From Actinomyces capricornis (GTDB lineage Bacteria > Actinomycetota > Actinomycetes > Actinomycetales > Actinomycetaceae): a stretch of 64,000 nucleotides of DNA. The stretch spans positions 434,001-498,000 of the forward strand of contig NZ_AP025017.1 in NCBI RefSeq assembly GCF_019974135.1, read 5' to 3'. This document shows, in pieces, positions 1 through 64,000 of the stretch (its first letter is position 1; each line of letters starts with the position of its first letter). The notes below the pieces were generated by a model that ran no database searches, was not told the DNA's origin, and worked only from the letters and a program-made list of their open reading frames with translations. A program made the translations under genes and the position numbers.

Positions 1-1
1 G

Positions 2-205
2 GCCATCACCCGGGCCCTGCAGCGCCTCGCCCGGGACCGCACCGTCATCACGGTCTCCCACCGCCCCGGCGCCCTGGTGCGGGCCGACCGCACGGTCAGA
101 GTCGTCGATGGCCGCCTGGTCGAGGACGGCGCCCCGCCCAGCGGCCAGGCCCCGCCCGGGGAGGACCGCCCCATCGACCGCAGTACCCAGGAGGTGCACC
201 CATGA
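2..205 (+). CDS. ABC exporter half, C-terminal end (partial)
   Basis: The reading frame enters from the left edge and ends at 205, so only the last 67 residues are visible. They contain the H-loop region (TVITVSHRP) and the closing strand of an ABC nucleotide-binding domain (VRVVDGRLVEDG), followed by a polar tail. The stop codon overlaps the ATG of the next ABC half (ATGA, 202-205), so the two are translationally coupled and probably form a heterodimeric exporter. In actinobacteria such pairs are often annotated CydD/CydC-like. The substrate cannot be told from this fragment. Confidence 0.85.
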   Translation, partial: AITRALQRLARDRTVITVSHRPGALVRADRTVRVVDGRLVEDGAPPSGQAPPGEDRPIDRSTQEVHP

Positions 206-2019
206 GCGCCACCACCACTCCCCCGGCTCGCCGGAGTCCCCTGCCCGGTGGCGCCCGGGAGGTCTCGGAGCTGCCGGCCCCACCCCCGCGCAGGGTGCTG
301 GCGGGCTGGCTGGTGCGGGTGACCCGGCCCGTCCTGGCCCCGCTGCTGGGATCGACAGCCTGCCGCCTGGCCTCCCTACTGGTGGGGGTGGGCATGTTCG
401 CCCTGGGGGCCTCGGCGGTGGCCGCCCATGGGATCGCCCTGGCGCAGGGGCGACCGCTCAGCGGGCTGTGGCCGGTGGTGGCCGCCATGGCGGTCATGGC
501 CCTGGTCAAGGCCGCCCTGCGCTACGGCGAGCAGCTCCTGGGCCACCTGGTGGCCTTCCGGGCCCTGGAGCTACTGCGCGCGGAGGTCTTCGCCTCCTTC
601 ATCCCCCGCTCCCCGCGGCTGTCCCCGGCCTGGCACTCCGCCCAGCTGCTCACCCGCGCGACCAAGGACATCGACCGCATCGAGGTCCTCTTCGCCCACA
701 CCCTGGCGCCCGTCGTGTGCGCCGTCGTGGGGCCGCTCATGGTGGTGGGCGCCATCGGGGCGATGGTCTCCTGGCCGGTGGCGGGCGCCGCCCTGGGACT
801 CCTGGCCCTCCAGCTGCTCGTGGTCCCGGTCCTGGGCACGACGGCCTCGCTGGGGGCTGCCCGGGCGGGGGCGGCCGGGCGGGCGGCGCTGGTCCAGCAT
901 GTCACCGACACGGTCCAGGGCATGCCCGAGGTGGTGGGCTACGGCCGCACCGCCGCGCGCCTGGAGGAGATGGGCGGTCTCGACGACGCCGTGGCACGGA
1001 CCCTGGCACCCTCTGCCCGATGGGCGGCGGTGCGCCGCGGTGCGGGCGCGCTGCTGGGGCTGGCCGGTCCGGTGGCCGTCGTCGCCGTGGGCGCTGGTGG
1101 CGTCTCTGCCGGGCAGGTGAGCGCTGTGGCCCTGGCGGGGGCCGCCGCCGCGGTGCTCAGGCTGAGCGGCACAGTGCGCGGGGTTGAGGAGCTGGCGGCC
1201 TCCCTCAGCGCCTCGCTGGCCTCGGCCGAGCGCGTCTGGCAGGTGGTGCACGCCCCCCTGCCCCAGGCCGAAGGAGGAGTCGAGCTGGAGCCCGGCGTGA
1301 GCCATGGGCTGGAGTGGCGCGAGGTGGACTACACCTACCCGGGCTCCTCGGCCCCCGCCCTGCGGGGCGTCAGCATCCGGGCGCGGGCCGGGCAGTGGAC
1401 CTGCATCGTGGGCGCCTCGGGCTCGGGGAAGTCCACGCTGGCGCACCTGGCGCTGCGCTTCGACGACCCGCAGGCCGGGAGCATCCTCATCGACGGCACG
1501 GATGTGCGCGGGCTGCGGGTCGAGAGCCTGTACGGGCAGGTCGGCCTGGTCTCCCAGCGCATCCACCTCTTCCGGGCCCCGGTGGCCGACAACGTTCGCC
1601 TAGCGGCGCCCTCGGCCAGTGACGCGCAGGTGGAGCAGGCCTGCCGAGTCGCCGGCATCCATGAGGAGGTCATGGCTCTGCCAGGGGGCTACGGGAGCCT
1701 CGTGGGTGAGCGGGGCCAGTCCCTGTCCGGGGGCCAGCGCCAGCGCCTGGCCCTGGCGCGGGTGCTGCTGGCACGGCCCTCGGTCCTCATCCTCGATGAG
1801 TTCACCTCCCACCTGGACCCGGCCCTGGATGCGACGGTGCGCGAGGCGGTGCGCCGCCATCTGGCCGGGGCGACGGTCGTTGAGATCACCCACCGCCTGC
1901 AGTGGTCGACCCAGGCCGATCACGTCGTCGTCCTGGATGCGGGGCGGGTGGTGCAGGAGGGCGACCCGGCCGCGCTCCTCCAGGCCGATGGCCCCCTGCG
2001 CACCCTGGCCGCCCGCTAG
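202..2019 (+). CDS. ABC exporter half-transporter (fused permease and ATPase), CydC-like
   Basis: A 605-residue fused ABC half-exporter. Roughly residues 40-330 form the type I exporter membrane domain (hydrophobic segments, conserved KDIDRIE coupling region). Residues 370-600 form the ATPase, with Walker A GASGSGKST (about 404-412), signature LSGGQ (about 508), Walker B VLILDE (about 528-533) and the H-loop histidine in EITHRL (about 563). The D-loop side reads DEFTSHLD. It overlaps the upstream half by 4 nt, which supports a heterodimer. CydDC exporters move cysteine or glutathione across the membrane for cytochrome bd assembly. The resemblance is general, so the substrate is unassigned. 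Confidence 0.85.
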   Translation: MSATTTPPARRSPLPGGAREVSELPAPPPRRVLAGWLVRVTRPVLAPLLGSTACRLASLLVGVGMFALGASAVAAHGIALAQGRPLSGLWPVVAAMAVMALVKAALRYGEQLLGHLVAFRALELLRAEVFASFIPRSPRLSPAWHSAQLLTRATKDIDRIEVLFAHTLAPVVCAVVGPLMVVGAIGAMVSWPVAGAALGLLALQLLVVPVLGTTASLGAARAGAAGRAALVQHVTDTVQGMPEVVGYGRTAARLEEMGGLDDAVARTLAPSARWAAVRRGAGALLGLAGPVAVVAVGAGGVSAGQVSAVALAGAAAAVLRLSGTVRGVEELAASLSASLASAERVWQVVHAPLPQAEGGVELEPGVSHGLEWREVDYTYPGSSAPALRGVSIRARAGQWTCIVGASGSGKSTLAHLALRFDDPQAGSILIDGTDVRGLRVESLYGQVGLVSQRIHLFRAPVADNVRLAAPSASDAQVEQACRVAGIHEEVMALPGGYGSLVGERGQSLSGGQRQRLALARVLLARPSVLILDEFTSHLDPALDATVREAVRRHLAGATVVEITHRLQWSTQADHVVVLDAGRVVQEGDPAALLQADGPLRTLAAR

Positions 2020-3389
2020 CGCTCCTGGGCTCTGTCGGTGCCCGCGGCCTGGGCGGAGGCCGCCAGGTCCTCGGGGCTGACCACGCCCTCGACGCTGACG
2101 CGGTCGAGGTAGGCCATGCCGTCGAAGGCGAGCTCGCGGGCGTTCTCGGGGTCTCCCTCGGCACCGATGCGCCCGCCGGCGAGGCGATCGACCACCAGGG
2201 CGATCGCGCCGTCGCCGGTGACATTGGTGGCCGTGCCGAAGGAGTCCAGGGCGATGTAGGTGGCGATCATGAGGGCCACCTGGTCGTCGTTGAAGCCCAG
2301 CATGGAGGACAGCAGACCGGTGGCCGCCACGATCGCGCCGCCGGGAACACCCGGGGCGGCCACCATGGTGATGCCCAGCATGAAGATGAAGCCGAACCAC
2401 TGCACGGGGGTGACGACCAGGCCCTGGGTCAGGACGATGGCGAAGGCGAAGGCGAAGATCTTGGAGGTCGAGCCCGCCAGGTGGATGGTGGCGCACAGGG
2501 GCACGGTGAAGGAGGCCACGGCGTCGGACACGCCGTTCTTCTTGGCCTGGCGCAGGGTCACCGGGATGGTGGCCGCCGATGAGGAGGTGCCCAGCGCGGT
2601 GACGTAGGCCGGGAGCATGGTGATGATGGCCCGCAGCGGGTTCCTGCCCGAGATGAGCCCCGCCACGAGGTACTGGGAGGCCAGGATGACGACCTCCAGC
2701 ACCAGCACCACGACGACGACGTTGAGCAGGGTGCGCATGATCTGCCAGGCCTCGCCGGTGTAGGTGAGGTTGAGGAAGATCCCGAAGATGTGCAGGGGCA
2801 GGAGGGGGACGATGATCCGCTCGATGAGGCTGGTGATGATGGCGCGGAACTCGATGAAGCCCTTGCGCAGGACGCCTCGCGGCACCATGGACAGGCCGAT
2901 GCCCAGGAGGAAGGACAGCAGCAGGGCCGTCATGACCTCCACCGCGGGCGGCATCTCGACGGTGAAGTAGCTCGACAGCGCACTGCCCGGCTCCTCGACG
3001 CCGGACAGGGCGCCGTGCCCGATGAGGCGGGGCAGGACCGCGGTGCACACCAGGTAGGTCAGTGCGCCCGCGAAGATGGTCGAGCCGTAGGCGATGGCCG
3101 CGCAGATCCCCAGCCACTTGCCCGCCCCGCGCCCCAGGTCGGCGATCGCGGGGGTGACCAGGCCGATGATGATGAGCGGGATGGAGAAGGTGAGGAACTG
3201 GCTGAACAGGTCGGAGAAGGTGGCGAAGACATTGCCCACCGCCGTTGGAATGAGGTGGCGATCGCCGATCCTGATCGAGCCCAGCAGCAGTGCCAGGACG
3301 ATGGCCAGGACGACCCAGGTGAGCATGCCGCCGGGGACCTGGGAGAAGAAGGAGCGGGAGCTGCGCTCGCCCACGGGAGCCTGTGACAT
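2016..3389 (-). CDS. Dicarboxylate/amino acid:cation symporter (DAACS family)
   Basis: A 457-residue polytopic membrane protein with the hallmark re-entrant loop GTSSSAATIPVTL (HP1) and a later substrate/ion-binding TM segment with GTATNVTGDG. The family (GltP, DctA, SstT) couples uptake of dicarboxylates or amino acids such as glutamate or serine to Na+ or H+. The start was set at the ATG at 3389, preceded by a GGAAAGG ribosome site; the open frame runs further upstream but that part has no membrane character. The gene converges with the ABC exporter and their 3' ends overlap by 4 nt. The substrate is not resolved by sequence. Confidence 0.88.
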   Translation of the reverse strand: MSQAPVGERSSRSFFSQVPGGMLTWVVLAIVLALLLGSIRIGDRHLIPTAVGNVFATFSDLFSQFLTFSIPLIIIGLVTPAIADLGRGAGKWLGICAAIAYGSTIFAGALTYLVCTAVLPRLIGHGALSGVEEPGSALSSYFTVEMPPAVEVMTALLLSFLLGIGLSMVPRGVLRKGFIEFRAIITSLIERIIVPLLPLHIFGIFLNLTYTGEAWQIMRTLLNVVVVVLVLEVVILASQYLVAGLISGRNPLRAIITMLPAYVTALGTSSSAATIPVTLRQAKKNGVSDAVASFTVPLCATIHLAGSTSKIFAFAFAIVLTQGLVVTPVQWFGFIFMLGITMVAAPGVPGGAIVAATGLLSSMLGFNDDQVALMIATYIALDSFGTATNVTGDGAIALVVDRLAGGRIGAEGDPENARELAFDGMAYLDRVSVEGVVSPEDLAASAQAAGTDRAQER

Positions 3390-3554
3390 GAGCGTGCCTT
3401 TCCGTATGTCAGGCAGACGACTGCGGAGCGCCGTCAAGGATAGGGACAGCCTGCCATATCGATCACCATTCGGTCGCCCCCCAACCACGAAGTGGATCCC
3501 GGGCCGCCTGTGCGCTGCGGTGGCGCTGCGGCTCCCACCGGCACTCCCCCGCAC

Positions 3555-3851
3555 TCACATGAGGCGGGGCAGGTCCACGTTGGGTGAGAGCAGGAGGATG
3601 AGGAGTGCGAGGCCCACACCGAAGACGACATCGAAGACGCGCCCGCGCGCCGCGATCCAGGAGCCGTCGGGGCGCTGGAGGCGCACAAGGGCCAGGGCCA
3701 GGAGTCCGACGGCCAGCCACAGCACGGCCAGGCGCTGGTAGCCCAGGAGGCTGAGGGCCGGTACGGCGGCCAGTCCCAGGGCCACGACAACAACGCCGAC
3801 AGTGCGGTAGGACTGATGGCGTGCGGACCGCTGCGGCTCCTCCTGGCTCAC
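3555..3851 (-). CDS. DUF3017 family small membrane protein
   Basis: 98 residues with a charged N-terminus, three predicted membrane segments (about 17-35, 38-57 and 75-92) and a PDGSWIAARGRVFDVVFG motif between the second and third. Small actinobacterial membrane proteins of this kind (DUF3017) sit beside folate and purine genes, and here purH is directly upstream on the same strand, which fits. Function is unknown. The start is a GTG at 3851. No Shine-Dalgarno sequence precedes it, but TAGACT lies exactly 6 nt upstream, so the mRNA may be leaderless. Confidence 0.72.
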   Translation of the reverse strand: MSQEEPQRSARHQSYRTVGVVVVALGLAAVPALSLLGYQRLAVLWLAVGLLALALVRLQRPDGSWIAARGRVFDVVFGVGLALLILLLSPNVDLPRLM

Positions 3852-3970
3852 GGCGGCAGTCTAGTTGTACTTCCCCGGCAGGTGGTGAGGTCAATCGGGT
3901 AGTGGTCCCCTCCTGGTTCGGGGTGGTCCAGGGTGCGGGCCGGGGAGGGCGGCAGGGCCGCCGTTGGGCG

Positions 3971-4043
3971 TCGTTTCGCGGAAAGGGCGTCACTTGGCGG
4001 AATGGACGTCACCTACAAGGTAGGTCCATTCCGCCAAGTGACG
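3971..4043. repeat. Palindromic intergenic repeat, family A copy 1 (56-bp core)
   Basis: The core 3988-4043 folds into a long hairpin: outer arms 3988-4005 and 4026-4043 pair (CGTCACTTGGCGGAATGG with its complement), and an inner stem ACCTAC (4011-4016) pairs with GTAGGT (4020-4025). A second copy with the same 56-bp core length lies at 31875-31930. The flank TTCGCG..AA.GGGCGTCACTT is also shared. It lies between purH and the DUF3017 gene. It could act as a terminator or transcript-processing hairpin, but two distant copies argue for a repeat family. Confidence 0.75.
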
Positions 4044-4100
4044 CACCTGTTGCGCGGACGCCTGCAGATGCCCGCGGACGCCTGCGGATGTCAGTGGATA

Positions 4101-5972
4101 TCAGTGGGCGAAGTGGCGGGTGCCGGTGAGGTACATGGTCACGCCGGCCGCCTGGGCCGCCGCGATGACCTCCTCGTCGCGGATGGAGCCACCGGGCTGG
4201 ACCACGGCGCGCACCCCGGCGTCGATGAGCACCTGGAGGCCATCGGCGAAGGGGAAGAAGGCATCGGAGGCCGCCACAGCCCCCCGGGCCCGCTCGGGTG
4301 CGGCAGCATCGAGGACCTCGGCGGCCTCCGCCCCACCCACGGCGCCCTTCTCGGCACCCGCCTGCGCGCTGGGCACCTGCGCGGCGTCACCGGTGCTGCG
4401 CGCGCCCAGGGTGTTGGCGCGCTCAACGGCCAGGGCGCAGGAGTCCACGCGGTTGACCTGCCCCATGCCCACACCCACGGTGGCGCCCCCGCTGGCCAGC
4501 AGGATGGCATTGGAGCGCACGGCGCGCACGCTGCGCCAGGCGAAGACCAGCTCCTCCATGAGGGCCTCGTCGGCGGCGGGCCCGGCCACCAGGCGCCAGT
4601 TGGCCGGGTCGTCACCGGCGGCGTCCAGGGCGTCGCGCTGCTGGATGACCGCGCCCCCGGTGATCTGCTTGATCTCATAGTCCTCGTGCTGAGGTGGCTC
4701 GACCTCCAGCAGGCGCAGGTTCTTCTTGGCCGACAGGATCTCCACCGCCTCGGGCTCGAAGCCGGGGGCGGCCACCACCTCGGTGAAGATGGGTGCGACC
4801 TGGCGGGCCATCGCCGCGGTGACGGTGGCGTTGGTGGCGATGACGCCGCCGTAGGCCGAGACCGGATCGCAGGCGTGGGCCCTGCGGTGGGCCTCGGCCA
4901 CGTCCCCGGCCGCCGAGACGGCGATGCCGCAGGGGTTGGCGTGCTTGACCACGGCCACGCACACCTGCTCGCCGTGGTCGCGCACGGCGCGCAGGGCGGC
5001 GTCGGTGTCGGTGTAGTTGTTGTAGCTCATGGCCTTGCCGTGGAGCTGGCGCGCCCCGGCCACTCCCCCGCTGGCGCCGGGGGTGCGGTAGACGGCCGCC
5101 CCCTGGTGGGGGTTCTCCCCGTAGCGCAGGGTGGCGATGCGCTCGTAGCCGGCACCGATGTAGGCCGGCGGCCCGGCCGGCTCCCGACCCTGCCCCGAGC
5201 CCTGCCCGGGCAGGGCGACGGCGGACGAGGCCCCCGTCCCCTGGGCGGGCAGGTCCTCCTGGGCGGGCGGCGCCTCCTCGGCGCGCTCGGCCATCCAGGT
5301 GGCCACGGCGGCGTCATAGGCGGCGGTGTGGGCGAAGGCGGCCGCGGCCAGGGCGCGGCGCTGGGCCAGGGTGAAGCCGCCGGCCCCCAGGGCGGCGGCG
5401 ACGTCGTCGTAGGCGCCGGGGTCGGTGACCACCGCGACGCTCGGATGGTTCTTGGCGGCGGCACGCACCATGGCGGGCCCGCCGATGTCGATCTGCTCCA
5501 CGCAGGCGTCGAAGGGCGCCCCGGAGGCCACGGTATGGGCGAAGGGGTAGAGGTTGACCACCACCAGGTCGATGGGAGCCACGCCCAGCTCGGCCAGCTG
5601 GTCCATGTGCTCGCGCTTGCGGCGGTCGGCCAGGATGCCGGCGTGGATGCGCGGGTGGAGGGTCTTGACGCGGCCCTCCAGGCACTCGGGGAAGTCGGTG
5701 ACCGCCTCCACGGGGGTCACCGGCAGGCCGGCGGCCGCGATGGTCGCGGCCGTGGAGCCGGTGGAGACGATCTCCACACCGGCCCGCACCAGGGCGGCGG
5801 CCAGGTCGGGCAGGCCGGTCTTGTCGTAGACGGAGACCAGGGCGCGGCGCACGGGGAGGCGGTCGGGGCTCTCCGGGCCCTCGGTGGGCACGTGGGCGGT
5901 GGGGACGGGGGCCGGGGGTGCCCCGTCCTGGGCGGCGGAGGGGGCGGCTGAGGGGTCGGCGTGTGCGGTCAC
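4101..5972 (-). CDS. purH: Bifunctional AICAR formyltransferase / IMP cyclohydrolase
   Basis: Catalyses the last two steps of purine synthesis: formylation of AICAR by 10-formyl-THF, then ring closure to IMP. The N-terminal IMP cyclohydrolase domain begins at [12 protein letters not shown]. The transformylase domain carries the catalytic Lys-His pair in VKHANPCG (about residue 343). At 623 residues it is longer than the usual 520-530, owing to a disordered N-terminus of about 40 residues, an Ala/Gly/Pro-rich insert near 235-270 and another near 520-555. The start is the GTG at 5972, with AGGAG 5 nt upstream; a frame-open ATG at 6035 has no good ribosome site. purN lies further upstream on the same strand. 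Confidence 0.95.
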
Positions 5973-6086
5973 GGGATGCTCCTGTGGTGCCAGCGGGTCG
6001 GCGGGACGCCCAGGCGGGCGACGTCCCCTCCACATGTCTGGGCCGCTCCCCGGTGGTGGCCCACCCTCGCCAGTCGCGGCAGGCCC

Positions 6087-6092
6087 AGGATA
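6087..6092 (-). promoter_or_regulatory. Possible -10 element for purH
   Basis: On the minus strand this reads TATCCT, about 115 nt upstream of the purH start, in the 243-bp gap between the broken ABC ATPase and purH. No convincing -35 was found, so this is only a candidate. It would let purH be expressed even if the upstream ABC genes are dead. Confidence 0.3.
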
Positions 6093-6215
6093 GACCCACA
6101 GGCCCCCGGATCGCCCCCGACGGCCCGGGGCCGCCCCGGATCGTCCGACAGGAGGGGCGGCGGGTCCCGTCCCGGCCCCGGGGCCGCTGGCGGGGGCGAC
6201 GTCGGGCCCTGCGGC

Positions 6216-6939
6216 TCAGTGCAGGGGCATGACGGTGTCGGCGGCCTCAATGAGGAGGGGGTCGTGGGTGGCGGTGAGGATGCCGACGCCGCTGTCGACC
6301 AGCTCCCGCAGGTGGGCGATGACCCGGTGGGTGGTCGCCTCATCCAGGGCGGAGGTGGGCTCGTCGAGCAGGAGGACGCGCGGCCGGGCGATGATGAGGC
6401 CGGCCAGCCCGACCCGCTGGCGCTCCCCACCCGAGAGGGTGCGCACGTCCCGCTCCAGGACCAGCTCCAGGCCCAGGCGCCGGGCGAGCCGAGTGGCGCG
6501 CCGGCGGGCCTCGGCGCGCTCGCAGCGGCGCAGGGGCCCGGCGCCCACCGTGATGGCCTCCAGGACGGCGAGCCCGTCGACGACGGGAGCCTCCTGGTCG
6601 AGGAAGCCCAGGAAGCCGCGCCGCAGGCGGGTGACCTGCTCGGGGCCCACCCCGTCCAGGGCGGTGCCCCGCCATGACACGGCGCCCTCCTGAGGCAGCA
6701 GGAACCCGGCGAGGATCCGCAGCAGGGTCGACTTGCCCGAGCCGGTCCGACCGGTGACGGCGATCATCTGCCCGCCGTGGAGGTCCACGGCTGAGGTCCT
6801 CCAGGAGGTGGCGGGGGCCGCTGGGGCCGGCCACGGCCATGGACAGGCCGACGGCACTGACCAGGGCCGGTCCCGGCTCGGGAGCGCTGGAGCAGGACTG
6901 GTCGGTGGCGGGGGTGGGACTGGTTGAGGCCTGGGTCAT
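6216..6939 (-). pseudogene. ABC transporter ATP-binding protein, frameshifted
   Basis: A 241-codon ABC ATPase of the LolD/MacB type with one extra base. Translation from the ATG at 6939 (overlapping the permease stop, ATGA) gives MTQASTSPTP...HLLEDLS, after which homology continues in another frame from VDLHGGQMIAVTGRTGSGKST. The shift lies near 6790 (an extra C in CTCAGCCGTGG on the minus strand). Downstream are Walker A, signature LSGGERQRVGLAGL, Walker B VLLLDE and a His switch (TATHD). The site is not a slippery heptamer. Either the gene is decaying or the assembly has an error; the paired permease also carries one shift. An ATG at 6857 in the second frame would give a shortened protein with an unnatural N-terminus. 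Confidence 0.75.
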
Positions 6940-8568
6940 GGGGTGATTCCTGGGAGCTGGTCGGCGTCGGTGCGGGAGGTGGGGCGCGCGATGCGCTGGG
7001 GGACGGATGCGCATGCCGCCAGGCGGGCCGTGACCAGGGCCACGATGAGTAGGACGGCCAGGGCGGTCAGGCCTGCCCAGGCCAGGCTGGCGGCCACCGC
7101 ACTGGGGTCCGGGCCCATCCATGGCGTGAGCCGGGTGCTCACCGCGATCCCGGCCAGCGCCACCGCCAGGAGCAGGAGGGGCCCGAACTGGCGCGCCCAC
7201 AGGACTGCCTCCACGGCCAGGCGCGCTCGGCGGGGCCAGCCCTGGAGGGCCAGGACGCGCTGGCGGCGCTGGGCCGCCCGCTGCACATCGCGCAGTCCCG
7301 CCCCCAGGATGAGGGCCGCCGCTGCTGCGCTCAGGAGGAGAAGGAGTCGGGAGGCGGCCCCGATCACGCCCGTGCCCTGGACGGCGAGCGCCGACATGCC
7401 GGCCTGGGCTGCGGCCCCTCCCAGGATCTGGGCGGCCAGGGCGGCCAGGGCGCCGGCCGCCAGGGCCGCCACGCTCACCGGGGCCCGGCCCGGCCCGTGG
7501 GCCCCCCATCCCGCAGCCAGCGTGGTGCTGCGGGCCGCCCGCGCCCCGGCCGGGCCACTGGTGGCGCGCCGGCGCCGGGAGGCGGTGGTCAGGGCGATCA
7601 GGCGGCGTGGCCGGGTCGGGGACGGCACCGGGGACACCTGGGCAGGACTGGGCTGGTCAGAACGGGGGCGGGCGATCGTGCTCGGACGGCAGGCCTTGAG
7701 GCCATCCCACCAGGCCAGGGCGGCCGCGCCCGTGCAGGCCAGCACCCCGATCGCCACGATCATGCCCGGGCCCGTGCCCGGATGGGCAACGGCCCTCCTG
7801 GCCCCCAGGAGGGCCACCACCGCGCAGCAGACCAGCAGGGCACCGATCCCGGGAAGGGACCCGGCCAGGAGGCGGCGCCGCACGCTGGACCCGGACCAGC
7901 CCGCGCTCAGCAGCGTGCGGGCCTCCTGACGGCGCAGCGCCGAGGAGCTGCGCTCGACCACCAGCGCCAGGAATCCCACGACAAGGACGGCCAGGAGGGG
8001 CAGGAGCGCCAGGGCGCGGCCGGTGGCGCGCTCGACCCGCAGGACGGCCCCGAGCTCGGTCCAGGTCTCGGTGGCCCGGCCATGCCAGGCGGCGGCGTCG
8101 TTCCCGGTCAGGTCGACGGCCACCTCGCTGCGGGAGGCACCAGTGAGGACCGAGGCGCTGAGCCCCATCTGAGAGATCTGGGCGGCGATGCGCTCCAGCT
8201 CGGTGTCGCTGGGCGGCTGGCCGTCGGTCCGCTCCAGGCGCACCCGCACGACGGTGGCCCCCAGCTCCGAGGCCTCTGAGAGGCCCTCAGCACCCTGCCC
8301 CTCCTCCATGAGGGAGGCCAGCAGGTGGCGGGAGACGAGGGCCGGGGCGGCGGAGGTGGCGGCTCCCGTGGCGTCGAGGGTCTGGGTGATGGCGCCCTGG
8401 GTGGTGCGCAGGCTTGAGGCGCTCAGAGGGCTGGTCCCGGGCGGCCAACAGGATGTCGCGCACGCTGAGCTCGGCGGATGTGCCGATGAGACTGGAGCAG
8501 ATGAGGACTGCTCCGAGCAGCCCCAGGGCCCAGGCGCGGCGGACGACCCGCCGGCCGCCCCGGATCAC
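6936..8568 (-). pseudogene. FtsX-like ABC permease, frameshifted
   Basis: Starts at a GTG (8568) that overlaps the purN stop. The N-terminus MIRGGRRVVRR leads into a membrane segment, then an extracytoplasmic region. One extra base near 8414-8415 (CTCAAGCC on the minus strand) shifts the frame; the rest continues as SLRTTQGAITQTLDATG and on to 6936. The C-terminal part has several membrane segments and a long cytoplasmic loop with VERSSSALRRQEARTLLSAGWS, typical of FtsX/MacB-type permeases. Its stop overlaps the ATPase start. Together with the frameshifted ATPase it would form an efflux or lipoprotein-release type transporter of unknown substrate, probably inactive as written. Confidence 0.72.
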
Positions 8569-9230
8569 GCCTCCTCTCCAGGGGCCTCGGCGTGGCCGCG
8601 CCGGGCCAGGCGGGCGACGACGTCGATGAGCTGGGGGGTCTCGGCGGCCTTGATGCGCTCGGTGAGGGCGTCCTCGTCGTCGCCGTCCAGGACCGCCACC
8701 TCCACCTGGTCGATGATGGCGCCGGTGTCCACGCCCTCATCGACCCAGAACACGGTGGCCCCGGCGCGGCGCGCCCCGGCCGCCAGGGCGTCGCGCACCG
8801 CATGCGCCCCGGGGAAGTCGGGCAGCAGGGAGGGGTGGGTGTTGATGATGCGCCCCGGGAAGCGGTTGAGGAAGCCGGGGCCCAGCAGGCGCATGAAGCC
8901 GGCGCACACCACCAGGTCGGGCTCGTGGAGGGCCACGGCCCGGGCCAGCGCCTCATCCCAGACGGCCCGCTCGGGGTAGTCGCGCGGGAGCACCACCGCG
9001 GTGGGCACCCCGGCGGCCTCGGCATGCGCCAGGCCCGCGCACGGCCGATCGGCGACGACGCCCACCACCTGCGCCCCATAGCCGGGATCCTGGCAGGCAC
9101 GCAGCAGGGCGGCCAGATTGGAGCCCGTGCCCGAGATGAGGACAACGAGCCTGGCCGGCTCCAGGCCGGCGGCGCCGCTCATCGTCCCTCCCCGGGTCCC
9201 GCCCCGGCCCTGGTCTGCAGTGGTGCTCAT
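8565..9230 (-). CDS. purN: Phosphoribosylglycinamide formyltransferase
   Basis: Transfers a formyl group from 10-formyl-THF to GAR in the third step of purine synthesis. It shows SGTGSNLAALL near the N-terminus (phosphate binding) and the active-site stretch INTHPSLLPDFPG (catalytic Asn and His), followed by VDEGVDTGAII with the catalytic Asp. Length is 221 residues, normal for PurN with a short N-terminal tail. The ATG at 9230 was chosen because GAGGAGG precedes it at good spacing; the ATG at 9182 (MSGAAG) is an alternative. Its stop overlaps the start of the broken ABC permease. Confidence 0.95.
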   Translation of the reverse strand: MSTTADQGRGGTRGGTMSGAAGLEPARLVVLISGTGSNLAALLRACQDPGYGAQVVGVVADRPCAGLAHAEAAGVPTAVVLPRDYPERAVWDEALARAVALHEPDLVVCAGFMRLLGPGFLNRFPGRIINTHPSLLPDFPGAHAVRDALAAGARRAGATVFWVDEGVDTGAIIDQVEVAVLDGDDEDALTERIKAAETPQLIDVVARLARRGHAEAPGEEA

Positions 9231-9306
9231 CGGCACTCCTCCTCGCCTCTCATTGGACTCCCTCGCCCCGACCGGCTCGGGGCTGCCGGGGACGGCCCGG
9301 TCCCGC

Positions 9307-10899
9307 TCAGGACTGCTCATCATCCTGCCCGCTCGCCGACGCCTCGCCCTGCAGCGGATGGCGGTCCGGCTGCGGGCTGCCCGCGGCCTGCTCGCGCCAG
9401 TTGCGCCACGGGCTGGGCGGGCGCAGGGTCGGGGCGGGGCGCGAGGGCGCCGGCGCGCCTGCCTCCGGAGGCTCATGGGGACTAGGAGCGCTGGCGAGGC
9501 CCGGCGCGGTGGTGCCCCCACCGGCCTCCTCGGGGCTGCCGGCACGGCCGTCGCCGGCCGCCGCGGAGCTCTGCGCAGTCGCAGGGCTGGGCGCGCTGGC
9601 GGCACTGGCGGAGCCGGTCGAGCCCCGGGCGCGGGCGGCGCGCCGCTCCCGGGCGGACTCGGCGGCGGACTCCACCCGGTCCCCCACGCGCTGGCGCGCG
9701 CCGCTGGCCGCCTCCGTGGCGGCCAGCGCGGTGGTGCTCACCGCACCCGAGGCCAGGCTCAAGGTGTAGGGGTGGGACAGGACGGCGATAGCGCCCAGCC
9801 CCGCGGAGACCTCCAGGAAGACCAGCAGCATCGCATAACCGGTCTTGGGCCCCACCTCTGCCATGGCTCCCGGCCCCACAGGACCGGAGGCGGCCAGGCA
9901 GGCGGCGCCCATGCCGAGGGCCACCACGGCACCCGCCAGCAGGGCCGCGGCCACGGCGTAGCGCACCCGCAGGGAGTACAGGACGGTCCGCCGTCGCCAG
10001 GCGGCCACCATGGCGCCCGCGGTGATCACCAGGGGCAGGAAGAGCCCCACCCCTCCCAGGGGGCCGGCGGGGAGCAGGCCCAGCAGCGGCAGGGACGGCA
10101 CCGGACCGGGCACCACCCGGTCCGGAGCGAAGACGGTGCCCTCACCCACCGCGAAGCCCGAGCCGACCAGCCAGGAAGCGGCCCACACCAGGGCAGTGGG
10201 CAGCCAGGCGGCCTGGAGGGCGATGAGCCCCAGGGAGGCCAGGAAGCCCCCGCCGGCAAGGGAGTCATGCAGCTGGGAGACGCGGCCGGCGCTGGAGGCC
10301 GCCGCGGCCAGGAGCACCAGAAGGCTGAGGACCCCCAGGGCCGCCGTCGCACCGCGCGCCAGGGACAGGCCCGGGCTCACCCAGTGGGGGCGACTGTCCC
10401 ACCACCGGTCGAGCACCGCGGGGAGCAGCCCCTGGCCCCTGAGGTGCCAGGCGATGACCAGGGCGGTCAGCACGCTCAGGCCCACCACCGCGGGCCAGGT
10501 GGGTGAGCCCACCGGACCCGCTTGGGCCACCAGGGCCGCGATTCCCGTGGCGCAGGCCCAGGTCCAGAGCCCGCTGAGGAGGCCGGCGGGCCGGGCGCGC
10601 CGCACGCAGTTGCGGGTCCACAGCCACTGCAGGACGGTGATCCCGAGCAGCGGCAGGCCCAGCACGCCGTCCTCGGAGTCGGCCACGCCGATGCTCCCGC
10701 CGAAGGCCAGGCTCCACAGGCCCGTGCCGGCGCGCATCGCCTGGCCCACGCTCAGGGCGGCGGCGGCATCCAGGCTGGAGGCCGACAGCACCACCAGGAC
10801 GGTGATGAGGACGACGAGGATCCAGATGGGCAGGACCGACTCCAGGCCAGCCCTCAGGGCCCACCCCCAGTCGTGGGGGCGCAGCCGCTTGAGATTCAC
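9307..10899 (-). CDS. DUF6350 family polytopic membrane protein
   Basis: 530 residues. About 400 N-terminal residues contain roughly ten hydrophobic segments; the last ~130 are disordered, rich in Ala, Pro, Ser and charged residues. Membrane proteins of this type (DUF6350) recur between sucD and purN in actinobacteria, and that is the position here. The GTG start at 10899 overlaps the sucD stop (GTGA), indicating translational coupling. The biochemical role is unknown; a transport or cell-envelope role is only a guess. The tail is unusually long. Confidence 0.78.
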
Positions 10900-11870
10900 T
10901 CGCGCCCGCCTGCAGGACCTGCCTGCCCACCACCGGTGGTCCCGCCGGCCTTGGCCCGGTAGAGCTCGCGCGCGATCCGGGCGGTCTGGCTGGGGGTGCG
11001 CCCCACCTTGACACCGGCGGCCTCCAGGGCCTCCTTCTTGGCCTCGGCGGTGCCCGCCGAGCCCGAGACGATCGCCCCGGCGTGCCCCATGGTCTTGCCC
11101 TCGGGGGCGGTGAAGCCGGCGACGTAGGCCACCACGGGGGTGGTCATGTGGTCGCGGATGTAGAGGGCGGCGCGCTCCTCGGCGTCGCCCCCGATCTCGC
11201 CGATCATGACCACCAGCTCGGTGTCGGGGTCGGCCTCGAAGGCCTCGAGGGCCTCGATGTGGGTGGTGCCCACCACCGGGTCCCCGCCGATGCCGATGCA
11301 GGTGGTGAAGCCCAGGTCCCGCAGCTCGTGCATGAGCTGGTAGGTCAGGGTGCCCGACTTCGAGACCAGGCCGACGGGCCCGGGGCCGGTGATGTCGGGT
11401 GGAGTGATGCCCACATTGGAGCGGGCCGGGGAGATGATGCCGGGGCAGTTGGGGCCGATGAGCCGCACGCCGTGGGCGGCGGCATGGGCGCGCATCCAGG
11501 TGGCGTCGGCCACCGGGATGCCCTCGGTGATGACCACGACCAGGCGCATGCCGGCGTCCACGGCCTCGGTGACGGCGGCCTTGGCGAAGGCCGGCGGCAC
11601 GAAGACGACGCTGACCTCGGCACCGGTGGCCTCCTTGGCCTCCTGGACGCTGCCGTGGACGGGGACCTCCACGGTGCCGGGGACGACCTCCCCCGCGCCG
11701 GGCCCCACGGGGGCGACGTCGAAGGCGACGGTCGTGCCCGCCTTGCGCGGGTTGACCCCGGCCACGATCCTGGTGCCGGCCGAGAGCATGCGGGCGGTGT
11801 GCTTGCGGCCCTCGGAGCCGGTCATGCCCTGGACGATGACGCGGTCGGTCTCGGTCAGGAAGATGCTCAT
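10896..11870 (-). CDS. sucD: Succinate-CoA ligase, alpha subunit
   Basis: With SucC, interconverts succinyl-CoA and succinate with nucleotide triphosphate formation. Visible features are the N-terminal CoA-binding domain beginning [15 protein letters not shown], the SKSGTLTYQ segment and the phosphohistidine motif GHAGAIVSG. It has 324 residues; the family is usually about 290-300, and the excess is a C-terminal Gly/Ala-rich tail. It begins 3 nt after the sucC stop, and its own stop overlaps DUF6350, so the three genes form one operon. Confidence 0.95.
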
Positions 11871-11873
11871 GGC

Positions 11874-13148
11874 TCAGGCCTCCTGGGCTGCGGTCGGGGC
11901 GGTGGGGGTGGCGGTGCGCGATGGGGCGCCGGTCGCGGCGCCCTCGGCGTCGGCAGTACCGGCAGCGGCCGGCTGCTTCTCGGCGATGGCGGTCACGGCG
12001 TCGGCGGCGCCGTCCATGGTCTGGGCCATGGTGACGCCCTCGATGGCCGCCCGGGCCAGGATGGCGTGGCCGGCCTCGGCATTGTTGCCGTCCAGGCGCA
12101 CGACGATGGGCTTGGGCAGCCCGCCGAGGGTCTCCACGGCCGAGACGATGCCCTGGGCGATGGTGTCGCAGGAGGTGATGCCGCCGAAGACGTTGACGAG
12201 GATGGCGCGCACCTGCGGGTCGGAGGCCACGACCTCAAGGCCGGTGGCCATGACCTCGACCGAGGAGCCCCCGCCCAGGTCCAGGAAGTTGGCGGGGCGC
12301 ATGCCGCCGTGCTCCTGGCCGGCCGCGGCGACGACGTCGAGGGTGGACATCACCAGTCCGGCGCCGTTGCCCAGCACGCCGACCTCGCCCTCCAGGCGCA
12401 CGTAGTTCAGGCCCGCGGCCTTGGCCCGCGCCTCCAAAGGGTCGTCGGCGGCGGCGTCGACGAGGGCCTCGTGCTCGGGGTGGCGGAAGCGGGAGTTGTC
12501 ATCGAGGGTGACCTTGCCGTCCAGGGCCAGGATGCGGCCGTCGTCGGCGAGCACCAGGGGGTTGACCTCCACCAGGGTGGCGTCCTCGGTGGTGAAGACC
12601 TCCCACAGCTGGGTGATGACGGTGGCGACCTGGTCGGCGATGGGGCCGGGCGCGAAGCCGGCGGCCTGGACGATGCGCTGGGCGACCTGGGGGGTCAGGC
12701 CCTCCAGGGGGTCGATGCCGATGCGGGCCAGGGCCTCGGGGCGCTCCTTGGCCAGGGTCTCGATGTCCACGCCGCCCTCGCGCGAGCACATGGCCAGGTA
12801 CTGGCGCTCGGCGCGGTCCAGCAGGATGGAGAAGTAGTACTCCTGGTCGATGTCTGCGCCCTCGGAGATGAGGACGGTGCGCACGGTGTGCCCCTTGATG
12901 TCCATGCCCAGGATGTCCTCGGCCCTGCCCCGGGCCTCCTCGGCACTGCGGGCGAGCTTGACGCCCCCCGCCTTGCCGCGCCCGCCGGTCTTGACCTGGG
13001 CCTTGACCACGAGCAGCTCGGCGCCGCCGTCGAGGAGCCGCTGGGCGGCCGCCTCGGCCTCCTGGGGGGTGGTGGCGATGGCCCCGCCCAGGACGGGGAC
13101 GCCGTGGGAGCGGAAGAGCTCCCTGGCCTGGTACTCGTACAGATCCAT
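11874..13148 (-). CDS. sucC: Succinate-CoA ligase, beta subunit
   Basis: ATP-grasp subunit of succinyl-CoA synthetase. It starts MDLYEYQARELF, the standard N-terminus, and carries VKAQVKTGGRGKAGG (ATP-grasp), EVNPLV (metal binding) and the GGGSS and NVFGGI phosphate-site motifs. It has 424 residues, slightly long because of an Ala/Thr-rich tail of about 35 residues. The ATG at 13148 has GGGAGG 8 nt upstream; the open frame to 13448 has no family similarity. It is the first gene of sucC-sucD-DUF6350. Confidence 0.95.
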   Translation of the reverse strand: MDLYEYQARELFRSHGVPVLGGAIATTPQEAEAAAQRLLDGGAELLVVKAQVKTGGRGKAGGVKLARSAEEARGRAEDILGMDIKGHTVRTVLISEGADIDQEYYFSILLDRAERQYLAMCSREGGVDIETLAKERPEALARIGIDPLEGLTPQVAQRIVQAAGFAPGPIADQVATVITQLWEVFTTEDATLVEVNPLVLADDGRILALDGKVTLDDNSRFRHPEHEALVDAAADDPLEARAKAAGLNYVRLEGEVGVLGNGAGLVMSTLDVVAAAGQEHGGMRPANFLDLGGGSSVEVMATGLEVVASDPQVRAILVNVFGGITSCDTIAQGIVSAVETLGGLPKPIVVRLDGNNAEAGHAILARAAIEGVTMAQTMDGAADAVTAIAEKQPAAAGTADAEGAATGAPSRTATPTAPTAAQEA

Positions 13149-13590
13149 GCGGCGTGTCCTCCCGGCGTGTTGGCTGCTGCTCGCGACGGCCGGCGCTGGC
13201 CGGTCGCGCATCCGGTCTGAGCCTAACGTCCCGACGCCGGGCGCGTCGGGAGATGCGGGCTGCGCGTCGGGACCCCGGGGGTCGGGGGGCGGCGAGCAGC
13301 GCGATTCGAGTGGGGTAGCCCGTATGGCGCTTCCGCACTGATAACGGTGGTGGCAGCGATGCTGGCGACGGTGTCGGTGATGCTGGCGACGGCGATCAAA
13401 GCGCACGGGTGCGTACCAGGCGGATGACCGGTTGTGCCTCACCCACAATGATCATGGCCATGCATGCGCCATGGCGCAGCCTCGATTGGAGATGTCCTAC
13501 AGCATCGCGCTACAGCCTTGTCTCTCACCCACCCCCGGCGTAGCCTCGATCATCCGCGTTAATGCATTCACAGTCACGGAGGATCCGAGC
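13149..13590. other. Divergent intergenic region, sucC / MauE-like gene
   Basis: 442 bp between divergent genes. On the minus strand TAGGCT at 13220-13225 is a possible -10 for sucC, about 70 nt before its start. Around 13354-13398 a short phrase (GATGCTGGCGACGG) is repeated. At 13451-13475 there is a locally palindromic run centred on CATGCATG. No gene is supported here. Base composition falls toward 13.5 kb, where the accessory block starts. Confidence 0.5.
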
Positions 13591-14202
13591 ATGCACACCC
13601 TGGATTCCACTCTACGAATGCTCTGGTTCATCTCGGGCTGTTATTTCATCTACACCGGCGCCTCGAAGATGGCCAGCCCGAGGCCCCTGCTCACCGCCAT
13701 CCTGTCCTACAGGATCACCGGCCCCCATATCTCACGCGCATTGGCAGCGCTCACCGCCCCGACCGAGTTCTTCTGCGGCCTCCTCCTCGCCTCCGGAGTA
13801 TTCCCGTCAGGCAGCGCAGCCCTTCTCATTGCACTCCTCCTCGTCTCCTGCACGGGAATGGCGATCGTTCTTTTCCGAGGGTATGCATCCGGCGATGGTG
13901 GATACGGAAGCGGACACAGAACCGGGCCGGCGCGGGTAAGGCCCTCTGAACTTCTTCGTCATCTCATACTGATCGCCGCCCTGGCGACCGCCGTCGTCGC
14001 CGATCACCCGACTCGGACAATCGACCAGACCATCCTGGCCGCCATCATGGCCCTGGTCGTCATCGGAGTGTCGATCGGACTCTTCCGCATCCTCGCTACC
14101 GCACACCCCGAGTATCCCCTCACGGAGGGGCCAGCGGCACGTCCTCATGCGAGAACACGCGGCATCGATGGCCAGGTGGGCCGGCCGGGCGCTCCGCACT
14201 GA
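13591..14202 (+). CDS. MauE/DoxX-like small membrane protein
   Basis: 203 residues with four membrane segments (about 9-28, 50-72, 78-98 and 120-160). The first contains SGCYFIYTGASKM, as in MauE/DoxX proteins, which are linked to disulphide or redox chemistry of partner proteins. No partner thioredoxin-like gene is adjacent. The ATG at 13591 has GGAGG 8 nt upstream. The stop codon (14200-14202) lies within the terminal repeat of an IS remnant, so the natural 3' end was probably replaced by the insertion. The last ~25 residues are polar and Arg/Gly-rich. Function is inferred from topology only. Confidence 0.6.
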   Translation: MHTLDSTLRMLWFISGCYFIYTGASKMASPRPLLTAILSYRITGPHISRALAALTAPTEFFCGLLLASGVFPSGSAALLIALLLVSCTGMAIVLFRGYASGDGGYGSGHRTGPARVRPSELLRHLILIAALATAVVADHPTRTIDQTILAAIMALVVIGVSIGLFRILATAHPEYPLTEGPAARPHARTRGIDGQVGRPGAPH

Positions 14203-14873
14203 GGGTGTTATCCATGTAGGTATTACCAACTTATTCCGTAGAGCTCGAGTTTGGCGATCAGGGTGATGATTCTAGGAAATTCTGCTAGGCGGTGGCGGTA
14301 GCCCATGGAGTAGGATCCTCCACTTCTTCAAGGTGGCGATCGTGCGCTCGATAGTGGCGCACCTGGAGGGCGTACGACCCAATCGAACTCATTCTCCCAT
14401 TCCAGGCGATCTCTGTCGGAGACTTCTTGATCGGGGTCAGTGCGCCGTGAGCAGCGTAGGCGGCGCCCGCGATCCAATCAGCACCGGTAAGGGTCACATC
14501 CCAACCGCACAAGCGAAGGGCGGCGCTGTCATGACGCGAGCCGGGCACAGGGCATGAGACTGCCACGAGCATGCCGTCGGTGATGACGGGGCCTGGACGC
14601 TCAGGCACTGGGCGTGGTGCTTACCAGAATAGCTGGCATTCTCGACCCGCCTGAGCCCCAGACAGCAGTCCAGCAGACTCTGACCACGCGATTCGAGCAC
14701 CTGACCGATACGCCCGACAAGCTCATCGACATCATCATCGCACAGCCCCGCGGTAGACCAATAACGCATCGGACGCCTCCCCATGAGAATCGAGTGTGGC
14801 AACCCAATTCTCTCCCGAGATGACCGATGCACCCACTATCGACACAGACAAACCCTATGAATAACCCCCTCAG
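14199..14873 (-). mobile_element. IS5-type insertion sequence remnant
   Basis: Imperfect terminal inverted repeats bound the unit: CTGAGGGTGTTATCCATG at 14199-14216, and on the other strand CTGAGGGGGTTATTCAT ending at 14873. It is 675 bp. Inside are scattered transposase pieces on the minus strand in at least three frames. The left end overlaps the stop codon of the MauE-like gene. No clear target duplication is visible. Confidence 0.68.
14230..14769 (-). pseudogene. IS5/DDE transposase, degenerate
   Basis: The N-terminal part reads MRYWSTAGLCDDDVDELVGRI, the middle LGLRRVE, then in another frame ITDGMLVAVSCPVPGSRHDSAALR and LTGADWIAGAAYAAHGALTPIKK, and finally in a third frame RIITLIAKLELYG near 14250. 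GSRHDSAAL and the following segment match the DDE core of IS5-family (IS427-like) transposases. Several frameshifts and deletions make it inactive. Confidence 0.7.
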
Positions 14874-14998
14874 GCCGAAGGACCACATAGTGACCGCACC
14901 CACATTCAGCGCGGGTCCACGACCACCGGCGGCTACACTACGAGACCTACTCTCTCTTACCCTTGACGTGTGAAGCGGCCTGACGTCGATCTACCCCT

Positions 14999-15004
14999 TA
15001 TACT
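14999..15004 (+). promoter_or_regulatory. -10 element for a leaderless MFS transcript
   Basis: TATACT ends exactly 6 nt before the ATG at 15011, so transcription would begin at or next to the start codon. No Shine-Dalgarno sequence is present. TTGACG at 14963-14968 is too far upstream (30 nt) to be its -35. Confidence 0.55.
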
Positions 15005-15010
15005 GGTTGA

Positions 15011-16228
15011 ATGGGTCTTCTGATCAACATCGGCCCCCTGCGCGAGTCGCGCCCATTCGCGCGACTATGGTCAGCCGGGGTGCTCGTGAGCGTGTCCGCT
15101 CAAATGACGCAGATGGCGATCGCCTGGACCGTCTACGATGAGACAAAATCATCTCTCGCGGTCGGCGGCCTTGGATTGGCCATCGGCCTTCCTACGCTGG
15201 TGTTCGGGTTGGTTGGCGGAGCGCTAACCGATACCAGTCGCCCTCGCAGACTTGGCCTGGTCGGTGTCGGTGGGCAGGTCGTGGTGGCCTTGGCTCTCTT
15301 GGCAACCACAGCCCTCATAGGCTTCTCGCTGACACTGTTCTATACCGCACTTTTTGCCCAGTCAGCATTCGGCGCGATTACATCCCCCACTCGGCGCCCA
15401 TACATCAGCCACCTATTAGCCAACTCTTCTATCCCGGCTGCAATGAGTCTCTACATGCTAAGCATGAACATGGGGCAAATCATTGGCCCAATACTGGGTG
15501 GTTTGCTGCTTGATAAGAACACAATAGGGTTAATATTTGCCGTCCACACGATAACACTCATCCCATATTTCCTGTCTATTGCAACCCTACCAAACATTGA
15601 GGCGGCATCTCAAGAGAAGCCGGGCATCTCAGTCATTGTTTCCGGCCTCAAAACTACCTGGAATATACATGATATTCGCACAGTGCTACTAACAGACATC
15701 CTAGCCACATCCATCGCCCTACCTACAGCTTTATTTCCCGCCCTAAACGAAGAGGTATTAGAAGGAGATGCCACAACCTACGGCTCACTACTGACGGCAT
15801 TAAGTGTCGGGGGGCTCTTAGGGACAACTTTTTCCGGCAAACTTGAGCGAATTCGTCGGCCAGTCAACGCGGTCATAATTATCGCCTGTCTCTGGTGTGC
15901 GGTAGTTGCGATTCTCGGAATGACCTCCACTCTCTCGGTGGCCCTATCAGCGATACTTGCGATGGGCATATTGGATGTGTGGTCCGTAATCATTCAACAG
16001 ACGGTAGTGCAGGTACAGACGCCAACCGCCGCGCTCGGTCGAGTGGGAAGCGTTCAGAACATCATTGCCATGGCCGGTCCGCAGTTGGGAAACTTTCGCG
16101 CCGGGGTTCTGGGGTCCCTCATGGGCACACAGGTCGCTGTGGTATTTAGTGCGGTGGCTGGTGGGCTCATCATCTTCGGCTCCTTCATTCCATCTAGAAA
16201 GCAGATGGTGGCTGGCGACGATTCATGA
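15011..16228 (+). CDS. Major facilitator superfamily efflux transporter
   Basis: 405 residues, about 12 membrane segments, starting with the N-terminal RPFARLWSAGVLVSVSAQMTQ signature of the EntS/MFS_3-like exporter group and a first cytoplasmic loop DTSRPRRLGLV. A central cytoplasmic loop (about 200-220) divides the two six-helix halves. Such proteins export siderophores or drugs; the substrate here is unknown. Codon use (ATA, TTA, CTA) and GC content are clearly lower than in neighbours, and IS debris lies on both sides, so recent transfer is likely. It looks leaderless. Confidence 0.85.
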   Translation: MGLLINIGPLRESRPFARLWSAGVLVSVSAQMTQMAIAWTVYDETKSSLAVGGLGLAIGLPTLVFGLVGGALTDTSRPRRLGLVGVGGQVVVALALLATTALIGFSLTLFYTALFAQSAFGAITSPTRRPYISHLLANSSIPAAMSLYMLSMNMGQIIGPILGGLLLDKNTIGLIFAVHTITLIPYFLSIATLPNIEAASQEKPGISVIVSGLKTTWNIHDIRTVLLTDILATSIALPTALFPALNEEVLEGDATTYGSLLTALSVGGLLGTTFSGKLERIRRPVNAVIIIACLWCAVVAILGMTSTLSVALSAILAMGILDVWSVIIQQTVVQVQTPTAALGRVGSVQNIIAMAGPQLGNFRAGVLGSLMGTQVAVVFSAVAGGLIIFGSFIPSRKQMVAGDDS

Positions 16229-16378
16229 CAATACCTTTTGTGAGCGTCTTCCAATCATAACATTCATCGTCTCTTCGGGCGAATCTTTCATCATTCAGGA
16301 GGATCACCCGGACAGCGTTACGACTTTCTCGCATGACACCAACACGGCGCTTCCGGTTTGAGGGGGTAGCTAGGTGCT

Positions 16379-17136
16379 CAGTCGGTGTCTGAGGCCTCCG
16401 GCGTGGATGAGGGATCGGGTGATGTAGTGGGTGAGGTTGTGCAAGCCCTGGGCGATGCCGCGTAGGTGCTCGAGCCTGTCGTTGATGGTCTCGGTGGGGC
16501 CGTTGGAGGCGCCGGGGTGGTCGAAGTAGGCCAGGGGTGTCCTCGGTGGGGCCGGTTCAGGGTCCGCCCCAGGCGGGAGACCTCCTGGATGCCGGCTGGC
16601 ACCCCGGTGGCGATAGAGTCGATCAGAGCGCTCATCACTGGCCTGCCGGCGGCGGGATCGGGGTTGCGGTAGGCGTCGATCATCTTCTGGTGCACCGCCC
16701 AGGTGACCTCCACAGCAGTGTGGCGCTGGTCGGCGAGCAGTACCTTCAGGAGCCCGGCCTGCCTCTCGGTGAGCAGGCCGTCCCTGGTCAGCAGGGCCCG
16801 GCGCGCCGTGTACAGGGGGTCATTGGCCCTCCCAGGCCGCCCTGTGGTGGCCTGCTGGACCCTGCGGCGGGTCTCGTCCAGGGCGTCGCCGGCGAGCTTG
16901 ACCACGTGGAAGGGATCCATCACCGCCCGCGCGGCCGGTAGTTGCTCGGCGGTGGCGGTCTTGTAGCCGGTGAAGCCGTCCATCGCCACGATCTCGACAC
17001 CGGCGCGCCAGGCGGGGTCGCGCTGGGCCAGCCAACAGGCCAGGGCCTTCTTCGAGCGGCCCTCTATCATGTCCAGCAGCCTGGCCGGACCACTGCCCTC
17101 GCGCACGGGGGTCAGGTCGATCACGACGCTCACGCA
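16379..17136 (-). pseudogene. ISL3 family transposase, 5'-truncated and frameshifted
   Basis: Homology begins at VSVVIDLTPVREG (about 17133) and runs through MDGFTGYKTA, VMDPFHVVKLAGDALD and RRALLTRDGLLTERQ, all typical of the C-terminal two-thirds of ISL3 transposases. Near 16535-16555 two runs of C each carry one extra base, so the end (AYFDHPGASNGPTETINDRL ... LRHRLST) is in a different frame. The N-terminal zinc-finger region is missing; repeat DNA replaces it above 17137. No terminal repeats were recognised. Confidence 0.8.
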
Positions 17137-17165
17137 CCGCTGGCGACCCCGGCGGCCGGCCCCGA

Positions 17166-17345
17166 GCAGCTGGGCCCGCCCAGCCCTGCGCACCGCCGTT
17201 CTCTGCCGGGTCCGCCGTTTTCTGCTGGGTCCGCCGCATTCCGCCCGCTCAGATCCATCGATCTGACCCAGCCGGATGCGGGTGACCCGGCGTCCATCGA
17301 TCTGACCCAGCCGGATGCGAGTGACCCGGCAACATGCGGGAGGAG
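17166..17345 (+). repeat. Palindromic repeat family D copy 1 with 39-bp tandem duplication
   Basis: The 70-bp core 17223-17292 runs from TGCTGGGTCC to TGACCCGGCG and contains an inner palindrome ATCCATCGATCTG. Positions 17254-17292 are repeated almost exactly at 17293-17331 (39-bp unit). The upstream flank from 17166 (GGGCCCGCCCAGCCCTGCGC) is also shared with copy 2 at 18380. It lies between the ISL3 remnant and the RIO-type kinase gene. Confidence 0.75.
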
Positions 17346-17431
17346 GGGTTTCCATCTCAATGCGCAGGGGTGGGGCGGCGGCATTGGGTGTGCTATCAAG
17401 GCATGGGTACCCCTTGACACCAGGAGCGGCC

Positions 17432-18235
17432 ATGAGCGAGTTCATCGCCGGCACCCGCCCCAGCCAGTGGGCGCAGATGACCCCCGGCAGGACGCTCGGC
17501 CCGGAGCCGCACCCACCATGGCTGGTCACCAGTGCGGAGGCGGTGGAGCACGAGCGCGGCGTGGTGCGGACAGGCAAGGAGGCCGAGGCCTATCTCATCG
17601 AGAGGGTCGCCCCCGACGGCGGCTCGTGCCTCATGCTGTGCAAGCGCTACCGCCCCTTCCTCCCGACCACCACCATGCTCACGACCAACAACGGGGATGA
17701 CCGCAAGGTGGCCGGCTCGCGTGAGAAGCGCGCACTGGCACGTCGCACGCGCTTCGGGATCGGCATGGAGAAATCCGAGTGGGCCGCCGCCGAGCTCCGG
17801 TTCCTGCGGCTCTTCTATGAGGCGGGTCTCGCCGTTCCCTATCCGATTCAGTACCTGGGGCACGAGGTCGTCATGGAGTGGATCGGCGATGACGATGGGC
17901 AGGCCAGCCCCCGGGTCTGCGACATCGATCTCGATCCCGGCCTGGCCACGCACCTGTATGAGCAGATCACCGACTTCCTCATCTTCCTCATCGGCGCGGC
18001 CAGACTGGGCTACGCCCACGGCGACCTATCGGTCTACAACGTGCTGGTGCGCCATGGGGACGCAGTCATCATCGACTGCCCGCAGGTCGTGGACATCGCG
18101 AGGAACCCTCTGGGGCCCTCGCTGCTGGAGCGCGACTGCGTCAACGTCACGCGGTGGCTGGCCGAGAGAGGCGCGACCGCCCGCGACCCGCAGGAGCTGC
18201 TCTCCCTGACGATCGCCGAGGCCTGGTCGTCCTGA
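17432..18235 (+). CDS. RIO-type atypical serine/threonine kinase
   Basis: 267 residues. The kinase core shows SREKRALARRTRFGIGMEKSE and the following WAAAELRFLRLFYEAGL (as in RIO1 helices), hinge VMEWIGDDDG, catalytic loop HGDLSVYNVL with the Asp/Asn pair, and the metal-binding Asp in IIDCPQVVD. RIO1/RIO2 act in ribosome maturation in archaea and eukaryotes; the role of bacterial homologues is unclear. The ATG at 17432 has AGGAG 6 nt upstream. The gene stands alone between two direct copies of repeat family D, beside IS debris, and may be part of an accessory cassette. Confidence 0.8.
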   Translation: MSEFIAGTRPSQWAQMTPGRTLGPEPHPPWLVTSAEAVEHERGVVRTGKEAEAYLIERVAPDGGSCLMLCKRYRPFLPTTTMLTTNNGDDRKVAGSREKRALARRTRFGIGMEKSEWAAAELRFLRLFYEAGLAVPYPIQYLGHEVVMEWIGDDDGQASPRVCDIDLDPGLATHLYEQITDFLIFLIGAARLGYAHGDLSVYNVLVRHGDAVIIDCPQVVDIARNPLGPSLLERDCVNVTRWLAERGATARDPQELLSLTIAEAWSS

Positions 18236-18280
18236 TACACACGCCCCCGGTCCGCATGCCCCGGCGCCTTTCCGCAGTAG

Positions 18281-18300
18281 GGCCCCACCGAAACGGGGCC
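18281..18300 (+). terminator. Hairpin after the RIO-type kinase gene
   Basis: GGCCCC at 18281-18286 pairs with GGGGCC at 18295-18300 over an 8-nt loop, 45 nt after the stop codon. No T-run follows, so it may be a weak or Rho-assisted terminator. Confidence 0.3.
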
Positions 18301-18379
18301 GGGGAGGTCCCGGTCGTCGTCGAGCCGCACCCGCGCACCGGCGCCGGGCCCCGCCGTCGGCCCTGCGAAGCGGACGCCC

Positions 18380-18506
18380 TGGGCCCGCCCAGCCCTGCGC
18401 ACCACCTCTCTTGCCGGGTCTGCCGTTTTCTGCTGGGTCAGCCGTATCCCGCCCGTCCAGATCCATCGATCTGGCCCAGCCGGATGCGAGTGACCCAGCG
18501 ACATGC
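18380..18506 (+). repeat. Palindromic repeat family D copy 2
   Basis: The 70-bp core is 18431-18500 (TGCTGGGTCA ... TGACCCAGCG), with an inner CAGATC/GATCTG hairpin. Together with about 50 bp upstream it matches copy 1 at 17166-17292 in the same orientation, so the RIO-type kinase gene lies between direct repeats about 1.2 kb apart. The rest of 18236-18605 holds the hairpin above and the PFK 5' flank; no other gene is seen. Confidence 0.75.
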
Positions 18507-18605
18507 GGAGGCTCTCTGCCCGCCCGGGGTGGTGACCCCGGCAGGCGGTCGGGGCAGAATAGGGGGCGACGTCTCACCCTGGCACCCCGGAAGGACCCGC
18601 CCGCC

Positions 18606-20963
18606 ATGCCCAGCACCGCCGCTCACGACGAGACCACCGCGCACCCCGAACCCACCCACCTGCCCAAGGAGCCCGTGCGCATCGGCGTCCTGACCTCCGG
18701 GGGCGATGCCCAGGGCATGAACGCCGCCGTGCGCGGCGTCGTGCGCACCGCCCTGCGCCTGGGCGCCAAGCCCTACGCCGTCATGGAGGGGTGGGCCGGG
18801 GCCGTCGCCGGCGGGGACGCCATCCGGCCACTGACCTGGGACTCGGTCAGCTCCATCCTCCAGAAGGGCGGCACCATCATCGGCACCGCCCGCTCCGCGG
18901 AGTTCCGCGAGCGCGCCGGGCAGCTGGCCGCCGCGCGGCACCTGCTGGCCCACGGCATCGACCGGCTCGTCGTCATCGGGGGCGACGGGTCCCTCACCGG
19001 TACCAACGAGTTCCGCAAGAACTGGCCCTCCCTGCTGGCCGAGCTCGTCGACAACGGCGAGATCCCCCAGGAGACCGCCGCCGCCCACCCCGAGCTCATG
19101 GTCACCGGCATCGTGGGCTCCATCGACAACGACCTCGTGGGCGCCGATATGACCATCGGCACTGACTCCGCCCTGCACCGCATCCTGGAGGCCATCGACG
19201 ACATCTCCTCCACCGCCGCCTCCCACCAGCGCACCTTCATCGTGGAGGTCATGGGGCGCCACTGCGGCTACCTGGCGCTCATGGCGGCCGTGGCCGGGGG
19301 CTGCGACTACGTGCTGGTCCCCGAGTTGCCCCCGGGCCCCAACTGGGAGGAGGACATGTGCGTGCGGCTCAAGGAGGGCCGGGCGGCCGGGCGGCGCGAG
19401 TCCATGGTCATCGTCGCCGAGGGCGCCACCGACCGGGACGGCAAGCGGATCACCGCCGAGGACATCAAGCAGGTCCTGTCCGAGCGCCTGGGCGAGGACG
19501 CGCGCGTGACCATCCTGGGCCACGTCCAGCGCGGTGGCCGCCCCAGCGCCTACGACCGCTGGATGTCCACGCTCCTGGGCTGCGCGGCGGCCCGCGAGGC
19601 CATCACCATGGGCCCGGGCGCCGAGCCGGTCATCATCGCCGAGCGCCACAACCGCATCCGCCGCCTGCCCATGATGAAGCAGGTCCAGGCCACGCGCTCG
19701 GTCAAGGACCTCGTGGCGGCCCATGACTACCTGGCGGCCGTCAAGGCCCGCGGCGGCAGCTTCGAGCAGATGATCGGCATCTTCGAGACGATGTCCGTCC
19801 CGCCCCACCCCGACCACGACCCCGGCCGCCTCCAGGACGGGGGCCGGCGCCGGCGGGTGGCGATCCTCCACGCCGGCGGCCTGGCCCCGGGCATGAACAC
19901 GGCGGCGCGCGCCGCCGTGCGCCTGGGGATCGACCACGGCTTCACCATGCTGGGCGTCCACGGCGGCTTCCCCGGGCTGCTCGACGGCGATGTGCGCGAG
20001 CTGACCTGGGCCGACGTCGAGGGATGGGTGGGCGACGGCGGGGCGGCCCTGGGAACGCGCCGCGAGATCCCCGAGATCGAGCAGCTCTACGCCCTGGGCC
20101 GTGAGATCGAGAAGCACGAGATCGACGCCCTGCTCATCATCGGGGGGTTTAACGCCTACCTAGCCGCCCACCGCCTGGTCACCGAGCGCGACCGCTACCC
20201 GGCCTTCCAGATCCCGATCGTGTGCGTGCCGGCCTCCATCGACAACAACCTGCCGGGCTCGGAGCTGAGCGTGGGGGCGGACACCGCCCTGAACAACGCG
20301 GTGGCCGCACTGGATGCCATCAAGCTGTCGGCCGCGGCCTCCCACCGGTGCTTCGTGGCCGAGGTGATGGGGCGCAAGTGCGGGTACCTGTCCCTGATGT
20401 CCGGCATCGCCACCGGCGCGGAGAAGGTCTACCTCAATGAGGACGGGATCCGGCTGGCGGGCCTGGCCGCCGATTCGCAGCGGATGGTGGATGCCTTCCG
20501 CTCCGGGCGCAGCCTCTACCTGGTGGTGCGCAACGAGCGGGCCTCGGAGAACTACACCACCGATGTGCTGGCGCATATCTTCGCCGAGGAGGGGCGCGGC
20601 CTGTACGACGTGCGCGAGGCGGTCATCGGCCACCTCCAGCAGGGCGGTAACCCCTCCGCCTTCGACCGCATCCTGGCCACCAAGCTGGTGGCCTACGCCC
20701 TGGGCCTGCTGGCCAAGGAGCTCGATCGCGGGATCCCGGCGGCCTGGTACGTCGGCCTGGTGGGCGGGAAGGTCAGCCACCGCCCTCTGGACCGGATGAA
20801 TGAGGAGCTCGACCTGGCCAAGCGCCGTCCCCGCCACCAGTGGTGGCTGGGCATGCGCGATGCCGTGGACCTGGTCAGCCAGAACGTGGGGGTCCTGCCC
20901 GTGGAGGAGGTGCCCGACTTCGGTGAGGCCGTCGACGAGGCCGCCGATCCCGACCGCCCCTGA
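18606..20963 (+). CDS. Fused tandem 6-phosphofructokinase (eukaryote-like architecture)
   Basis: 785 residues in two PFK domains. The first (about 25-400) has GVLTSGGDAQGMNA, GGDGS (about 125) and GSIDND (about 173, catalytic Asp). The Gly in GGDGS and the Gly before SIDND mark the ATP-dependent type, not the PPi type (GGDDS, PKTIDND). The second domain (about 417-770) has HAGGLAPGMN and PASIDNN (about 544) instead of the catalytic TIDND, so it looks non-catalytic and regulatory, as in the C-half of animal and fungal PFK-1. Bacterial PFKs are usually about 320-400 residues. It commits fructose-6-phosphate to glycolysis. The ATG at 18606 follows GGAAGG. Confidence 0.9.
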   Translation: MPSTAAHDETTAHPEPTHLPKEPVRIGVLTSGGDAQGMNAAVRGVVRTALRLGAKPYAVMEGWAGAVAGGDAIRPLTWDSVSSILQKGGTIIGTARSAEFRERAGQLAAARHLLAHGIDRLVVIGGDGSLTGTNEFRKNWPSLLAELVDNGEIPQETAAAHPELMVTGIVGSIDNDLVGADMTIGTDSALHRILEAIDDISSTAASHQRTFIVEVMGRHCGYLALMAAVAGGCDYVLVPELPPGPNWEEDMCVRLKEGRAAGRRESMVIVAEGATDRDGKRITAEDIKQVLSERLGEDARVTILGHVQRGGRPSAYDRWMSTLLGCAAAREAITMGPGAEPVIIAERHNRIRRLPMMKQVQATRSVKDLVAAHDYLAAVKARGGSFEQMIGIFETMSVPPHPDHDPGRLQDGGRRRRVAILHAGGLAPGMNTAARAAVRLGIDHGFTMLGVHGGFPGLLDGDVRELTWADVEGWVGDGGAALGTRREIPEIEQLYALGREIEKHEIDALLIIGGFNAYLAAHRLVTERDRYPAFQIPIVCVPASIDNNLPGSELSVGADTALNNAVAALDAIKLSAAASHRCFVAEVMGRKCGYLSLMSGIATGAEKVYLNEDGIRLAGLAADSQRMVDAFRSGRSLYLVVRNERASENYTTDVLAHIFAEEGRGLYDVREAVIGHLQQGGNPSAFDRILATKLVAYALGLLAKELDRGIPAAWYVGLVGGKVSHRPLDRMNEELDLAKRRPRHQWWLGMRDAVDLVSQNVGVLPVEEVPDFGEAVDEAADPDRP

Positions 20964-20973
20964 CCCTCCCCTT

Positions 20974-21047
20974 CTTTTCGACAATTTGCATGAGATCGGC
21001 CTTTTCCGGGCCTGGAGAAGTACGATCTCATGCAAATTGTCGAAAAG
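20974..21047. repeat. Palindromic repeat family B copy 1
   Basis: Perfect 25-bp arms, 20974-20998 and 21023-21047 (CTTTTCGACAATTTGCATGA and on), enclose a 24-nt loop that can itself pair (CTTTTCC with GGAGAAG, one mismatch). It lies between the convergent PFK and CPBP genes and could terminate both. An identical unit lies at 22553-22623. Confidence 0.85.
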
Positions 21048-21072
21048 TAGGGCGGTGACGTCGTCGCCCCCC

Positions 21073-21888
21073 TCATCGAGACGGCCGTGACATCCTCCTG
21101 CGACGCCGGAGCGCCAGTCCGGCGCCCAGGACGATCCCGTTGTGGACGATCCCCACGATCGGCGAGAACAGGAGAGCCTCGGGGGTGCTCATCGGCAGCC
21201 AGCCGAGGGACAGCGGGACTTGGATGAGGTTGGCGCAGCTGTGGGCGAGCACGCAGGGCCACACACTGCGGCCCGCCAGGCGCAGCTCGGTGAGCAGCGG
21301 GGCCCAGGCGATGCACAGGGGGATCGCCACCAGGGCGTAGACGATCGGCGGGGCGTCCCACACGGCGCGGATGAGCGCCTCATCGAGGAAGAACAGGTAG
21401 TAGGGCAGGTGCCACAGGCCCCAGACCGCCCCGGAGAGGAGCCACACGGAGGCCTCGGGCAGACCGCGGGCGATGAGTGCGGGGGCGAGATACCCGCGCC
21501 AGGCCCCCTCCTCCCCGATGTTCTTCATCAGGGTCGGCGCGACGGCGGCCGCCACGGCCGGCCCGTAGGCGCCCAGGCCCGTGAGGCCGAAGACCCCGAG
21601 CGCCCACCCGAGCCCCAGGGCGACGGCGGTGGCGGCGGGGAAGACTGCCAGTGCCACGGCGTAGGCACTGGGACGCCCGATCCGCCAGGAGGCGAGGTAG
21701 GCGCGCCGCCGCGCGCGATCGGACAGGGCCAGCACCGCCCCGGCGAGCAGCGGGGTGAGGATCCAGATGAGGGTCGCGGGGGACTCCATGGAATCAGGGA
21801 GGCCCGCCAGGCGGTTGACGGCCAGGCCCACCCAGCCCGAGGACAGGACGATGAGGATGTACAGGGGCAGCGAGAAACGAGACAGCAT
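21073..21888 (-). CDS. CPBP family intramembrane metalloprotease-like protein
   Basis: 271 residues with about eight membrane segments. It contains the CPBP/Abi motifs EEGAWRGYL (motif 1, the EExxxR type), HLPYYLFF (motif 2) and a final SCANLIQ segment near the usual HxxxN position. The family includes the CAAX prenyl protease Rce1 and bacteriocin self-immunity proteins. Metal ligands are partly conserved; activity is not certain. The gene starts at the ATG at 21888, 39 nt after the padR stop, with a palindrome over its likely -10 (TATAGT, 6 nt before the start). Co-regulation by the PadR protein is plausible. Confidence 0.8.
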   Translation of the reverse strand: MLSRFSLPLYILIVLSSGWVGLAVNRLAGLPDSMESPATLIWILTPLLAGAVLALSDRARRRAYLASWRIGRPSAYAVALAVFPAATAVALGLGWALGVFGLTGLGAYGPAVAAAVAPTLMKNIGEEGAWRGYLAPALIARGLPEASVWLLSGAVWGLWHLPYYLFFLDEALIRAVWDAPPIVYALVAIPLCIAWAPLLTELRLAGRSVWPCVLAHSCANLIQVPLSLGWLPMSTPEALLFSPIVGIVHNGIVLGAGLALRRRRRMSRPSR

Positions 21889-21897
21889 CTACATACT

Positions 21898-21912
21898 ATA
21901 CTTCACAAGTAT
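21898..21912. promoter_or_regulatory. Candidate operator ATACTT-CAC-AAGTAT
   Basis: A perfect 6+3+6 inverted repeat between padR and the CPBP gene. It overlaps the minus-strand TATAGT (21895-21900) that serves as likely -10 of the CPBP gene. PadR proteins bind short inverted repeats near their own promoters, so it is a plausible PadR site. Confidence 0.45.
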
Positions 21913-21927
21913 TAGACTTTACCAGTA

Positions 21928-22491
21928 TCAGGTGGGATTAGCCCTCGCCGCATCATCCCTCACAGCCCGCCGGGTCTGCTCGATCCACCTCAGCTCCTCC
22001 CGCGCCCCGTGGAGGCCATAGCGCAGGGTCGCCATCTTCAGCACGGTATCGAGGCTCTCGCCGGCGTCATCGATCTCCGCCAGCAGCCCCTGCTCCACCG
22101 CCTCGAGCCCCTCCTGGTCCGCGCGGATCGTCTGCTCGACCTCGTCGAGGAGGGCCAGCACCCTCTCGTGACCCAGGGACGCGGCGAAGAAGACCCGGGC
22201 CAGGAGGGTGTCCTTGGCCTGGCGCGGCTCCAGCGGACTGGTGAGCCAGGCCTCGAGCTCGGCGCGCCCGGCGTCGGTCAGGGAGTGGACGCGGCGGTCG
22301 GGGCGCCCGCTCTGGGGGATGACGCGCGTGGAGATCGCGCCATCAGCCTCCAGGCGGCTGATGGTGCGGTAGACCTGCGACTGGTCGGCGTACCAGAAGT
22401 GGACGACCGAACTGGCGAAGGCCCTGCTGATGTCGTAGCCGCTGCGCGGCTCGTCGGCGAGCAGGCCCAGGATCGCGTGCCGGAGCTTCAT
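21928..22491 (-). CDS. PadR family transcriptional regulator
   Basis: 187 residues. The N-terminal winged helix begins MKLRHAILGLLADEPRSGYDISRAF, with the recognition region QVYRTISRLEADGAI and wing GRPDRRVHSLTDAGRAEL; the C-terminal helical part (about 105-180) is the PadR dimerisation domain. PadR repressors respond to phenolics or drugs and often control an adjacent membrane gene; here that gene would be the CPBP protein. The ATG at 22491 lacks a Shine-Dalgarno sequence but has TACTGT exactly 6 nt upstream, so it is probably leaderless. Confidence 0.85.
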   Translation of the reverse strand: MKLRHAILGLLADEPRSGYDISRAFASSVVHFWYADQSQVYRTISRLEADGAISTRVIPQSGRPDRRVHSLTDAGRAELEAWLTSPLEPRQAKDTLLARVFFAASLGHERVLALLDEVEQTIRADQEGLEAVEQGLLAEIDDAGESLDTVLKMATLRYGLHGAREELRWIEQTRRAVRDDAARANPT

Positions 22492-22552
22492 GCCGCCACA
22501 GTAGACCAGGGCGGCACCGACCGGGGCGAGGCGCTGCCCCGCCCTCCTAACC

Positions 22553-22623
22553 TTCGACAATTTGCATGAGATCGGCCTTTTCCGGGCCTGGAGAAGTACG
22601 ATCTCATGCAAATTGTCGAAAAG
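22553..22623. repeat. Palindromic repeat family B copy 2
   Basis: Identical to copy 1 over 22553-22623, including the loop. The left arm lacks the outer bases present in copy 1. It lies between the starts of padR and the 3' end of the GH13 gene. A direct run AAAAG at its end resembles a terminator tail for the leftward orientation. Confidence 0.85.
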
Positions 22624-22629
22624 AAGGGG

Positions 22630-24486
22630 TCAGGGGCGACGGCGCAGCAGCACCGAGTCCCAGCCCGCCAGCACCTCGGGCGCACCGGTGGGCCCGGAGC
22701 CGGGCCGGACCTCCGGGTCCCCGGCGCGCAGCAGCACCTCGGCGCCCGACCAGTCGCCGGCCTCCAGGCCCTCGGCGGCCAGCGCCTCCCACAGGCCGCC
22801 GGCCCCGCTGAGCGCCAGGTCCCCGCGCCCGCATTGGGCGATGAGCAGCAGCTGCTCGGCACCCCCCGGGCCCTCCAGCTCGCGCAGCACCACCCAGGCA
22901 CTGGGGTGGTCGGCGGCCAGGAGGCGGAAGGCCCCCAGGGCCAGGACGTCCTCGTCATGGCGCAGCGCGATGAGCGCGCGGTAGTGCTCGAAGACGCTGC
23001 CGGCCACCCCCACCTGGGAGGCGGCGTTGATCTCACGATAGTTGGGGGCCACCGCGATCCAGGGCTCTCCGGTGGTGAAGCCGGCGTGCTCGGCGTCGGA
23101 CCACTGCACGGGGGTGCGCGCGTTGTCCCGGGAGTTGACCGGCATGGCGGCCAGGAGGGCGTCCGGGTCGTCCCCCTGCTCCACGCGCTCGTGGAAGTGG
23201 TTGATGGACTCCAGGTCCCGGTAGTCCTCGATGCCGGTGAAGACCGTATTGGTCATCCCCAGCTCCTCGCCCTGGTAGACGTAGGGGGTGCCCCGGTGGG
23301 CGTGCAGGATACTGGCCAGGGTCTTGGCCGAGATCCGGCGCCAGGCCGGGTCGTCGTCGCCGAAGCGCGAGACCGCGCGCGGCTGGTCGTGGTTGTCCCA
23401 GTACAGGGAGTTCCAGCCCCGCTCCTCCAGGCCGCCCCCCTCCCGGGGCGCGGGGGCCAGCGCCTCCTGCCAGGAGGCGAGGTTGGTCTTGAGCGCCACC
23501 AGGTCCACCGGCACGGGGTCGAACTTGCCGCCCGGGCCGTCGGCCAGGCCCACGTGCTCGAACTGGAAGACCATGTCCAGCTCGGCCCGCTGCGGCCCGG
23601 TGTACAGCAGGGCCTGCTCGGTGCTGACTCCCGGCATCTCCCCCACGGTCAGGATGTGCCCGGGGCGGGGGGCGAAGACCTCGCGGTGCATCTCGGCCAG
23701 GAACTCGTGGATGCGCGGACCGTTGACCACCGCGTCGAAGCCGGAGCCGTAGAGCTGGCCCTCGCCCCGGGGGGAGTCGGCCAACGGGTAGGTCTTGGAG
23801 ATGAAGTTGATGACGTCCATGCGGAAGCCGTCCACGCCCCGGTCCAGCCACCAAGCCATCATGTCGTAGACGGCGCGGCGCACCTCGGGGTTCTCCCAGT
23901 TGAGGTCGGGCTGCTTGGTGGAGAACAGGTGGAGGTAGAACTCACCGGTGGCCTCGTCCCAGGCCCAGGCCGGCCCGGAGAAGGCCGAGCCCCAGTTGGT
24001 GGGCTCGGTTCCCGGCGCCCCGGGGGCCAGCCCCTCGACCTGCCGGGCGGGGCGCCAGATGTACCAGTCCCGCTTGGCGCTGGTGCGCGAGGAGCGGGCC
24101 TCGACGAACCAGGCGTGCTCGTCGCTGGTGTGGTTGACCACCAGGTCCATCACCAGGCGCATCCCCCGCTCATGAAGGCCGGCGATGAGCGCGTCCATGT
24201 CCTCCAGGGTGCCGAACAGGGGGTCGATGTCCTGGTAGTCGGAGATGTCGTAGCCGTTGTCGTCCTGGGGGGAGCGGTAGGCGGGACTGAGCCAGACGAC
24301 GTCGACCCCCAGGGCGTCGAGGTAGTCCAGGCGGGAGGTGATGCCGGGGATGTCGCCGTAGCCATCGCCGTTGGAGTCGGCGAAGGAGCGGGGGTAGACC
24401 TGGTAGACCACGGCGTGGCGCCACCAGTCCTCCTGGGTGCCCACGTGCCTGGGCGAGACGATGAGGGATGGTGCCTGGGAGCTCAT
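22630..24486 (-). CDS. GH13 alpha-glucosidase / oligo-1,6-glucosidase
   Basis: 618 residues. A TIM barrel starts at WWRHAVVYQVYPRSFAD and shows the GH13 regions: DLVVNH, GFRMDVINF (nucleophile Asp, about 221), VGEMPG (acid/base Glu, about 279) and WDNHDQPR (transition-state Asp, about 364). The GDIPGI motif and family resemblance place it with alpha-glucosidases and oligo-1,6-glucosidases that cleave maltose, isomaltose or related oligosaccharides in the cytoplasm; there is no signal peptide. The ATG at 24486 is preceded by AAAGGA. It is divergent from a GH31 gene, so the two may handle complementary alpha-glucan fragments. Confidence 0.9.
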   Translation of the reverse strand: MSSQAPSLIVSPRHVGTQEDWWRHAVVYQVYPRSFADSNGDGYGDIPGITSRLDYLDALGVDVVWLSPAYRSPQDDNGYDISDYQDIDPLFGTLEDMDALIAGLHERGMRLVMDLVVNHTSDEHAWFVEARSSRTSAKRDWYIWRPARQVEGLAPGAPGTEPTNWGSAFSGPAWAWDEATGEFYLHLFSTKQPDLNWENPEVRRAVYDMMAWWLDRGVDGFRMDVINFISKTYPLADSPRGEGQLYGSGFDAVVNGPRIHEFLAEMHREVFAPRPGHILTVGEMPGVSTEQALLYTGPQRAELDMVFQFEHVGLADGPGGKFDPVPVDLVALKTNLASWQEALAPAPREGGGLEERGWNSLYWDNHDQPRAVSRFGDDDPAWRRISAKTLASILHAHRGTPYVYQGEELGMTNTVFTGIEDYRDLESINHFHERVEQGDDPDALLAAMPVNSRDNARTPVQWSDAEHAGFTTGEPWIAVAPNYREINAASQVGVAGSVFEHYRALIALRHDEDVLALGAFRLLAADHPSAWVVLRELEGPGGAEQLLLIAQCGRGDLALSGAGGLWEALAAEGLEAGDWSGAEVLLRAGDPEVRPGSGPTGAPEVLAGWDSVLLRRRP

Positions 24487-24602
24487 GGGAGGTCCTTTCC
24501 TACGACGACGGAGGGGCGGCGGGACTGCGATCGGCCTGCGGCGGCCCGGCTGGCCACTCGGGCGGCGCCCGGGCGGCCAGCGCCATAGTCTGCCAGACCC
24601 CG

Positions 24603-24696
24603 TTGCACATCCTCAGCCCGCCGCCACCGCGCCCAGCCGCGCCATCACGCCAATCGCCCCACCCACCCCCGGCCCCACCGGCCCGACGATGTGCAG
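24603..24696. repeat. 94-bp terminal-inverted-repeat element, family C copy 1
   Basis: Starts TTGCACATCCTCAG and ends GACGATGTGCAG; 94 bp. It lies between the divergent GH13 and GH31 genes. The interior is C-rich and unlike the other copies, and no inner stem was found in this one. Confidence 0.7.
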
Positions 24697-24743
24697 CGGC
24701 GGGTCGGATGCGATGAGGGCGGTGCGGTGCCACCCTTGCCCCC

Positions 24744-27407
24744 ATGACCTCTCCACTGTCCCAGGCCCCCGCAGAGCCGCGCCCGGCCCCCGCCCGCCCC
24801 GACGCCGTCGTGGCCGGCCCCACCTTCCGCTTCACCGTGCTCACCAGCCGCCTCATCCGCATGGAGCACTCCCCCACCGGGGTGTTCTGCGACGAGGCCA
24901 CCCAGCTGGTCCTCGACCGCGACCTGGGCGATCCCGGCCCGTTCCAGGTGGTGCGGGGCGAGGACCACCTGGAGATCATCACCGAGCACCTGCACCTGAC
25001 CCACGTGCCCTCCCTGGGCTTCAGCCGCTCCGGGCTCAATGTGCGCCTGCGCACCACCACCCTCTCCCCGCATGGCGGCGCCTGGTACCACGGCGATGCC
25101 TGGGACCCCCAGGAGGCCTTCCCCACCAACCTGGGCGGGACCACCCGCACCCTCGATGAGGTCGACGGGCGCACCGCCCTGGAGCCGGGGCTGCTGGCGC
25201 TGACCGGCATCGCCGTCCTGGACGACTCCGCCTCCCTGCTGCTGACGCAGGATGAGTGGGTGGCCCCGCGCCCCGCCGGCGGCCGCCTGCAGGACGGGGC
25301 CCAGGACCTCTACCTCTTCGGCTACGCCCAGGACTACCGCGGAGCCCTGACCGACTTCTTCCGCCTGAGCGGCCCCACCCCGCTCATCCCCCGGGCCCTG
25401 CTGGGCAACTGGTGGAGCCGCTACCACGCCTACAGCGACCAGGAGTACCTGGCGCTCATGGACCGCTTCGCCGCGGAGCGCCTGCCCTTGTCCGTGGCGG
25501 TCATCGACATGGACTGGCACCTGGTGGACATCGACCCGGCCATCGGCACGGGCTGGACGGGCTACACCTGGAACCGCGAGCTCTTCCCCGACCCGCCCGC
25601 CTTCCTGGAGGCCCTCCACCGGCGCGGCATGCTGGTCTCCCTCAACGTCCACCCGGCCCAGGGCATCCGCCGCCACGAGGAGGCCTACGAGGCGGTGTGC
25701 TCCGACCTGGGGCTGGAGGCCTCCCACGGGGCGGATGTACCCTTCAGCGTCGGGGACCGCGATTTCGTGGGCTCCTACCTCTCGCGCATCCACCACGTCC
25801 TGGAGGACCAGGGCGTGGACTTCTGGTGGCTGGACTGGCAGCAGGGCGGCACGACGACGATCCCCGGCCTGGACCCGCTGTGGATGCTCAACCACATCCA
25901 CTACCTGGACTCCGGCCGCGAGCGCCCCGCCGGGCCGGACGGTGGGCTGCGCCGTCGTCCGGTGACCTTCTCCCGCTTCGCCGATGCCTCCAGCCACCGC
26001 ACGCCGGTGGGCTTCTCGGGGGACACGATCACCACCTGGGACTCGCTGCGCTTCCAGCCGGAGTTCACGGCCACGGCGGCCAATATCGGCTACTACTGGT
26101 GGTCCAATGACATTGGCGGGCACATGTTCGGCGTCCGCGACGACGCCATGGCGGCCCGGTGGGTGCAGCTGGGTTGCTTCTCTCCCATCAACCGCCTGCA
26201 CTCGACCCGCTCGGTGTTCAACTCCAAGGAGCCCTGGCGCTACTCGCGCGACGCACGGGCCACGATGGAGGCCCACCTGCGGCTGCGCCACCGGCTGGTG
26301 CCCTACCTGTACACCTGGGCGCGGCGGGCGGCGGCCGAGGGGGTGGGCCCGGTGCGCCCGCTCTACCACGACCACCCCCACCAGGAGGGCGCCTACGCCC
26401 ACCGCCGGACCTTCCTGTTCGGCGACCTGCTGGTGGTGCCCATGACCGCCCCGCTCGACGGGGTCACGGGCCTGGGGCGCGAGACCGCCTGGCTGCCCGA
26501 GGGCCGGTGGTACGACCTGCCCACGGGCCGGCGCTATGAGGCGGGACCCGCAGGCCGCACCCTGGTCCTGTCCCGGCCCCTGGATCGCCTGCCGGTGCTG
26601 GCCCGGGCGGGCTCGATCATCCCCCTGGCGGCAGGCCTGGATGAGGCCGCCGGGGACAATCCGCGCGAGCTGGAGATCGTGGTGGTGCCCGGCGGCGACG
26701 GCGTCTTCGTGCTGGAGGAGGACGACGGCTCACCGGCCCCCGGGCCCCGGCAGACGGCCCGCACGGTCCTGGCGCTGTCCTGGTCCGGGGCTCAGGGCAG
26801 CGGGTCCGGCCCCGCCGGCGAGGCCGGCGCCCAGGGCCGGATCGACGACGGCGCCCCGGCCGGTCCGGCTGAGCCCACCGGGCCCCGGCGCCAGGGTGCT
26901 GTCCTGCCCGATGGCGCCTCCGGGCAGGACATCGCGCGGGGCGAGGGCGCCCGCAGTGCGGACCGGGCCCGGCTGAGTATCCGCCTGGAGGGTGGGAGCC
27001 CCGTGGTCCCCGAGACCCGGCACCTGCGTGTGAGACTGCTGGCCGCTGAGTGCTCGGGCGCATCGCTGGAGGTGGGGGCCTCGGAGCAGCGCCGCGGGCT
27101 GAGCCCCCGGAGTGTGGCGGCCGATGGCTTCACCCTGGGGGCGGGCGTGCTCCTCGACCTGGGCGAGCTGAGCCACCAGGAGCTGGAGCACGGCGTCGAG
27201 CTGGTCCTGGAGGGCGCCGTGGAGGCTCCCGCCCCCTGGCGCGAGGAGCTGTACGGCCTCCTGGAGCCCGCCCGCCTGGACTACCTGGCCAAGGACCGGG
27301 CCTGGGAGGCGGTGGAGCGGGGGCTGGAGGGCACCGCCCTGCTGGCCGAGCTGGAGGCCCTGGGCCTGCCTGAGGCGCTGCGCAGCGCCGTCGCCGAGCT
27401 GTTCTGA
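24744..27407 (+). CDS. GH31 family alpha-glucosidase-like hydrolase
   Basis: 887 residues. An N-terminal beta-sandwich (about 20-200) is followed by the barrel with GNWWSRYHAYSD, DMDWHLVDI, the nucleophile region WWLDWQQGG (Asp about 364), and the acid/base region FSGDT (about 427). C-terminal beta domains carry an Ala/Gly/Pro-rich insert (about 665-745). GH31 enzymes include alpha-glucosidases and alpha-xylosidases; the exact specificity is uncertain. No signal peptide is visible. It is longer than typical alpha-glucosidases owing to the insert. The ATG at 24744 has no strong ribosome site. Confidence 0.87.
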   Translation: MTSPLSQAPAEPRPAPARPDAVVAGPTFRFTVLTSRLIRMEHSPTGVFCDEATQLVLDRDLGDPGPFQVVRGEDHLEIITEHLHLTHVPSLGFSRSGLNVRLRTTTLSPHGGAWYHGDAWDPQEAFPTNLGGTTRTLDEVDGRTALEPGLLALTGIAVLDDSASLLLTQDEWVAPRPAGGRLQDGAQDLYLFGYAQDYRGALTDFFRLSGPTPLIPRALLGNWWSRYHAYSDQEYLALMDRFAAERLPLSVAVIDMDWHLVDIDPAIGTGWTGYTWNRELFPDPPAFLEALHRRGMLVSLNVHPAQGIRRHEEAYEAVCSDLGLEASHGADVPFSVGDRDFVGSYLSRIHHVLEDQGVDFWWLDWQQGGTTTIPGLDPLWMLNHIHYLDSGRERPAGPDGGLRRRPVTFSRFADASSHRTPVGFSGDTITTWDSLRFQPEFTATAANIGYYWWSNDIGGHMFGVRDDAMAARWVQLGCFSPINRLHSTRSVFNSKEPWRYSRDARATMEAHLRLRHRLVPYLYTWARRAAAEGVGPVRPLYHDHPHQEGAYAHRRTFLFGDLLVVPMTAPLDGVTGLGRETAWLPEGRWYDLPTGRRYEAGPAGRTLVLSRPLDRLPVLARAGSIIPLAAGLDEAAGDNPRELEIVVVPGGDGVFVLEEDDGSPAPGPRQTARTVLALSWSGAQGSGSGPAGEAGAQGRIDDGAPAGPAEPTGPRRQGAVLPDGASGQDIARGEGARSADRARLSIRLEGGSPVVPETRHLRVRLLAAECSGASLEVGASEQRRGLSPRSVAADGFTLGAGVLLDLGELSHQELEHGVELVLEGAVEAPAPWREELYGLLEPARLDYLAKDRAWEAVERGLEGTALLAELEALGLPEALRSAVAELF

Positions 27408-27556
27408 CGGGCCGTCGGCCGATCAGCTCCTCGCTGGGACTGGCGCGCCCCACCCGGCAGGCGGGGCGCGACCAGGGGCGGCCTGGTCGCGCCCAGGCGC
27501 CCACCAGCGCGGAACAAGGCGCCCTCGCCGTGCTATTCACCCTGTGATCAGGCACA

Positions 27557-29578
27557 ATGCAGCCCATGGCATACCCCGAACGGGAACGGACCCGTACTCC
27601 CCAGGTGTGCGTGGCCACCGCCCGCCCCCTTCAGTCCACCCAGACCACCGCCGGCCTGCCCCTGATGTCCATCGCCGTCATGGCAGCCCTGGTCCTCACC
27701 CTCCTCATCAGCCCCCCGGCGGCTCAGGCCGCCCAGAGCCGCCCCGTCCTGCTGCCGGTCCCGCAGTCCGTGACCTGGCAGGGCCCGGCGGTCCCGCTCA
27801 ACGGATCGGTCGAGGTGACCAAGCTCGGCGAGGTCGACGACGACGTCGTTGCCGCCGTCACCGAGCAGATCACCGATGCCGGCGGCACGGTGGTGGCCTC
27901 CGGGGCCAAGCCCGCAGCCCGCGTCGTGCTGGGCACGGCGGCGGCGAATGTCAGCTCCTGGCTGCCCCCCAAGCAGAGCGTGCCCACCCAGGCCGAGGGC
28001 TACCTGCTGGGCACCCTCAGCAAGGACGTGCCCACAGTGGTGGCCCTGGGGCGCGACGCCGATGGCCTGTTCCACGCCATCACCGTCCTGGACCAGCTCA
28101 TCGAGGACGGCAGCGTCACCGGCGCCCAGGTGCGCGACTGGCCCACGATGGCCGTGCGCGGCGTCGTCGAGGGCTTCTACGGCGTGCCCTGGAGCCACCA
28201 GGCACGCCTGGACACCCTGTCCTACATGGGCGAGCAGCGCATGAACACCTACATCTACGCTCCCAAGGACGACCCCTACCTGCGCAAGAACTGGCGCACT
28301 CTCTACCCCGCCGCGGAGCTGGGCAGGATGGCCGAGCTGGCCCAGGCCGCCCAGGCCGCCCACGTGGAGCTCGTGGTCACCCTCTCGCCCGGGGACTCCA
28401 TCTGCTACACCTCCCAGGAGGACTACGACGCCGCGATCGCGGTTCTCGACCAGCTGCGCGGTATCGGCATCACCAGCTTCTACGTGGCCCTGGACGATCT
28501 GCTGGGCCCTGACGGCCTGCCCGCCCCTCTGTGCGAGTCCGACACCTCCCAGTTCGGCAACGGGGACCGCCTGGTGTCCCTGGCCAAGGCCCAGGCCCAC
28601 TTCCTCAACCGGATCCAGAACGAGTACATCCGGCCCAACGGCCTGCCCGACCTGTGGACGGTGCCCACCCACTACGTCGGAGTGGAGGCCACCCCCTACA
28701 TGACGGCCCTCGGCTCGGCCCTGGACAACAGGGTGCGGGTCCAGTGGACCGGGCGCGCCATCGTCACCGACTCCATCACCACCACCCAGGCGGCACAGGC
28801 CAAGAAGAACTACGACACCTCCAGCCTGGTGATCTGGGACAACTTCCCGGCCAACGACGGGGAGAACCAGGCCCGCCTCTTTCTGGGGGCGATGCCCGCG
28901 CGCAGTGCCGACCTGAGCAGCACCATCAGCGGCATCACCACCAACCCCATGATCCAGCCCTACGCCTCGCGCCTGGCCCTGGCCGACTACGCCGGCTACG
29001 CCTGGAACCCCGCCAAGCACGATGCCCGGGTGGCGCGCGATACGGCACTGGCGCACATCGTGGGCGCCGACTCCGGGCCGACGTGGCAGACGGCCCAGGC
29101 CTTCGTGGACATCCACCGCCAGTGGGAGTTCTCCGGGTGGCAGCAGACAGATACCTGGCGTGACACCTACCACGTCATCTGGGCCACGGAGGGCTCGGAT
29201 GATGCGGATCTCAACGCCAAGGCGGAGGTGCTCCGCTCGCGCCTGCGACTGCTCGCCGACGCGCCCACCACACTGGCCTCGGTGGAGGAGGAGGGCTTCT
29301 ACACCGATACCAAGCCGTGGATCGAGGTGACCTCGCAGTGGGCCAAGGCCGACCTCGCGGCGATCGACCTCATCCTGGCACTGCGCCGCGGGGATACCGC
29401 TGGAGCCCAGAAGGCGCACGACACGATGGAGGCGATGGTCGCCGCGACCGCCGCGGGGAAGGTGGATTCCCTCGATGAGCAGGGCAATGTGGTGGCCAAT
29501 GCCGTGGCGCCCACGATCGGCGAGAAGGCCATGAGCGAGCTGGTGGACGAGGCGCGCGAGGCCTGGAAGAACCGCTAG
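27557..29578 (+). CDS. Secreted GH84 beta-N-acetylglucosaminidase (hyaluronidase-like)
   Basis: 673 residues. After an extended N-terminus, residues about 37-60 form a signal peptide with a cleavage-like AAQA-AQ site. A GH20b-like N-terminal domain (about 65-190) leads into the GH84 barrel: RGVVEGFYGVPWSH (about 200), MNTYIYAPKDDP and the catalytic Asp pair in FYVALDDL (about 313), then WDNFPAND. The family removes terminal GlcNAc from glycans or glycoproteins and includes clostridial hyaluronidases (NagH/NagJ). It probably releases host mucin GlcNAc. ATGs at 27557, 27566 and 27665 all precede the hydrophobic core; the true start is uncertain. Confidence 0.9.
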   Translation: MQPMAYPERERTRTPQVCVATARPLQSTQTTAGLPLMSIAVMAALVLTLLISPPAAQAAQSRPVLLPVPQSVTWQGPAVPLNGSVEVTKLGEVDDDVVAAVTEQITDAGGTVVASGAKPAARVVLGTAAANVSSWLPPKQSVPTQAEGYLLGTLSKDVPTVVALGRDADGLFHAITVLDQLIEDGSVTGAQVRDWPTMAVRGVVEGFYGVPWSHQARLDTLSYMGEQRMNTYIYAPKDDPYLRKNWRTLYPAAELGRMAELAQAAQAAHVELVVTLSPGDSICYTSQEDYDAAIAVLDQLRGIGITSFYVALDDLLGPDGLPAPLCESDTSQFGNGDRLVSLAKAQAHFLNRIQNEYIRPNGLPDLWTVPTHYVGVEATPYMTALGSALDNRVRVQWTGRAIVTDSITTTQAAQAKKNYDTSSLVIWDNFPANDGENQARLFLGAMPARSADLSSTISGITTNPMIQPYASRLALADYAGYAWNPAKHDARVARDTALAHIVGADSGPTWQTAQAFVDIHRQWEFSGWQQTDTWRDTYHVIWATEGSDDADLNAKAEVLRSRLRLLADAPTTLASVEEEGFYTDTKPWIEVTSQWAKADLAAIDLILALRRGDTAGAQKAHDTMEAMVAATAAGKVDSLDEQGNVVANAVAPTIGEKAMSELVDEAREAWKNR

Positions 29579-29630
29579 CGGGTCGCGCGAGCGGGGAGCG
29601 CAGGCCTCCACGCGGGCGCAGGCTGCGACG

Positions 29631-29691
29631 TGCGAGTGCGGGGTGCACGAAGCGAGTACCCCGCACTCGCTTCGTGTACCCCGCACTCGCA
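29631..29691. repeat. 61-bp hairpin after the GH84 gene
   Basis: Arms 29631-29656 and 29666-29691 pair over 26 bp with one G-T wobble (TGCGAGTGCGGGGT-type sequence); the loop is 9 nt. It lies between the GH84 stop and the acetyltransferase start. It may terminate GH84 transcription, although no T-run follows. The phrase ACCCCGCACTCGC occurs twice. Confidence 0.65.
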
Positions 29692-29736
29692 TGGTGGATC
29701 TCCACCGCTGCGGCGTCGGCGCTGTACGGTCGGGCC

Positions 29737-30417
29737 ATGAGCGATCCCAGCAGCGAGCCCACAGCCCAACCCCGGAGCCGGTCCGAGGCGTCAGAACCCC
29801 GCTTCCCCGAGGCCGAGCCCTACTTCCACGGCGATGAGCGCACCAACCGCGAGCGCATGCTGGCGGGCGACTGGTACGTCGCCGACGATCCGGATAATGC
29901 GCGCATCGCCGCGCACGCCCGCAAGGCGCTCTACGAGTTCGAGCGCGCCTTCGCCCTGGGGCAGGAGGACTGCTGGGACCTGCTGCGCTCGGCCATTCCG
30001 GGCCTGGGCCAGGGCGCCCGGCTGCTGCCGCCGGTGCGCGTGGACTACGGGGACAACATCACCGTGGGAGAGGGCACCTTCGCCAACTACGGGCTGGTGG
30101 CCCTTGATGTCGCTGAGATCCGCATCGGGTCCTTCTGCCAGATCGGGCCGAATGTCCAGCTGCTCACGCCGGTCCACCCCCTGGAGCCCGCGCCGCGCAG
30201 GGCGGGCCTGGAGGCGGCCGACCCCATCGCGCTGGGCGACAACGTGTGGCTGGGCGGCGGGGTCATCGTGTGCCCGGGGGTGAGCATCGGTGAGGGCTCC
30301 GTGGTGGGCGCGGGCTCGGTGGTCACCAGGGACATCCCGCCCTACAGCCTGGCGGTGGGCAACCCTGCCCGTGTCATCCGCTCCCTGGAGGACTCCACCT
30401 TCGCCCCGCGCCACTGA
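29737..30417 (+). CDS. Maltose/sugar O-acetyltransferase (left-handed beta-helix)
   Basis: 226 residues. An N-terminal maltose-acetyltransferase domain (NRERMLAGDWYVADDP, about 36-85) precedes hexapeptide repeats (VDYGDNITVGEGTFANYG, IGSFCQIGPN, VWLGGGVIVCPGVSIGEG). The catalytic His is in LLTPVHPLEP. Such enzymes acetylate maltose, galactosides or other sugars with acetyl-CoA; NodL, LacA and Maa are relatives. The ATG at 29737 has TACGGT exactly 6 nt upstream and no Shine-Dalgarno sequence, suggesting a leaderless mRNA. It sits downstream of glycosidase genes. Confidence 0.87.
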   Translation: MSDPSSEPTAQPRSRSEASEPRFPEAEPYFHGDERTNRERMLAGDWYVADDPDNARIAAHARKALYEFERAFALGQEDCWDLLRSAIPGLGQGARLLPPVRVDYGDNITVGEGTFANYGLVALDVAEIRIGSFCQIGPNVQLLTPVHPLEPAPRRAGLEAADPIALGDNVWLGGGVIVCPGVSIGEGSVVGAGSVVTRDIPPYSLAVGNPARVIRSLEDSTFAPRH

Positions 30418-30521
30418 GCCGCCGGCGCCGTCCTCCCCGGCGCCACGGGCCCTTCCATGGCGCACAGCGGGATCCTCCCGGCAGTCCGCGGCCAGGAGTT
30501 CGCAGCAAGGAGCCGGGCCCC

Positions 30522-30615
30522 TTGCACATCTTCACAGCCGCTTGGCTGCTCCAGTGCGTGGGAATCCGCGTGGTGCCGCCAATCGGCTGGTGGGGCTCGC
30601 GCTGAAGATGTGCAG
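30522..30615. repeat. 94-bp element, family C copy 2
   Basis: TTGCACATCTTCA ... CTGAAGATGTGCAG, 94 bp. Next to the left end an inner arm CAGCCGCTTGG (element positions 14-24) pairs with CCAATCGGCTG (58-68), one mismatch. It is followed 11 bp later by copy 3. Confidence 0.8.
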
Positions 30616-30626
30616 CGCCGGGCCCG

Positions 30627-30720
30627 CTGCACATCTTCAGCCCCTGCCGGTCGGGCAGCGCCGGGCCGTTCCGCAGCATTCCGGGGCTCTCATGCCCGCA
30701 GCCGCTCTGAAGATGTGCAG
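30627..30720. repeat. 94-bp element, family C copy 3, supplies a CPBP 3' end
   Basis: CTGCACATCTTCAG ... CTGAAGATGTGCAG, 94 bp, with an inner AGCCCC/GGGGCT pair (positions 13-18 and 57-62). The last 31 bp (30690-30720) are also the 3' end of the CPBP gene on the minus strand, including its stop codon. Confidence 0.8.
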
Positions 30721-31775
30721 CGCCCTTGGGGGACGGGCACCTCTGCGGCCTGGCACTTGCGGCGCCACAGGGGTGCGACGATGAGGCCGCGGCGCCGCAC
30801 CTCCAGCATCATCGCCACCCCGACGGCGGTGCACAGCAGTACTGCGATCAGGGAGCCCTCCAGTCCCATCGGCCCTCCGGTGAGCAGGTCGGGGCCGGGG
30901 AAGCCGGCCTCGATGAGCCCGCGGCCGCTGCCGGTCCCGGAGATGTCGGAGCCGAAGATGCCGCCCTGGATGAAGTTCCAAGCCAGGTGCACCCCGATGG
31001 CCAGCCACAGGCGGCGGGTGAGCAGGTAGCAGGCCCCCAGCAGGATGCCCGCCTCCAGGGCGATGGCCACGGCGCCCAGGACTGTGGCCTCGGCGTTGCC
31101 CAGGTGGCCGGCGCCGAAGAGGACGGCGGTGATTCCCAGCGCCCACCAGGTGCCCAGCCAGTCCTCCAGCAGGCGCAGCAGGAGGCCGCGGGAGAGGACC
31201 TCCTCGGCGACACCGGCTGAGATGCCTGAGGCCAGCCCCAGGACAATGCCCTCACTCCAGCCCACGCTCTGGACCCGGTAGGAGCCCGCCAGGGCGAGGA
31301 CGGCCACGACGGCGCTGATGAGCGCGGTCCCGATGGCCAATCCCACGCCCAGCTCCCCCAGCGCGCCGCCCTGACCGATCTCAACGACGTCCCGGCGCCC
31401 TGTGAAACGGATGAGGTACCAGTAGGCCCCCAGTGCCACCACAGCGGTGACGAGGGCGCCACTGAGCGAGCCCAGGCCACGGCTCCCGGGGCCTCCGACG
31501 GCGGTGACCAGCCCCTGAGCCAGTCCGCCGAGGACTTGAGCGATGACAACCAGGGCGATGCCGAGGATGAGTTGGAGCCAGCCCAGCCGCTCGGCGCGGT
31601 GGCCCGGACGCCGCCATGCCGGGGCCGTGGGCAGGAGCCGGCGCAGGCGGCCGGCGCCCGGGTGGCCGGCGCCCGGGTGGCCGGTTCGGACCCCGCCGAT
31701 GGCATCCGCCACGCCGCTGGCGCAACTGGTGGTGGTACCGGCCTCCGAAATCCCGCGGACGTGGTGCGTGCTCAT
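30690..31775 (-). CDS. CPBP family intramembrane metalloprotease-like protein
   Basis: 361 residues. A polar N-terminal part (about 1-65) precedes about eight membrane segments. CPBP motifs are EEVLSRGLLLRLLE, FGAGHLGN and HLAWNFIQG (the glutamates, first and second histidines, and Asn), so this copy has a full ligand set. Possible roles are proteolytic processing or bacteriocin immunity. The start is the ATG at 31775, with GATACT 6 nt upstream. The last residues (CTSSERLRA) and the stop are encoded by a 94-bp intergenic element, so the tail is not native. Functionally it is unlinked to its neighbours. Confidence 0.82.
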   Translation of the reverse strand: MSTHHVRGISEAGTTTSCASGVADAIGGVRTGHPGAGHPGAGRLRRLLPTAPAWRRPGHRAERLGWLQLILGIALVVIAQVLGGLAQGLVTAVGGPGSRGLGSLSGALVTAVVALGAYWYLIRFTGRRDVVEIGQGGALGELGVGLAIGTALISAVVAVLALAGSYRVQSVGWSEGIVLGLASGISAGVAEEVLSRGLLLRLLEDWLGTWWALGITAVLFGAGHLGNAEATVLGAVAIALEAGILLGACYLLTRRLWLAIGVHLAWNFIQGGIFGSDISGTGSGRGLIEAGFPGPDLLTGGPMGLEGSLIAVLLCTAVGVAMMLEVRRRGLIVAPLWRRKCQAAEVPVPQGRCTSSERLRA

Positions 31776-32232
31776 CTCTCCAGTATCCCGCCGCGCCCCA
31801 TCCCCGCACTCCTCCCCAGGTCCGATCCTGGGGCCACCGCCAGGCACACGAAGAACGTCCGTTCGCGAATGGGGCGTCACTTCGCGACGGAGGCGACACC
31901 TGGAAGGTACGTCCATGTCGCGAAGCGACGTCCCTGCCGCCAACCGACGCTCATCTTGCACTCCCTGCCGGCTCCGGCCCCCTCCCAGTCCCGGGCGAGC
32001 CCCGCAGCGCACCGGAAGTGGCGAGCCTCACTCCTGTAGTGACGTGGAGGTAACCGGAGCGCCGGTGCCAGGCTCCTGGCGCATGCCCAGATGGCATGCC
32101 GCGCACCGGGGCACCGCCCACACCGGCAACCACCGGCTGCTTACCGGCAGTCGGCCGATCAGGGGCCGCATCAGCCCGCCGTGGGAGACCCGGAGCGATT
32201 CGCAGCACGCAGGACCACAGCAAGGAGCCCTC
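31776..32232. other. Divergent intergenic region with repeat family A copy 2
   Basis: 457 bp between the divergent CPBP and NTF2-like genes. It holds the family A hairpin (31875-31930). The remainder contains GC-rich inverted fragments around 32070-32150 but no supported gene. The NTF2-like gene has AAGGAG close to its ATG. Confidence 0.55.
31861..31930. repeat. Palindromic repeat family A copy 2 (56-bp core)
   Basis: The core 31875-31930 has arms CGTCACTTCGCGAC and GTCGCGAAGCGACG (one A-C mismatch) and an inner stem ACCT/AGGT. Its length equals that of copy 1 at 3988-4043, although the arm sequences differ. The central CACCT..AAGGTA.GTCCAT and the upstream TTCGCGAA-like flank are shared. 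Confidence 0.75.
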
Positions 32233-32634
32233 ATGTCCACCAGCACACCGCTCGACGTCGTCAACGACTACTTCCAGGCCCTGGCCCAGGGCCGGGTCGC
32301 TGAGGCGATGGCCCTGCTGGCCCCCGACGTCGTCTGGCACCAGCCCGGCGCCAACCGGTTCTCGGGGGACCACACCGGCCCTGAGCAGGTCGGCGCCCTC
32401 ATCGGGGCGATGATGGAGGCCAGCGGGGGCACCCTCGCGGTGGTCCCCCAAGGCCCGGCCATGGGCAACGGCGAGCTGGTGGCCGTCCCGGTGCGCTTCT
32501 CGGGCAGGCGCGAAGGCGCCGACCTGGACCAGGCCGGGGTCGACCTGCTGACGGTCAGGGACGGCCGCATCGTCGAGGTGCACCTGTTCTCCCAGGACGG
32601 CCCCGCCGAGGACGAGTTCTGGGGGCGGGCCTGA
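32233..32634 (+). CDS. SnoaL/NTF2-like ketosteroid-isomerase fold protein
   Basis: 133 residues. The start (PLDVVNDYFQALAQGRVAEAMALLAPDVVWHQPG) and the later VPVRFSGRREG and LTVRDGRIVEVHLFSQD match the nuclear transport factor 2 / SnoaL fold. Members bind small hydrophobic ligands and are isomerases, hydrolases or stress proteins. No specific substrate can be assigned. The ATG at 32233 has AAGGAG 6 nt before it. An HxlR regulator gene converges with it, but control is not evident. Confidence 0.78.
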   Translation: MSTSTPLDVVNDYFQALAQGRVAEAMALLAPDVVWHQPGANRFSGDHTGPEQVGALIGAMMEASGGTLAVVPQGPAMGNGELVAVPVRFSGRREGADLDQAGVDLLTVRDGRIVEVHLFSQDGPAEDEFWGRA

Positions 32635-32812
32635 CCGGCCCCGCCGTAGGCGGCCAGTCCCGGCCCGGCCCACGAGGCACCGTGCGGCGGACGCCAGCCA
32701 GCGCCGCACATGGCCGCACATCCCGGACAAGCAGCAGGAACCTCACCGCAGGGCACTGCCCAGCGCGCGAGCCCGGCCCACCACGGCAGCCGGTCCGGCA
32801 CCGTGGCGGCCG

Positions 32813-33196
32813 TCAGTCCTGGCCCGCCCGCTCGCCGTGCCGGGCGTCGTAGGCGGCCCGGGCCTCCAGCACCTCGCCAGCGTGAGCCTCAGCCCAGGCC
32901 CGGAGCGCCGCCATGGGCTCCAGGACGCTGCGGCCCAGGGGGGTCAAGGAGTACTCGACCCTCGCAGGCACCCCGGGGAAGGCCTCGCGGGCCACCAGCC
33001 CATCGCGCTCCAGGGTCCTCAGGGTCGCGGTGAGCACCTTGTTGGAGATGCCCTCCACGACCGCCTGGACCTGGGTGAAGCGCAGCGGCCCCTCCCTGAG
33101 GGCGAGGATCACCAGGGCGGGCCACTTGCTGGCGATCCGGGCCAGGGAGGAGCGCGAGGGGCACCCCTCCCCCATGACGTCGTAGTCCTTCGCCAT
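32813..33196 (-). CDS. HxlR family transcriptional regulator
   Basis: 127 residues: CPSRSSLARIASKWPALVILALREG, then LRFTQVQAVVEGISNKVLTATLRTLERDGLVAR and the wing VPARVEYSLTPLGRSVLEPM, the standard HxlR winged helix. A Cys lies at the usual N-terminal position, used for redox or aldehyde sensing in some members. The ATG at 33196 has GGGGA upstream. An ATG at 33235 overlaps the pcrA stop (ATGA) and would add 13 residues, so translational coupling to pcrA is possible. The target is unknown. Confidence 0.82.
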   Translation of the reverse strand: MAKDYDVMGEGCPSRSSLARIASKWPALVILALREGPLRFTQVQAVVEGISNKVLTATLRTLERDGLVAREAFPGVPARVEYSLTPLGRSVLEPMAALRAWAEAHAGEVLEARAAYDARHGERAGQD

Positions 33197-33231
33197 CGTG
33201 TCCCCGCCTCGCCTGCCCGTACCCGCAGTGG

Positions 33232-36183
33232 TCATTGTGGCGCCCTGGTCACCGGGGCGTAGCGCAGCATGAGGCGCTTGGTGGTGGGGGCGCCGTCGAT
33301 GGTGAACTCCACGCGGGCGGTCAGGGAGCGCCCCCGGCCCTCCAGGCCGACGACGGTGCCCGCGCCGTAGGAGTCGTGCAGGACCGTGTCCCCGACCCGG
33401 ATCCCGGCGACGGCGGCGGGCAGCGCTTCCTCCTGCGGGTCCGACTCCCCCGAGCCCCGGCTGCCATCGAGGCGCGCCGGCCCGCCGCGCTCGGACAGGC
33501 GCTTGGCGCGCCGGGCCTCGGCCCGGTCCTTGGGCGTCTCGACCCGCCCGAGCCTGCCCGCGCGCGGCGTGCCGGCGCCCACGGGCGGGGCGAAATCGTC
33601 GTCGTCGGAGTAGGCCTCGCGCGAGGAGCGGCGCAAGCCCGAGGCCAGGCCGCCCTCCCCCCAGGAGCTGCCCCCGCGCAGGGCCTCGGTGGAGGAGGCC
33701 AGGCGCCGCCACTCCATGGTCTGGGCGGGGATGTCGTCCAGGAAGCGGGAGGCGGGCATGGCGTTGGCCGCCCCCCACGCCGAGCGCACTGCCGCCCGGG
33801 TGACGTAGAGGCGCTGGCGGGCTCGCGTGAGGGCCACGTAGGCCAGGCGGCGCTCCTCGGCCAGCTCGGCCTCCTCGGCCAGGGCGCGCATATGGGGGAA
33901 GGTGCCGTCCTCCATGCCGGTGACGAAGACGACCGGGAACTCCAGGCCCTTGGCGGTGTGCACGGTCATGAGGGTGATCTGGCCCTGGTCCTGGCCCTGG
34001 GCGTCGGCGTCGGGCAGCTGGTCGGAGTCGGCCACCAGGGAGACCCGCTCCAGGAAGTCCGCCAGGGTCCCGCCGGGGTTGGCGGCCTGGAAGTCGGAGG
34101 CCACTGAGTGCAGCTCGGCGAGGTTCTCCACGCGGGTGGCGTCCTGGGGGTCGTCACTGGCGCGCAGCTCGGCCAGGTAGCCCGAGGCGTCCAGGGCGGC
34201 GTCGAGAATGTCGGCCACGCCGTCGCCGGCGGCCAGCATGTGGCGCAGGGTGGTGAGCAGCTCGTGGAAGCCGCGCACCTGGTTGCGGGCCCGGGTGGTC
34301 AGGCCCTCGACGGCGGGGGGATCGCCGGCATGGGGGCCCGCGCCTCCGGGGGCTCCCACCGCTCCGGTCCCGGGGTGCTCGCGGGGCTCCCCCGCGGCAT
34401 CGGCGATGGCCAGGCCAAAGGAGACGGCGTGGCGCGTGGCGTGCTCGGCCAGGGCGGCCTCGGCCTTGTCCCCCAGGCCCCGCTTGGGGACGTTGAGGAT
34501 GCGGCGCAGGTTGACGTCGTCGTCGGGGTTGTCCACGGCCCGCAGGTAGGCGATGGCGTCCTTGATCTCGCGCCGCTCGTAGAAGCGGGTGCCGCCGACC
34601 ACCTTGTAGGGCTGCCCGGAGCGGATGAAGACCTCCTCCAGGGCGCGGGACTGGGCGTTGGTGCGGTAGAAGACGGCCACGTCGGCGGGCCGCAGGCCGT
34701 GCTCGTCGCACAGGCGGTCGATCTCCTGGCTGATCCAGCGGGCCTCGTCGTGCTCGGAGTCGGCCACGTAGCCCACGACGGGCTCGCCCTGGCCGGAGTC
34801 GGTCCACAGGCTCTTGGCGCGCCGCCCGGTGTTGCGGGCGATGACGGCGTTGGCGGCGGTGAGGATGTTCTGGGTGGAGCGGTAGTTCTGCTCCAGCAGG
34901 ATGGTCTCGGCGGTGGGGTAGTCCTCCTCGAACTCCTCGATGTTGCGGATGGTGGCCCCGCGGAAGGCGTAGATGGACTGGTCGGAGTCGCCCACGACGG
35001 TCAGCTCGCCCGGGGGCGGGGCGCTGGACCGGCCGGGGGCTCCGGGGGCGCAGGCCCCGCTGGAGCCGGGGCCGCCGATGAGCTCGCGCACGAGTACGTA
35101 CTGGGCGTGGTTGGTGTCCTGGTACTCGTCGACCAGGATGTGGCGGAAGCGGCGCCGGTACATCTCGGCCACCGCCGGCCGGGTCTGGAGGAGCTGGACG
35201 GTGCGCATGATGATGTCGTCGAAGTCCAGGGCGTTGGCGGCGGCCAGGCGGGCGGCGTAGGCGGGGTAGACCTCGGCCAGGTGGCGCTCCAGGGGATTGG
35301 AGGCCACGGCCCTCTCGGCGAACTGGGCGGGGGTGATGAGCTCGTTCTTCAGATCCGAGATGCGCCGGGCGAAGGTCTTGGGGGTGAAGCGCTTGGGGTC
35401 GATGCCCAGCTCGCGCACGATGAGGGTGATGAGGCGGGTGGAGTCGGCCGCGTCGTAGATGGAGAAGGTGGAGCGCAGGCCTGCGGCCTCGTGCTCGCGG
35501 CGCAGGATGCGCACGCAGGCGGAGTGGAAGGTGGAGACCCACATGCGCTGCCCCGCTGGCCCCACCAGGGCGGTGACGCGCTCGCGCATCTCGGCGGCGG
35601 CCTTGTTGGTGAAGGTGATGGCCAGGATCTCCCCGGGGCGGGCGCGGCCGGTGGCGATGAGGTGGGCGATGCGGTGGGTGAGCACGCGGGTCTTGCCCGA
35701 ACCGGCGCCGGCGATGATGAGCAGAGGGCTGCCGGCATGGGTGACGGCCTGGGACTGAGCGGGGTTGAGGCCGCGGACGAGCTCCTCGGGGTCGGCCGCG
35801 CCCACCCCCCAGGGGGCGCCCGGGCGGGACGACGGCGGGGCGCCCGCTCCGGCGTCGCCGGCGCCGGTCCCGCCCCGGGCCCGCCCGTCCTGGCGGGCCC
35901 GGGCAGCGGCGGCGTTGGCCTGGGCTCGGGCCACGAGGGCGGCGACCTCGTCCTGGCGCTCCTCCCAGGTGGGGGCGATGGCGGCCGCATCCTCGGGTGC
36001 GGGCGGCTCCTCGGGCCCCCAGTCCTCCTCGGGGGCCTCGACCTGCGCCCAGGAGTCGTCCTCCCAGGCCCCGGCCCGCCCCTCGCTGGGAACCAGGGCG
36101 GGCAGGGCGGCCTCGGCCGGCGGCCGGGCGTCCGCGCCGGGCATGGGCAGGGCACCGAAGAGGGGGTTCATCGCGTTACTCAT
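33232..36183 (-). CDS. pcrA: ATP-dependent DNA helicase UvrD/PcrA
   Basis: 983 residues, longer than the usual 720-800. An acidic, disordered N-terminus (about 1-130) precedes LNPAQSQAV, Walker A GAGSGKT (about 160), ITFTNKAAAEM, LVDEYQDTN (motif II, DExx), GDSDQSIYAFRGA (motif III), LEQNYRST and the C-terminal VYVALTRARQRLYVTR-like motif VI. The C-terminal tail carries a Tudor-like segment (GDTVLHDSYGAGTVVG) as in PcrA. It unwinds DNA 3'-5' in repair and removes RecA filaments. Some low-complexity inserts (GSSGACAPGAPGRSSAPPPG) lie in the helicase core. Confidence 0.94.
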   Translation of the reverse strand: MSNAMNPLFGALPMPGADARPPAEAALPALVPSEGRAGAWEDDSWAQVEAPEEDWGPEEPPAPEDAAAIAPTWEERQDEVAALVARAQANAAAARARQDGRARGGTGAGDAGAGAPPSSRPGAPWGVGAADPEELVRGLNPAQSQAVTHAGSPLLIIAGAGSGKTRVLTHRIAHLIATGRARPGEILAITFTNKAAAEMRERVTALVGPAGQRMWVSTFHSACVRILRREHEAAGLRSTFSIYDAADSTRLITLIVRELGIDPKRFTPKTFARRISDLKNELITPAQFAERAVASNPLERHLAEVYPAYAARLAAANALDFDDIIMRTVQLLQTRPAVAEMYRRRFRHILVDEYQDTNHAQYVLVRELIGGPGSSGACAPGAPGRSSAPPPGELTVVGDSDQSIYAFRGATIRNIEEFEEDYPTAETILLEQNYRSTQNILTAANAVIARNTGRRAKSLWTDSGQGEPVVGYVADSEHDEARWISQEIDRLCDEHGLRPADVAVFYRTNAQSRALEEVFIRSGQPYKVVGGTRFYERREIKDAIAYLRAVDNPDDDVNLRRILNVPKRGLGDKAEAALAEHATRHAVSFGLAIADAAGEPREHPGTGAVGAPGGAGPHAGDPPAVEGLTTRARNQVRGFHELLTTLRHMLAAGDGVADILDAALDASGYLAELRASDDPQDATRVENLAELHSVASDFQAANPGGTLADFLERVSLVADSDQLPDADAQGQDQGQITLMTVHTAKGLEFPVVFVTGMEDGTFPHMRALAEEAELAEERRLAYVALTRARQRLYVTRAAVRSAWGAANAMPASRFLDDIPAQTMEWRRLASSTEALRGGSSWGEGGLASGLRRSSREAYSDDDDFAPPVGAGTPRAGRLGRVETPKDRAEARRAKRLSERGGPARLDGSRGSGESDPQEEALPAAVAGIRVGDTVLHDSYGAGTVVGLEGRGRSLTARVEFTIDGAPTTKRLMLRYAPVTRAPQ

Positions 36184-36282
36184 GGCGCACCAAGCCTAGG
36201 CCAGGGCGACGACATGATGCTCATGGCCGCGCATCATCGCCGCCTGCCGCCCCTCCCAGGGGCGGCAGGCGGGCATGGGGCG

Positions 36283-37143
36283 TCACAGGCCATCGAGGAT
36301 GATGGTGCGGTCCCTGATCTCCGCGGGGACGGTGGAGTCGGGATTCACCAGGAGGTAGGTGGCCCGGGGGTTGGCATGCACCCTGCGCCAGAAGTCGAGC
36401 TTGATGATGCCCGGGGTGTTCCATCCCACCCCGATCTCCAAGTAGAGCACCCGCTCGTTGCCATGCCGATCGAGGAAGTCCTGGTAGCGCCGGCAGGAGC
36501 GGTCCCAGGAGGCGTCCTGGACGAAGGTGCTGTCGATGCGGAGATTCATGGCGGCGGGGGCACCGCACCACGGGCACTGGGGAAGAAGACCGCTGGGGAT
36601 GCGTGCATCGCTCTGGTGGGCTGCCATCGCCCTGATCGACGCCTCGTTGTCCCAGGTCTCCTGCCGGCAGGGCCGGCTGCACTGGAAGCGGGCGTAGCTT
36701 CCCTGCACCGCGAAGAGGCGCTCGGGCGGCAGGCCGTTGCGCAGGAAGGCGGTGTCCGCGTTCGTCGTCACGACGAAGAACTCGGTTGCCTCCAGCAGGC
36801 CGAGCAGGTGGCGGTAGAGCGGCAGGTCCGGCTGGTCGTAGCAGTTCGCCATGACGTGGCGGGACCAGTACGCCCAGCGCTCCTGCGGCGTGGGGAAGGG
36901 GTGGAAGCCGGCGCTGTACATGTCGGACAGGCCGTAGCGCTCGATGAGGTCGGCGAACAGGGAGCGGAACCGGGGGCCGTCATAGGTCAGCCCCGCGGCT
37001 GCCGATAGGCCTGCGCCCGCCCCGAGCACCACGGCGTCGGCGGCGTCGATCGCCTCCTTGAGGATCCGTGCCGCCTCACGGCCCTCAGGCGTCCGGCCCG
37101 AGGAGTGAGCGGTAGATGGCCTGGTCGGTGCCGGTGAAGACAT
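36283..37143 (-). CDS. Class M sirtuin (SirTM-like protein ADP-ribosyltransferase)
   Basis: 286 residues. The NAD fold starts AVVLGAGAGLSAAAGLTYDG (about 37-57). TTNAD (126-130) is followed by FAVQGSY (145-150), where canonical sirtuins have HG: the catalytic His is Gln (Q147). Zinc-type Cys pairs are at 155/159 and 190/193. These traits fit class M sirtuins, which ADP-ribosylate proteins rather than deacetylate them (known family biology: staphylococcal and streptococcal SirTM targets lipoylated GcvH-L). Here no gcvH-L or lplA lies alongside. The ATG at 37143 lies inside the 3' end of the macrodomain gene (59-nt overlap), with AAAGGG upstream. Confidence 0.82.
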   Translation of the reverse strand: MSSPAPTRPSTAHSSGRTPEGREAARILKEAIDAADAVVLGAGAGLSAAAGLTYDGPRFRSLFADLIERYGLSDMYSAGFHPFPTPQERWAYWSRHVMANCYDQPDLPLYRHLLGLLEATEFFVVTTNADTAFLRNGLPPERLFAVQGSYARFQCSRPCRQETWDNEASIRAMAAHQSDARIPSGLLPQCPWCGAPAAMNLRIDSTFVQDASWDRSCRRYQDFLDRHGNERVLYLEIGVGWNTPGIIKLDFWRRVHANPRATYLLVNPDSTVPAEIRDRTIILDGL

Positions 37144-37891
37144 TGAGGACGACCCTTTCGATCGTGGGGTGGTTGCCCAGCTCCGCCCGCAGCGCCGTGA
37201 GGGCGACCCGGGCCGCCTCCTGCTGGGGGAAGCCGTACTCACCGGTGCTGATGCAGCACACGGCGATGCTCCTGGCCCCTGCCCCCGCCGCCGCTGCCAG
37301 GCAGGAGGCGTAGCAGGAGGCGAGCTGACGGCACTGCTCGGGGGTGGGGGCGCCGCGGACGATGGGGCCGACGGTGTGCACGATGTGGCGGGCGGCCAGG
37401 CAGTGCCCCTGCGTGAGGGTGGCGGTCCCCGTGGGCTCCGGGCGCCCGCGCTCGGCCATGATGCGCGCGCATTCGGCACGCAGCCCCATCCCCGCGGCGG
37501 AGTGGATGGCATTGTCGATGCAATGGTGCAGCGGCATGAAGCAGCCCAGCAGCTGGGCATTGGCCGCGTTGACGATGGCGTCGGCCCGCAGGCGGGTGAT
37601 GTCCCCCCGCCAGAGGGCCAGGCGCTGATCCGAGGCGAGCGGAGCCAAGGACATCGCCTCGATGAGCCCGCGCTCGCTGATCTCGGCGCGCAGGAGGCGG
37701 TCCTGGTCGTCAGCGACGCCGATGGGCACGGGCGCGGGGCCCCGCAGGTTCATCAGGCCCCGCAGGAGGCGGCGGCGCTCATCGGGGGTCCGCCGCGGCC
37801 AGCCCGACAGGGCCGCCCATGCCTGAGGGGAGTCCTGCTGGAACCAGTCCAGCATGCTCCTGACGAGGCTGTCCTTGGTCTCCGGCTCCAT
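37085..37891 (-). CDS. Zinc-dependent macrodomain protein-ADP-ribose hydrolase
   Basis: 268 residues. An N-terminal helical region (about 1-85) precedes a macrodomain with GDIT (96-99), VNAANAQLLGCFMPLHHCID (108-127) and HTVGP. The Cys117-His122-Cys124 set matches the zinc site of the bacterial Zn-macro class that removes ADP-ribose from proteins. With the overlapping sirtuin it forms a writer/eraser pair. It follows the NAD(P)-binding gene by 9 nt. Reversal of SirTM modification is established for the staphylococcal/streptococcal pair and inferred here. Confidence 0.88.
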   Translation of the reverse strand: MEPETKDSLVRSMLDWFQQDSPQAWAALSGWPRRTPDERRRLLRGLMNLRGPAPVPIGVADDQDRLLRAEISERGLIEAMSLAPLASDQRLALWRGDITRLRADAIVNAANAQLLGCFMPLHHCIDNAIHSAAGMGLRAECARIMAERGRPEPTGTATLTQGHCLAARHIVHTVGPIVRGAPTPEQCRQLASCYASCLAAAAGAGARSIAVCCISTGEYGFPQQEAARVALTALRAELGNHPTIERVVLNVFTGTDQAIYRSLLGPDA

Positions 37892-37900
37892 CGGGGCCCG

Positions 37901-38521
37901 CTACTCCGCGTGGACCGAGATGCGCTGGCGCGGGTGCCGGCCCTGCTCGGCCTCGTCGATGACGGCGATGGCGTAGTCGGCGTAGGAGATGACGCTGTTG
38001 CCGTCGGCACCGGTCTCGAGCTCCTCGCCGGCCAGCACGTAGCCGCCGGCGCGCTCGCCGTCGGCCTGGAAATCGGCCGCGGGACTGATGTACGTCCATG
38101 CCACGTCGTCGCGCCCGCGCAGCGCATCGAGCTGGGCCGCCTGGGCGCTGGCCAGGGCGTGGTACTCCGCGGGGAAGTCCGGGGTCTCGAACAGGCGGGT
38201 GCGGTGCTCGGGGTCCACGTAGAGGCTCCCGGCCCCACCGACGACCAGCAGGCGCGTGGGGCTCCCGGAGAGCACATCGGCCAGGTGCAGCACTGACGAG
38301 GTGTGCTGGGCGAGGGTGTCGGGGGTGAAGAAGCCGAGGGCGTCGACCACCACGTCCGCATCCGCGATATCAGTGCTGTCGATGTCGGAGACGTCCTTGA
38401 CGCGGTCGACTCCGGGCTTGGGACTGCGGCCCACACCGAGGACCTCGTGCCCGCGCCGGGCGGCCTCCTGCGCGATGAGGCGACCTGCCCTGCCTGCGGC
38501 TCCGATGATGACGATCTTCAT
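37901..38521 (-). CDS. NAD(P)H-binding atypical SDR protein
   Basis: 206 residues. Rossmann motif GAAGRAGRLI near the N-terminus, then DALGFFTPDT, VVGGAGSLYVDPE and YISPAADFQADGERAG; related to YwnB/NmrA-like proteins that bind NAD(P) and may act in redox sensing or flavin/quinone metabolism. The ATG at 38521 has AAAGGA upstream. It starts the operon SDR-macrodomain-sirtuin, and the divergent HxlR gene is the likely regulator. Such SDR/HxlR pairs are common in bacteria. Confidence 0.84.
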   Translation of the reverse strand: MKIVIIGAAGRAGRLIAQEAARRGHEVLGVGRSPKPGVDRVKDVSDIDSTDIADADVVVDALGFFTPDTLAQHTSSVLHLADVLSGSPTRLLVVGGAGSLYVDPEHRTRLFETPDFPAEYHALASAQAAQLDALRGRDDVAWTYISPAADFQADGERAGGYVLAGEELETGADGNSVISYADYAIAVIDEAEQGRHPRQRISVHAE

Positions 38522-38602
38522 GATGCTCTTCCTTTCTGATCGGGTGCACGACTACCTTAGGATCGTTCGGATACTAGGAACCAAAAGGAAACCGAGGCAA
38601 TC

Positions 38603-38998
38603 GTGGGCGTTATCACAACACACGACCGGGCGGACCTGCCCGCCTGCCCCGTGGAGACATGTCTGCTGCTGATCGGGAACAAGTGGAAGGTACTGATCCT
38701 GCGGGACCTCATGGCCGGGCCGCTGCGCTTCACCGCCCTGAGGAATGCGGTGGGCGGGGTGACCCAAAAGGTGCTGACCGCCAACCTGCGATCGATGGAG
38801 GAGGACGGGCTCATCTGGCGCAAGGCCTACGCGCAGGTGCCCCCACGGGTCGAGTACGGCCTGACCGACCTCGGGCGCAGTCTGGCGCCCGTGCTCGACA
38901 GCCTCTCCTCCTGGGGCAGTCGGTACCAGGAGCTCTCACGGCACGCAGACCCAGCAGAGGACCTCTCCGCAGGGGCCGCAGCACTGGGGGGCGCCTGA
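38603..38998 (+). CDS. HxlR family transcriptional regulator
   Basis: 131 residues. CPVETCLLLIGNKWKVLILRDLMAG, LRFTALRNAVGGVTQKVLTANLRSMEEDGL and VPPRVEYGLTDLGRSLAPVL define the HxlR winged helix; Cys residues precede the first helix, as in redox-sensing members. The GTG start at 38603 follows GAGG. It is divergent from the SDR-macrodomain-sirtuin operon, with an 81-bp intergenic region, so it probably controls that operon and itself. Confidence 0.86.
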   Translation: MGVITTHDRADLPACPVETCLLLIGNKWKVLILRDLMAGPLRFTALRNAVGGVTQKVLTANLRSMEEDGLIWRKAYAQVPPRVEYGLTDLGRSLAPVLDSLSSWGSRYQELSRHADPAEDLSAGAAALGGA

Positions 38999-39177
38999 GG
39001 CGCAGCGCCGGCCCACCCGCGGTCCGGGCGGGACCAGGTGGGGGCGGCCGATGAGCGGATCATCGACGGCGTTGCGGGCATGCCGGGACGTCGGGGCCGG
39101 GAGCGCCGTCGGGGCGAGACGATGCGCAGAGCCGGCGGGGAGGGCGGGGCGCCCCGCTCACCACTCCCCCATGACTC

Positions 39178-39192
39178 ACTAGTTCAACTAGT
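39178..39192. promoter_or_regulatory. Candidate operator ACTAGT-TCA-ACTAGT
   Basis: Two self-complementary ACTAGT hexamers separated by 3 nt. They lie just upstream of the -35 position for the -10 TACCCT at 39212-39217. The SpoVT/AbrB-type product of the gene that follows could bind here. Confidence 0.45.
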
Positions 39193-39211
39193 CTTACTTC
39201 TCCTACTTTGC

Positions 39212-39217
39212 TACCCT
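39212..39217 (+). promoter_or_regulatory. -10 element for a leaderless abrB-like transcript
   Basis: TACCCT ends 6 nt before the ATG at 39224. No ribosome site is present upstream. Confidence 0.5.
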
Positions 39218-39223
39218 TGGGTC

Positions 39224-39466
39224 ATGAATTCACCAGCACCACCCCCAGGAAAGTTCGCCGCCACCGTCGCCCTCGGAGAGAAGGGCCAGATCGTCATCCC
39301 CAAAGGGGTCCGGGACCTGTTCGGGATCCAGCCGGGAGACACCGTCCTCATCCTGGCCGACGTCGAGCAGGGCATCGCCATCGTCCCGCCCGATCTCGCC
39401 GACCTCTACATCACGCAGATCATGAGCGGCGGCGCCCAACCACCGCAGGCCAAGGAGGAGCCGTGA
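39224..39466 (+). CDS. SpoVT/AbrB-fold DNA-binding protein
   Basis: 80 residues. FAATVALGEKGQIVIPKGVRDLFG and the following IQPGDTVLILAD form the swapped-hairpin AbrB domain (about 9-55). AbrB-like proteins are transition-state regulators or antitoxins. Here it is the first gene of an operon whose second gene (ABC ATPase) starts inside its stop codon (GTGA at 39463-39466), so it likely regulates the transporter. It may bind the ACTAGT palindrome upstream. Confidence 0.84.
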   Translation: MNSPAPPPGKFAATVALGEKGQIVIPKGVRDLFGIQPGDTVLILADVEQGIAIVPPDLADLYITQIMSGGAQPPQAKEEP

Positions 39467-40374
39467 CCGCCGTGTCATGCCGAGGCGTCACCCGCCGCTT
39501 CGGTGGCCTCGCCGCCGTGGACGGCGTGAGCCTGGAGGTGGAGGACAACGAGATCTTCGGCCTCATCGGCCCCAATGGCGCGGGCAAGACCACGCTCCTG
39601 AACTGCATCGAGGGCCTGGATGAACCTACCTCCGGAGCCATCGAGGTCCTTGGCCTCCACCCGACCAGGCAGGCACGCGCCCTGGCCCAGCGCACCGGCG
39701 TCCAGCTCCAGCAGGCCTCGCTCCTGCCCCGTCTGAAGGTGGGCGAGGCCCTGGAGCTCTTCTCCACCTTCTACGAGCGCTGCCTGCCCTGGCGCCCGCT
39801 CCTGGAGCGGCTCGGCATCGCCGCCCAGGAGTCCTCCTACGTCACGAGCCTGTCCGGGGGCGAGCGCCAGCGGGTGTTCATCGCCCTGGCCCTTCTCCAC
39901 GACCCCGACCTGCTCTTCCTCGACGAGCTGACCACGGCGCTGGACCCGCAGGCGCGCCTGGCGATGTGGGACGTCGTCCGCGATATCCGCGAGCGCGGCA
40001 AGACCGTGGTGCTGACCACCCACAACATGGAGGAGGCCGAGGCCCTGTGCGACCGGGTCGCCATCATCGACCACGGCCGGATCATCGCGCTGGACACCAT
40101 CGCGGCCCTCATCGCGGCTCACGGCGGGCAGGGCCGCCTGCGGCTCTCGCTGGACGGGCCGGCACCCGCCTCCCTGTCCGCCGTCGAGGGCGTCTCCTCG
40201 GTGGAGGCCGACGGCGCGGCGACGGTGGTGCGCGGCTCCGGAGCCTTCGCCCAGGCCGCACTGGCCCACCTGACCGGGGCCGGCGTCGGCGTCACCAGCA
40301 TGTCCACCACTTCGCCCGGCCTGGAGGAGGTCTTCCTCAACCTCACCGGGCGCGCCATGAGAGAGGCACACTGA
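39463..40374 (+). CDS. ABC-2 type transporter ATP-binding protein
   Basis: 303 residues. Walker A GPNGAGKT (about 36-43), signature LSGGERQR (about 129), Walker B LLFLDE and His switch in LTTHNMEEAE. After about residue 220 the accessory domain of CcmA/DrrA-type ATPases follows (FLNLTGRAM near the end). The GTG start overlaps the abrB-like stop and follows AAGGAGGAG. With the next gene it forms an exporter, possibly for a drug, lantibiotic or lipid. The substrate is unknown. Confidence 0.9.
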   Translation: MTAVSCRGVTRRFGGLAAVDGVSLEVEDNEIFGLIGPNGAGKTTLLNCIEGLDEPTSGAIEVLGLHPTRQARALAQRTGVQLQQASLLPRLKVGEALELFSTFYERCLPWRPLLERLGIAAQESSYVTSLSGGERQRVFIALALLHDPDLLFLDELTTALDPQARLAMWDVVRDIRERGKTVVLTTHNMEEAEALCDRVAIIDHGRIIALDTIAALIAAHGGQGRLRLSLDGPAPASLSAVEGVSSVEADGAATVVRGSGAFAQAALAHLTGAGVGVTSMSTTSPGLEEVFLNLTGRAMREAH

Positions 40375-41120
40375 TGCGCACCTATCGGGTTCTGGTCGTC
40401 ATGCTCGCCCGCTCCGCGCTGCGCGAGCCGGTGGGCCTGTTCTTCAGCCTCATCTTCGCCCCGATGCTGGTCATCATCCTCGGATTGTTCTTCGGCAATG
40501 ACCCCACGCCCCAATTCGGGGGGCAGGGATTCGTCGACGCCGTGCTGCCCGCCTGCTCCTGTCTGGTGGTGGCGATGACCGGCGTCCTGCTCCTGCCGGT
40601 CACCCAGCTCCAGCTCCGCGAGAGCGGGGCCCTGGCCCGGCTACGGGCCACGCCGCTGCGGCAGGGGATCTATGTGGCCGCGGATCTGAGCGTCAACTTC
40701 CTCATCAGCATGGCCGGCGTCATCCTGGCGCTGGCGGCCGGCATGCTCGGCTTCGGCGCTACCCTGCGGGGGAATCCGCTTCTGGTTGTGGCCGCGGTGG
40801 CACTCGGACTAGTGGCCTTCCTGGCCCTGGGCTACACGCTGGCAGCCGTCCTCCCCTCCTCGCGGGCCGCCACGGGCATCGGCAATGGGCTGTTCATCGT
40901 GCTCATGCTCTCCTCCGGGGCGTTCATCCCCACGGCCGAGCTGCCCGCAAGCGTCCAGCGCATCATGGGCTACTCGCCGTTCTACTACCTGGTCGACCTG
41001 GTGCGGGGCCTGTGGGGTGGCGAGCCGTGGTCCCACTACGGCCCGGCGACGGCAGTACTGGCCGGCATGGCCATGATCCTCGGGGCACTGGGGGCGCGCC
41101 TGTTCACGTGGAGCACCTGA
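40374..41120 (+). CDS. ABC-2 type transporter permease
   Basis: 248 residues with six membrane segments: an N-terminal REPVGLFFSLIFAPMLVIILG segment, and the typical LARLRATPLRQGIYV amphipathic region after the second, then FIPTAELPASVQRIMGYSPFYYLVDL near the end. These are hallmarks of DrrB/ABC2-type permeases. The stop of the ATPase gene overlaps its start (TGATG at 40372-40376). The two are expected to form a drug- or peptide-type exporter. Confidence 0.88.
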   Translation: MRTYRVLVVMLARSALREPVGLFFSLIFAPMLVIILGLFFGNDPTPQFGGQGFVDAVLPACSCLVVAMTGVLLLPVTQLQLRESGALARLRATPLRQGIYVAADLSVNFLISMAGVILALAAGMLGFGATLRGNPLLVVAAVALGLVAFLALGYTLAAVLPSSRAATGIGNGLFIVLMLSSGAFIPTAELPASVQRIMGYSPFYYLVDLVRGLWGGEPWSHYGPATAVLAGMAMILGALGARLFTWST

Positions 41121-41316
41121 GCCGGCCGGGCTGGAGCCCGGGCCGATAGAGCCGATGGGACCGCGAGGGCATGGGGCGGAGCAGGGGCGGGATCGGGCCA
41201 CCCGCCCCCCTCAGCCCTGCAACTCGGCCCCGCGCGGACAGGAGTCCGCCCGAACCGGCCCGCGCTCCCCGTGCAGTGGTTAGGGTACCCGTGCAGCAAT
41301 CAGGAGGAGAGGACTG

Positions 41317-42486
41317 ATGATGACGCACTACGGCATACGGAGAATCGCCGCCCTGACGGCGGCGGGGATGGCATCGGCCTGCCTGGCCGGCTGCTGGCCG
41401 GCCCCCGGGGACGCGGGAGCCGGCGGACCGGGGTCCACGAGCACAGTGGGCCCGGCGGCCGAGCAGCCCGGGGCCCCCGGGGAGTCTCAGGGGCCGGCGG
41501 CCGATGAGGGCGGGGGCGCGGCGCCCTCACCCTCCCTGGACGCCCCCGCGCAGCCGAGCCCCGCCGCAAGTGCCGCAGCGCCGTCGGGCCCCGCCTCGCC
41601 CCTGGCTCCGTCAGCGGCGCCGCCCGAGGCAGGGGGGCCGTCGTCGACGACGCCCCAGCCGCCAGCAGCAGGGCCGGGCACCGCGGGGCCCACCGCGCCG
41701 GAGACCGGCAGCGGGCAGGCGCCCGAGAGCCCGGGAACGGGAGGACCGGGCAGCACCGGCTCACCCGGCTCCGAGCCCGGCCACGACCAGTCCCAGGCGC
41801 AGATCGAGGGCTGGAGCATCGACTTCTTCGACGGCTTCGACACGCCCCTGGAGCAGACGAAGTGGGAGCGCTACGGCTGGGGCGACCCGCCGGTGGGCCA
41901 CGGCGCCATGGGCGTGATGTCCCAGCGCAACTCCTTCACCCGCGACGGCAGCCTCGTCATCCGCACCCAGTACGAGAACGGGCAGTGGAGCGCCGGGGGC
42001 GCCGGCTCGAAGTTCGTCCACACCGCCTCCTACGGCAGGTGGGAGGTGCGCGCGAGGTTCCCGCAGGCCAAGGGCATCGGCTACGCCTTCCTCCTGTGGC
42101 CCGCCGATGAGGGCTGGCCCCCGGAGATCGACTTCGCCGAGGGGCGAGTCAACGGCCCCCAGGTCATGGGCGTCTACCACTGGGATCCGGACAACAAGCA
42201 GGAGCACCGCTTCATGGACCACCACGACATGAGCGGCTGGCACACCTACGGCGTGATCGTGGAGCCCGACCTCATCACCTTCACCCTCGACGGCCGGCCC
42301 TGGGGCACCATCGAGCACCCGAGCGTGACGGACAAGCAGATGTTCATCGGCTTCCAGACCGGCGCCATGGACCCCAACGGCTGGCAGAGCAGCACCGAGA
42401 CCGTCGACGGCGGTGTGCCCGGGCCGCTGACGCCTGCGGTCAGCGACATCGAGATCGACTACGTCGCCCACTACACCAGGAACTGA
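41317..42486 (+). CDS. Lipoprotein GH16 family glycoside hydrolase
   Basis: 389 residues. Signal peptide with lipobox LAGC (Cys about 26), a Pro/Ala/Gly/Ser-rich linker (about 30-165), then a GH16 jelly roll: FFDGFDTPLEQTKWERYGWG, YGRWEVRARFPQ, and the catalytic motif EIDFAE (about 270; ExDxxE), followed by WHTYGVIVEPD. GH16 enzymes cut beta-1,3/1,4-glucans, agar or related polymers. It is likely surface-attached and acts on dietary, fungal or biofilm glucan. The ATG at 41317 (or 41320) follows AGGAGGAG. Confidence 0.88.
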   Translation: MMTHYGIRRIAALTAAGMASACLAGCWPAPGDAGAGGPGSTSTVGPAAEQPGAPGESQGPAADEGGGAAPSPSLDAPAQPSPAASAAAPSGPASPLAPSAAPPEAGGPSSTTPQPPAAGPGTAGPTAPETGSGQAPESPGTGGPGSTGSPGSEPGHDQSQAQIEGWSIDFFDGFDTPLEQTKWERYGWGDPPVGHGAMGVMSQRNSFTRDGSLVIRTQYENGQWSAGGAGSKFVHTASYGRWEVRARFPQAKGIGYAFLLWPADEGWPPEIDFAEGRVNGPQVMGVYHWDPDNKQEHRFMDHHDMSGWHTYGVIVEPDLITFTLDGRPWGTIEHPSVTDKQMFIGFQTGAMDPNGWQSSTETVDGGVPGPLTPAVSDIEIDYVAHYTRN

Positions 42487-42980
42487 GCCCCACCGGGCCG
42501 GCCTCCCGGGCGGGCCCGAGAGCCAGGGCCCAGGAGCGCCTGGAACTCATGCAGACGCCGTGCGGCCGTCCCCTCGCGGGCGGCCGCACGGCTGCGCTCC
42601 GGGGGCCGGGGGCGTCGTCGTCGAGGACCGGCACCCAGCCGCACTGCCCGAGCTGCACAGCCCGCGCTTCGGGGACGGGGCTCGGGGCGCCCGAGGGGAC
42701 TCCGCGGGAGGGCGGGCGGCCGGCGGACACCGTCGGGCAGCAGGGCCGGAGCCTTGAGCGTGCTTCGCCCAGAGGCGAAGCCCTGGAGGGAACCGGCCCC
42801 GCCTTTACCATGGGAGGACCGTCACATTCTGACGAGGTCTGGACGCTGAGACCGCAGGGCCGCGGCTGCCGCACCACTCGCGCCATCCGCGCCGCCACCA
42901 GGGCCCTCATGCGCCGGACACGCCATCGGCATGCCGCCTCCAGCGCTGGCATGCGCACCCGACCGAGAGTAGGCACCACC
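42487..42980. other. Intergenic region upstream of the clpC-like gene
   Basis: 494 bp. A single CTTGAG half-site at 42757-42762 recalls the HspR HAIR element, but no second half (ACTCAAG) follows, so no heat-shock operator can be claimed. Open frames here are GC-driven. No other feature was seen. Confidence 0.45.
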
Positions 42981-45461
<2,481 letters not shown>

Positions 45462-45618
45462 TCACACTCGGCTGCGCCCGTGCCTCCCACACAGCCGGGC
45501 GAGGCCGGGGCTCACGCGCTTGAGTGCCTGACGCGGTATCTGGAAGGAGCTCTTCCCAGCATGTGCACTCCGGCTCATGCAGTGCCCGCTATCGCCACCT
45601 GACGACGACAGGCGCACC

Positions 45619-45978
45619 CTACGGCGTAGAATCCTGCCCATGCTCCTCAAGCAGTGACGCCAATAGCGCAGCAAGCGCCGGCACCCTCATTGTCACTGAT
45701 TGCCAGACAAGAAGGTAATCAATGCTCCCATACTCATGAACGATGATATTCCTCATCCCAATGATACGATCCGCATCCTCGATCGCCGAGGACACATCAG
45801 GGTCGGCGCGACGGATGCGATTAAGTGCCTCGCCAAGGACCTCGATCTGCCGCTCCACGGCCGACCTGCGCATGAGATCGCCAACGAATTCCTGATATTC
45901 AACGCCCTCGATGAACTGCCCCGCAGCCCGAGCCGCTTGCAGCGCATCCCACAAGTACGCTGACGTTTCACGCCGCAT
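45619..45978 (-). CDS. HepT-like HEPN ribonuclease toxin (DUF86)
   Basis: 119 residues, all helical. RNIIVHEYG (R76, H81, Y83) is the RX4HXY active site of HEPN RNases. HepT toxins cleave RNA and are silenced by MntA, which adds AMP to the Tyr of this motif. The ATG at 45978 has AAGGAG 4 nt upstream; an in-frame start at 45996 is less well supported. The gene overlaps the 3' end of the MntA-like gene. Confidence 0.86.
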   Translation of the reverse strand: MRRETSAYLWDALQAARAAGQFIEGVEYQEFVGDLMRRSAVERQIEVLGEALNRIRRADPDVSSAIEDADRIIGMRNIIVHEYGSIDYLLVWQSVTMRVPALAALLASLLEEHGQDSTP

Positions 45979-46279
45979 AGAGCTCCTTCGCTCCATCCAG
46001 GACCGAGGCCCGGAAATAAGGATTCCTCATCGAGTCGGCGATAACTAAATCGACTGACATCCCCGTCAATCGCGCCAGCTCATCTCGAAGACCAAGATAG
46101 TCGGCAAGCCGATCCGAGCGCCCCGGGAGAAAATCCACAAGGAAATCAAGGTCACTACGATCCGGGTCGAAACGATCCGTTGCCGCAGAGCCGAACAAGC
46201 GCAGCCGAGCAACACCATGCTCTTGACATGCGCGAGCCAGGAGTTGCGCGCTCGGCAGGAAACGCTCGAATCCGCTCAT
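45968..46279 (-). CDS. MntA-like minimal nucleotidyltransferase antitoxin
   Basis: 103 residues with the nucleotidyltransferase motif: GS at 30-31 and D43-L44-D45, spacing GS-X11-DxD. The following VDFLPGRSDRLADYLGLRDEL matches MNT proteins. These partners inactivate HepT by tri-AMPylation (shown for the Shewanella pair; inferred here). The stop overlaps the HepT start region by 11 nt. The full DxD suggests an active enzyme. Confidence 0.84.
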   Translation of the reverse strand: MSGFERFLPSAQLLARACQEHGVARLRLFGSAATDRFDPDRSDLDFLVDFLPGRSDRLADYLGLRDELARLTGMSVDLVIADSMRNPYFRASVLDGAKELYAA

Positions 46280-46341
46280 GAGCGAAGTATCTCAAGGAGA
46301 GCCGCGTTGCGCCAAGCCCAGCCGAAGCCACCCGCAGAGGT

Positions 46342-47148
46342 TCAGGGAAGGGCCTGGCGCAGGAAGGAGTTGCAGGCCTCGTAGAAGCCCCGGGGCTGGT
46401 CGCGGCGCACGCAGTGGGAGGCGCCGGGCACCAGGGCGGTGGTCAGGCACGGGTTGTCCAGCGCCCGCACCTGCGCCAGGCCCTTCTGACCGAGCAGGAC
46501 GCCCCCGCCGTCGGAGGTGATGACCAGGGTGGGCACGCTCAGGGACGCGGCGACCTGCCGCCACGGGGTGGGCGGGGTGACAATGCCGGTGCGCAGCAGG
46601 CCCCGGTCGACCTGGGTCTTGGCCTGGAGCCAGGCGCAGGCCTCCTGCACCTCCCAGGCGGGGTAGTCCCGCCGGTTCTGAGCCAGGGCGCGGGCGGGGT
46701 CAGCGGCGATCCGGTCCATGTGGTCGGCTGAGGCGCAGGCGCCCTGCCGGTAGGACTCCTCCTGCTCGGCGCTGAGCCAGGCCGGGTCCTCCACGATGAG
46801 GGCCTCCACGAGGTCGGGGCGGGCGGCGGCCGCGGCGGCGCACACGGCCCCGCCCATGGAGTGGCCCACGAGGACGCGGGGCACGCCGGGCTCATGGGCC
46901 TGGCGGTCCTCCAGGAGGGAGATGACGTCGTCGACCATGACGGAGATGGGGTCGGCGAGCTGGTCGGGGGTCAGGCGCGGGGAGGTGCCGTGACCGCGGG
47001 CATCCAGGCCGGTGACGTCGTAGGCATCCTGCCAGTGCTGGAGAGCCCCGGCCAGGGAGGCGGCGTTGTCGGTCACGCCGTGGCACAGGAGCAGCTGGGG
47101 CGCCCCCGGGCGGCGGCTGCGGATCCAGGTGATCGGCTGGGTGCTCAT
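46342..47148 (-). CDS. Alpha/beta-fold hydrolase
   Basis: 268 residues. LLLCHGVTDNAAS (oxyanion region), GLDARGHGTS, nucleophile elbow GHSMGG and a C-terminal His in GASHCVRRD; the acid is probably in the VITSDGGG region. The best-known relatives hydrolyse esters or act as haloperoxidase-like enzymes; substrate unknown. The ATG at 47148 has GGAGGAG 5 nt upstream; the upstream frame is Arg/Pro-rich and unlikely. Confidence 0.84.
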   Translation of the reverse strand: MSTQPITWIRSRRPGAPQLLLCHGVTDNAASLAGALQHWQDAYDVTGLDARGHGTSPRLTPDQLADPISVMVDDVISLLEDRQAHEPGVPRVLVGHSMGGAVCAAAAAARPDLVEALIVEDPAWLSAEQEESYRQGACASADHMDRIAADPARALAQNRRDYPAWEVQEACAWLQAKTQVDRGLLRTGIVTPPTPWRQVAASLSVPTLVITSDGGGVLLGQKGLAQVRALDNPCLTTALVPGASHCVRRDQPRGFYEACNSFLRQALP

Positions 47149-47270
47149 GGTCTCCTCCGGTCTGGCCCGCGGGCGCCTGGGTGGTGGTGGGGTGGTGGCG
47201 CGGCGGTGGGGCAACTGTACGGGTGGCAGCGGGCGGTGGCGGGCGACGGGCTGCGGGCTCGGGCGCCTTT

Positions 47271-47340
47271 CGCTGGCTCATCCGCTCTTCGCCCGCTGAT
47301 TCCGCGCCGTCTGGGCCCTCAGGATGCGAGCGACCCAGCG
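47271..47340. repeat. Palindromic repeat family D copy 3
   Basis: CGCTGGCTCA ... CGACCCAGCG, exactly 70 bp as in copies 1 and 2. The outer inverted repeat extends: GGGC..CTTTCGCTGG on the left and its complement on the right. It lies between the hydrolase start and the 3' end of the AlkD-like gene. Confidence 0.68.
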
Positions 47341-47352
47341 AAAGTGCCCGCC

Positions 47353-48069
47353 TCACAGGTGCTTGAGGGCCTCACGGCGGCTCAGAGGGGACAGGCGCGG
47401 GTGGGCCTCGACGAAGGCGCGCACCCACCGGCCGTCGGTGCGGGCGTAGTCGCGCAGCGCCCAGCCGATCGCCTTGCGGATGAAGAACTCGCCGTCGTCC
47501 TGATTGGCCTCGACGACGTCGCGCAGGAGGTCGAGGTCGGTGCGCTCCTTGTGCTGGAGCTGGCAGATGATGGCACTGCGGCGCACCCACAAGTCCGCGT
47601 CGCGCGCCCAGGCGCGCATCCGGGCGGCCGCGGCGGGATGCGCCAGGACCACAAGGCCCACGGCATGCGAGGCCTCATCCACCAGATCCCACCACTGGCC
47701 GGTTCGCAGCAGGTGCTCGTACAGGGCCAGGGAGTCGATGCGGTCGGCATGCGGCGCGGAGTGCTTGGAGCGGATGATGGCAAGTACAGCGAAGCGCTCC
47801 TCCCTGCGCTCCGCCCCGTCCCACACCTGATGCAGGACGGCTCGCCAGTCGGCGGCCTCCCGCCACAGGCCGGGGTGGGAGGCGGCGGCCGCCTGGGCGA
47901 TGCGGCGGGCGGCCGGGACGCCGACGCCGTACATCTCCATGTCGGACTTGAGGTAGGCGCGCTGCTGGGCGGCGCACGCCGGATCGCCGGCCGCGGCCAG
48001 GGCTTCGCGCAGGTCACAAATGAGGGCCTCCGCCTCCTCGGCGAGCTGGGTGCCTGCCAGTGGACTCAT
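47353..48069 (-). CDS. AlkD-like DNA alkylation repair protein
   Basis: 238 residues, all helical HEAT-like repeats: YLKSDMEMYGVGVPAARRIA, WWDLVDEASHAVG, WARDADLWVRRSAIICQLQHK and FFIRKAIGWALRDYARTD. These are the conserved parts of AlkD glycosylases that excise N3- and N7-alkyl purines. The aromatic and acidic pocket residues (WxxDLVDE, GWALRDY) are kept. The ATG at 48069 has TATCGT exactly 6 nt upstream and no Shine-Dalgarno sequence. Confidence 0.87.
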   Translation of the reverse strand: MSPLAGTQLAEEAEALICDLREALAAAGDPACAAQQRAYLKSDMEMYGVGVPAARRIAQAAAASHPGLWREAADWRAVLHQVWDGAERREERFAVLAIIRSKHSAPHADRIDSLALYEHLLRTGQWWDLVDEASHAVGLVVLAHPAAAARMRAWARDADLWVRRSAIICQLQHKERTDLDLLRDVVEANQDDGEFFIRKAIGWALRDYARTDGRWVRAFVEAHPRLSPLSRREALKHL

Positions 48070-48123
48070 GCCGCCACGATAGCCAGAGTCGCGCCACCGG
48101 CGCAGTGGCGGCCGCAGCCCCGG

Positions 48124-48217
48124 CTGCACATCGTCAAGAATCGACCGAATGGTTGATCCGCACGATCCCGCGGTTCATTCGGTCCGAGCCTCGGCGGTGG
48201 GCGCCGAAGATGTGCAA
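48124..48217. repeat. 94-bp element, family C copy 4
   Basis: CTGCACATCGTCA ... CCGAAGATGTGCAA, 94 bp, between divergent genes. Inner arms GACCGAAT (positions 20-27) and ATTCGGTC (54-61) are perfect. Confidence 0.75.
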
Positions 48218-48249
48218 CGACGACCCTGGGGACCGAGGACCCCGGCACG

Positions 48250-48285
48250 CAAGTACTTGTCACTTTGGAAAGTACTTGCTAGAGT
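48250..48285 (+). promoter_or_regulatory. Promoter with two AAGTACTTG boxes
   Basis: TTGTCA (48257-48262) and TAGAGT (48280-48285) are 17 bp apart, a standard sigma-70-type promoter. CAAGTACTTG (48250-48259) overlaps the -35 and AAAGTACTTGC (48270-48280) fills the spacer. The two boxes lie two helical turns apart. The winged-helix product of 49039 is the likely ligand. Confidence 0.65.
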
Positions 48286-48343
48286 CTGATTCGTGGAGCG
48301 AGGACGCTCCACCATCAGCCGCACCGACCCACAGGAGCACACC

Positions 48344-49042
48344 ATGAGCACCAACAGGGCCCCAGACCGAGCACCCCTCCCTCAGGGGCCGGTGGGGCGC
48401 ATCCTTCTCGCACTGGGCATCGCCGCTGTCGCCACGCTCATCGCCATCGGTGTCACGACGAGGAGCCCGGAGATGGCCGCCATGGGGTTCTTCGCGGTTG
48501 CGAATGCCGTGGCGATCGTCATCGCCTCCTCCGCCAGCCGGACCCGTCAGGCGGAGGAGGCGGTCAATGAGGTCGAGGAAGAGGACCCCTTCCTACCGCC
48601 CGCGCTCTCAGCCCAGGAGCTTGGCGCCGCGCAGGCCCAGGCACTCCTTGTGCGGGCCGAGCGCCTGGGCGCCTCCACCCGCTCGCGCGCGAGCGTGGTC
48701 CCGAGCCTCTTCCTGCTAGCCCTGGGATGCCTGTGCTCGATGCTCATCGTCGCCCTGCACCTGGTCACCCTCGCCGATGAGCGCCTCGTCTGGCTGCCCC
48801 TGTCGGTCTCCATGCCCTGGCTGGCTACTCTCCTCATCGCCTTCGGTGCCTTCCACCGGTCGGCCAAGGCGGGCTTCTCTACACGATGGCTCCAGGTGAT
48901 GGCGATCTGGGGCGTCCTGTGGCTGCTCGTCATGCTCGGCATGACGATGCTGTGGAGGGGTGAGCTCTGGTTCTCCCTCGCCGCCATCGGGGCGATCACC
49001 GTAGTGACGACGTGGGGCGCCTGGCGGGAGGCGCGACAGTGA
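48344..49042 (+). CDS. Membrane protein of unknown function, four TM
   Basis: 232 residues with paired membrane segments at about 20-42 and 48-66, then an acidic loop (EEDPFLPPALSAQELGAAQAQ), and another two or three segments (about 122-220). No recognised domain beyond the topology. The ATG at 48344 has AGGAG close upstream. The stop overlaps the start of a winged-helix gene (GTGA), and both lie behind the AAGTACTTG promoter, so they form one operon in which the regulator probably represses its own membrane partner. Confidence 0.7.
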   Translation: MSTNRAPDRAPLPQGPVGRILLALGIAAVATLIAIGVTTRSPEMAAMGFFAVANAVAIVIASSASRTRQAEEAVNEVEEEDPFLPPALSAQELGAAQAQALLVRAERLGASTRSRASVVPSLFLLALGCLCSMLIVALHLVTLADERLVWLPLSVSMPWLATLLIAFGAFHRSAKAGFSTRWLQVMAIWGVLWLLVMLGMTMLWRGELWFSLAAIGAITVVTTWGAWREARQ

Positions 49043-49350
49043 GCACCGAGCAGCACGATCAGCACCCGCGCCATCGGCTCAATGACGCACTCATGCACCC
49101 GGTGCGCTTCTCCCTGGCGGCAGCCCTGGCCTCGGCCGAGGAGATCGACTTCCCCACCCTGCGCGACACCCTGCAGGTCTCGGACTCGGTGCTCAGCCGT
49201 CAGGCCTCCCAGCTCGAGGACCTGGGCATGGTGCGCATCAAGAAGGGCTACGTCGGCAAGCGGCCCCGCACCTGGATGTCCTTGACCAAGGAGGGCCGCG
49301 CCCAGTGGCAGGCGCACCTGGAGGCGCTGCGCGCCATCGCCGACGGCTGA
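49039..49350 (+). CDS. Winged-helix (HTH_34/MarR-like) transcriptional regulator
   Basis: 103 residues from the GTG at 49039. LNDALMHPVRFSLAAALASAEEIDFPTLRDTLQVSDSVLSRQASQLEDLGMVRIKKGYVGKRPRTWMSLT is the single winged helix; there is little else. Such small regulators commonly follow a membrane-protein gene. Translationally coupled to the gene before. It is expected to bind the AAGTACTTG boxes at 48250-48280. Confidence 0.85.
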   Translation: MSTEQHDQHPRHRLNDALMHPVRFSLAAALASAEEIDFPTLRDTLQVSDSVLSRQASQLEDLGMVRIKKGYVGKRPRTWMSLTKEGRAQWQAHLEALRAIADG

Positions 49351-49500
49351 CGGGGGCAGGCGGGTGACGCCCGACTCCTCGCCATCTCCAGTGACAACGC
49401 CGCGCACCTCGGCGCGGTGAGCGTAGGAGCCGATGAGGGCAGGGCCCTCACGCTCTGGCGTGATGACGCGGGAGCCTGCAGCCCACGGGGACAAGTCACC

Positions 49501-49517
49501 GGAGCTCGCAGAGCTCC
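49501..49517. terminator. Short hairpin upstream of the IrrE-like gene
   Basis: GGAGCTC-GCA-GAGCTCC, 7-bp stem with a 3-nt loop, in the 254-bp gap after the winged-helix gene. TACGCT at 49541 may be a -10 for the downstream operon. It could terminate the upstream operon or act as an operator. Confidence 0.4.
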
Positions 49518-49604
49518 CCGAGGGCGCCCGATCCCCCTGCTACGCTGAATGCCAGGCAGTGAAGCACCTGTGCTGCGCATGCACGGGCATGAAGGAGGGC
49601 AGCC

Positions 49605-50768
49605 ATGACCATCAGGGTCGATGTGGAGCCCGACCTCCTGCGGTGGGCGGCCCGACGAGCCGGGTGGGAGTCGCGCGATATCCCCCAAGGCTTTCGGAAC
49701 AAGCTCCCCCAGTGGCTCGAGGGCACGAGGAAGCCCACCCTCAAGCAGCTCGAGGCTTTCGCGAAGGCCACTCACGTCGGTCTGGACACGCTGTTCCTGC
49801 CCGAGCCGCCCGTCGAGGAGATCCCCATCCCGGATATGCGAACGCTCGGCGATCAGGCACTCCGAGAGCCCTCCGCCAACCTTCTCGACACCATCTACAC
49901 CTGCCAGCTCCGCCAGGACTGGTACCGGGACTACGTGGCGGCGAGCCGTGGAGCGGGGCCCGCATTCATCGGCTCGTTGACAACGGCAACGCCCGTCACC
50001 GATGCGGCGCGCAGGATCAGTGAGTCCCTGCAGATCAGCGCTCTGCGCGCCCGGGGCTTCAAGAATGCCAGCAGTGCTCGCAGAGCGCTGGTTGAGAGGC
50101 TGGAGGAGTTGGGGGTCCTGGTCATGGTCAGCGGCATCGTCGGCAATAATGGAAACCGACCCCTCGACGTGCGGGAGTTCCGCGGCTTCACCCTCACCGA
50201 CGACCTCGCCCCGCTGATCTTCATCAATGGCGCCGACGCGAAGACCGCACAGGTCTTCACCCTGGTTCACGAGCTGGCCCACCTGTGGCTCGGGGGATCC
50301 GCCCTATCCGATGCGACCCCGTTCGCCGAGCAGGCACCTGCTGCCGAGCGGTGGTGCAACCGGGTTGCCGCGGAGGTCCTCGTTCCCCAGGCCGCACGCG
50401 ATGGCGCGCTTGAGCTCTTGGAGGATTCCGATGCCTTGCGGAGGCATGCGGAGTCCTACGGCATCAGCGCCCAGGTGCTTCTCTGCTGCCTTCGCGACCA
50501 CAGTCTTCTCACTCCTGATCGGTTCCAGGCGCTGCTGGAGCGCGAGCGGGAGCGGAGCGAGCAGCTCCTGGAGGAACGGCGCAGCACTACCTCGTCGGGT
50601 GGGGAGTTCTATAAGACTCAGCGGTACCGGCTCGGACTCCCCTTCATCCAGGCAGTCGTCTCCAGTGCGCACGAGGGCCATACCCTCTACCGGGACGCTT
50701 ATCGACTTCTAGGAACTCAGAGCCACCAGACCTTCGCCCGTTTGGGAGAGACGGCAGTCGCAGCATGA
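49605..50768 (+). CDS. HTH + ImmA/IrrE-type metallopeptidase
   Basis: 387 residues. An N-terminal XRE-like region (about 1-65, FRNKLPQWLEGTRKPTLKQLEAFAKATHV) is followed by a spacer (about 66-215) and the zinc-peptidase motif LVHELAHLWLG (HExxH at about 222). The final ~80 residues include ERERERSEQLLEERR. Such COG2856 proteins cleave or bind repressors and are often antitoxins. It overlaps the downstream DUF4411 gene (ATGA), as in the known ImmA/IrrE-PIN toxin-antitoxin modules. ATG at 49605 has GGAGGGC upstream. Confidence 0.88.
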   Translation: MTIRVDVEPDLLRWAARRAGWESRDIPQGFRNKLPQWLEGTRKPTLKQLEAFAKATHVGLDTLFLPEPPVEEIPIPDMRTLGDQALREPSANLLDTIYTCQLRQDWYRDYVAASRGAGPAFIGSLTTATPVTDAARRISESLQISALRARGFKNASSARRALVERLEELGVLVMVSGIVGNNGNRPLDVREFRGFTLTDDLAPLIFINGADAKTAQVFTLVHELAHLWLGGSALSDATPFAEQAPAAERWCNRVAAEVLVPQAARDGALELLEDSDALRRHAESYGISAQVLLCCLRDHSLLTPDRFQALLERERERSEQLLEERRSTTSSGGEFYKTQRYRLGLPFIQAVVSSAHEGHTLYRDAYRLLGTQSHQTFARLGETAVAA

Positions 50769-51259
50769 CCTACCTCCTCGACGCCAACGTCTTCATTCAG
50801 GCCAAGAACTCATACTATGCCTTCGACCTGGCGCCAGGGTTCTGGGATTGGCTCGAGTGCGTCGAGGCATCAGGGAAGGCGTGCAGCATTGACGCGGTTC
50901 ACCGGGAGCTGGTCGCCGGCGAGGACGAGCTCTCAGACTGGGCGAGGAGTCACAAGGGGTTCTTCGTCTCCCCTGATCAGCGGACGATCGCCCGGTTCCC
51001 GCCTCTCATCCAGTGGGCGCATCAACAGCACTTCACGCCTGCCGCCTTGAATGCGTTCACGGCGTCCAACGCCGACTTCCTCCTGGTCGCACATGCCGCA
51101 GCCTACGGATTAACCGTCGTCACTCACGAGGTCGCCGGCTCGGGAAGCCGAAAGCGGGTCAAGATCCCCGACGCCTGCGACGCGATGAATGTCTCCTGGT
51201 GCAGCACGTTCACCATGATGCATACCTGCGGCGCCCGACTCGCCCTCGCTCCTCAGTGA
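50765..51259 (+). CDS. DUF4411 PIN-domain toxin
   Basis: 164 residues. MTYLLDANVFIQAKNSYYAF begins the PIN fold (first Asp, D6), followed by CSIDAVHREL, NADFLLVAHAAAYG and VTHEVAGS, which supply the further acidic residues. PIN toxins are RNases; DUF4411 proteins normally pair with an upstream IrrE-like antitoxin, as here. Start overlaps the stop of that gene. A third, truncated HTH gene starts in its stop. Confidence 0.87.
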   Translation: MTYLLDANVFIQAKNSYYAFDLAPGFWDWLECVEASGKACSIDAVHRELVAGEDELSDWARSHKGFFVSPDQRTIARFPPLIQWAHQQHFTPAALNAFTASNADFLLVAHAAAYGLTVVTHEVAGSGSRKRVKIPDACDAMNVSWCSTFTMMHTCGARLALAPQ

Positions 51260-51411
51260 GGAGGTCCCACCGGCTGCGCCGTATCCGCCTCGTCCCCGAC
51301 CTGGTCACCCGCCCCGAGATCGCGGCCCGCCTGGGAGTCACGCGCCAAGCGGTGCAGAACTGGACCCCCGGGGAGCACCACAACGGATTCCCCAAGGCTG
51401 TCAACTGGACT
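51256..51411 (+). pseudogene. Third gene of the TA operon, HTH fragment cut by an IS3 element
   Basis: From the GTG at 51256 (overlapping the DUF4411 stop) the frame reads RRSHRLRRIRLVPDLVTRPEIAARLGVTRQAVQNW: a helix-turn-helix of the AlpA/MerR-like type, directed by LGVTRQAVQ. It ends at the IS3-type left end (51406). About 45-50 residues remain, so function is probably lost. It may have been the operon regulator or a DNA-binding third component. Confidence 0.62.
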
Positions 51412-52686
51412 GCTGGGTGTTTTTCGGACTGGGGTTATTTTCGGTTTTTCAGGCTGCTTGGCTGTGGGTCCGTAGTTCTTGCTCGACCTCGTTGGGGGTT
51501 CGGTATCCCAGCGCGGAGTGCAGCCGGGTGTGATTGTAGGTCAGTTCTATCCATGAGGCAACATCGTTCATGGCCTTGGTCTTGGTGGGGTAGACCATGC
51601 GATGCGCCCTCTCGTTCTTCAGTGTGGCATTGAAGGACCCTGCCCAGGCGTTATCCCAGCATACCCCGGTTCGTTCCACCGAGGCACGAATGCCGTGCTT
51701 GACCAAATGCGCCGAGAACTGCTCGGAGGTGTACTGCGAGCCTCGATCGGAGTGGAAGATCGTCTCGCCCTTGACGATGGGGCAGTTACGCACCGCCATA
51801 TCGACAGCCTCGCACACCAGGGAGGCGCGCATATGATCAGCCATCGCATACCCCACGACTTTCTTGGTGGCGCAGTCCCCAGCGGTGGCCAGGTAGACGA
51901 ATCCCGCCCAGGTGCGGATGTAGGTGATGTCGCCTACCCACTTGAGCCCTGGGCTGCTTGCGGCGGTAGTCCCGCTCCACCAGATCGAGCCTGGAGCTCA
52001 CATCTGCGGCCGGGGTGGTGGTGCGGACCTTTCGGCACGGTTGCGCCGCTTGCAGGCCAAGAGAACTCATGATGCGGCGCACCGTATCGGGGTCTGCGCT
52101 GATGCCTTTGCGGGCCAGGGAGGCGGTGATCCGCCGATACCCGTAGACGCCATTGGAGGCCTCGAACTCGGCGCGTATCAACTCGGCCAGCTCCTTCCTG
52201 CGAGATGCGGTCTTGGAGTCCTTGCGGCACTTCCAGGAGTAGTAGCCGGATTTCGACACCCCCAGCCACCGTCACATGGACCAGACGGGATAGTTACCTT
52301 CCTCGCTGCGAATGAGTCCGTACTTATCGCTCAGGGACGCTCCTTGGACTGAGGAAGGCTGCCGCTTTTTTAAGAAATCGTTCTCCTGGCGGAGCTCTCT
52401 TACTTCCTTTTTGAGTCTTGCGATCTCTGCGGACTCGGCGGCGGCCTGCTTATCGTCATCGCTGGCGTGCTCTTCTCGATACCTGGCGACTCAGTTTCCT
52501 ACTGTCTGGGCCACTAGGCCATAGGAGGACGCCACTGATGCGATCGTGCGGTCCTTCTCGATCACCTCGCGCACCACCTGTGCCTTGAACTCCTCGCAGT
52601 CACTTCCCTCTCGACATGCTCTCTATCCTATCGGATCAAACGGGACAACATTTTCTCCCACTGTCCGAGAAACGCCAGGCAGTCCA
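51406..52686 (-). mobile_element. IS3 family insertion sequence, degenerate
   Basis: Terminal inverted repeats: TGGACTGCTGGGTGTTTTTC (51406 on) and on the opposite strand TGGACTGCCTGGCGTTTCTC (52686 backwards), about 25 bp. The element is 1,281 bp. No target-site duplication is visible. The transposase genes inside are broken. Confidence 0.8.
51452..52625 (-). pseudogene. IS3 transposase OrfA/OrfB, disrupted
   Basis: OrfA (52620 leftward) shows EFKAQVVREVIEKDRTIASVAS, then a TGA where the usual Trp of GNWVARYREEH stands, then ESAEIARLKKEVRELRQENDFLKKAAAF. OrfB has VYGYRRITASLARKGI, a frameshift near 51950, then WVGDITYIRTWAGFVYLA, IFHSDRGSQYTSEQF and ASVERTGVCWDNAWAGSFNATLKNE (DDE core) to ELTYNHTRLHSALGYRTPNE. 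Both open frames are broken, so the copy cannot move itself. Confidence 0.8.
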
Positions 52687-52919
52687 TTGCCGGCATGACC
52701 GCTGACCACCGAGCACAGCCTGGAGCGCCGCCAATCCGAGAGCCACTCCCTCACGGTCCTCGCGGTGCGGTCGACCATCTCAGAGATGATGCCCGTATCA
52801 ACACCGCGGGAGGCGTAGAGAACCGCCTCGGATTTCAACCTCACGAGAATGAGCATGTCATTGCGCTTCTTCCACCTCAAAAGGACCTCGCGCTCTTCCG
52901 ATGTCACATCAACCCTCAT
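52687..52919 (-). pseudogene. IS630-like transposase, N-terminal fragment
   Basis: MRVDVTSEEREVLLRWKKR, ILVRLKSEAVLYASRGVDT and DRTARTVREWLSDWRRSRLC are the N-terminal HTH part of an IS630-type transposase. It is cut at 52686 by the IS3 right end. The rest is lost, as it is not found on the left side of IS3. Confidence 0.68.
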
Positions 52920-53167
52920 GCACCCATTCTATACCGCGCCCGCACTAAACTCCACCCAAGAACGCGCCGGAATACGGTTTTGTTTAAAGCCAGCCATACC
53001 GCACACCCAACGAGGTCGAACGCCAACTCCTGGGGCACCAGAAAGCAGCCTGACCCACATAACAACCCCAGTCTGAAAAACGCCCAACACGCCACGGCAT
53101 CCACTCATACTCTCGTGAGCACCGTTTCACCATCGACCATCAGTCGGTCTTCAGTCACACCGCACCA

Positions 53168-53638
53168 TTAATCAAACCATGCATCATCGGAATGCCAGAT
53201 TCCGTTTACCCATTTCATGAATTCCGCTTTTTCCTGCTGGCTAAGCTGATTGGAGTGGAAGCTGACGACAATCCAATTAGACCGCCGAGCGTCAGGAAGA
53301 GTGCTGGCAGCCTCCTTCGCATCATCCTTGGACTCGAACATCATAACGGTGGCTTCATCTGACGTAGATGCCCACCTGCAAGGAAGAGTACTGCCACATA
53401 CCTCCGAAGTGATATCCTTAGGATTGTGCAAGAGATATCTGTCATGAAGGAATGGAGCCTGTGGAATATCCTTACGAGAGTCATATATAACGGTGGAGTA
53501 AAAGATGAACAAGACCACCGAAGCCATCGCCGCAATCGCGAGAATGACAGGCCCATACATTCTCATGAAGATGCGCTTGTCGACGCTTCCATCAGTTTTT
53601 CTAAAGAGTAGAATGCGGGGCCCTTTAGGTTTTTTCAT
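53168..53638 (-). CDS. Membrane-anchored protein of unknown function
   Basis: 156 residues. A short basic N-terminus precedes a single membrane helix (about 28-50, GPVILAIAAMASVVLFIFYS), followed by an extracytoplasmic domain with two Cys (CGSTLPC) and a C-terminal part SNWIVVSFHSNQLSQQEK. No family was recognised. It overlaps the HTH/pseudo-MNT gene (ATGA) and is cotranscribed with it. Lower GC than core genes and location beside IS debris suggest mobility. It may be the effector of a two-gene defence or toxin-like module. Confidence 0.68.
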   Translation of the reverse strand: MKKPKGPRILLFRKTDGSVDKRIFMRMYGPVILAIAAMASVVLFIFYSTVIYDSRKDIPQAPFLHDRYLLHNPKDITSEVCGSTLPCRWASTSDEATVMMFESKDDAKEAASTLPDARRSNWIVVSFHSNQLSQQEKAEFMKWVNGIWHSDDAWFD

Positions 53639-54111
53639 AAGGCAACATCCTCATATAGAGGATCGGCCAGCACGCCTCTCTGCGCTGTCGTAGACCTTCC
53701 TGAGACCGCGTCACCACTAAAGCGAGTCAATTCCTCGGCCTCCTGCGAGAACAGTGCAGCATCAAAAAGATCCACACCCTCGTGCGGGGTGAAGAAGGGA
53801 CCAATATCACTGCGATAGCCGTCAGATCCAGTCAGAGCAGGCCCAAACACTCTGAGATTCTCCAAGCCATGGATGCCAGCTATTTCACGAATCCTCTCCG
53901 CAAGCACCTTAAGTGCAAGTAATGGGCGGTAGTCCGCAACCTCGAGAATGTGCCCCAGCATCTCCGGAGACACCGTTCGGCGCCCTCGCTCAATCTGGGC
54001 GATACTTGGCTGCGCAACCCCTGCACGCCCAGCCAGTTCAGCCTGCAAGCCCGCATCAATGTGCACTGCCCGCACCAGAGCAGGTGCGTCCTCGACTCGG
54101 AATCGTGCCAC
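53635..54111 (-). CDS. XRE HTH with degenerate nucleotidyltransferase (MNT) domain
   Basis: 158 residues. N-terminal XRE helix-turn-helix (AELAGRAGVAQPSIAQIERG, about 26-43), a linker, then an MNT-type fold from about 80: IHGLENLRVFG-P and YR-SDIG. Active MNTs have GS (here G90-P91) and DxD (here D102-I103-G104), so the catalytic residues are lost. The end LADPLYEDVAL resembles the usual MNT C-terminus. Best explanation: a DNA-binding antitoxin or regulator that kept the fold as a binding module. The GTG at 54111 has TATGAT exactly 6 nt upstream; a TTG at 54141 is the alternative. Cotranscribed with the membrane protein. Confidence 0.75.
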   Translation of the reverse strand: MARFRVEDAPALVRAVHIDAGLQAELAGRAGVAQPSIAQIERGRRTVSPEMLGHILEVADYRPLLALKVLAERIREIAGIHGLENLRVFGPALTGSDGYRSDIGPFFTPHEGVDLFDAALFSQEAEELTRFSGDAVSGRSTTAQRGVLADPLYEDVAL

Positions 54112-54134
54112 GACCCCATCATATAGAAACGCCG

Positions 54135-55226
54135 CTAACAAGGGCGATCAGATGACCGCGTCCTCACACCGCGCACCGCCCGCAGGTAGCGGTCGCGGCC
54201 GGTGAGGTCCCGGCCGGTGACGGCGCTGCGGAAGCCCGCCGAGGCCGCCGCCTCGCGCAGCGCAGCGCCCTGCCCCGGGTCGTGCTCCATGACCAGTACG
54301 CCGCCCCGCCGCAGGAGCGCCGAGGCCCGCCCCACCACGGCCCGGGGCAGCTCCAGGCCATCTCCTCCCCCGCCGTAGAGCGCCAGATCGGGGTCATGCC
54401 GCTCAGTCTCGGCATCCTCCACCGCGCCCGCCGGCACATAGGGCGGGTTGGAGACGACGACGTCCACCGTCCCGTCCTGCAGCGCCAGCGTGCCGGGAGC
54501 GGTGGCGTCGGCCTGGACGACCTCCACCCGGCCCGGCACCAGGCGCTCACAGTTGTCCCGGGCCAGGGCGGCAGCAGCGGCGTCAAGCTCCACAGCGATC
54601 AGCCGCGCTGTCGGCACCTCGGCGGCCACCGCCGCGGCGATCGCCCCCGAACCGGCGCACAGGTCCACCACGAGCGGCTCGCGCACCAGTGCCGCCTCCC
54701 CGCTGACCGCACCGGAGGCGGCCCGCATCGGGGCCCCGTCCGCCTCCCGGTGGCGCGCGGCCCCGTCGTCGGTGCACTCCCCCGGGCCCACTCCCTCCCG
54801 GGCGGCCTCCCGCGCGGCGTCGATCGCGGCGCCGGCCACCACCTCCGTCTCGGGCCGGACGATGAATACCCCGGGCCGGCACACCATCTCCAGGCCCCGG
54901 AACCACATGCGCCCCGTGAGGTGCTGCAGCGGCACGCGCGCGGACCGCTGCTCCACCAACGCGAGCAAGGTCTCCACCTGCTCGGCACTCGCCCCCTCGC
55001 ACATGACGAGGGACACCCCCACCACATGCTCGGCCAGCACCCGAGCATCGCTCTCAGGAGAGGCAACTCCCGCCTCTCTCAAAGCCTGCCCGACCTCTCG
55101 GACCAGGCGGCGGAAGGCGTGCCTGCCAAGCGGTCGGGCGGTGGACCCGCTCCGAAGACGTAAAGGAGCCTGCGACCAGTCGAGGAGCGGGTCCACCGCC
55201 CGACCGCCCTCAGGACTGTCTTTCAC
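54135..55226 (-). CDS. prmC: Peptide chain release factor N5-glutamine methyltransferase
   Basis: 363 residues; usual length is about 280-300. Motifs: [16 protein letters not shown] (SAM binding) and NPPYVP. PrmC methylates the Gln of the GGQ motif in RF1 and RF2. It follows prfA, overlapping its stop (GTGA at 55223-55226), so coupled. The first ~30 codons include a perfect palindromic insertion (55131-55206), which encodes [24 protein letters not shown] residues not found in the family. Family similarity starts at about residue 38 ([16 protein letters not shown]). A long disordered insert lies at about 145-185. The GTG at 55226 is favoured by overlap. Confidence 0.88.
55131..55206. repeat. 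76-bp palindromic insertion within prmC
   Basis: Arms 55131-55153 and 55184-55206 are perfect 23-bp complements (CGGTCGGGCGGTGGACCCGC and its complement), loop 30 nt. It lies in frame in the 5' part of prmC and encodes part of an N-terminal extension. Confidence 0.8.
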
Positions 55227-56308
55227 CCCTGGTCCCCGACGGCCGCCAGGCGCTCGGCCTCATCCATGGCGATGGCCGAGGCGATGACCGGCCCCAGGTC
55301 GCCGTCGAGCACGGCGTCGAGGTTGTAGGCCTTGAAGCCGGTGCGGTGGTCGGCGATGCGGTTCTCAGGGAAGTTGTAGGTGCGGATCCGCTCGGAGCGG
55401 TCCACGGTGCGCACCTGGCTGCGGCGCGCCTCGGCGGCCTCGGCGGCGGCCGCCGCCGCCCGCTCGGCCAGCAGCCGGGCGCGCAGCACCCGCATGGCCG
55501 CCTCCCTGTTCTGCAGCTGGGACTTCTCGTTCTGCATGGAGACCACGATGCCGGTGGGCAGGTGGGTGATGCGCACCGCCGAGTCGGTGGTGTTGACGCT
55601 CTGCCCGCCCGGCCCCGAGGAGCGGAAGACGTCCACGCGCAGGTCGGCGGCGTCGATCTCCAGCTCGCCGGGATCGTCGGCCTCGGGCATGACCAGCACC
55701 CCGGCGGCCGAGGTGTGGATGCGCCCCTGGCTCTCGGTCACGGGCACGCGCTGGACGCGGTGGACGCCGCCCTCGTACTTCAGGTGCGCCCACACCCCCT
55801 CCTGGGGCTCGACGGGCGTGCGGGTCTTGATGGCCAGGCGGATGTCCTTGTACCCGCCCAGGTCGGAGTCGGTGGCGTCCAGGACCTCCACGGCCCAGCC
55901 CTGGCGCTCGGCGTAGCGGGTGTACATGCGGGCCAGGTCGGAGGCGAACAGGGCGGACTCCTCCCCGCCCTCCCCCGCCTTGACCTCGATGATGACGTCG
56001 CGGGCGTCGTCGGGGTCGCGGGGCACGAGCACCTCGCGCAGGCGCTCGGCGGCCTCGGCCTCGGCCTGCCGCAGTGCGGGGAGCTCCTCGGCGAACTCCG
56101 CGTCCTCCTCGGCCAGCTCGACGGCGTCGGCCAGGTCGGTGCTGGCGGCCTGCCAGGCGCGGTAGGCGGCCACCACCCGCCCGAGCTCGGCGTAACGGCG
56201 CCCCAGTCGGCGCATGGCCGCCGGGTCCGAGGCCGCGGGGCCCGCCATCTCGGCCTCGATGGCCGCGTACTCCTCCAGGAGCGGGGCGGCTGCTTGGAAG
56301 TCGCTCAC
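55223..56308 (-). CDS. prfA: Peptide chain release factor 1
   Basis: 361 residues. Contains the tripeptide anticodon region, [21 protein letters not shown], and the GGQ loop in [22 protein letters not shown]1 reads UAG and UAA. The GTG at 56308 is preceded by AAAGGTG. Length is normal. Followed by prmC by overlap; rpmE lies upstream on the same strand, as in many actinobacteria. Confidence 0.95.
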
Positions 56309-56428
56309 GGCTCACCTTTCCTCATGCTGCGCTGGTCATCGGTGGTCGGCCGCTGGGCTGCCGTGCCCCGGGCCGCCATCTGCGGGGTCTGCGGGGCCGA
56401 CAAGGCCGGTGCGGGCCGCTGATGCACG

Positions 56429-56472
56429 ACGACGCCGACGGCGACTCGCGGGGAGTCTCCGTCGGCGTCGTG
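56429..56472 (-). terminator. Hairpin between rpmE and prfA
   Basis: ACGACGCCGACGG (56429-56441) pairs with CCGTCGGCGTCGT (56459-56471); an inner ACTC/GAGT pair adds to the stem. It lies just after the rpmE stop. There is no T-run, so it may be a Rho-independent-like pause or an mRNA processing site. Confidence 0.45.
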
Positions 56473-56480
56473 AGGCGGGG

Positions 56481-56693
56481 CTACTTGCCGCGCTTGCCGT
56501 AGCGGGCCTCGAAGCGGGCCACGCGGCCACCGGTGTCGAGGATCTTCTGCTTGCCGGTGTAGAAGGGGTGGCAGGCCGAGCACACGTCCACGCGGATCTC
56601 ACCGTCGGTGACGGTGGAGCGGGTCTCGAAGGTGTTGCCGCAGGTGCAGGTGACCGTGGTGGCCACGTAGTCGGGGTGGATACCCTGCTTCAT
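56481..56693 (-). CDS. rpmE: Ribosomal protein bL31, zinc-containing form
   Basis: 70 residues: [20 protein letters not shown], then [21 protein letters not shown]. The CxC and CxxC pairs mark the zinc-binding (C+) form. bL31 is a component of the large ribosomal subunit at the subunit bridge. The ATG at 56693 has AAGGAG upstream. Actinobacterial bL31 is often controlled by a leader or zinc-dependent regulator; no definite element was identified here. Confidence 0.95.
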
Positions 56694-57052
56694 CGGTGTC
56701 TCCTTAAGCGATCAGAGGGTCCGGGTCCCATGCGGCGGCACGGGTGAACCGGAGGCCGATCGGTGATTCTTCCACGTGGGCGCACCAGGCACAATGCTCG
56801 CGCCCGTGAACCCGGGCACCCTGCCGCTTGACGGTCCGGGCGAGACCGCGCCCCTCAAGGCGCCTCCACGAAGCGCACGAGGCGACGACCCGCAGTCGCA
56901 TCGTGCTTCCGGCATCGCAGGAGCCGGGCTGCGGGGCGCGCCCGCAGGGCTGGCACCGGGTCCGGCGGGAGCACCAAGGGCGCCCAGCGCCCGATGGCGC
57001 GAGGGACTGCCCGAGGACACGCCCCGCGGCCAAGCCCGGACCCCGCCCGCGC
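56694..57052. other. Intergenic region rho-rpmE
   Basis: 359 bp. It holds the hairpin after rho (57041-57063) and GC-rich partial complements in the rpmE leader (56725-56760 region). No gene is supported. A possible r-protein leader was not confirmed. Confidence 0.45.
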
Positions 57053-57063
57053 TCAGGCGGGGG
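57041..57063 (-). terminator. Hairpin at the end of rho
   Basis: CCCCGCC (57041-57047) pairs with GGCGGGG (57057-57063) across an 9-nt loop that includes the rho stop codon. No T-run follows, so termination is uncertain. Confidence 0.4.
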
Positions 57064-59140
57064 TGGCCTCGTCGTCGGCGTCGGCCAGGGAGGTGCCGGC
57101 CGGGGTGGTCTTGGAGATGACCATGAGGAACTCGGCATTGGACTGGGTGTCCTTGAGCTTGGACAGCACCAGCTCGAGGGCCTGCTGCTGCTCCAGGCCC
57201 GCGAAGAGGCGGCGCAGGCGCCACATGATCTTGAGCTGGGCGGGATCGATGAGCAGCTCCTCGCGGCGCGTGCCCGAGGCCGCTACATCCACGGCCGGGA
57301 AGATGCGCTTGTCCGCCAGCTGGCGGGACAGGCGCAGCTCCATGTTGCCGGTGCCCTTGAACTCCTCGAAGATGACCTCATCCATCTTCGAGCCGGTCTC
57401 CACCAGGGCCGTGGCCAGGATCGTCAGGCTGCCGCCGTTCTCCACATTGCGGGCCGCACCGAAGAAGCGCTTGGGCGGGTAGAGGGCCGAGGCGTCCACA
57501 CCACCGGACAGGATGCGCCCCGAGGCGGGGGCCGCCAGGTTGTAGGCGCGCCCCAGGCGGGTGATGGAGTCCAGGAGGACCACGACGTCCTGGCCGAGCT
57601 CGACCAGGCGCTTGGCCCGCTCGATGGCCAGCTCGGCCACCGTGGTGTGGTCCGAGGCGGGGCGGTCGAAGGTCGAGGCGATGACCTCGCCCTTGACGGT
57701 GCGCTGCATGTCGGTGACCTCCTCGGGGCGCTCGTCGACGAGCACGACCATGAGGTGGGCCTCGGGGTTGTTGATGGCGATGGCGTTGGCGATCTGCTGC
57801 AGGACGATCGTCTTGCCGGCCTTGGGCGGGGAGACGATGAGCCCGCGCTGGCCCTTGCCGATGGGCGAGACCAGGTCGATGACGCGGGGGGTCAGGGCCT
57901 TGGGCGTGGTCTCCAGGCGCAGCTGCTCCTGGGGGTAGAGGGGGGTGAGCTTGGTGAACTCGGGGCGGCGCTTGGAGCGCTCGGCGTCCATCCCGTTGAT
58001 GGTCTCCACGCTCACCAGAGGGTTGTACTTCACGCGCCCCGCACGGTTCTGGCGCCGGTTGCCCCGGCCCTGGGCGCCGGGGCTGGTGGTCTCCCCGCCC
58101 TCGCGCACCCAGCCGGTGACGGCGTCGCCGGCCCGCAGCCCGTTGTCCTTGATGAGGTGGCCCGAGACGTAGACGTCCTTGGGGCCGGGCAGGTAGCCGG
58201 AGGTGCGCAGGTAGGCGTGCTGCTGGTCGGTGACGTCGAGGATGCCGGCCACGGGCAGCAGGACCTCCTCCTCGCGCGGCTGGCCCCGGCCCTGGCGCCC
58301 GCCGGACTCGCCCGCCTCACGGCCCTGAGTGTCGCGGCCCTCGCGCTCGAAGCGGTCGCGCCCGCGCTTGCGGCCCCGCCGACGGCGCCCGCCGCGGCCC
58401 TCGTCGTAGCCATCGTCCTCCTCGCGGTTGCGGCGCGATCGCTCGGTGGGCTCGACGGCGGCGGTACCGGTGGCGTCGGCCAGGTCGCGCATGAGCGCGG
58501 CCTTGGCGTCGAGGTGGTCCTCGGGGGCATCGGGGCTCGACTCGCGTCGGGAGGACCCGCCCCGCTCAGCGCTGCCACTGCGGCTGTCACTGCGCTCGGG
58601 CGTGCCCGCGGCGGCCTGGGCGCGACGGCGCCCACGGCGGGACTCGCGCGGCTGGTCATCGCGGGACTCGTCGATCTCACGGTCGGAGCCGGCATGGTCG
58701 TGGTCGGTGCGGTCGGCGCGCTGCCCGCGGCGACGACGGGGCCCGGGGGCCTCCTCGGCGTCGTCGGCGCGCTCGGCCCGGGACTCCTCAGAGGTGTCCG
58801 GGAAGATCGGGGAGCGCGAGGGCAGCTCGATGCCCAGGTCGAGGGCCGGGGCGGACTCGCGCGCGGGGGTGCCGGCGGCCGCCTGGGCCCGGCGTCGGCG
58901 GGGGCGCGCACTCTCCTCAGCGGGAGCGGCCTGGCCCGTGGGCTGCTCGGCGGAGGGCGCCTGGTCGGGTGTGGGAGCTGTGGCGGGAGTGGAGGTGCCG
59001 CGCGCCTCGCGGATGGCGGCGACAAGCTCGCTCTTGCGCATGCGGGAGGTGCCCTTGAGGCCCATCTGCCCGGCAAGCGCCTGGAGCTCGGCCAGGCGCA
59101 TCGTGGAGAGCGAGGACTGGGAGCTGGAGGTCTCGGTCAC
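57053..59140 (-). CDS. rho: Transcription termination factor Rho
   Basis: 695 residues. A Rho_N domain (about 10-48, [29 protein letters not shown]) is followed by a long Arg/Asp/Gly/Pro/Ala-rich insert (about 50-275) typical of actinobacterial Rho, an RNA-binding cold-shock domain ([20 protein letters not shown]), and the hexameric ATPase with PPKAGKTI (about 437). Q-loop and R-loop segments and the GNMELRLSR motif are present. It unwinds RNA and stops transcription. The GTG at 59140 has AAGGAC 4 nt upstream. Upstream -10 and -35 elements are noted separately. Confidence 0.94.
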
Positions 59141-59635
59141 GAGTGTCCTTACGGTGTGGTTGCGCCACGCGCTGCGGCCTGGCGTTCAACAGGGAGACCA
59201 CTGAGGAGCCGTTGGAGTCGCTCACAGAGGGTCGTGCACGCAACGTCGTGCATCATGAGGCAGAGCCTCCTGCCGACGACGGGTGCGGGCTGGCGCTGCG
59301 ATACGCAGGGCCATTGCCGTCATCCTAGCAGCCCCATGCCCTCGCAGGGCAACTCCCCCGCGCCATCGTGCTCATCACGGCCCGTCCGCGCCGGGCCGGG
59401 CCCAGGCGCTGCGCACGGCGCGGGCCCAGGGCAGGTGGGATGCCCGTCCCGGGAGACGGTGAACAGGGCGGGACGTGGGTGAACGTGGGTGAAGGCCTGC
59501 GGCAGGACGCGGGCTGGGCGTCATCGCACCACCGACCGCAGGCCTTCACGATCCACGTGAGCCACCGCTGCCCGCCGGGGAGCGCCGGGGCATGGGGCGA
59601 TGCCCGGGGCCGGGAGCAGCGCCCCACCCCGCCCC
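59141..59635. other. Intergenic region between rho and the FMN reductase
   Basis: 495 bp. A 14-bp inverted repeat (59489-59502 and 59536-59549; loop 33 nt; GTGAAGGCCTGCGG) lies in the middle, perhaps a terminator for leftward transcription from the right. GGGTGAACGTGGGTGAA is a short direct repeat. No gene is supported. Confidence 0.5.
59322..59352 (-). promoter_or_regulatory. Candidate rho promoter
   Basis: On the minus strand TTGCCC (59347-59352) and TAGGAT (59322-59327), 19-bp spacing, 180 nt upstream of the rho start. Long 5' leaders are common for rho genes. Confidence 0.4.
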
Positions 59636-60484
59636 CTAGCGGGAGCGGCGCGGCAGCAGGGAGTCCATGGGCGTGAAGCCGGCCATGGCATCAACGGGCT
59701 CCTGGCGGCTGTGGCAGCGCAGCATCTGCGCCAGCTCACTGCCGGCCCGCTCGACCCTGGCCCCCAGCGGGGCCTCCCTGCGGGCCGCGGGCGCCTCGGA
59801 GGCCCAGGCCGCCCCGAAGTCCTCGCTGGCGGCGAAGACCGCCAGGGTGGCGGGGCGCGCCTTGAGGTGGGTCAGCAGCGGGCGCAAGGCGTACTCGGTG
59901 ACCAGGGAGTGGCGCGCGGTGCCCGCCGTCGCCCCCAGGATCACCGGCATCCCCTCGAGGGCGCCCTCGGGCAGGACGTCGACGAAGCTCTTGAACAGTC
60001 CGGAGTAGGAGCCCTGGAAGACCGGGGAGACCAGGATGGCGCCGTCGGCCCGGCTCAGGGACTCCACGGCCTTGTCCAGCTCTGCGCTCATCGGTCCGCC
60101 CACGGAGGCCAGCGCGATATCGCCGGCCATGGGGCGCAGGGAGATGACCTCCACCGAGGCCAGGCGGGAGTCGGCCTCCAGGGCCCGGCGCGCGGCCTGG
60201 GCCAGGCGGTCGGCCAGCCTCTCCGAGGTCGACGGCGTGCTGATCCCCGCGTGGACGGCCACCAGGCGGGCGATCCGGCCCATCTGGGTGTGGTCGTAGG
60301 CGTCATCGAAGTCCCCGTACTCCCCCACCATCGGGCCGCCGGCCTCATCGGCCCGCGCGGTGGTGGTGCCGGCCCGCCCGGCCAGTCGGGCCGCCTCGAC
60401 CTCCTGGCGCTCGGGGGCGTATCCGGGCGCCGCGGCGCCCTGGCCGGACCGGGGGGCGCCGGGCCCCTGTGCGGTGTTCGACAT
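59636..60484 (-). CDS. NADPH-dependent FMN reductase, CE1759 family
   Basis: 282 residues. After a disordered N-terminus (about 1-70) the flavodoxin-like reductase fold: LVAVHAGISTPSTSERLADRL, ADGAILVSPVFQGSYSGLFKSFVDVLPEGAL and VILGATAGTARHS. It supplies reduced FMN to the neighbouring LLM monooxygenase, and the pair is a known actinobacterial arrangement. The ATG at 60484 is 4 nt after the upstream gene's stop codon begins; translationally close-coupled. Confidence 0.88.
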   Translation of the reverse strand: MSNTAQGPGAPRSGQGAAAPGYAPERQEVEAARLAGRAGTTTARADEAGGPMVGEYGDFDDAYDHTQMGRIARLVAVHAGISTPSTSERLADRLAQAARRALEADSRLASVEVISLRPMAGDIALASVGGPMSAELDKAVESLSRADGAILVSPVFQGSYSGLFKSFVDVLPEGALEGMPVILGATAGTARHSLVTEYALRPLLTHLKARPATLAVFAASEDFGAAWASEAPAARREAPLGARVERAGSELAQMLRCHSRQEPVDAMAGFTPMDSLLPRRSR

Positions 60485-60485
60485 G

Positions 60486-61634
60486 TCAGATCCTCACCTT
60501 CCTGCCCGTGAGCGGGTCGAAGTCGTCGGTCATGGAGAAGGGCTTGTCCGCCGGGGGCTCGGCGCCCTCCAGGATCGCGCGGTGGCGGGGGTGGAGGGGC
60601 GCCTCGGGGACCTCGGCGGGCTTGGAGCCCTCCAGCTCGGCGCGCAGGGCCGGGACGATCTCGGTGCCCAGGATCTCGATCTGGCGCATGACCTCGGCGT
60701 GCGGGACCCCGCCCATGTCGACGTTGAAGGCCTGGCGCTGGTAGTCGCCCACGGCGTCGCGGTAGGTCAGGTACTTCTCGACGATCTGCTCGGGGGTGCC
60801 CACGGCCAGCGGGGTGTGGGCGGTCATCTCCTCCAGGCTGGCGCCCTGGTAGACGTAGCTGTTGCGGAAGTAGGGCAGGTACTTGCGCACCGCCTCGTCG
60901 TGGGTCTTGGCGGCGAAGAACTGCCCGCCCAGGCCCACGATCGCCTGCTCGGGGCTGCCGTGACCGTAGTGCGCATAGCGCTCGCGGTAGAGCCGGACCA
61001 TCTTGGCGGTGTGCTCCACGGGCCAGAAGATGTTGTTGTGGAAGAAGCCGTCGCCGTAGTAGGCGGCCTGCTCGGCGATCTGGGGGGAGCGGATGGAGCC
61101 GTGCCACACGAAGGGGGCGACGCCGTCGAGCGGGCGGGGCATGGAGGTGAAATCGGTCAGGGGCGTGCGGAACTCGCCCTCCCAGTCCACGTTCGTCTCG
61201 GCCCACAGCCTGCGCACGAGGTCGTAGTTCTCCACGGCCAGGGAGATGCCCTTGCGGATGTCCTTGCCGAACCAGGGGTAGACCGGGCCGGTGTTGCCGC
61301 GGCCCATCATGAGGTCGACCCGCCCGTCGGCCAGGTGCTGGAGGTAGGCGTACTCCTCGGCGATGCGCACCGGGTCGTTGGTGGTGATGAGGGTGGTGGC
61401 GGTGCTCAGCAGCAGCGTCTCGGTGCGAGCCGCGATGCTGGCCAGGAGCGCCACGGGGCTGGAGGGCACGAAGGGCGGGTTGTGGTGCTCGCCGGTGGCG
61501 AAGAAGTCGAGGCCGACCTGCTCGCTGAGCACCGCCATCTCCACGGTGCTCTTGATGCGCTCGCGCTCGGAGAGGGCCTTGCCGGTGGCCGGGTCGGTGG
61601 TGACGTCCCCGACGGTGAAGATTCCGAATTGCAT
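60486..61634 (-). CDS. LLM class flavin-dependent oxidoreductase, CE1758 family
   Basis: 382 residues. A luciferase-like (beta/alpha)8 barrel: FFATGEHHNPPF, ASIAARTETLLLSTA, ADGRVDLMMGRGNTGPVYPWFG and FVWHGSIRSPQIAEQAAYYGDGFF. It uses FMNH2 and O2 to oxidise an organic substrate, likely fed by the reductase downstream. Substrate unknown. The ATG at 61634 has AAAGG-type sequence upstream. The start is near a low-GC promoter-like stretch at 61690-61720. Confidence 0.9.
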   Translation of the reverse strand: MQFGIFTVGDVTTDPATGKALSERERIKSTVEMAVLSEQVGLDFFATGEHHNPPFVPSSPVALLASIAARTETLLLSTATTLITTNDPVRIAEEYAYLQHLADGRVDLMMGRGNTGPVYPWFGKDIRKGISLAVENYDLVRRLWAETNVDWEGEFRTPLTDFTSMPRPLDGVAPFVWHGSIRSPQIAEQAAYYGDGFFHNNIFWPVEHTAKMVRLYRERYAHYGHGSPEQAIVGLGGQFFAAKTHDEAVRKYLPYFRNSYVYQGASLEEMTAHTPLAVGTPEQIVEKYLTYRDAVGDYQRQAFNVDMGGVPHAEVMRQIEILGTEIVPALRAELEGSKPAEVPEAPLHPRHRAILEGAEPPADKPFSMTDDFDPLTGRKVRI

Positions 61635-61834
61635 GTCAGTGCCGCCTTTCTACGGAGGGTCGGTGGTGGCCTGTCCTGATGGCACGACTCTAGACTCAAT
61701 TTGGTTGAATAGTAAACTACCCGGGGATGAGTCCCCCCTCACATGCGCATGCTCGGTCGGGAGTCCGCCTGCGCGCCTGCCTCAGGCACCGCCGACGGCG
61801 GAGCGCACCGGACGGCGCCCCGGGGCCGGATCCC

Positions 61835-62740
61835 TCAGCTCAGGACCGCACCGTGGGTGTCGATACCCGGCACGAGCACGGTCCACCCGTGGTGGGTCAG
61901 GGTGGCGCGGGTGTCCTCCTCCAGGGCTGAGAGCACGAGGACCGTGGGCCCGGCCCCGGAGATGACGGCGGGGTAGCCCTTGTCGCGCAGAGAGTCCATC
62001 ACCGCCATGGAGGCGGGCAGCACATTGCGCCGGTACTCCTGGTGGAGGCGGTCCTCGGTGCCGGCCATGAGCAGGTCGGGCCTCCCGGCCAGGGCCAGCA
62101 TGAGCACCGCCGCCCGCGAGGTGTTGAACAGGGCGTCGGCCCGCGGCACGGAGACGGGCAGGACCCGGCGCGCCTCCTCGGTGGACAGGCGCGTGCTCGA
62201 CGGCGGGATGAGCAGGCTGACGGGCAGTGCGCTGTCCACGGGCATGGGGGCCATGCGCGGCAGGCCATCGGCCTGCGTCCAGGCCACGGTCGCCCCGCCG
62301 AAGACCGCGGGCGCAACGTTGTCGGGGTGGCCCTCGAACTCGGTGGCCAGGGCGAAGACGAGCTCGTCGCCCAGGGCCTCGGGCTCGGAGATGAGCCCGC
62401 GCGCCAGCATGAGCCCGGCCACGGCGGCGCTGGCCGAGGAGCCCATGCCTCCCCCGTGGGGGATGCGGTTGGTGCAGCGCATCTCGAAGCCGGCCTGAGG
62501 GGCGCCCACCGCGTCCAGACCGGCGCGCAGGGCGCGCACCACGAGGTTCTCCTCGCCGGTGGGCACACTGCCCGCCCCCACGCCGGCGACCTCCACCCGG
62601 GTGACACCGGTGATGGGGCGCGCCTCGACCTCGTCGTAGAAGCGGAAGGCCATGCCGAAGGAGTCGAAGCCCGGCCCCATGTTGGCGGTGGTGGCCGGCA
62701 CGCGCACGGCGGCGCGCTCATGGATCAGTCTCATGCTCAC
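61835..62740 (-). CDS. thrB: Homoserine kinase
   Basis: 301 residues. GHMP family: VPATTANMGPGFDSFGMA, the ATP loop PHGGGMGSSASAAVAG, and GAGPTVLVLS. It phosphorylates homoserine on the way to threonine. The GTG at 62740 overlaps the hom stop (GTGA); an ATG at 62734 is the other candidate. Operon hom-thrB. Normal length. Confidence 0.94.
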   Translation of the reverse strand: MSMRLIHERAAVRVPATTANMGPGFDSFGMAFRFYDEVEARPITGVTRVEVAGVGAGSVPTGEENLVVRALRAGLDAVGAPQAGFEMRCTNRIPHGGGMGSSASAAVAGLMLARGLISEPEALGDELVFALATEFEGHPDNVAPAVFGGATVAWTQADGLPRMAPMPVDSALPVSLLIPPSSTRLSTEEARRVLPVSVPRADALFNTSRAAVLMLALAGRPDLLMAGTEDRLHQEYRRNVLPASMAVMDSLRDKGYPAVISGAGPTVLVLSALEEDTRATLTHHGWTVLVPGIDTHGAVLS

Positions 62741-63999
62741 TCGCCCTCGACCCGACGGATGGAGACGACCTCCAGGACACGCTCGCAGGCGCCCAGCCCC
62801 TCCACGGCGGCGTCGAGGCGCGACACGGGCGCGGGGTGCGTGACGATGGTGACGACCGCCTGCTCCTGGGAGACGTAGGCGCTCTGGCGCACCGAGTTGA
62901 TGGAGACCGCATGATCGGCGAAGACCCCGGCCATGGCTGCCAGGGAGCCCGGGGCGTCGTCGACGAGCAGCTGGATCTGGTAGCGGGTCACGGCAGCCCC
63001 GGGGCCCAGGATGGGCAGGGCGGCGTAGGTGGACTCGCGCGGCGCCTGACCGCCGTGGACGCGGTGGGCGGCCGCGGCGACGACGTCGGACAGGACGGCC
63101 GAGGCGGTGGGCGCGCCTCCGGCGCCCTGCCCGTAGAACATGAGGCGACCGGCGGACTCGGCCTCGACCAGGACGGCGTTGAAGGCGCCGTGGACACTGG
63201 CCAGGGGGTGGTCGGTGGGCACGAGGGCGGGGTGGACGCGCACGGAGATGCCCTCGGCCGCCCCGGCCTCGGGGCGGCACCGCTGGGCGATGGCCAGGAG
63301 CTTGAGCTCGCATCCCGAGGCGTGGGCCTCGCGGATGTCCTGGGAGGTGATCTCGCGGATGCCCTCGACGGTGACGTCGTCGAGGCCCACACGGGTGTGG
63401 AAGGCCAGGGAGGCGATGATGGCGGCCTTCGCCGCGGCGTCCAGGCCCTCGACGTCGGCGGTCGGGTCCGCCTCGGCGTAGCCCAGCTCCTGGGCGGCGG
63501 CCAGGGCGCGCTCGAAGGACAGGCCCTTGGTGCTCATCTCATCGAGGATGTAGTTGGTGGTGCCGTTGACGATGCCCAGGACGCTGGTGACCCGGTCACC
63601 CGCCATGGACTCGCGCAGGGCGTAGACCACCGGGATGGCCCCGGCCACGGCGGCCTCATAGTAGAAATCCGTGCCGGCAGCCGCTGCTGCGGCATACAGC
63701 TCGGGGCCGTGGGCGGCGATGAGCGCCTTGTTGCCGGTGATGACGCTGGCCCCGGCCTTGAAGGCGGCCAGGATGAGGGTGCGAGCCGGCTCGATCCCGC
63801 CGATGAGCTCGATGACCAGGTCGTTGCCGGTGGCCACGGCGGTGGCGTCATCGGTGAGCAGCTCACGAGGCACGGCAGGGTCCCGGGGGGCCTCCACATC
63901 GCGCACGGCGACGCCGGTGACGGTCAGCAGCGCCCCGGACCGGGCGGCGAACTCCTCGGCCTGCTCGGTCAGGAGCCGGATCACCTGGGTGCCGACGGT
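62737..63999 (-). CDS. hom: Homoserine dehydrogenase (N-terminus cut by the window edge)
   Basis: 421 codons are visible; the N-terminal NAD(P)-binding GxGxVG motif continues beyond the right edge (visible start TVGTQVIRLLTEQ). It has VIELIGGIEPA, VITGNKALIA, AGAIPVVYALRESMAGD and GIVNGTTNYILDEM (substrate-binding), GYAEADPTADVEGLDAAAK, and a C-terminal ACT domain (DAPGSLAAMAGVFADHAVSI) for threonine feedback. It reduces aspartate semialdehyde to homoserine. Confidence 0.95.
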   Translation of the reverse strand, partial: TVGTQVIRLLTEQAEEFAARSGALLTVTGVAVRDVEAPRDPAVPRELLTDDATAVATGNDLVIELIGGIEPARTLILAAFKAGASVITGNKALIAAHGPELYAAAAAAGTDFYYEAAVAGAIPVVYALRESMAGDRVTSVLGIVNGTTNYILDEMSTKGLSFERALAAAQELGYAEADPTADVEGLDAAAKAAIIASLAFHTRVGLDDVTVEGIREITSQDIREAHASGCELKLLAIAQRCRPEAGAAEGISVRVHPALVPTDHPLASVHGAFNAVLVEAESAGRLMFYGQGAGGAPTASAVLSDVVAAAAHRVHGGQAPRESTYAALPILGPGAAVTRYQIQLLVDDAPGSLAAMAGVFADHAVSINSVRQSAYVSQEQAVVTIVTHPAPVSRLDAAVEGLGACERVLEVVSIRRVEGE

Positions 64000-64000
64000 G

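What the first reader, a model, noticed from the sequence alone, without database searches (positions are those of the whole stretch)
24603..48217. Four 94-bp elements with conserved ends and unlike interiors
Units at 24603-24696, 30522-30615, 30627-30720 and 48124-48217 are each exactly 94 bp. All begin YTGCACATCnTCA and end with its near-complement GAnGATGTGCAR. The roughly 68 bp between the ends cannot be aligned by eye, yet three of four carry an inner inverted pair next to the left end (for example GACCGAAT/ATTCGGTC in copy 4). Fixed length with free sequence suggests selection on spacing and structure: a structured RNA, a cruciform, or a non-autonomous element with strict size. The copies lie in divergent and convergent gaps and one reaches into a gene.
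Basis: seen in the sequence. Interest (0 to 1): 0.78.

Follow-up and report, generated by a model that had tools for sequence, protein, structure and literature searches.

The report
Helix-phased, length-locked repeats in Actinomyces
The four copies belong to a genus-wide family of short DNA elements between genes whose ends, centre and exact length are preserved while the rest drifts, as if proteins fold each one into a small loop; what the loop is for is unknown.

Summary
Confirmed, and larger than described. The window lies in a 3.17-Mb Actinomyces chromosome with 50 exact copies. Lengths fall in classes of about 83, 94 and 105 bp, one helical turn apart (165 copies, three genomes); tandem neighbours are 11 bp apart in 48 of 51 cases. 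The "unlike" interior holds a core, about CCGCGGAATCATGCGG, at fixed turns from the ends. The core is near genus-specific (exact 15-mer: 35 of 49 genus genomes, 4 of 164 others in the family). In other species it sits at the exact centre of elements with entirely different inverted ends, locked near 120, 122 or 128 bp. Between two species the interior differs at 239 of 1052 sites, end position 10 and its mirror (free of the search patterns) at 2 of 46. Interiors and type-A ends do not covary, so RNA is unlikely here. No Y1/RAYT transposase was found in 49 genomes. Best reading: a mobile-derived DNA site kept by selection, its two ends bridged by protein on one face of the helix around a core-binding bend. 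Proteins and function are not identified.

The parts
24603..24696 (-). copy 1, 94 bp, divergent gap; weak core at about 24637-24652
30522..30615 (+). copy 2, 94 bp, first of a tandem pair in a convergent gap; weak core at about 30566-30581
30616..30626 (.). 11-bp linker of CG-N7-CG form between copies 2 and 3; the same length in 48 of 51 tandem neighbours in three genomes
30627..30720 (+). copy 3, 94 bp; core CCGCAGCATTCCGGGG at 30671-30686; overlaps the 3' end of a predicted gene (30690-31775, -) by 31 bp
48124..48217 (+). copy 4, 94 bp, divergent gap; core CCGCACGATCCCGCGG at 48158-48173; A. bowdenii has a two-unit array at the orthologous place

Best explanation
The elements are double-stranded DNA sites for a looped nucleoprotein complex. 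Identical inverted end sites are recognised by a protein that bridges them (inferred). The DNA between is bent around a second, core-binding protein (inferred), and all three sites must lie on one face of the helix (shown as spacing: core to end about 3, 4 or 5 turns, end to end 8, 9 or 10 turns). The family spread through genomes as small dispersed repeats, like MITEs, and arrays change size by whole units (shown by comparison of two species). Resident copies are now kept by selection on ends, core and length, so the loop most likely does something useful where it sits, such as local chromosome organisation or insulation (function inferred, not shown).
For: Length ladder 83/94/105: resultant 0.955 at period 10.5 for n=165, maximum 0.27 in 20,000 uniform draws; the fit is broad (0.95 or more from 10.5 to 11.4), so the exact period is not fixed. 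Core centre-to-end distances: of 88 copies with the core, 29 are 32.5/50.5 (83 bp), 33 are 43.5/50.5 and 20 are 40.5/53.5 (94 bp), 6 differ; the one 104-bp copy is 50.5/53.5 at 4 mismatches. Core exactly centred in type B (15 of 15 loci, 120 bp), C (14 of 14 fitting among 20 G004 loci, 122 bp) and D (10 of 11 fitting among 19 G012 loci, 128 bp). 23 orthologue-like pairs G000/A. bowdenii: interior differs at 239 of 1052; end position 10 and mirror, not part of any search pattern, at 2 of 46 (Fisher P=0.0009); end positions 11-12 and mirrors at 0 of 92, but these were in the pattern that fetched the A. bowdenii loci. Core positions 45-53 of the 94 class, chosen afterwards, 5 of 108; the preset stretch 40-56 gives 22 of 204 (94 class) and 30 of 187 (83 class). 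Four-fold sites differ at 1847 of 13431. Array differences of one whole unit. Copies at four loci (482125, 786143, 1858470, 2087951) share half an interior.
Against: No binding protein or mobilising enzyme was found. Copies had to keep 8 bp of each end to be found, and pairs were matched by interior identity above 0.66, so some are paralogues, which inflates interior divergence. The core of the 83 class is only mildly conserved (16% against 23% for the rest). Decayed copies exist in G000 (7 of 9 orphan half-sites read), so loss is tolerated. Types B, C and D show within-copy arm likeness that pure protein recognition does not predict.
Confidence: 0.57

Rival explanations
1. Purely selfish miniature transposable elements mobilised in trans by an unidentified transposase; ends, core and phase are needed only for transposition (transpososome geometry on very short DNA) and resident copies have no host role.
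For: Dispersed paralogues; ends often opening TG..CA (types A, B, C, E, by eye); presence/absence and array differences between species. Helical size ladders are known for transposon-derived Paramecium IESs (PMC3464196, passages read).
Against: Ends change less than interiors at resident loci. No autonomous parent seen for type B: 69 pairs formed from the rows listed are 120 or 121 bp; of 12 listed half-sites without a listed partner, 8 have a weaker partner at 120-122 bp, 2 lie at contig ends (one not fetched), and 2 are one element split by an unrelated insertion. G030 rows were not listed. No transposase among the predicted genes of the 9 short loci read. Y1 transposase absent from 49 genomes. 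Flanks show inverted symmetry, not direct duplications (by eye).
Confidence: 0.25
2. A structured RNA or RNA hairpin with regulatory function.
For: Long complementary ends; types B, C and D arms are more alike within than between copies (B: 66 differences vs 112 in within-genome shuffles, 0 of 20,000 shuffles as low; D P=0.005, C P=0.014). Core co-oriented with codirectional neighbour genes in 20 of 28 copies (my count; core orientation is uncertain in weak copies).
Against: Type A: no covarying interior helix in 31 or 13 copies; arm differences not reduced within copies (84 vs 80.8 expected). In type B 30 of 66 within-copy arm differences are A/T, which do not pair. Copies lie in divergent, convergent and codirectional gaps (14, 8, 28). 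Fixed spacing with drifting sequence is not expected of RNA. Only the ZTP riboswitch reaches Rfam's threshold in the window.
Confidence: 0.08
3. Chromosome-organising or division-control sites, like Noc or SlmA sites: dispersed, origin-biased, avoided near the terminus. This is a special form of the best explanation, so the odds overlap.
For: Origin placed by parS clusters. Loci per quarter from origin to terminus: G000 16, 11, 10, 2 (39 loci, P=0.0007); G048 13, 11, 6, 3 (33 loci, P=0.0055).
Against: Gene dosage during insertion, or accessory DNA near the terminus, would give the same bias; not controlled. Several end types coexist in one genome, unlike one DNA-binding protein. Whether G000 and G048 copies are orthologous was not tested. 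The Noc/SlmA comparison is recalled; I saw only a search listing.
Confidence: 0.15

Closest known systems
BIME-1 / RIB (RIP) elements of E. coli
   Same: Two oppositely oriented end units around a stretch bound by IHF, extragenic, also in arrays (BIME-1 and IHF from passages of PMC2817692; RIB seen only as a title in its reference list; the rest recalled).
   Different: Ends are not REP hairpins with a GTAG tag; lengths are helical quanta; several unrelated end types share one core; the core's protein is unknown.
REPIN-RAYT
   Same: Miniature inverted doublets with invariant ends and a less conserved spacer at preferred spacings (71, 110 bp; passages of PMC3116915).
   Different: No Y1 transposase in any of 49 genus genomes; type-A ends are not self-complementary hairpins.
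Correia repeat enclosed elements (Neisseria)
   Same: Inverted ends, conserved core, discrete length classes, IHF site in the long form (abstract and passages of PMC2649163).
   Different: Correia elements duplicate their target (same source); here no such duplication was seen, interiors are unlike, and ends differ by species.
Paramecium IESs
   Same: Transposon-like ends, decaying interior, size distribution with the helical period explained by loop formation (PMC3464196, passages).
   Different: Eukaryotic DNA that is excised; no excision evidence here.

Membership tests
REPIN-RAYT | Y1 (RAYT) transposase in the genome | tested here: not met
   PF01797 at E <= 0.001: 0 of 49 genus genomes; rings in 5 of 14 control genomes
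REPIN-RAYT | each end a short palindrome with GTAG/GGAG-type tag | tested here: not met
   end CGYTGCACATCTTCR has no hairpin and no tag, by inspection
REPIN-RAYT | two inverted conserved ends at a preferred spacing | tested here: met
Correia-like MITE | direct target duplication | tested here: not met
   flanks of the 50 copies show CG..CG inverted symmetry and no shared direct repeat; by eye
Correia-like MITE | copies alike along their whole length | tested here: not met
   interior information is low outside the core
BIME-1 / RIB | central architectural-protein site between inverted end units | tested here: inconclusive
   conserved core in fixed position; its protein is unknown
BIME-1 / RIB | IHF binding | not testable with these tools
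   needs a binding assay
structured RNA | covarying helices | tested here: not met
   for type A; arm likeness in types B, C, D is compatible with pairing
IES-like excised DNA | helical size ladder | tested here: met
IES-like excised DNA | precise excision | not testable with these tools
   no reads; whole-unit array differences only

The most novel reading that the evidence does not exclude
A genus-wide bacterial system of DNA loop sites in which a common core-binding factor is conserved while the end-binding specificity has been swapped repeatedly between and within species, each swap rewriting dozens of sites; natural selection has run a helical-twist experiment on bacterial loops, and the origin-biased sites help to organise the Actinomyces chromosome. 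One type-B site was even hit by a Tn5053-like transposon 32 bp from its core, a class known to hunt recombinase-occupied res sites, so the sites may be occupied by a recombinase-like complex.
Probability: 0.25. Interest if true: 0.9.

Novelty: new variant of a known kind. Interest (0 to 1): 0.74.

Why it matters
It gives a natural, genome-scale record of selection on helical phase in short bacterial DNA loops, and a family in which ends and core evolve at very different rates. That makes two questions testable: what protein pair reads such modular sites, and whether dispersed bacterial repeats are kept for a host function rather than by transposition alone.

Tried and rejected
Non-Actinomyces matches to the end pair: most of those printed are Bacillota copies at 83-84 bp beside AAAAAAG slips that read like IS3-type orfB (by eye, label recalled); rejected as coding coincidence. 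Viral contigs: 16 exact core matches, none with inverted ends at equal distance except one 10-of-12 match in a 54% GC contig (L299); taken as chance. Search for an autonomous parent: a type-B inverted pair 5.4 kb apart in G019 looked like one, but it is a 120-121-bp element split by a 5,265-bp insertion with its own ends and a 9-bp direct repeat; subtracting insert and one repeat leaves 121 bp. The insert codes for an AAA protein, a Mu-type transposase and a serine resolvase (Pfam) and a gene that reads like mercuric reductase (my reading, not searched). Loci with few elements place them beside genes that look like ilvD, mraZ and ribosomal-protein genes (my reading of translations). Orphan half-sites in G000: 9 contexts read, 7 decayed copies, 1 coding, 1 possible 51-bp copy; forward sites 946333, 1430074, 1637216 and 2769367, and the reverse ones not, were not read. 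Empty sites for A. bowdenii pairs in the window region were not clean. I did not compare gene content and ran no structure prediction. Literature: searches listed no paper on such repeats in Actinomyces (none; one paper each, not opened; one search unrelated papers). PMC3733652, PMC2817692, PMC10969869 and PMC12306157 hold the word Actinomyces 0 times in the main text. Papers were seen as listings, abstracts in listings and passages only.

Full report
The four units exist as described, and the pairing at this spacing is far above chance (4 in the window, 0 in 100 shuffles). The window is part of a complete 3,170,963-bp chromosome with 50 exact pairs. The genus is Actinomyces: genome G003 of the same genus carries element sequences identical to those of A. 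bowdenii DSM 15435 (compare G003:60790 with L093).

Anatomy. In G000 lengths are 94 (31), 83 (13), 84 (2), 82, 88, 95 and 104 (1 each). In 67 copies from the 35 A. bowdenii loci held: 94 (42), 83 (20), 95 (4), 93 (1). In G048 (48 copies): 94-95 (22), 104-106 (25), 83 (1). The searches covered spans of 78-108 bp only. Together (n=165) the resultant at period 10.5 is 0.955; three classes about 10.5-11 bp apart fit a range of periods, so the period is not sharply fixed. Ends read CGYTGCACATCTTCR and its complement. Neighbouring units are 11 bp apart in 9 of 10 exact tandem pairs of G000 (read), 29 of 29 in A. bowdenii and 10 of 12 in G048.

The core. Aligned copies show a conserved centre. A 13-base core is found within 3 mismatches in 88 of 117 copies against 1 of 117 for the reversed string; at 4 mismatches 107 against 9. 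Of the 88, 82 lie at three fixed placements: 83-bp copies 32.5/50.5 (29), 94-bp copies 43.5/50.5 (33) or 40.5/53.5 (20), the last two being the two orientations of an asymmetric core. Allowing a small offset for that asymmetry, the distances are about 31, 42 or 52 bp, that is 3, 4 or 5 turns (my interpretation).

Other species. A sequence model of the 94-bp class matched 13 of 49 genus genomes and led to elements with other ends. The core with up to 2 mismatches occurs in 44 of 49 genus genomes, reversed control 0. An exact 15-mer occurs in 35 of 49 genus and 4 of 164 other family genomes (my count of the rows). Around it stand unlike inverted ends: TGTCCAAATCGGTGACAAAGG (type B), TGGCGCTCTGGGAGGATCGTTC (C), AAAGGTGGCTCCTACGCACTTTTA (D), GTGTCCGTCAGAATGACATT (E) and others, with up to three types in one genome. 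Type B is locked: of 69 pairs in five genomes formed from the rows listed, 60 are 120 bp and 9 are 121 bp (my reading; rows of G030 were not listed); 8 further pairs found at half-sites without a listed partner are 120-122 bp, one of them with a weak partner. The core is exactly centred in 15 of 15 B, 14 of 14 C and 10 of 11 D copies; these loci were chosen by carrying the core.

Selection. For 23 orthologue-like G000/A. bowdenii pairs interiors differ at 239 of 1052 sites. End position 10 and its mirror, the only end positions inside the repeat that no search pattern fixed, differ at 2 of 46 (P=0.0009). Positions 11-12 and mirrors differ at 0 of 92 but were in the pattern that fetched the A. 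bowdenii loci. The outermost Y/R positions vary. Some pairs are paralogues. Four-fold coding sites differ at 13.8% (1847 of 13431), so the interior drifts at or somewhat above that level while ends, and the 94-class core, are held. A separate, less biased look: of 62 forward end sites listed for G000, 48 have an intact partner, 8 a decayed one, 1 is coding, 1 odd and 4 were not read.

Dynamics. At one locus A. bowdenii has [94]-11-[83] where G000 has only the 83-bp unit; at another two near-identical units stand for one. Copies at four G000 loci share the left half of the interior, which shows earlier dispersal. In G019 a type-B element is split by a 5,265-bp Tn5053-like insertion 32 bp past the core, with a 9-bp direct repeat; subtracting insert and one repeat leaves 121 bp. 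Transposons of that class are called res site hunters (PMC7765201, start of abstract in a listing); one event proves nothing, but it is what an occupied recombinase-like site would attract.

RNA or DNA. No interior helix is supported by covariation in either length class. Type A arms do not covary within copies (84 differences, 80.8 expected). Types B, C and D arms are more alike within than between copies. This could be pairing, arm-to-arm copying or subfamily structure, and I cannot separate these.

Position. 47 of 50 G000 copies are wholly between predicted genes; 28 codirectional, 14 divergent, 8 convergent gaps (predicted coding share of the window 0.78). Loci thin out from the origin to the terminus in both G000 and G048 (origins from parS). 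Insertion dosage and accessory DNA were not controlled.

Mechanism. Fixed helical phase between two identical end sites and a central site, with drifting sequence between, is what short DNA loops demand; the same kind of size ladder was read as loop selection in Paramecium IESs (PMC3464196). I therefore infer an end-bridging protein and a core-binding bender. REPIN-RAYT is excluded by the absence of the Y1 family. Closest in layout are BIME-1/RIB and Correia elements, but with different ends, no target duplication seen, unlike interiors, and swapped ends around a common core.

Noticed in passing
window 6001-6087 (-): ZMP/ZTP riboswitch, 46.2 bits against a gathering score of 39.
   Followed up: no
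L309 (G019 C1:643700-649600), 320-5584: Tn5053-like insertion (AAA protein, Mu-type transposase, serine resolvase, a gene reading like mercuric reductase) inside a type-B element, 9-bp direct repeat.
   Followed up: partly
G000 C1:813367 and 813977 (L024): Two nearly identical 84-bp copies 610 bp apart, flanking a short predicted gene, without the usual core.
   Followed up: no
type F loci, for example L273-L283 (G016): Elements with TTGCACATTCG-like ends on the left and a CTCCCATGTGC..GCACATGGGAG hairpin on the right of the core, an asymmetric variant.
   Followed up: partly
L227 (G026): Core flanked by an extended hairpin (GGGCCCCTCATCCGC..GCGGATGAGGGGCCC) inside ends CCTAGTCAGAAC.
   Followed up: no
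L257, L259 (G004): Type C copies whose outer flanks (ATTCT/ATTT) are swapped relative to the core compared with other copies, as if the interior had inverted (by eye).
   Followed up: no
L208 (G005) and L217 (G015): Core hits (both of 2 in G005, 2 of 3 in G015) lie upstream of a gene that looks like ilvD, read from its translation.
   Followed up: no
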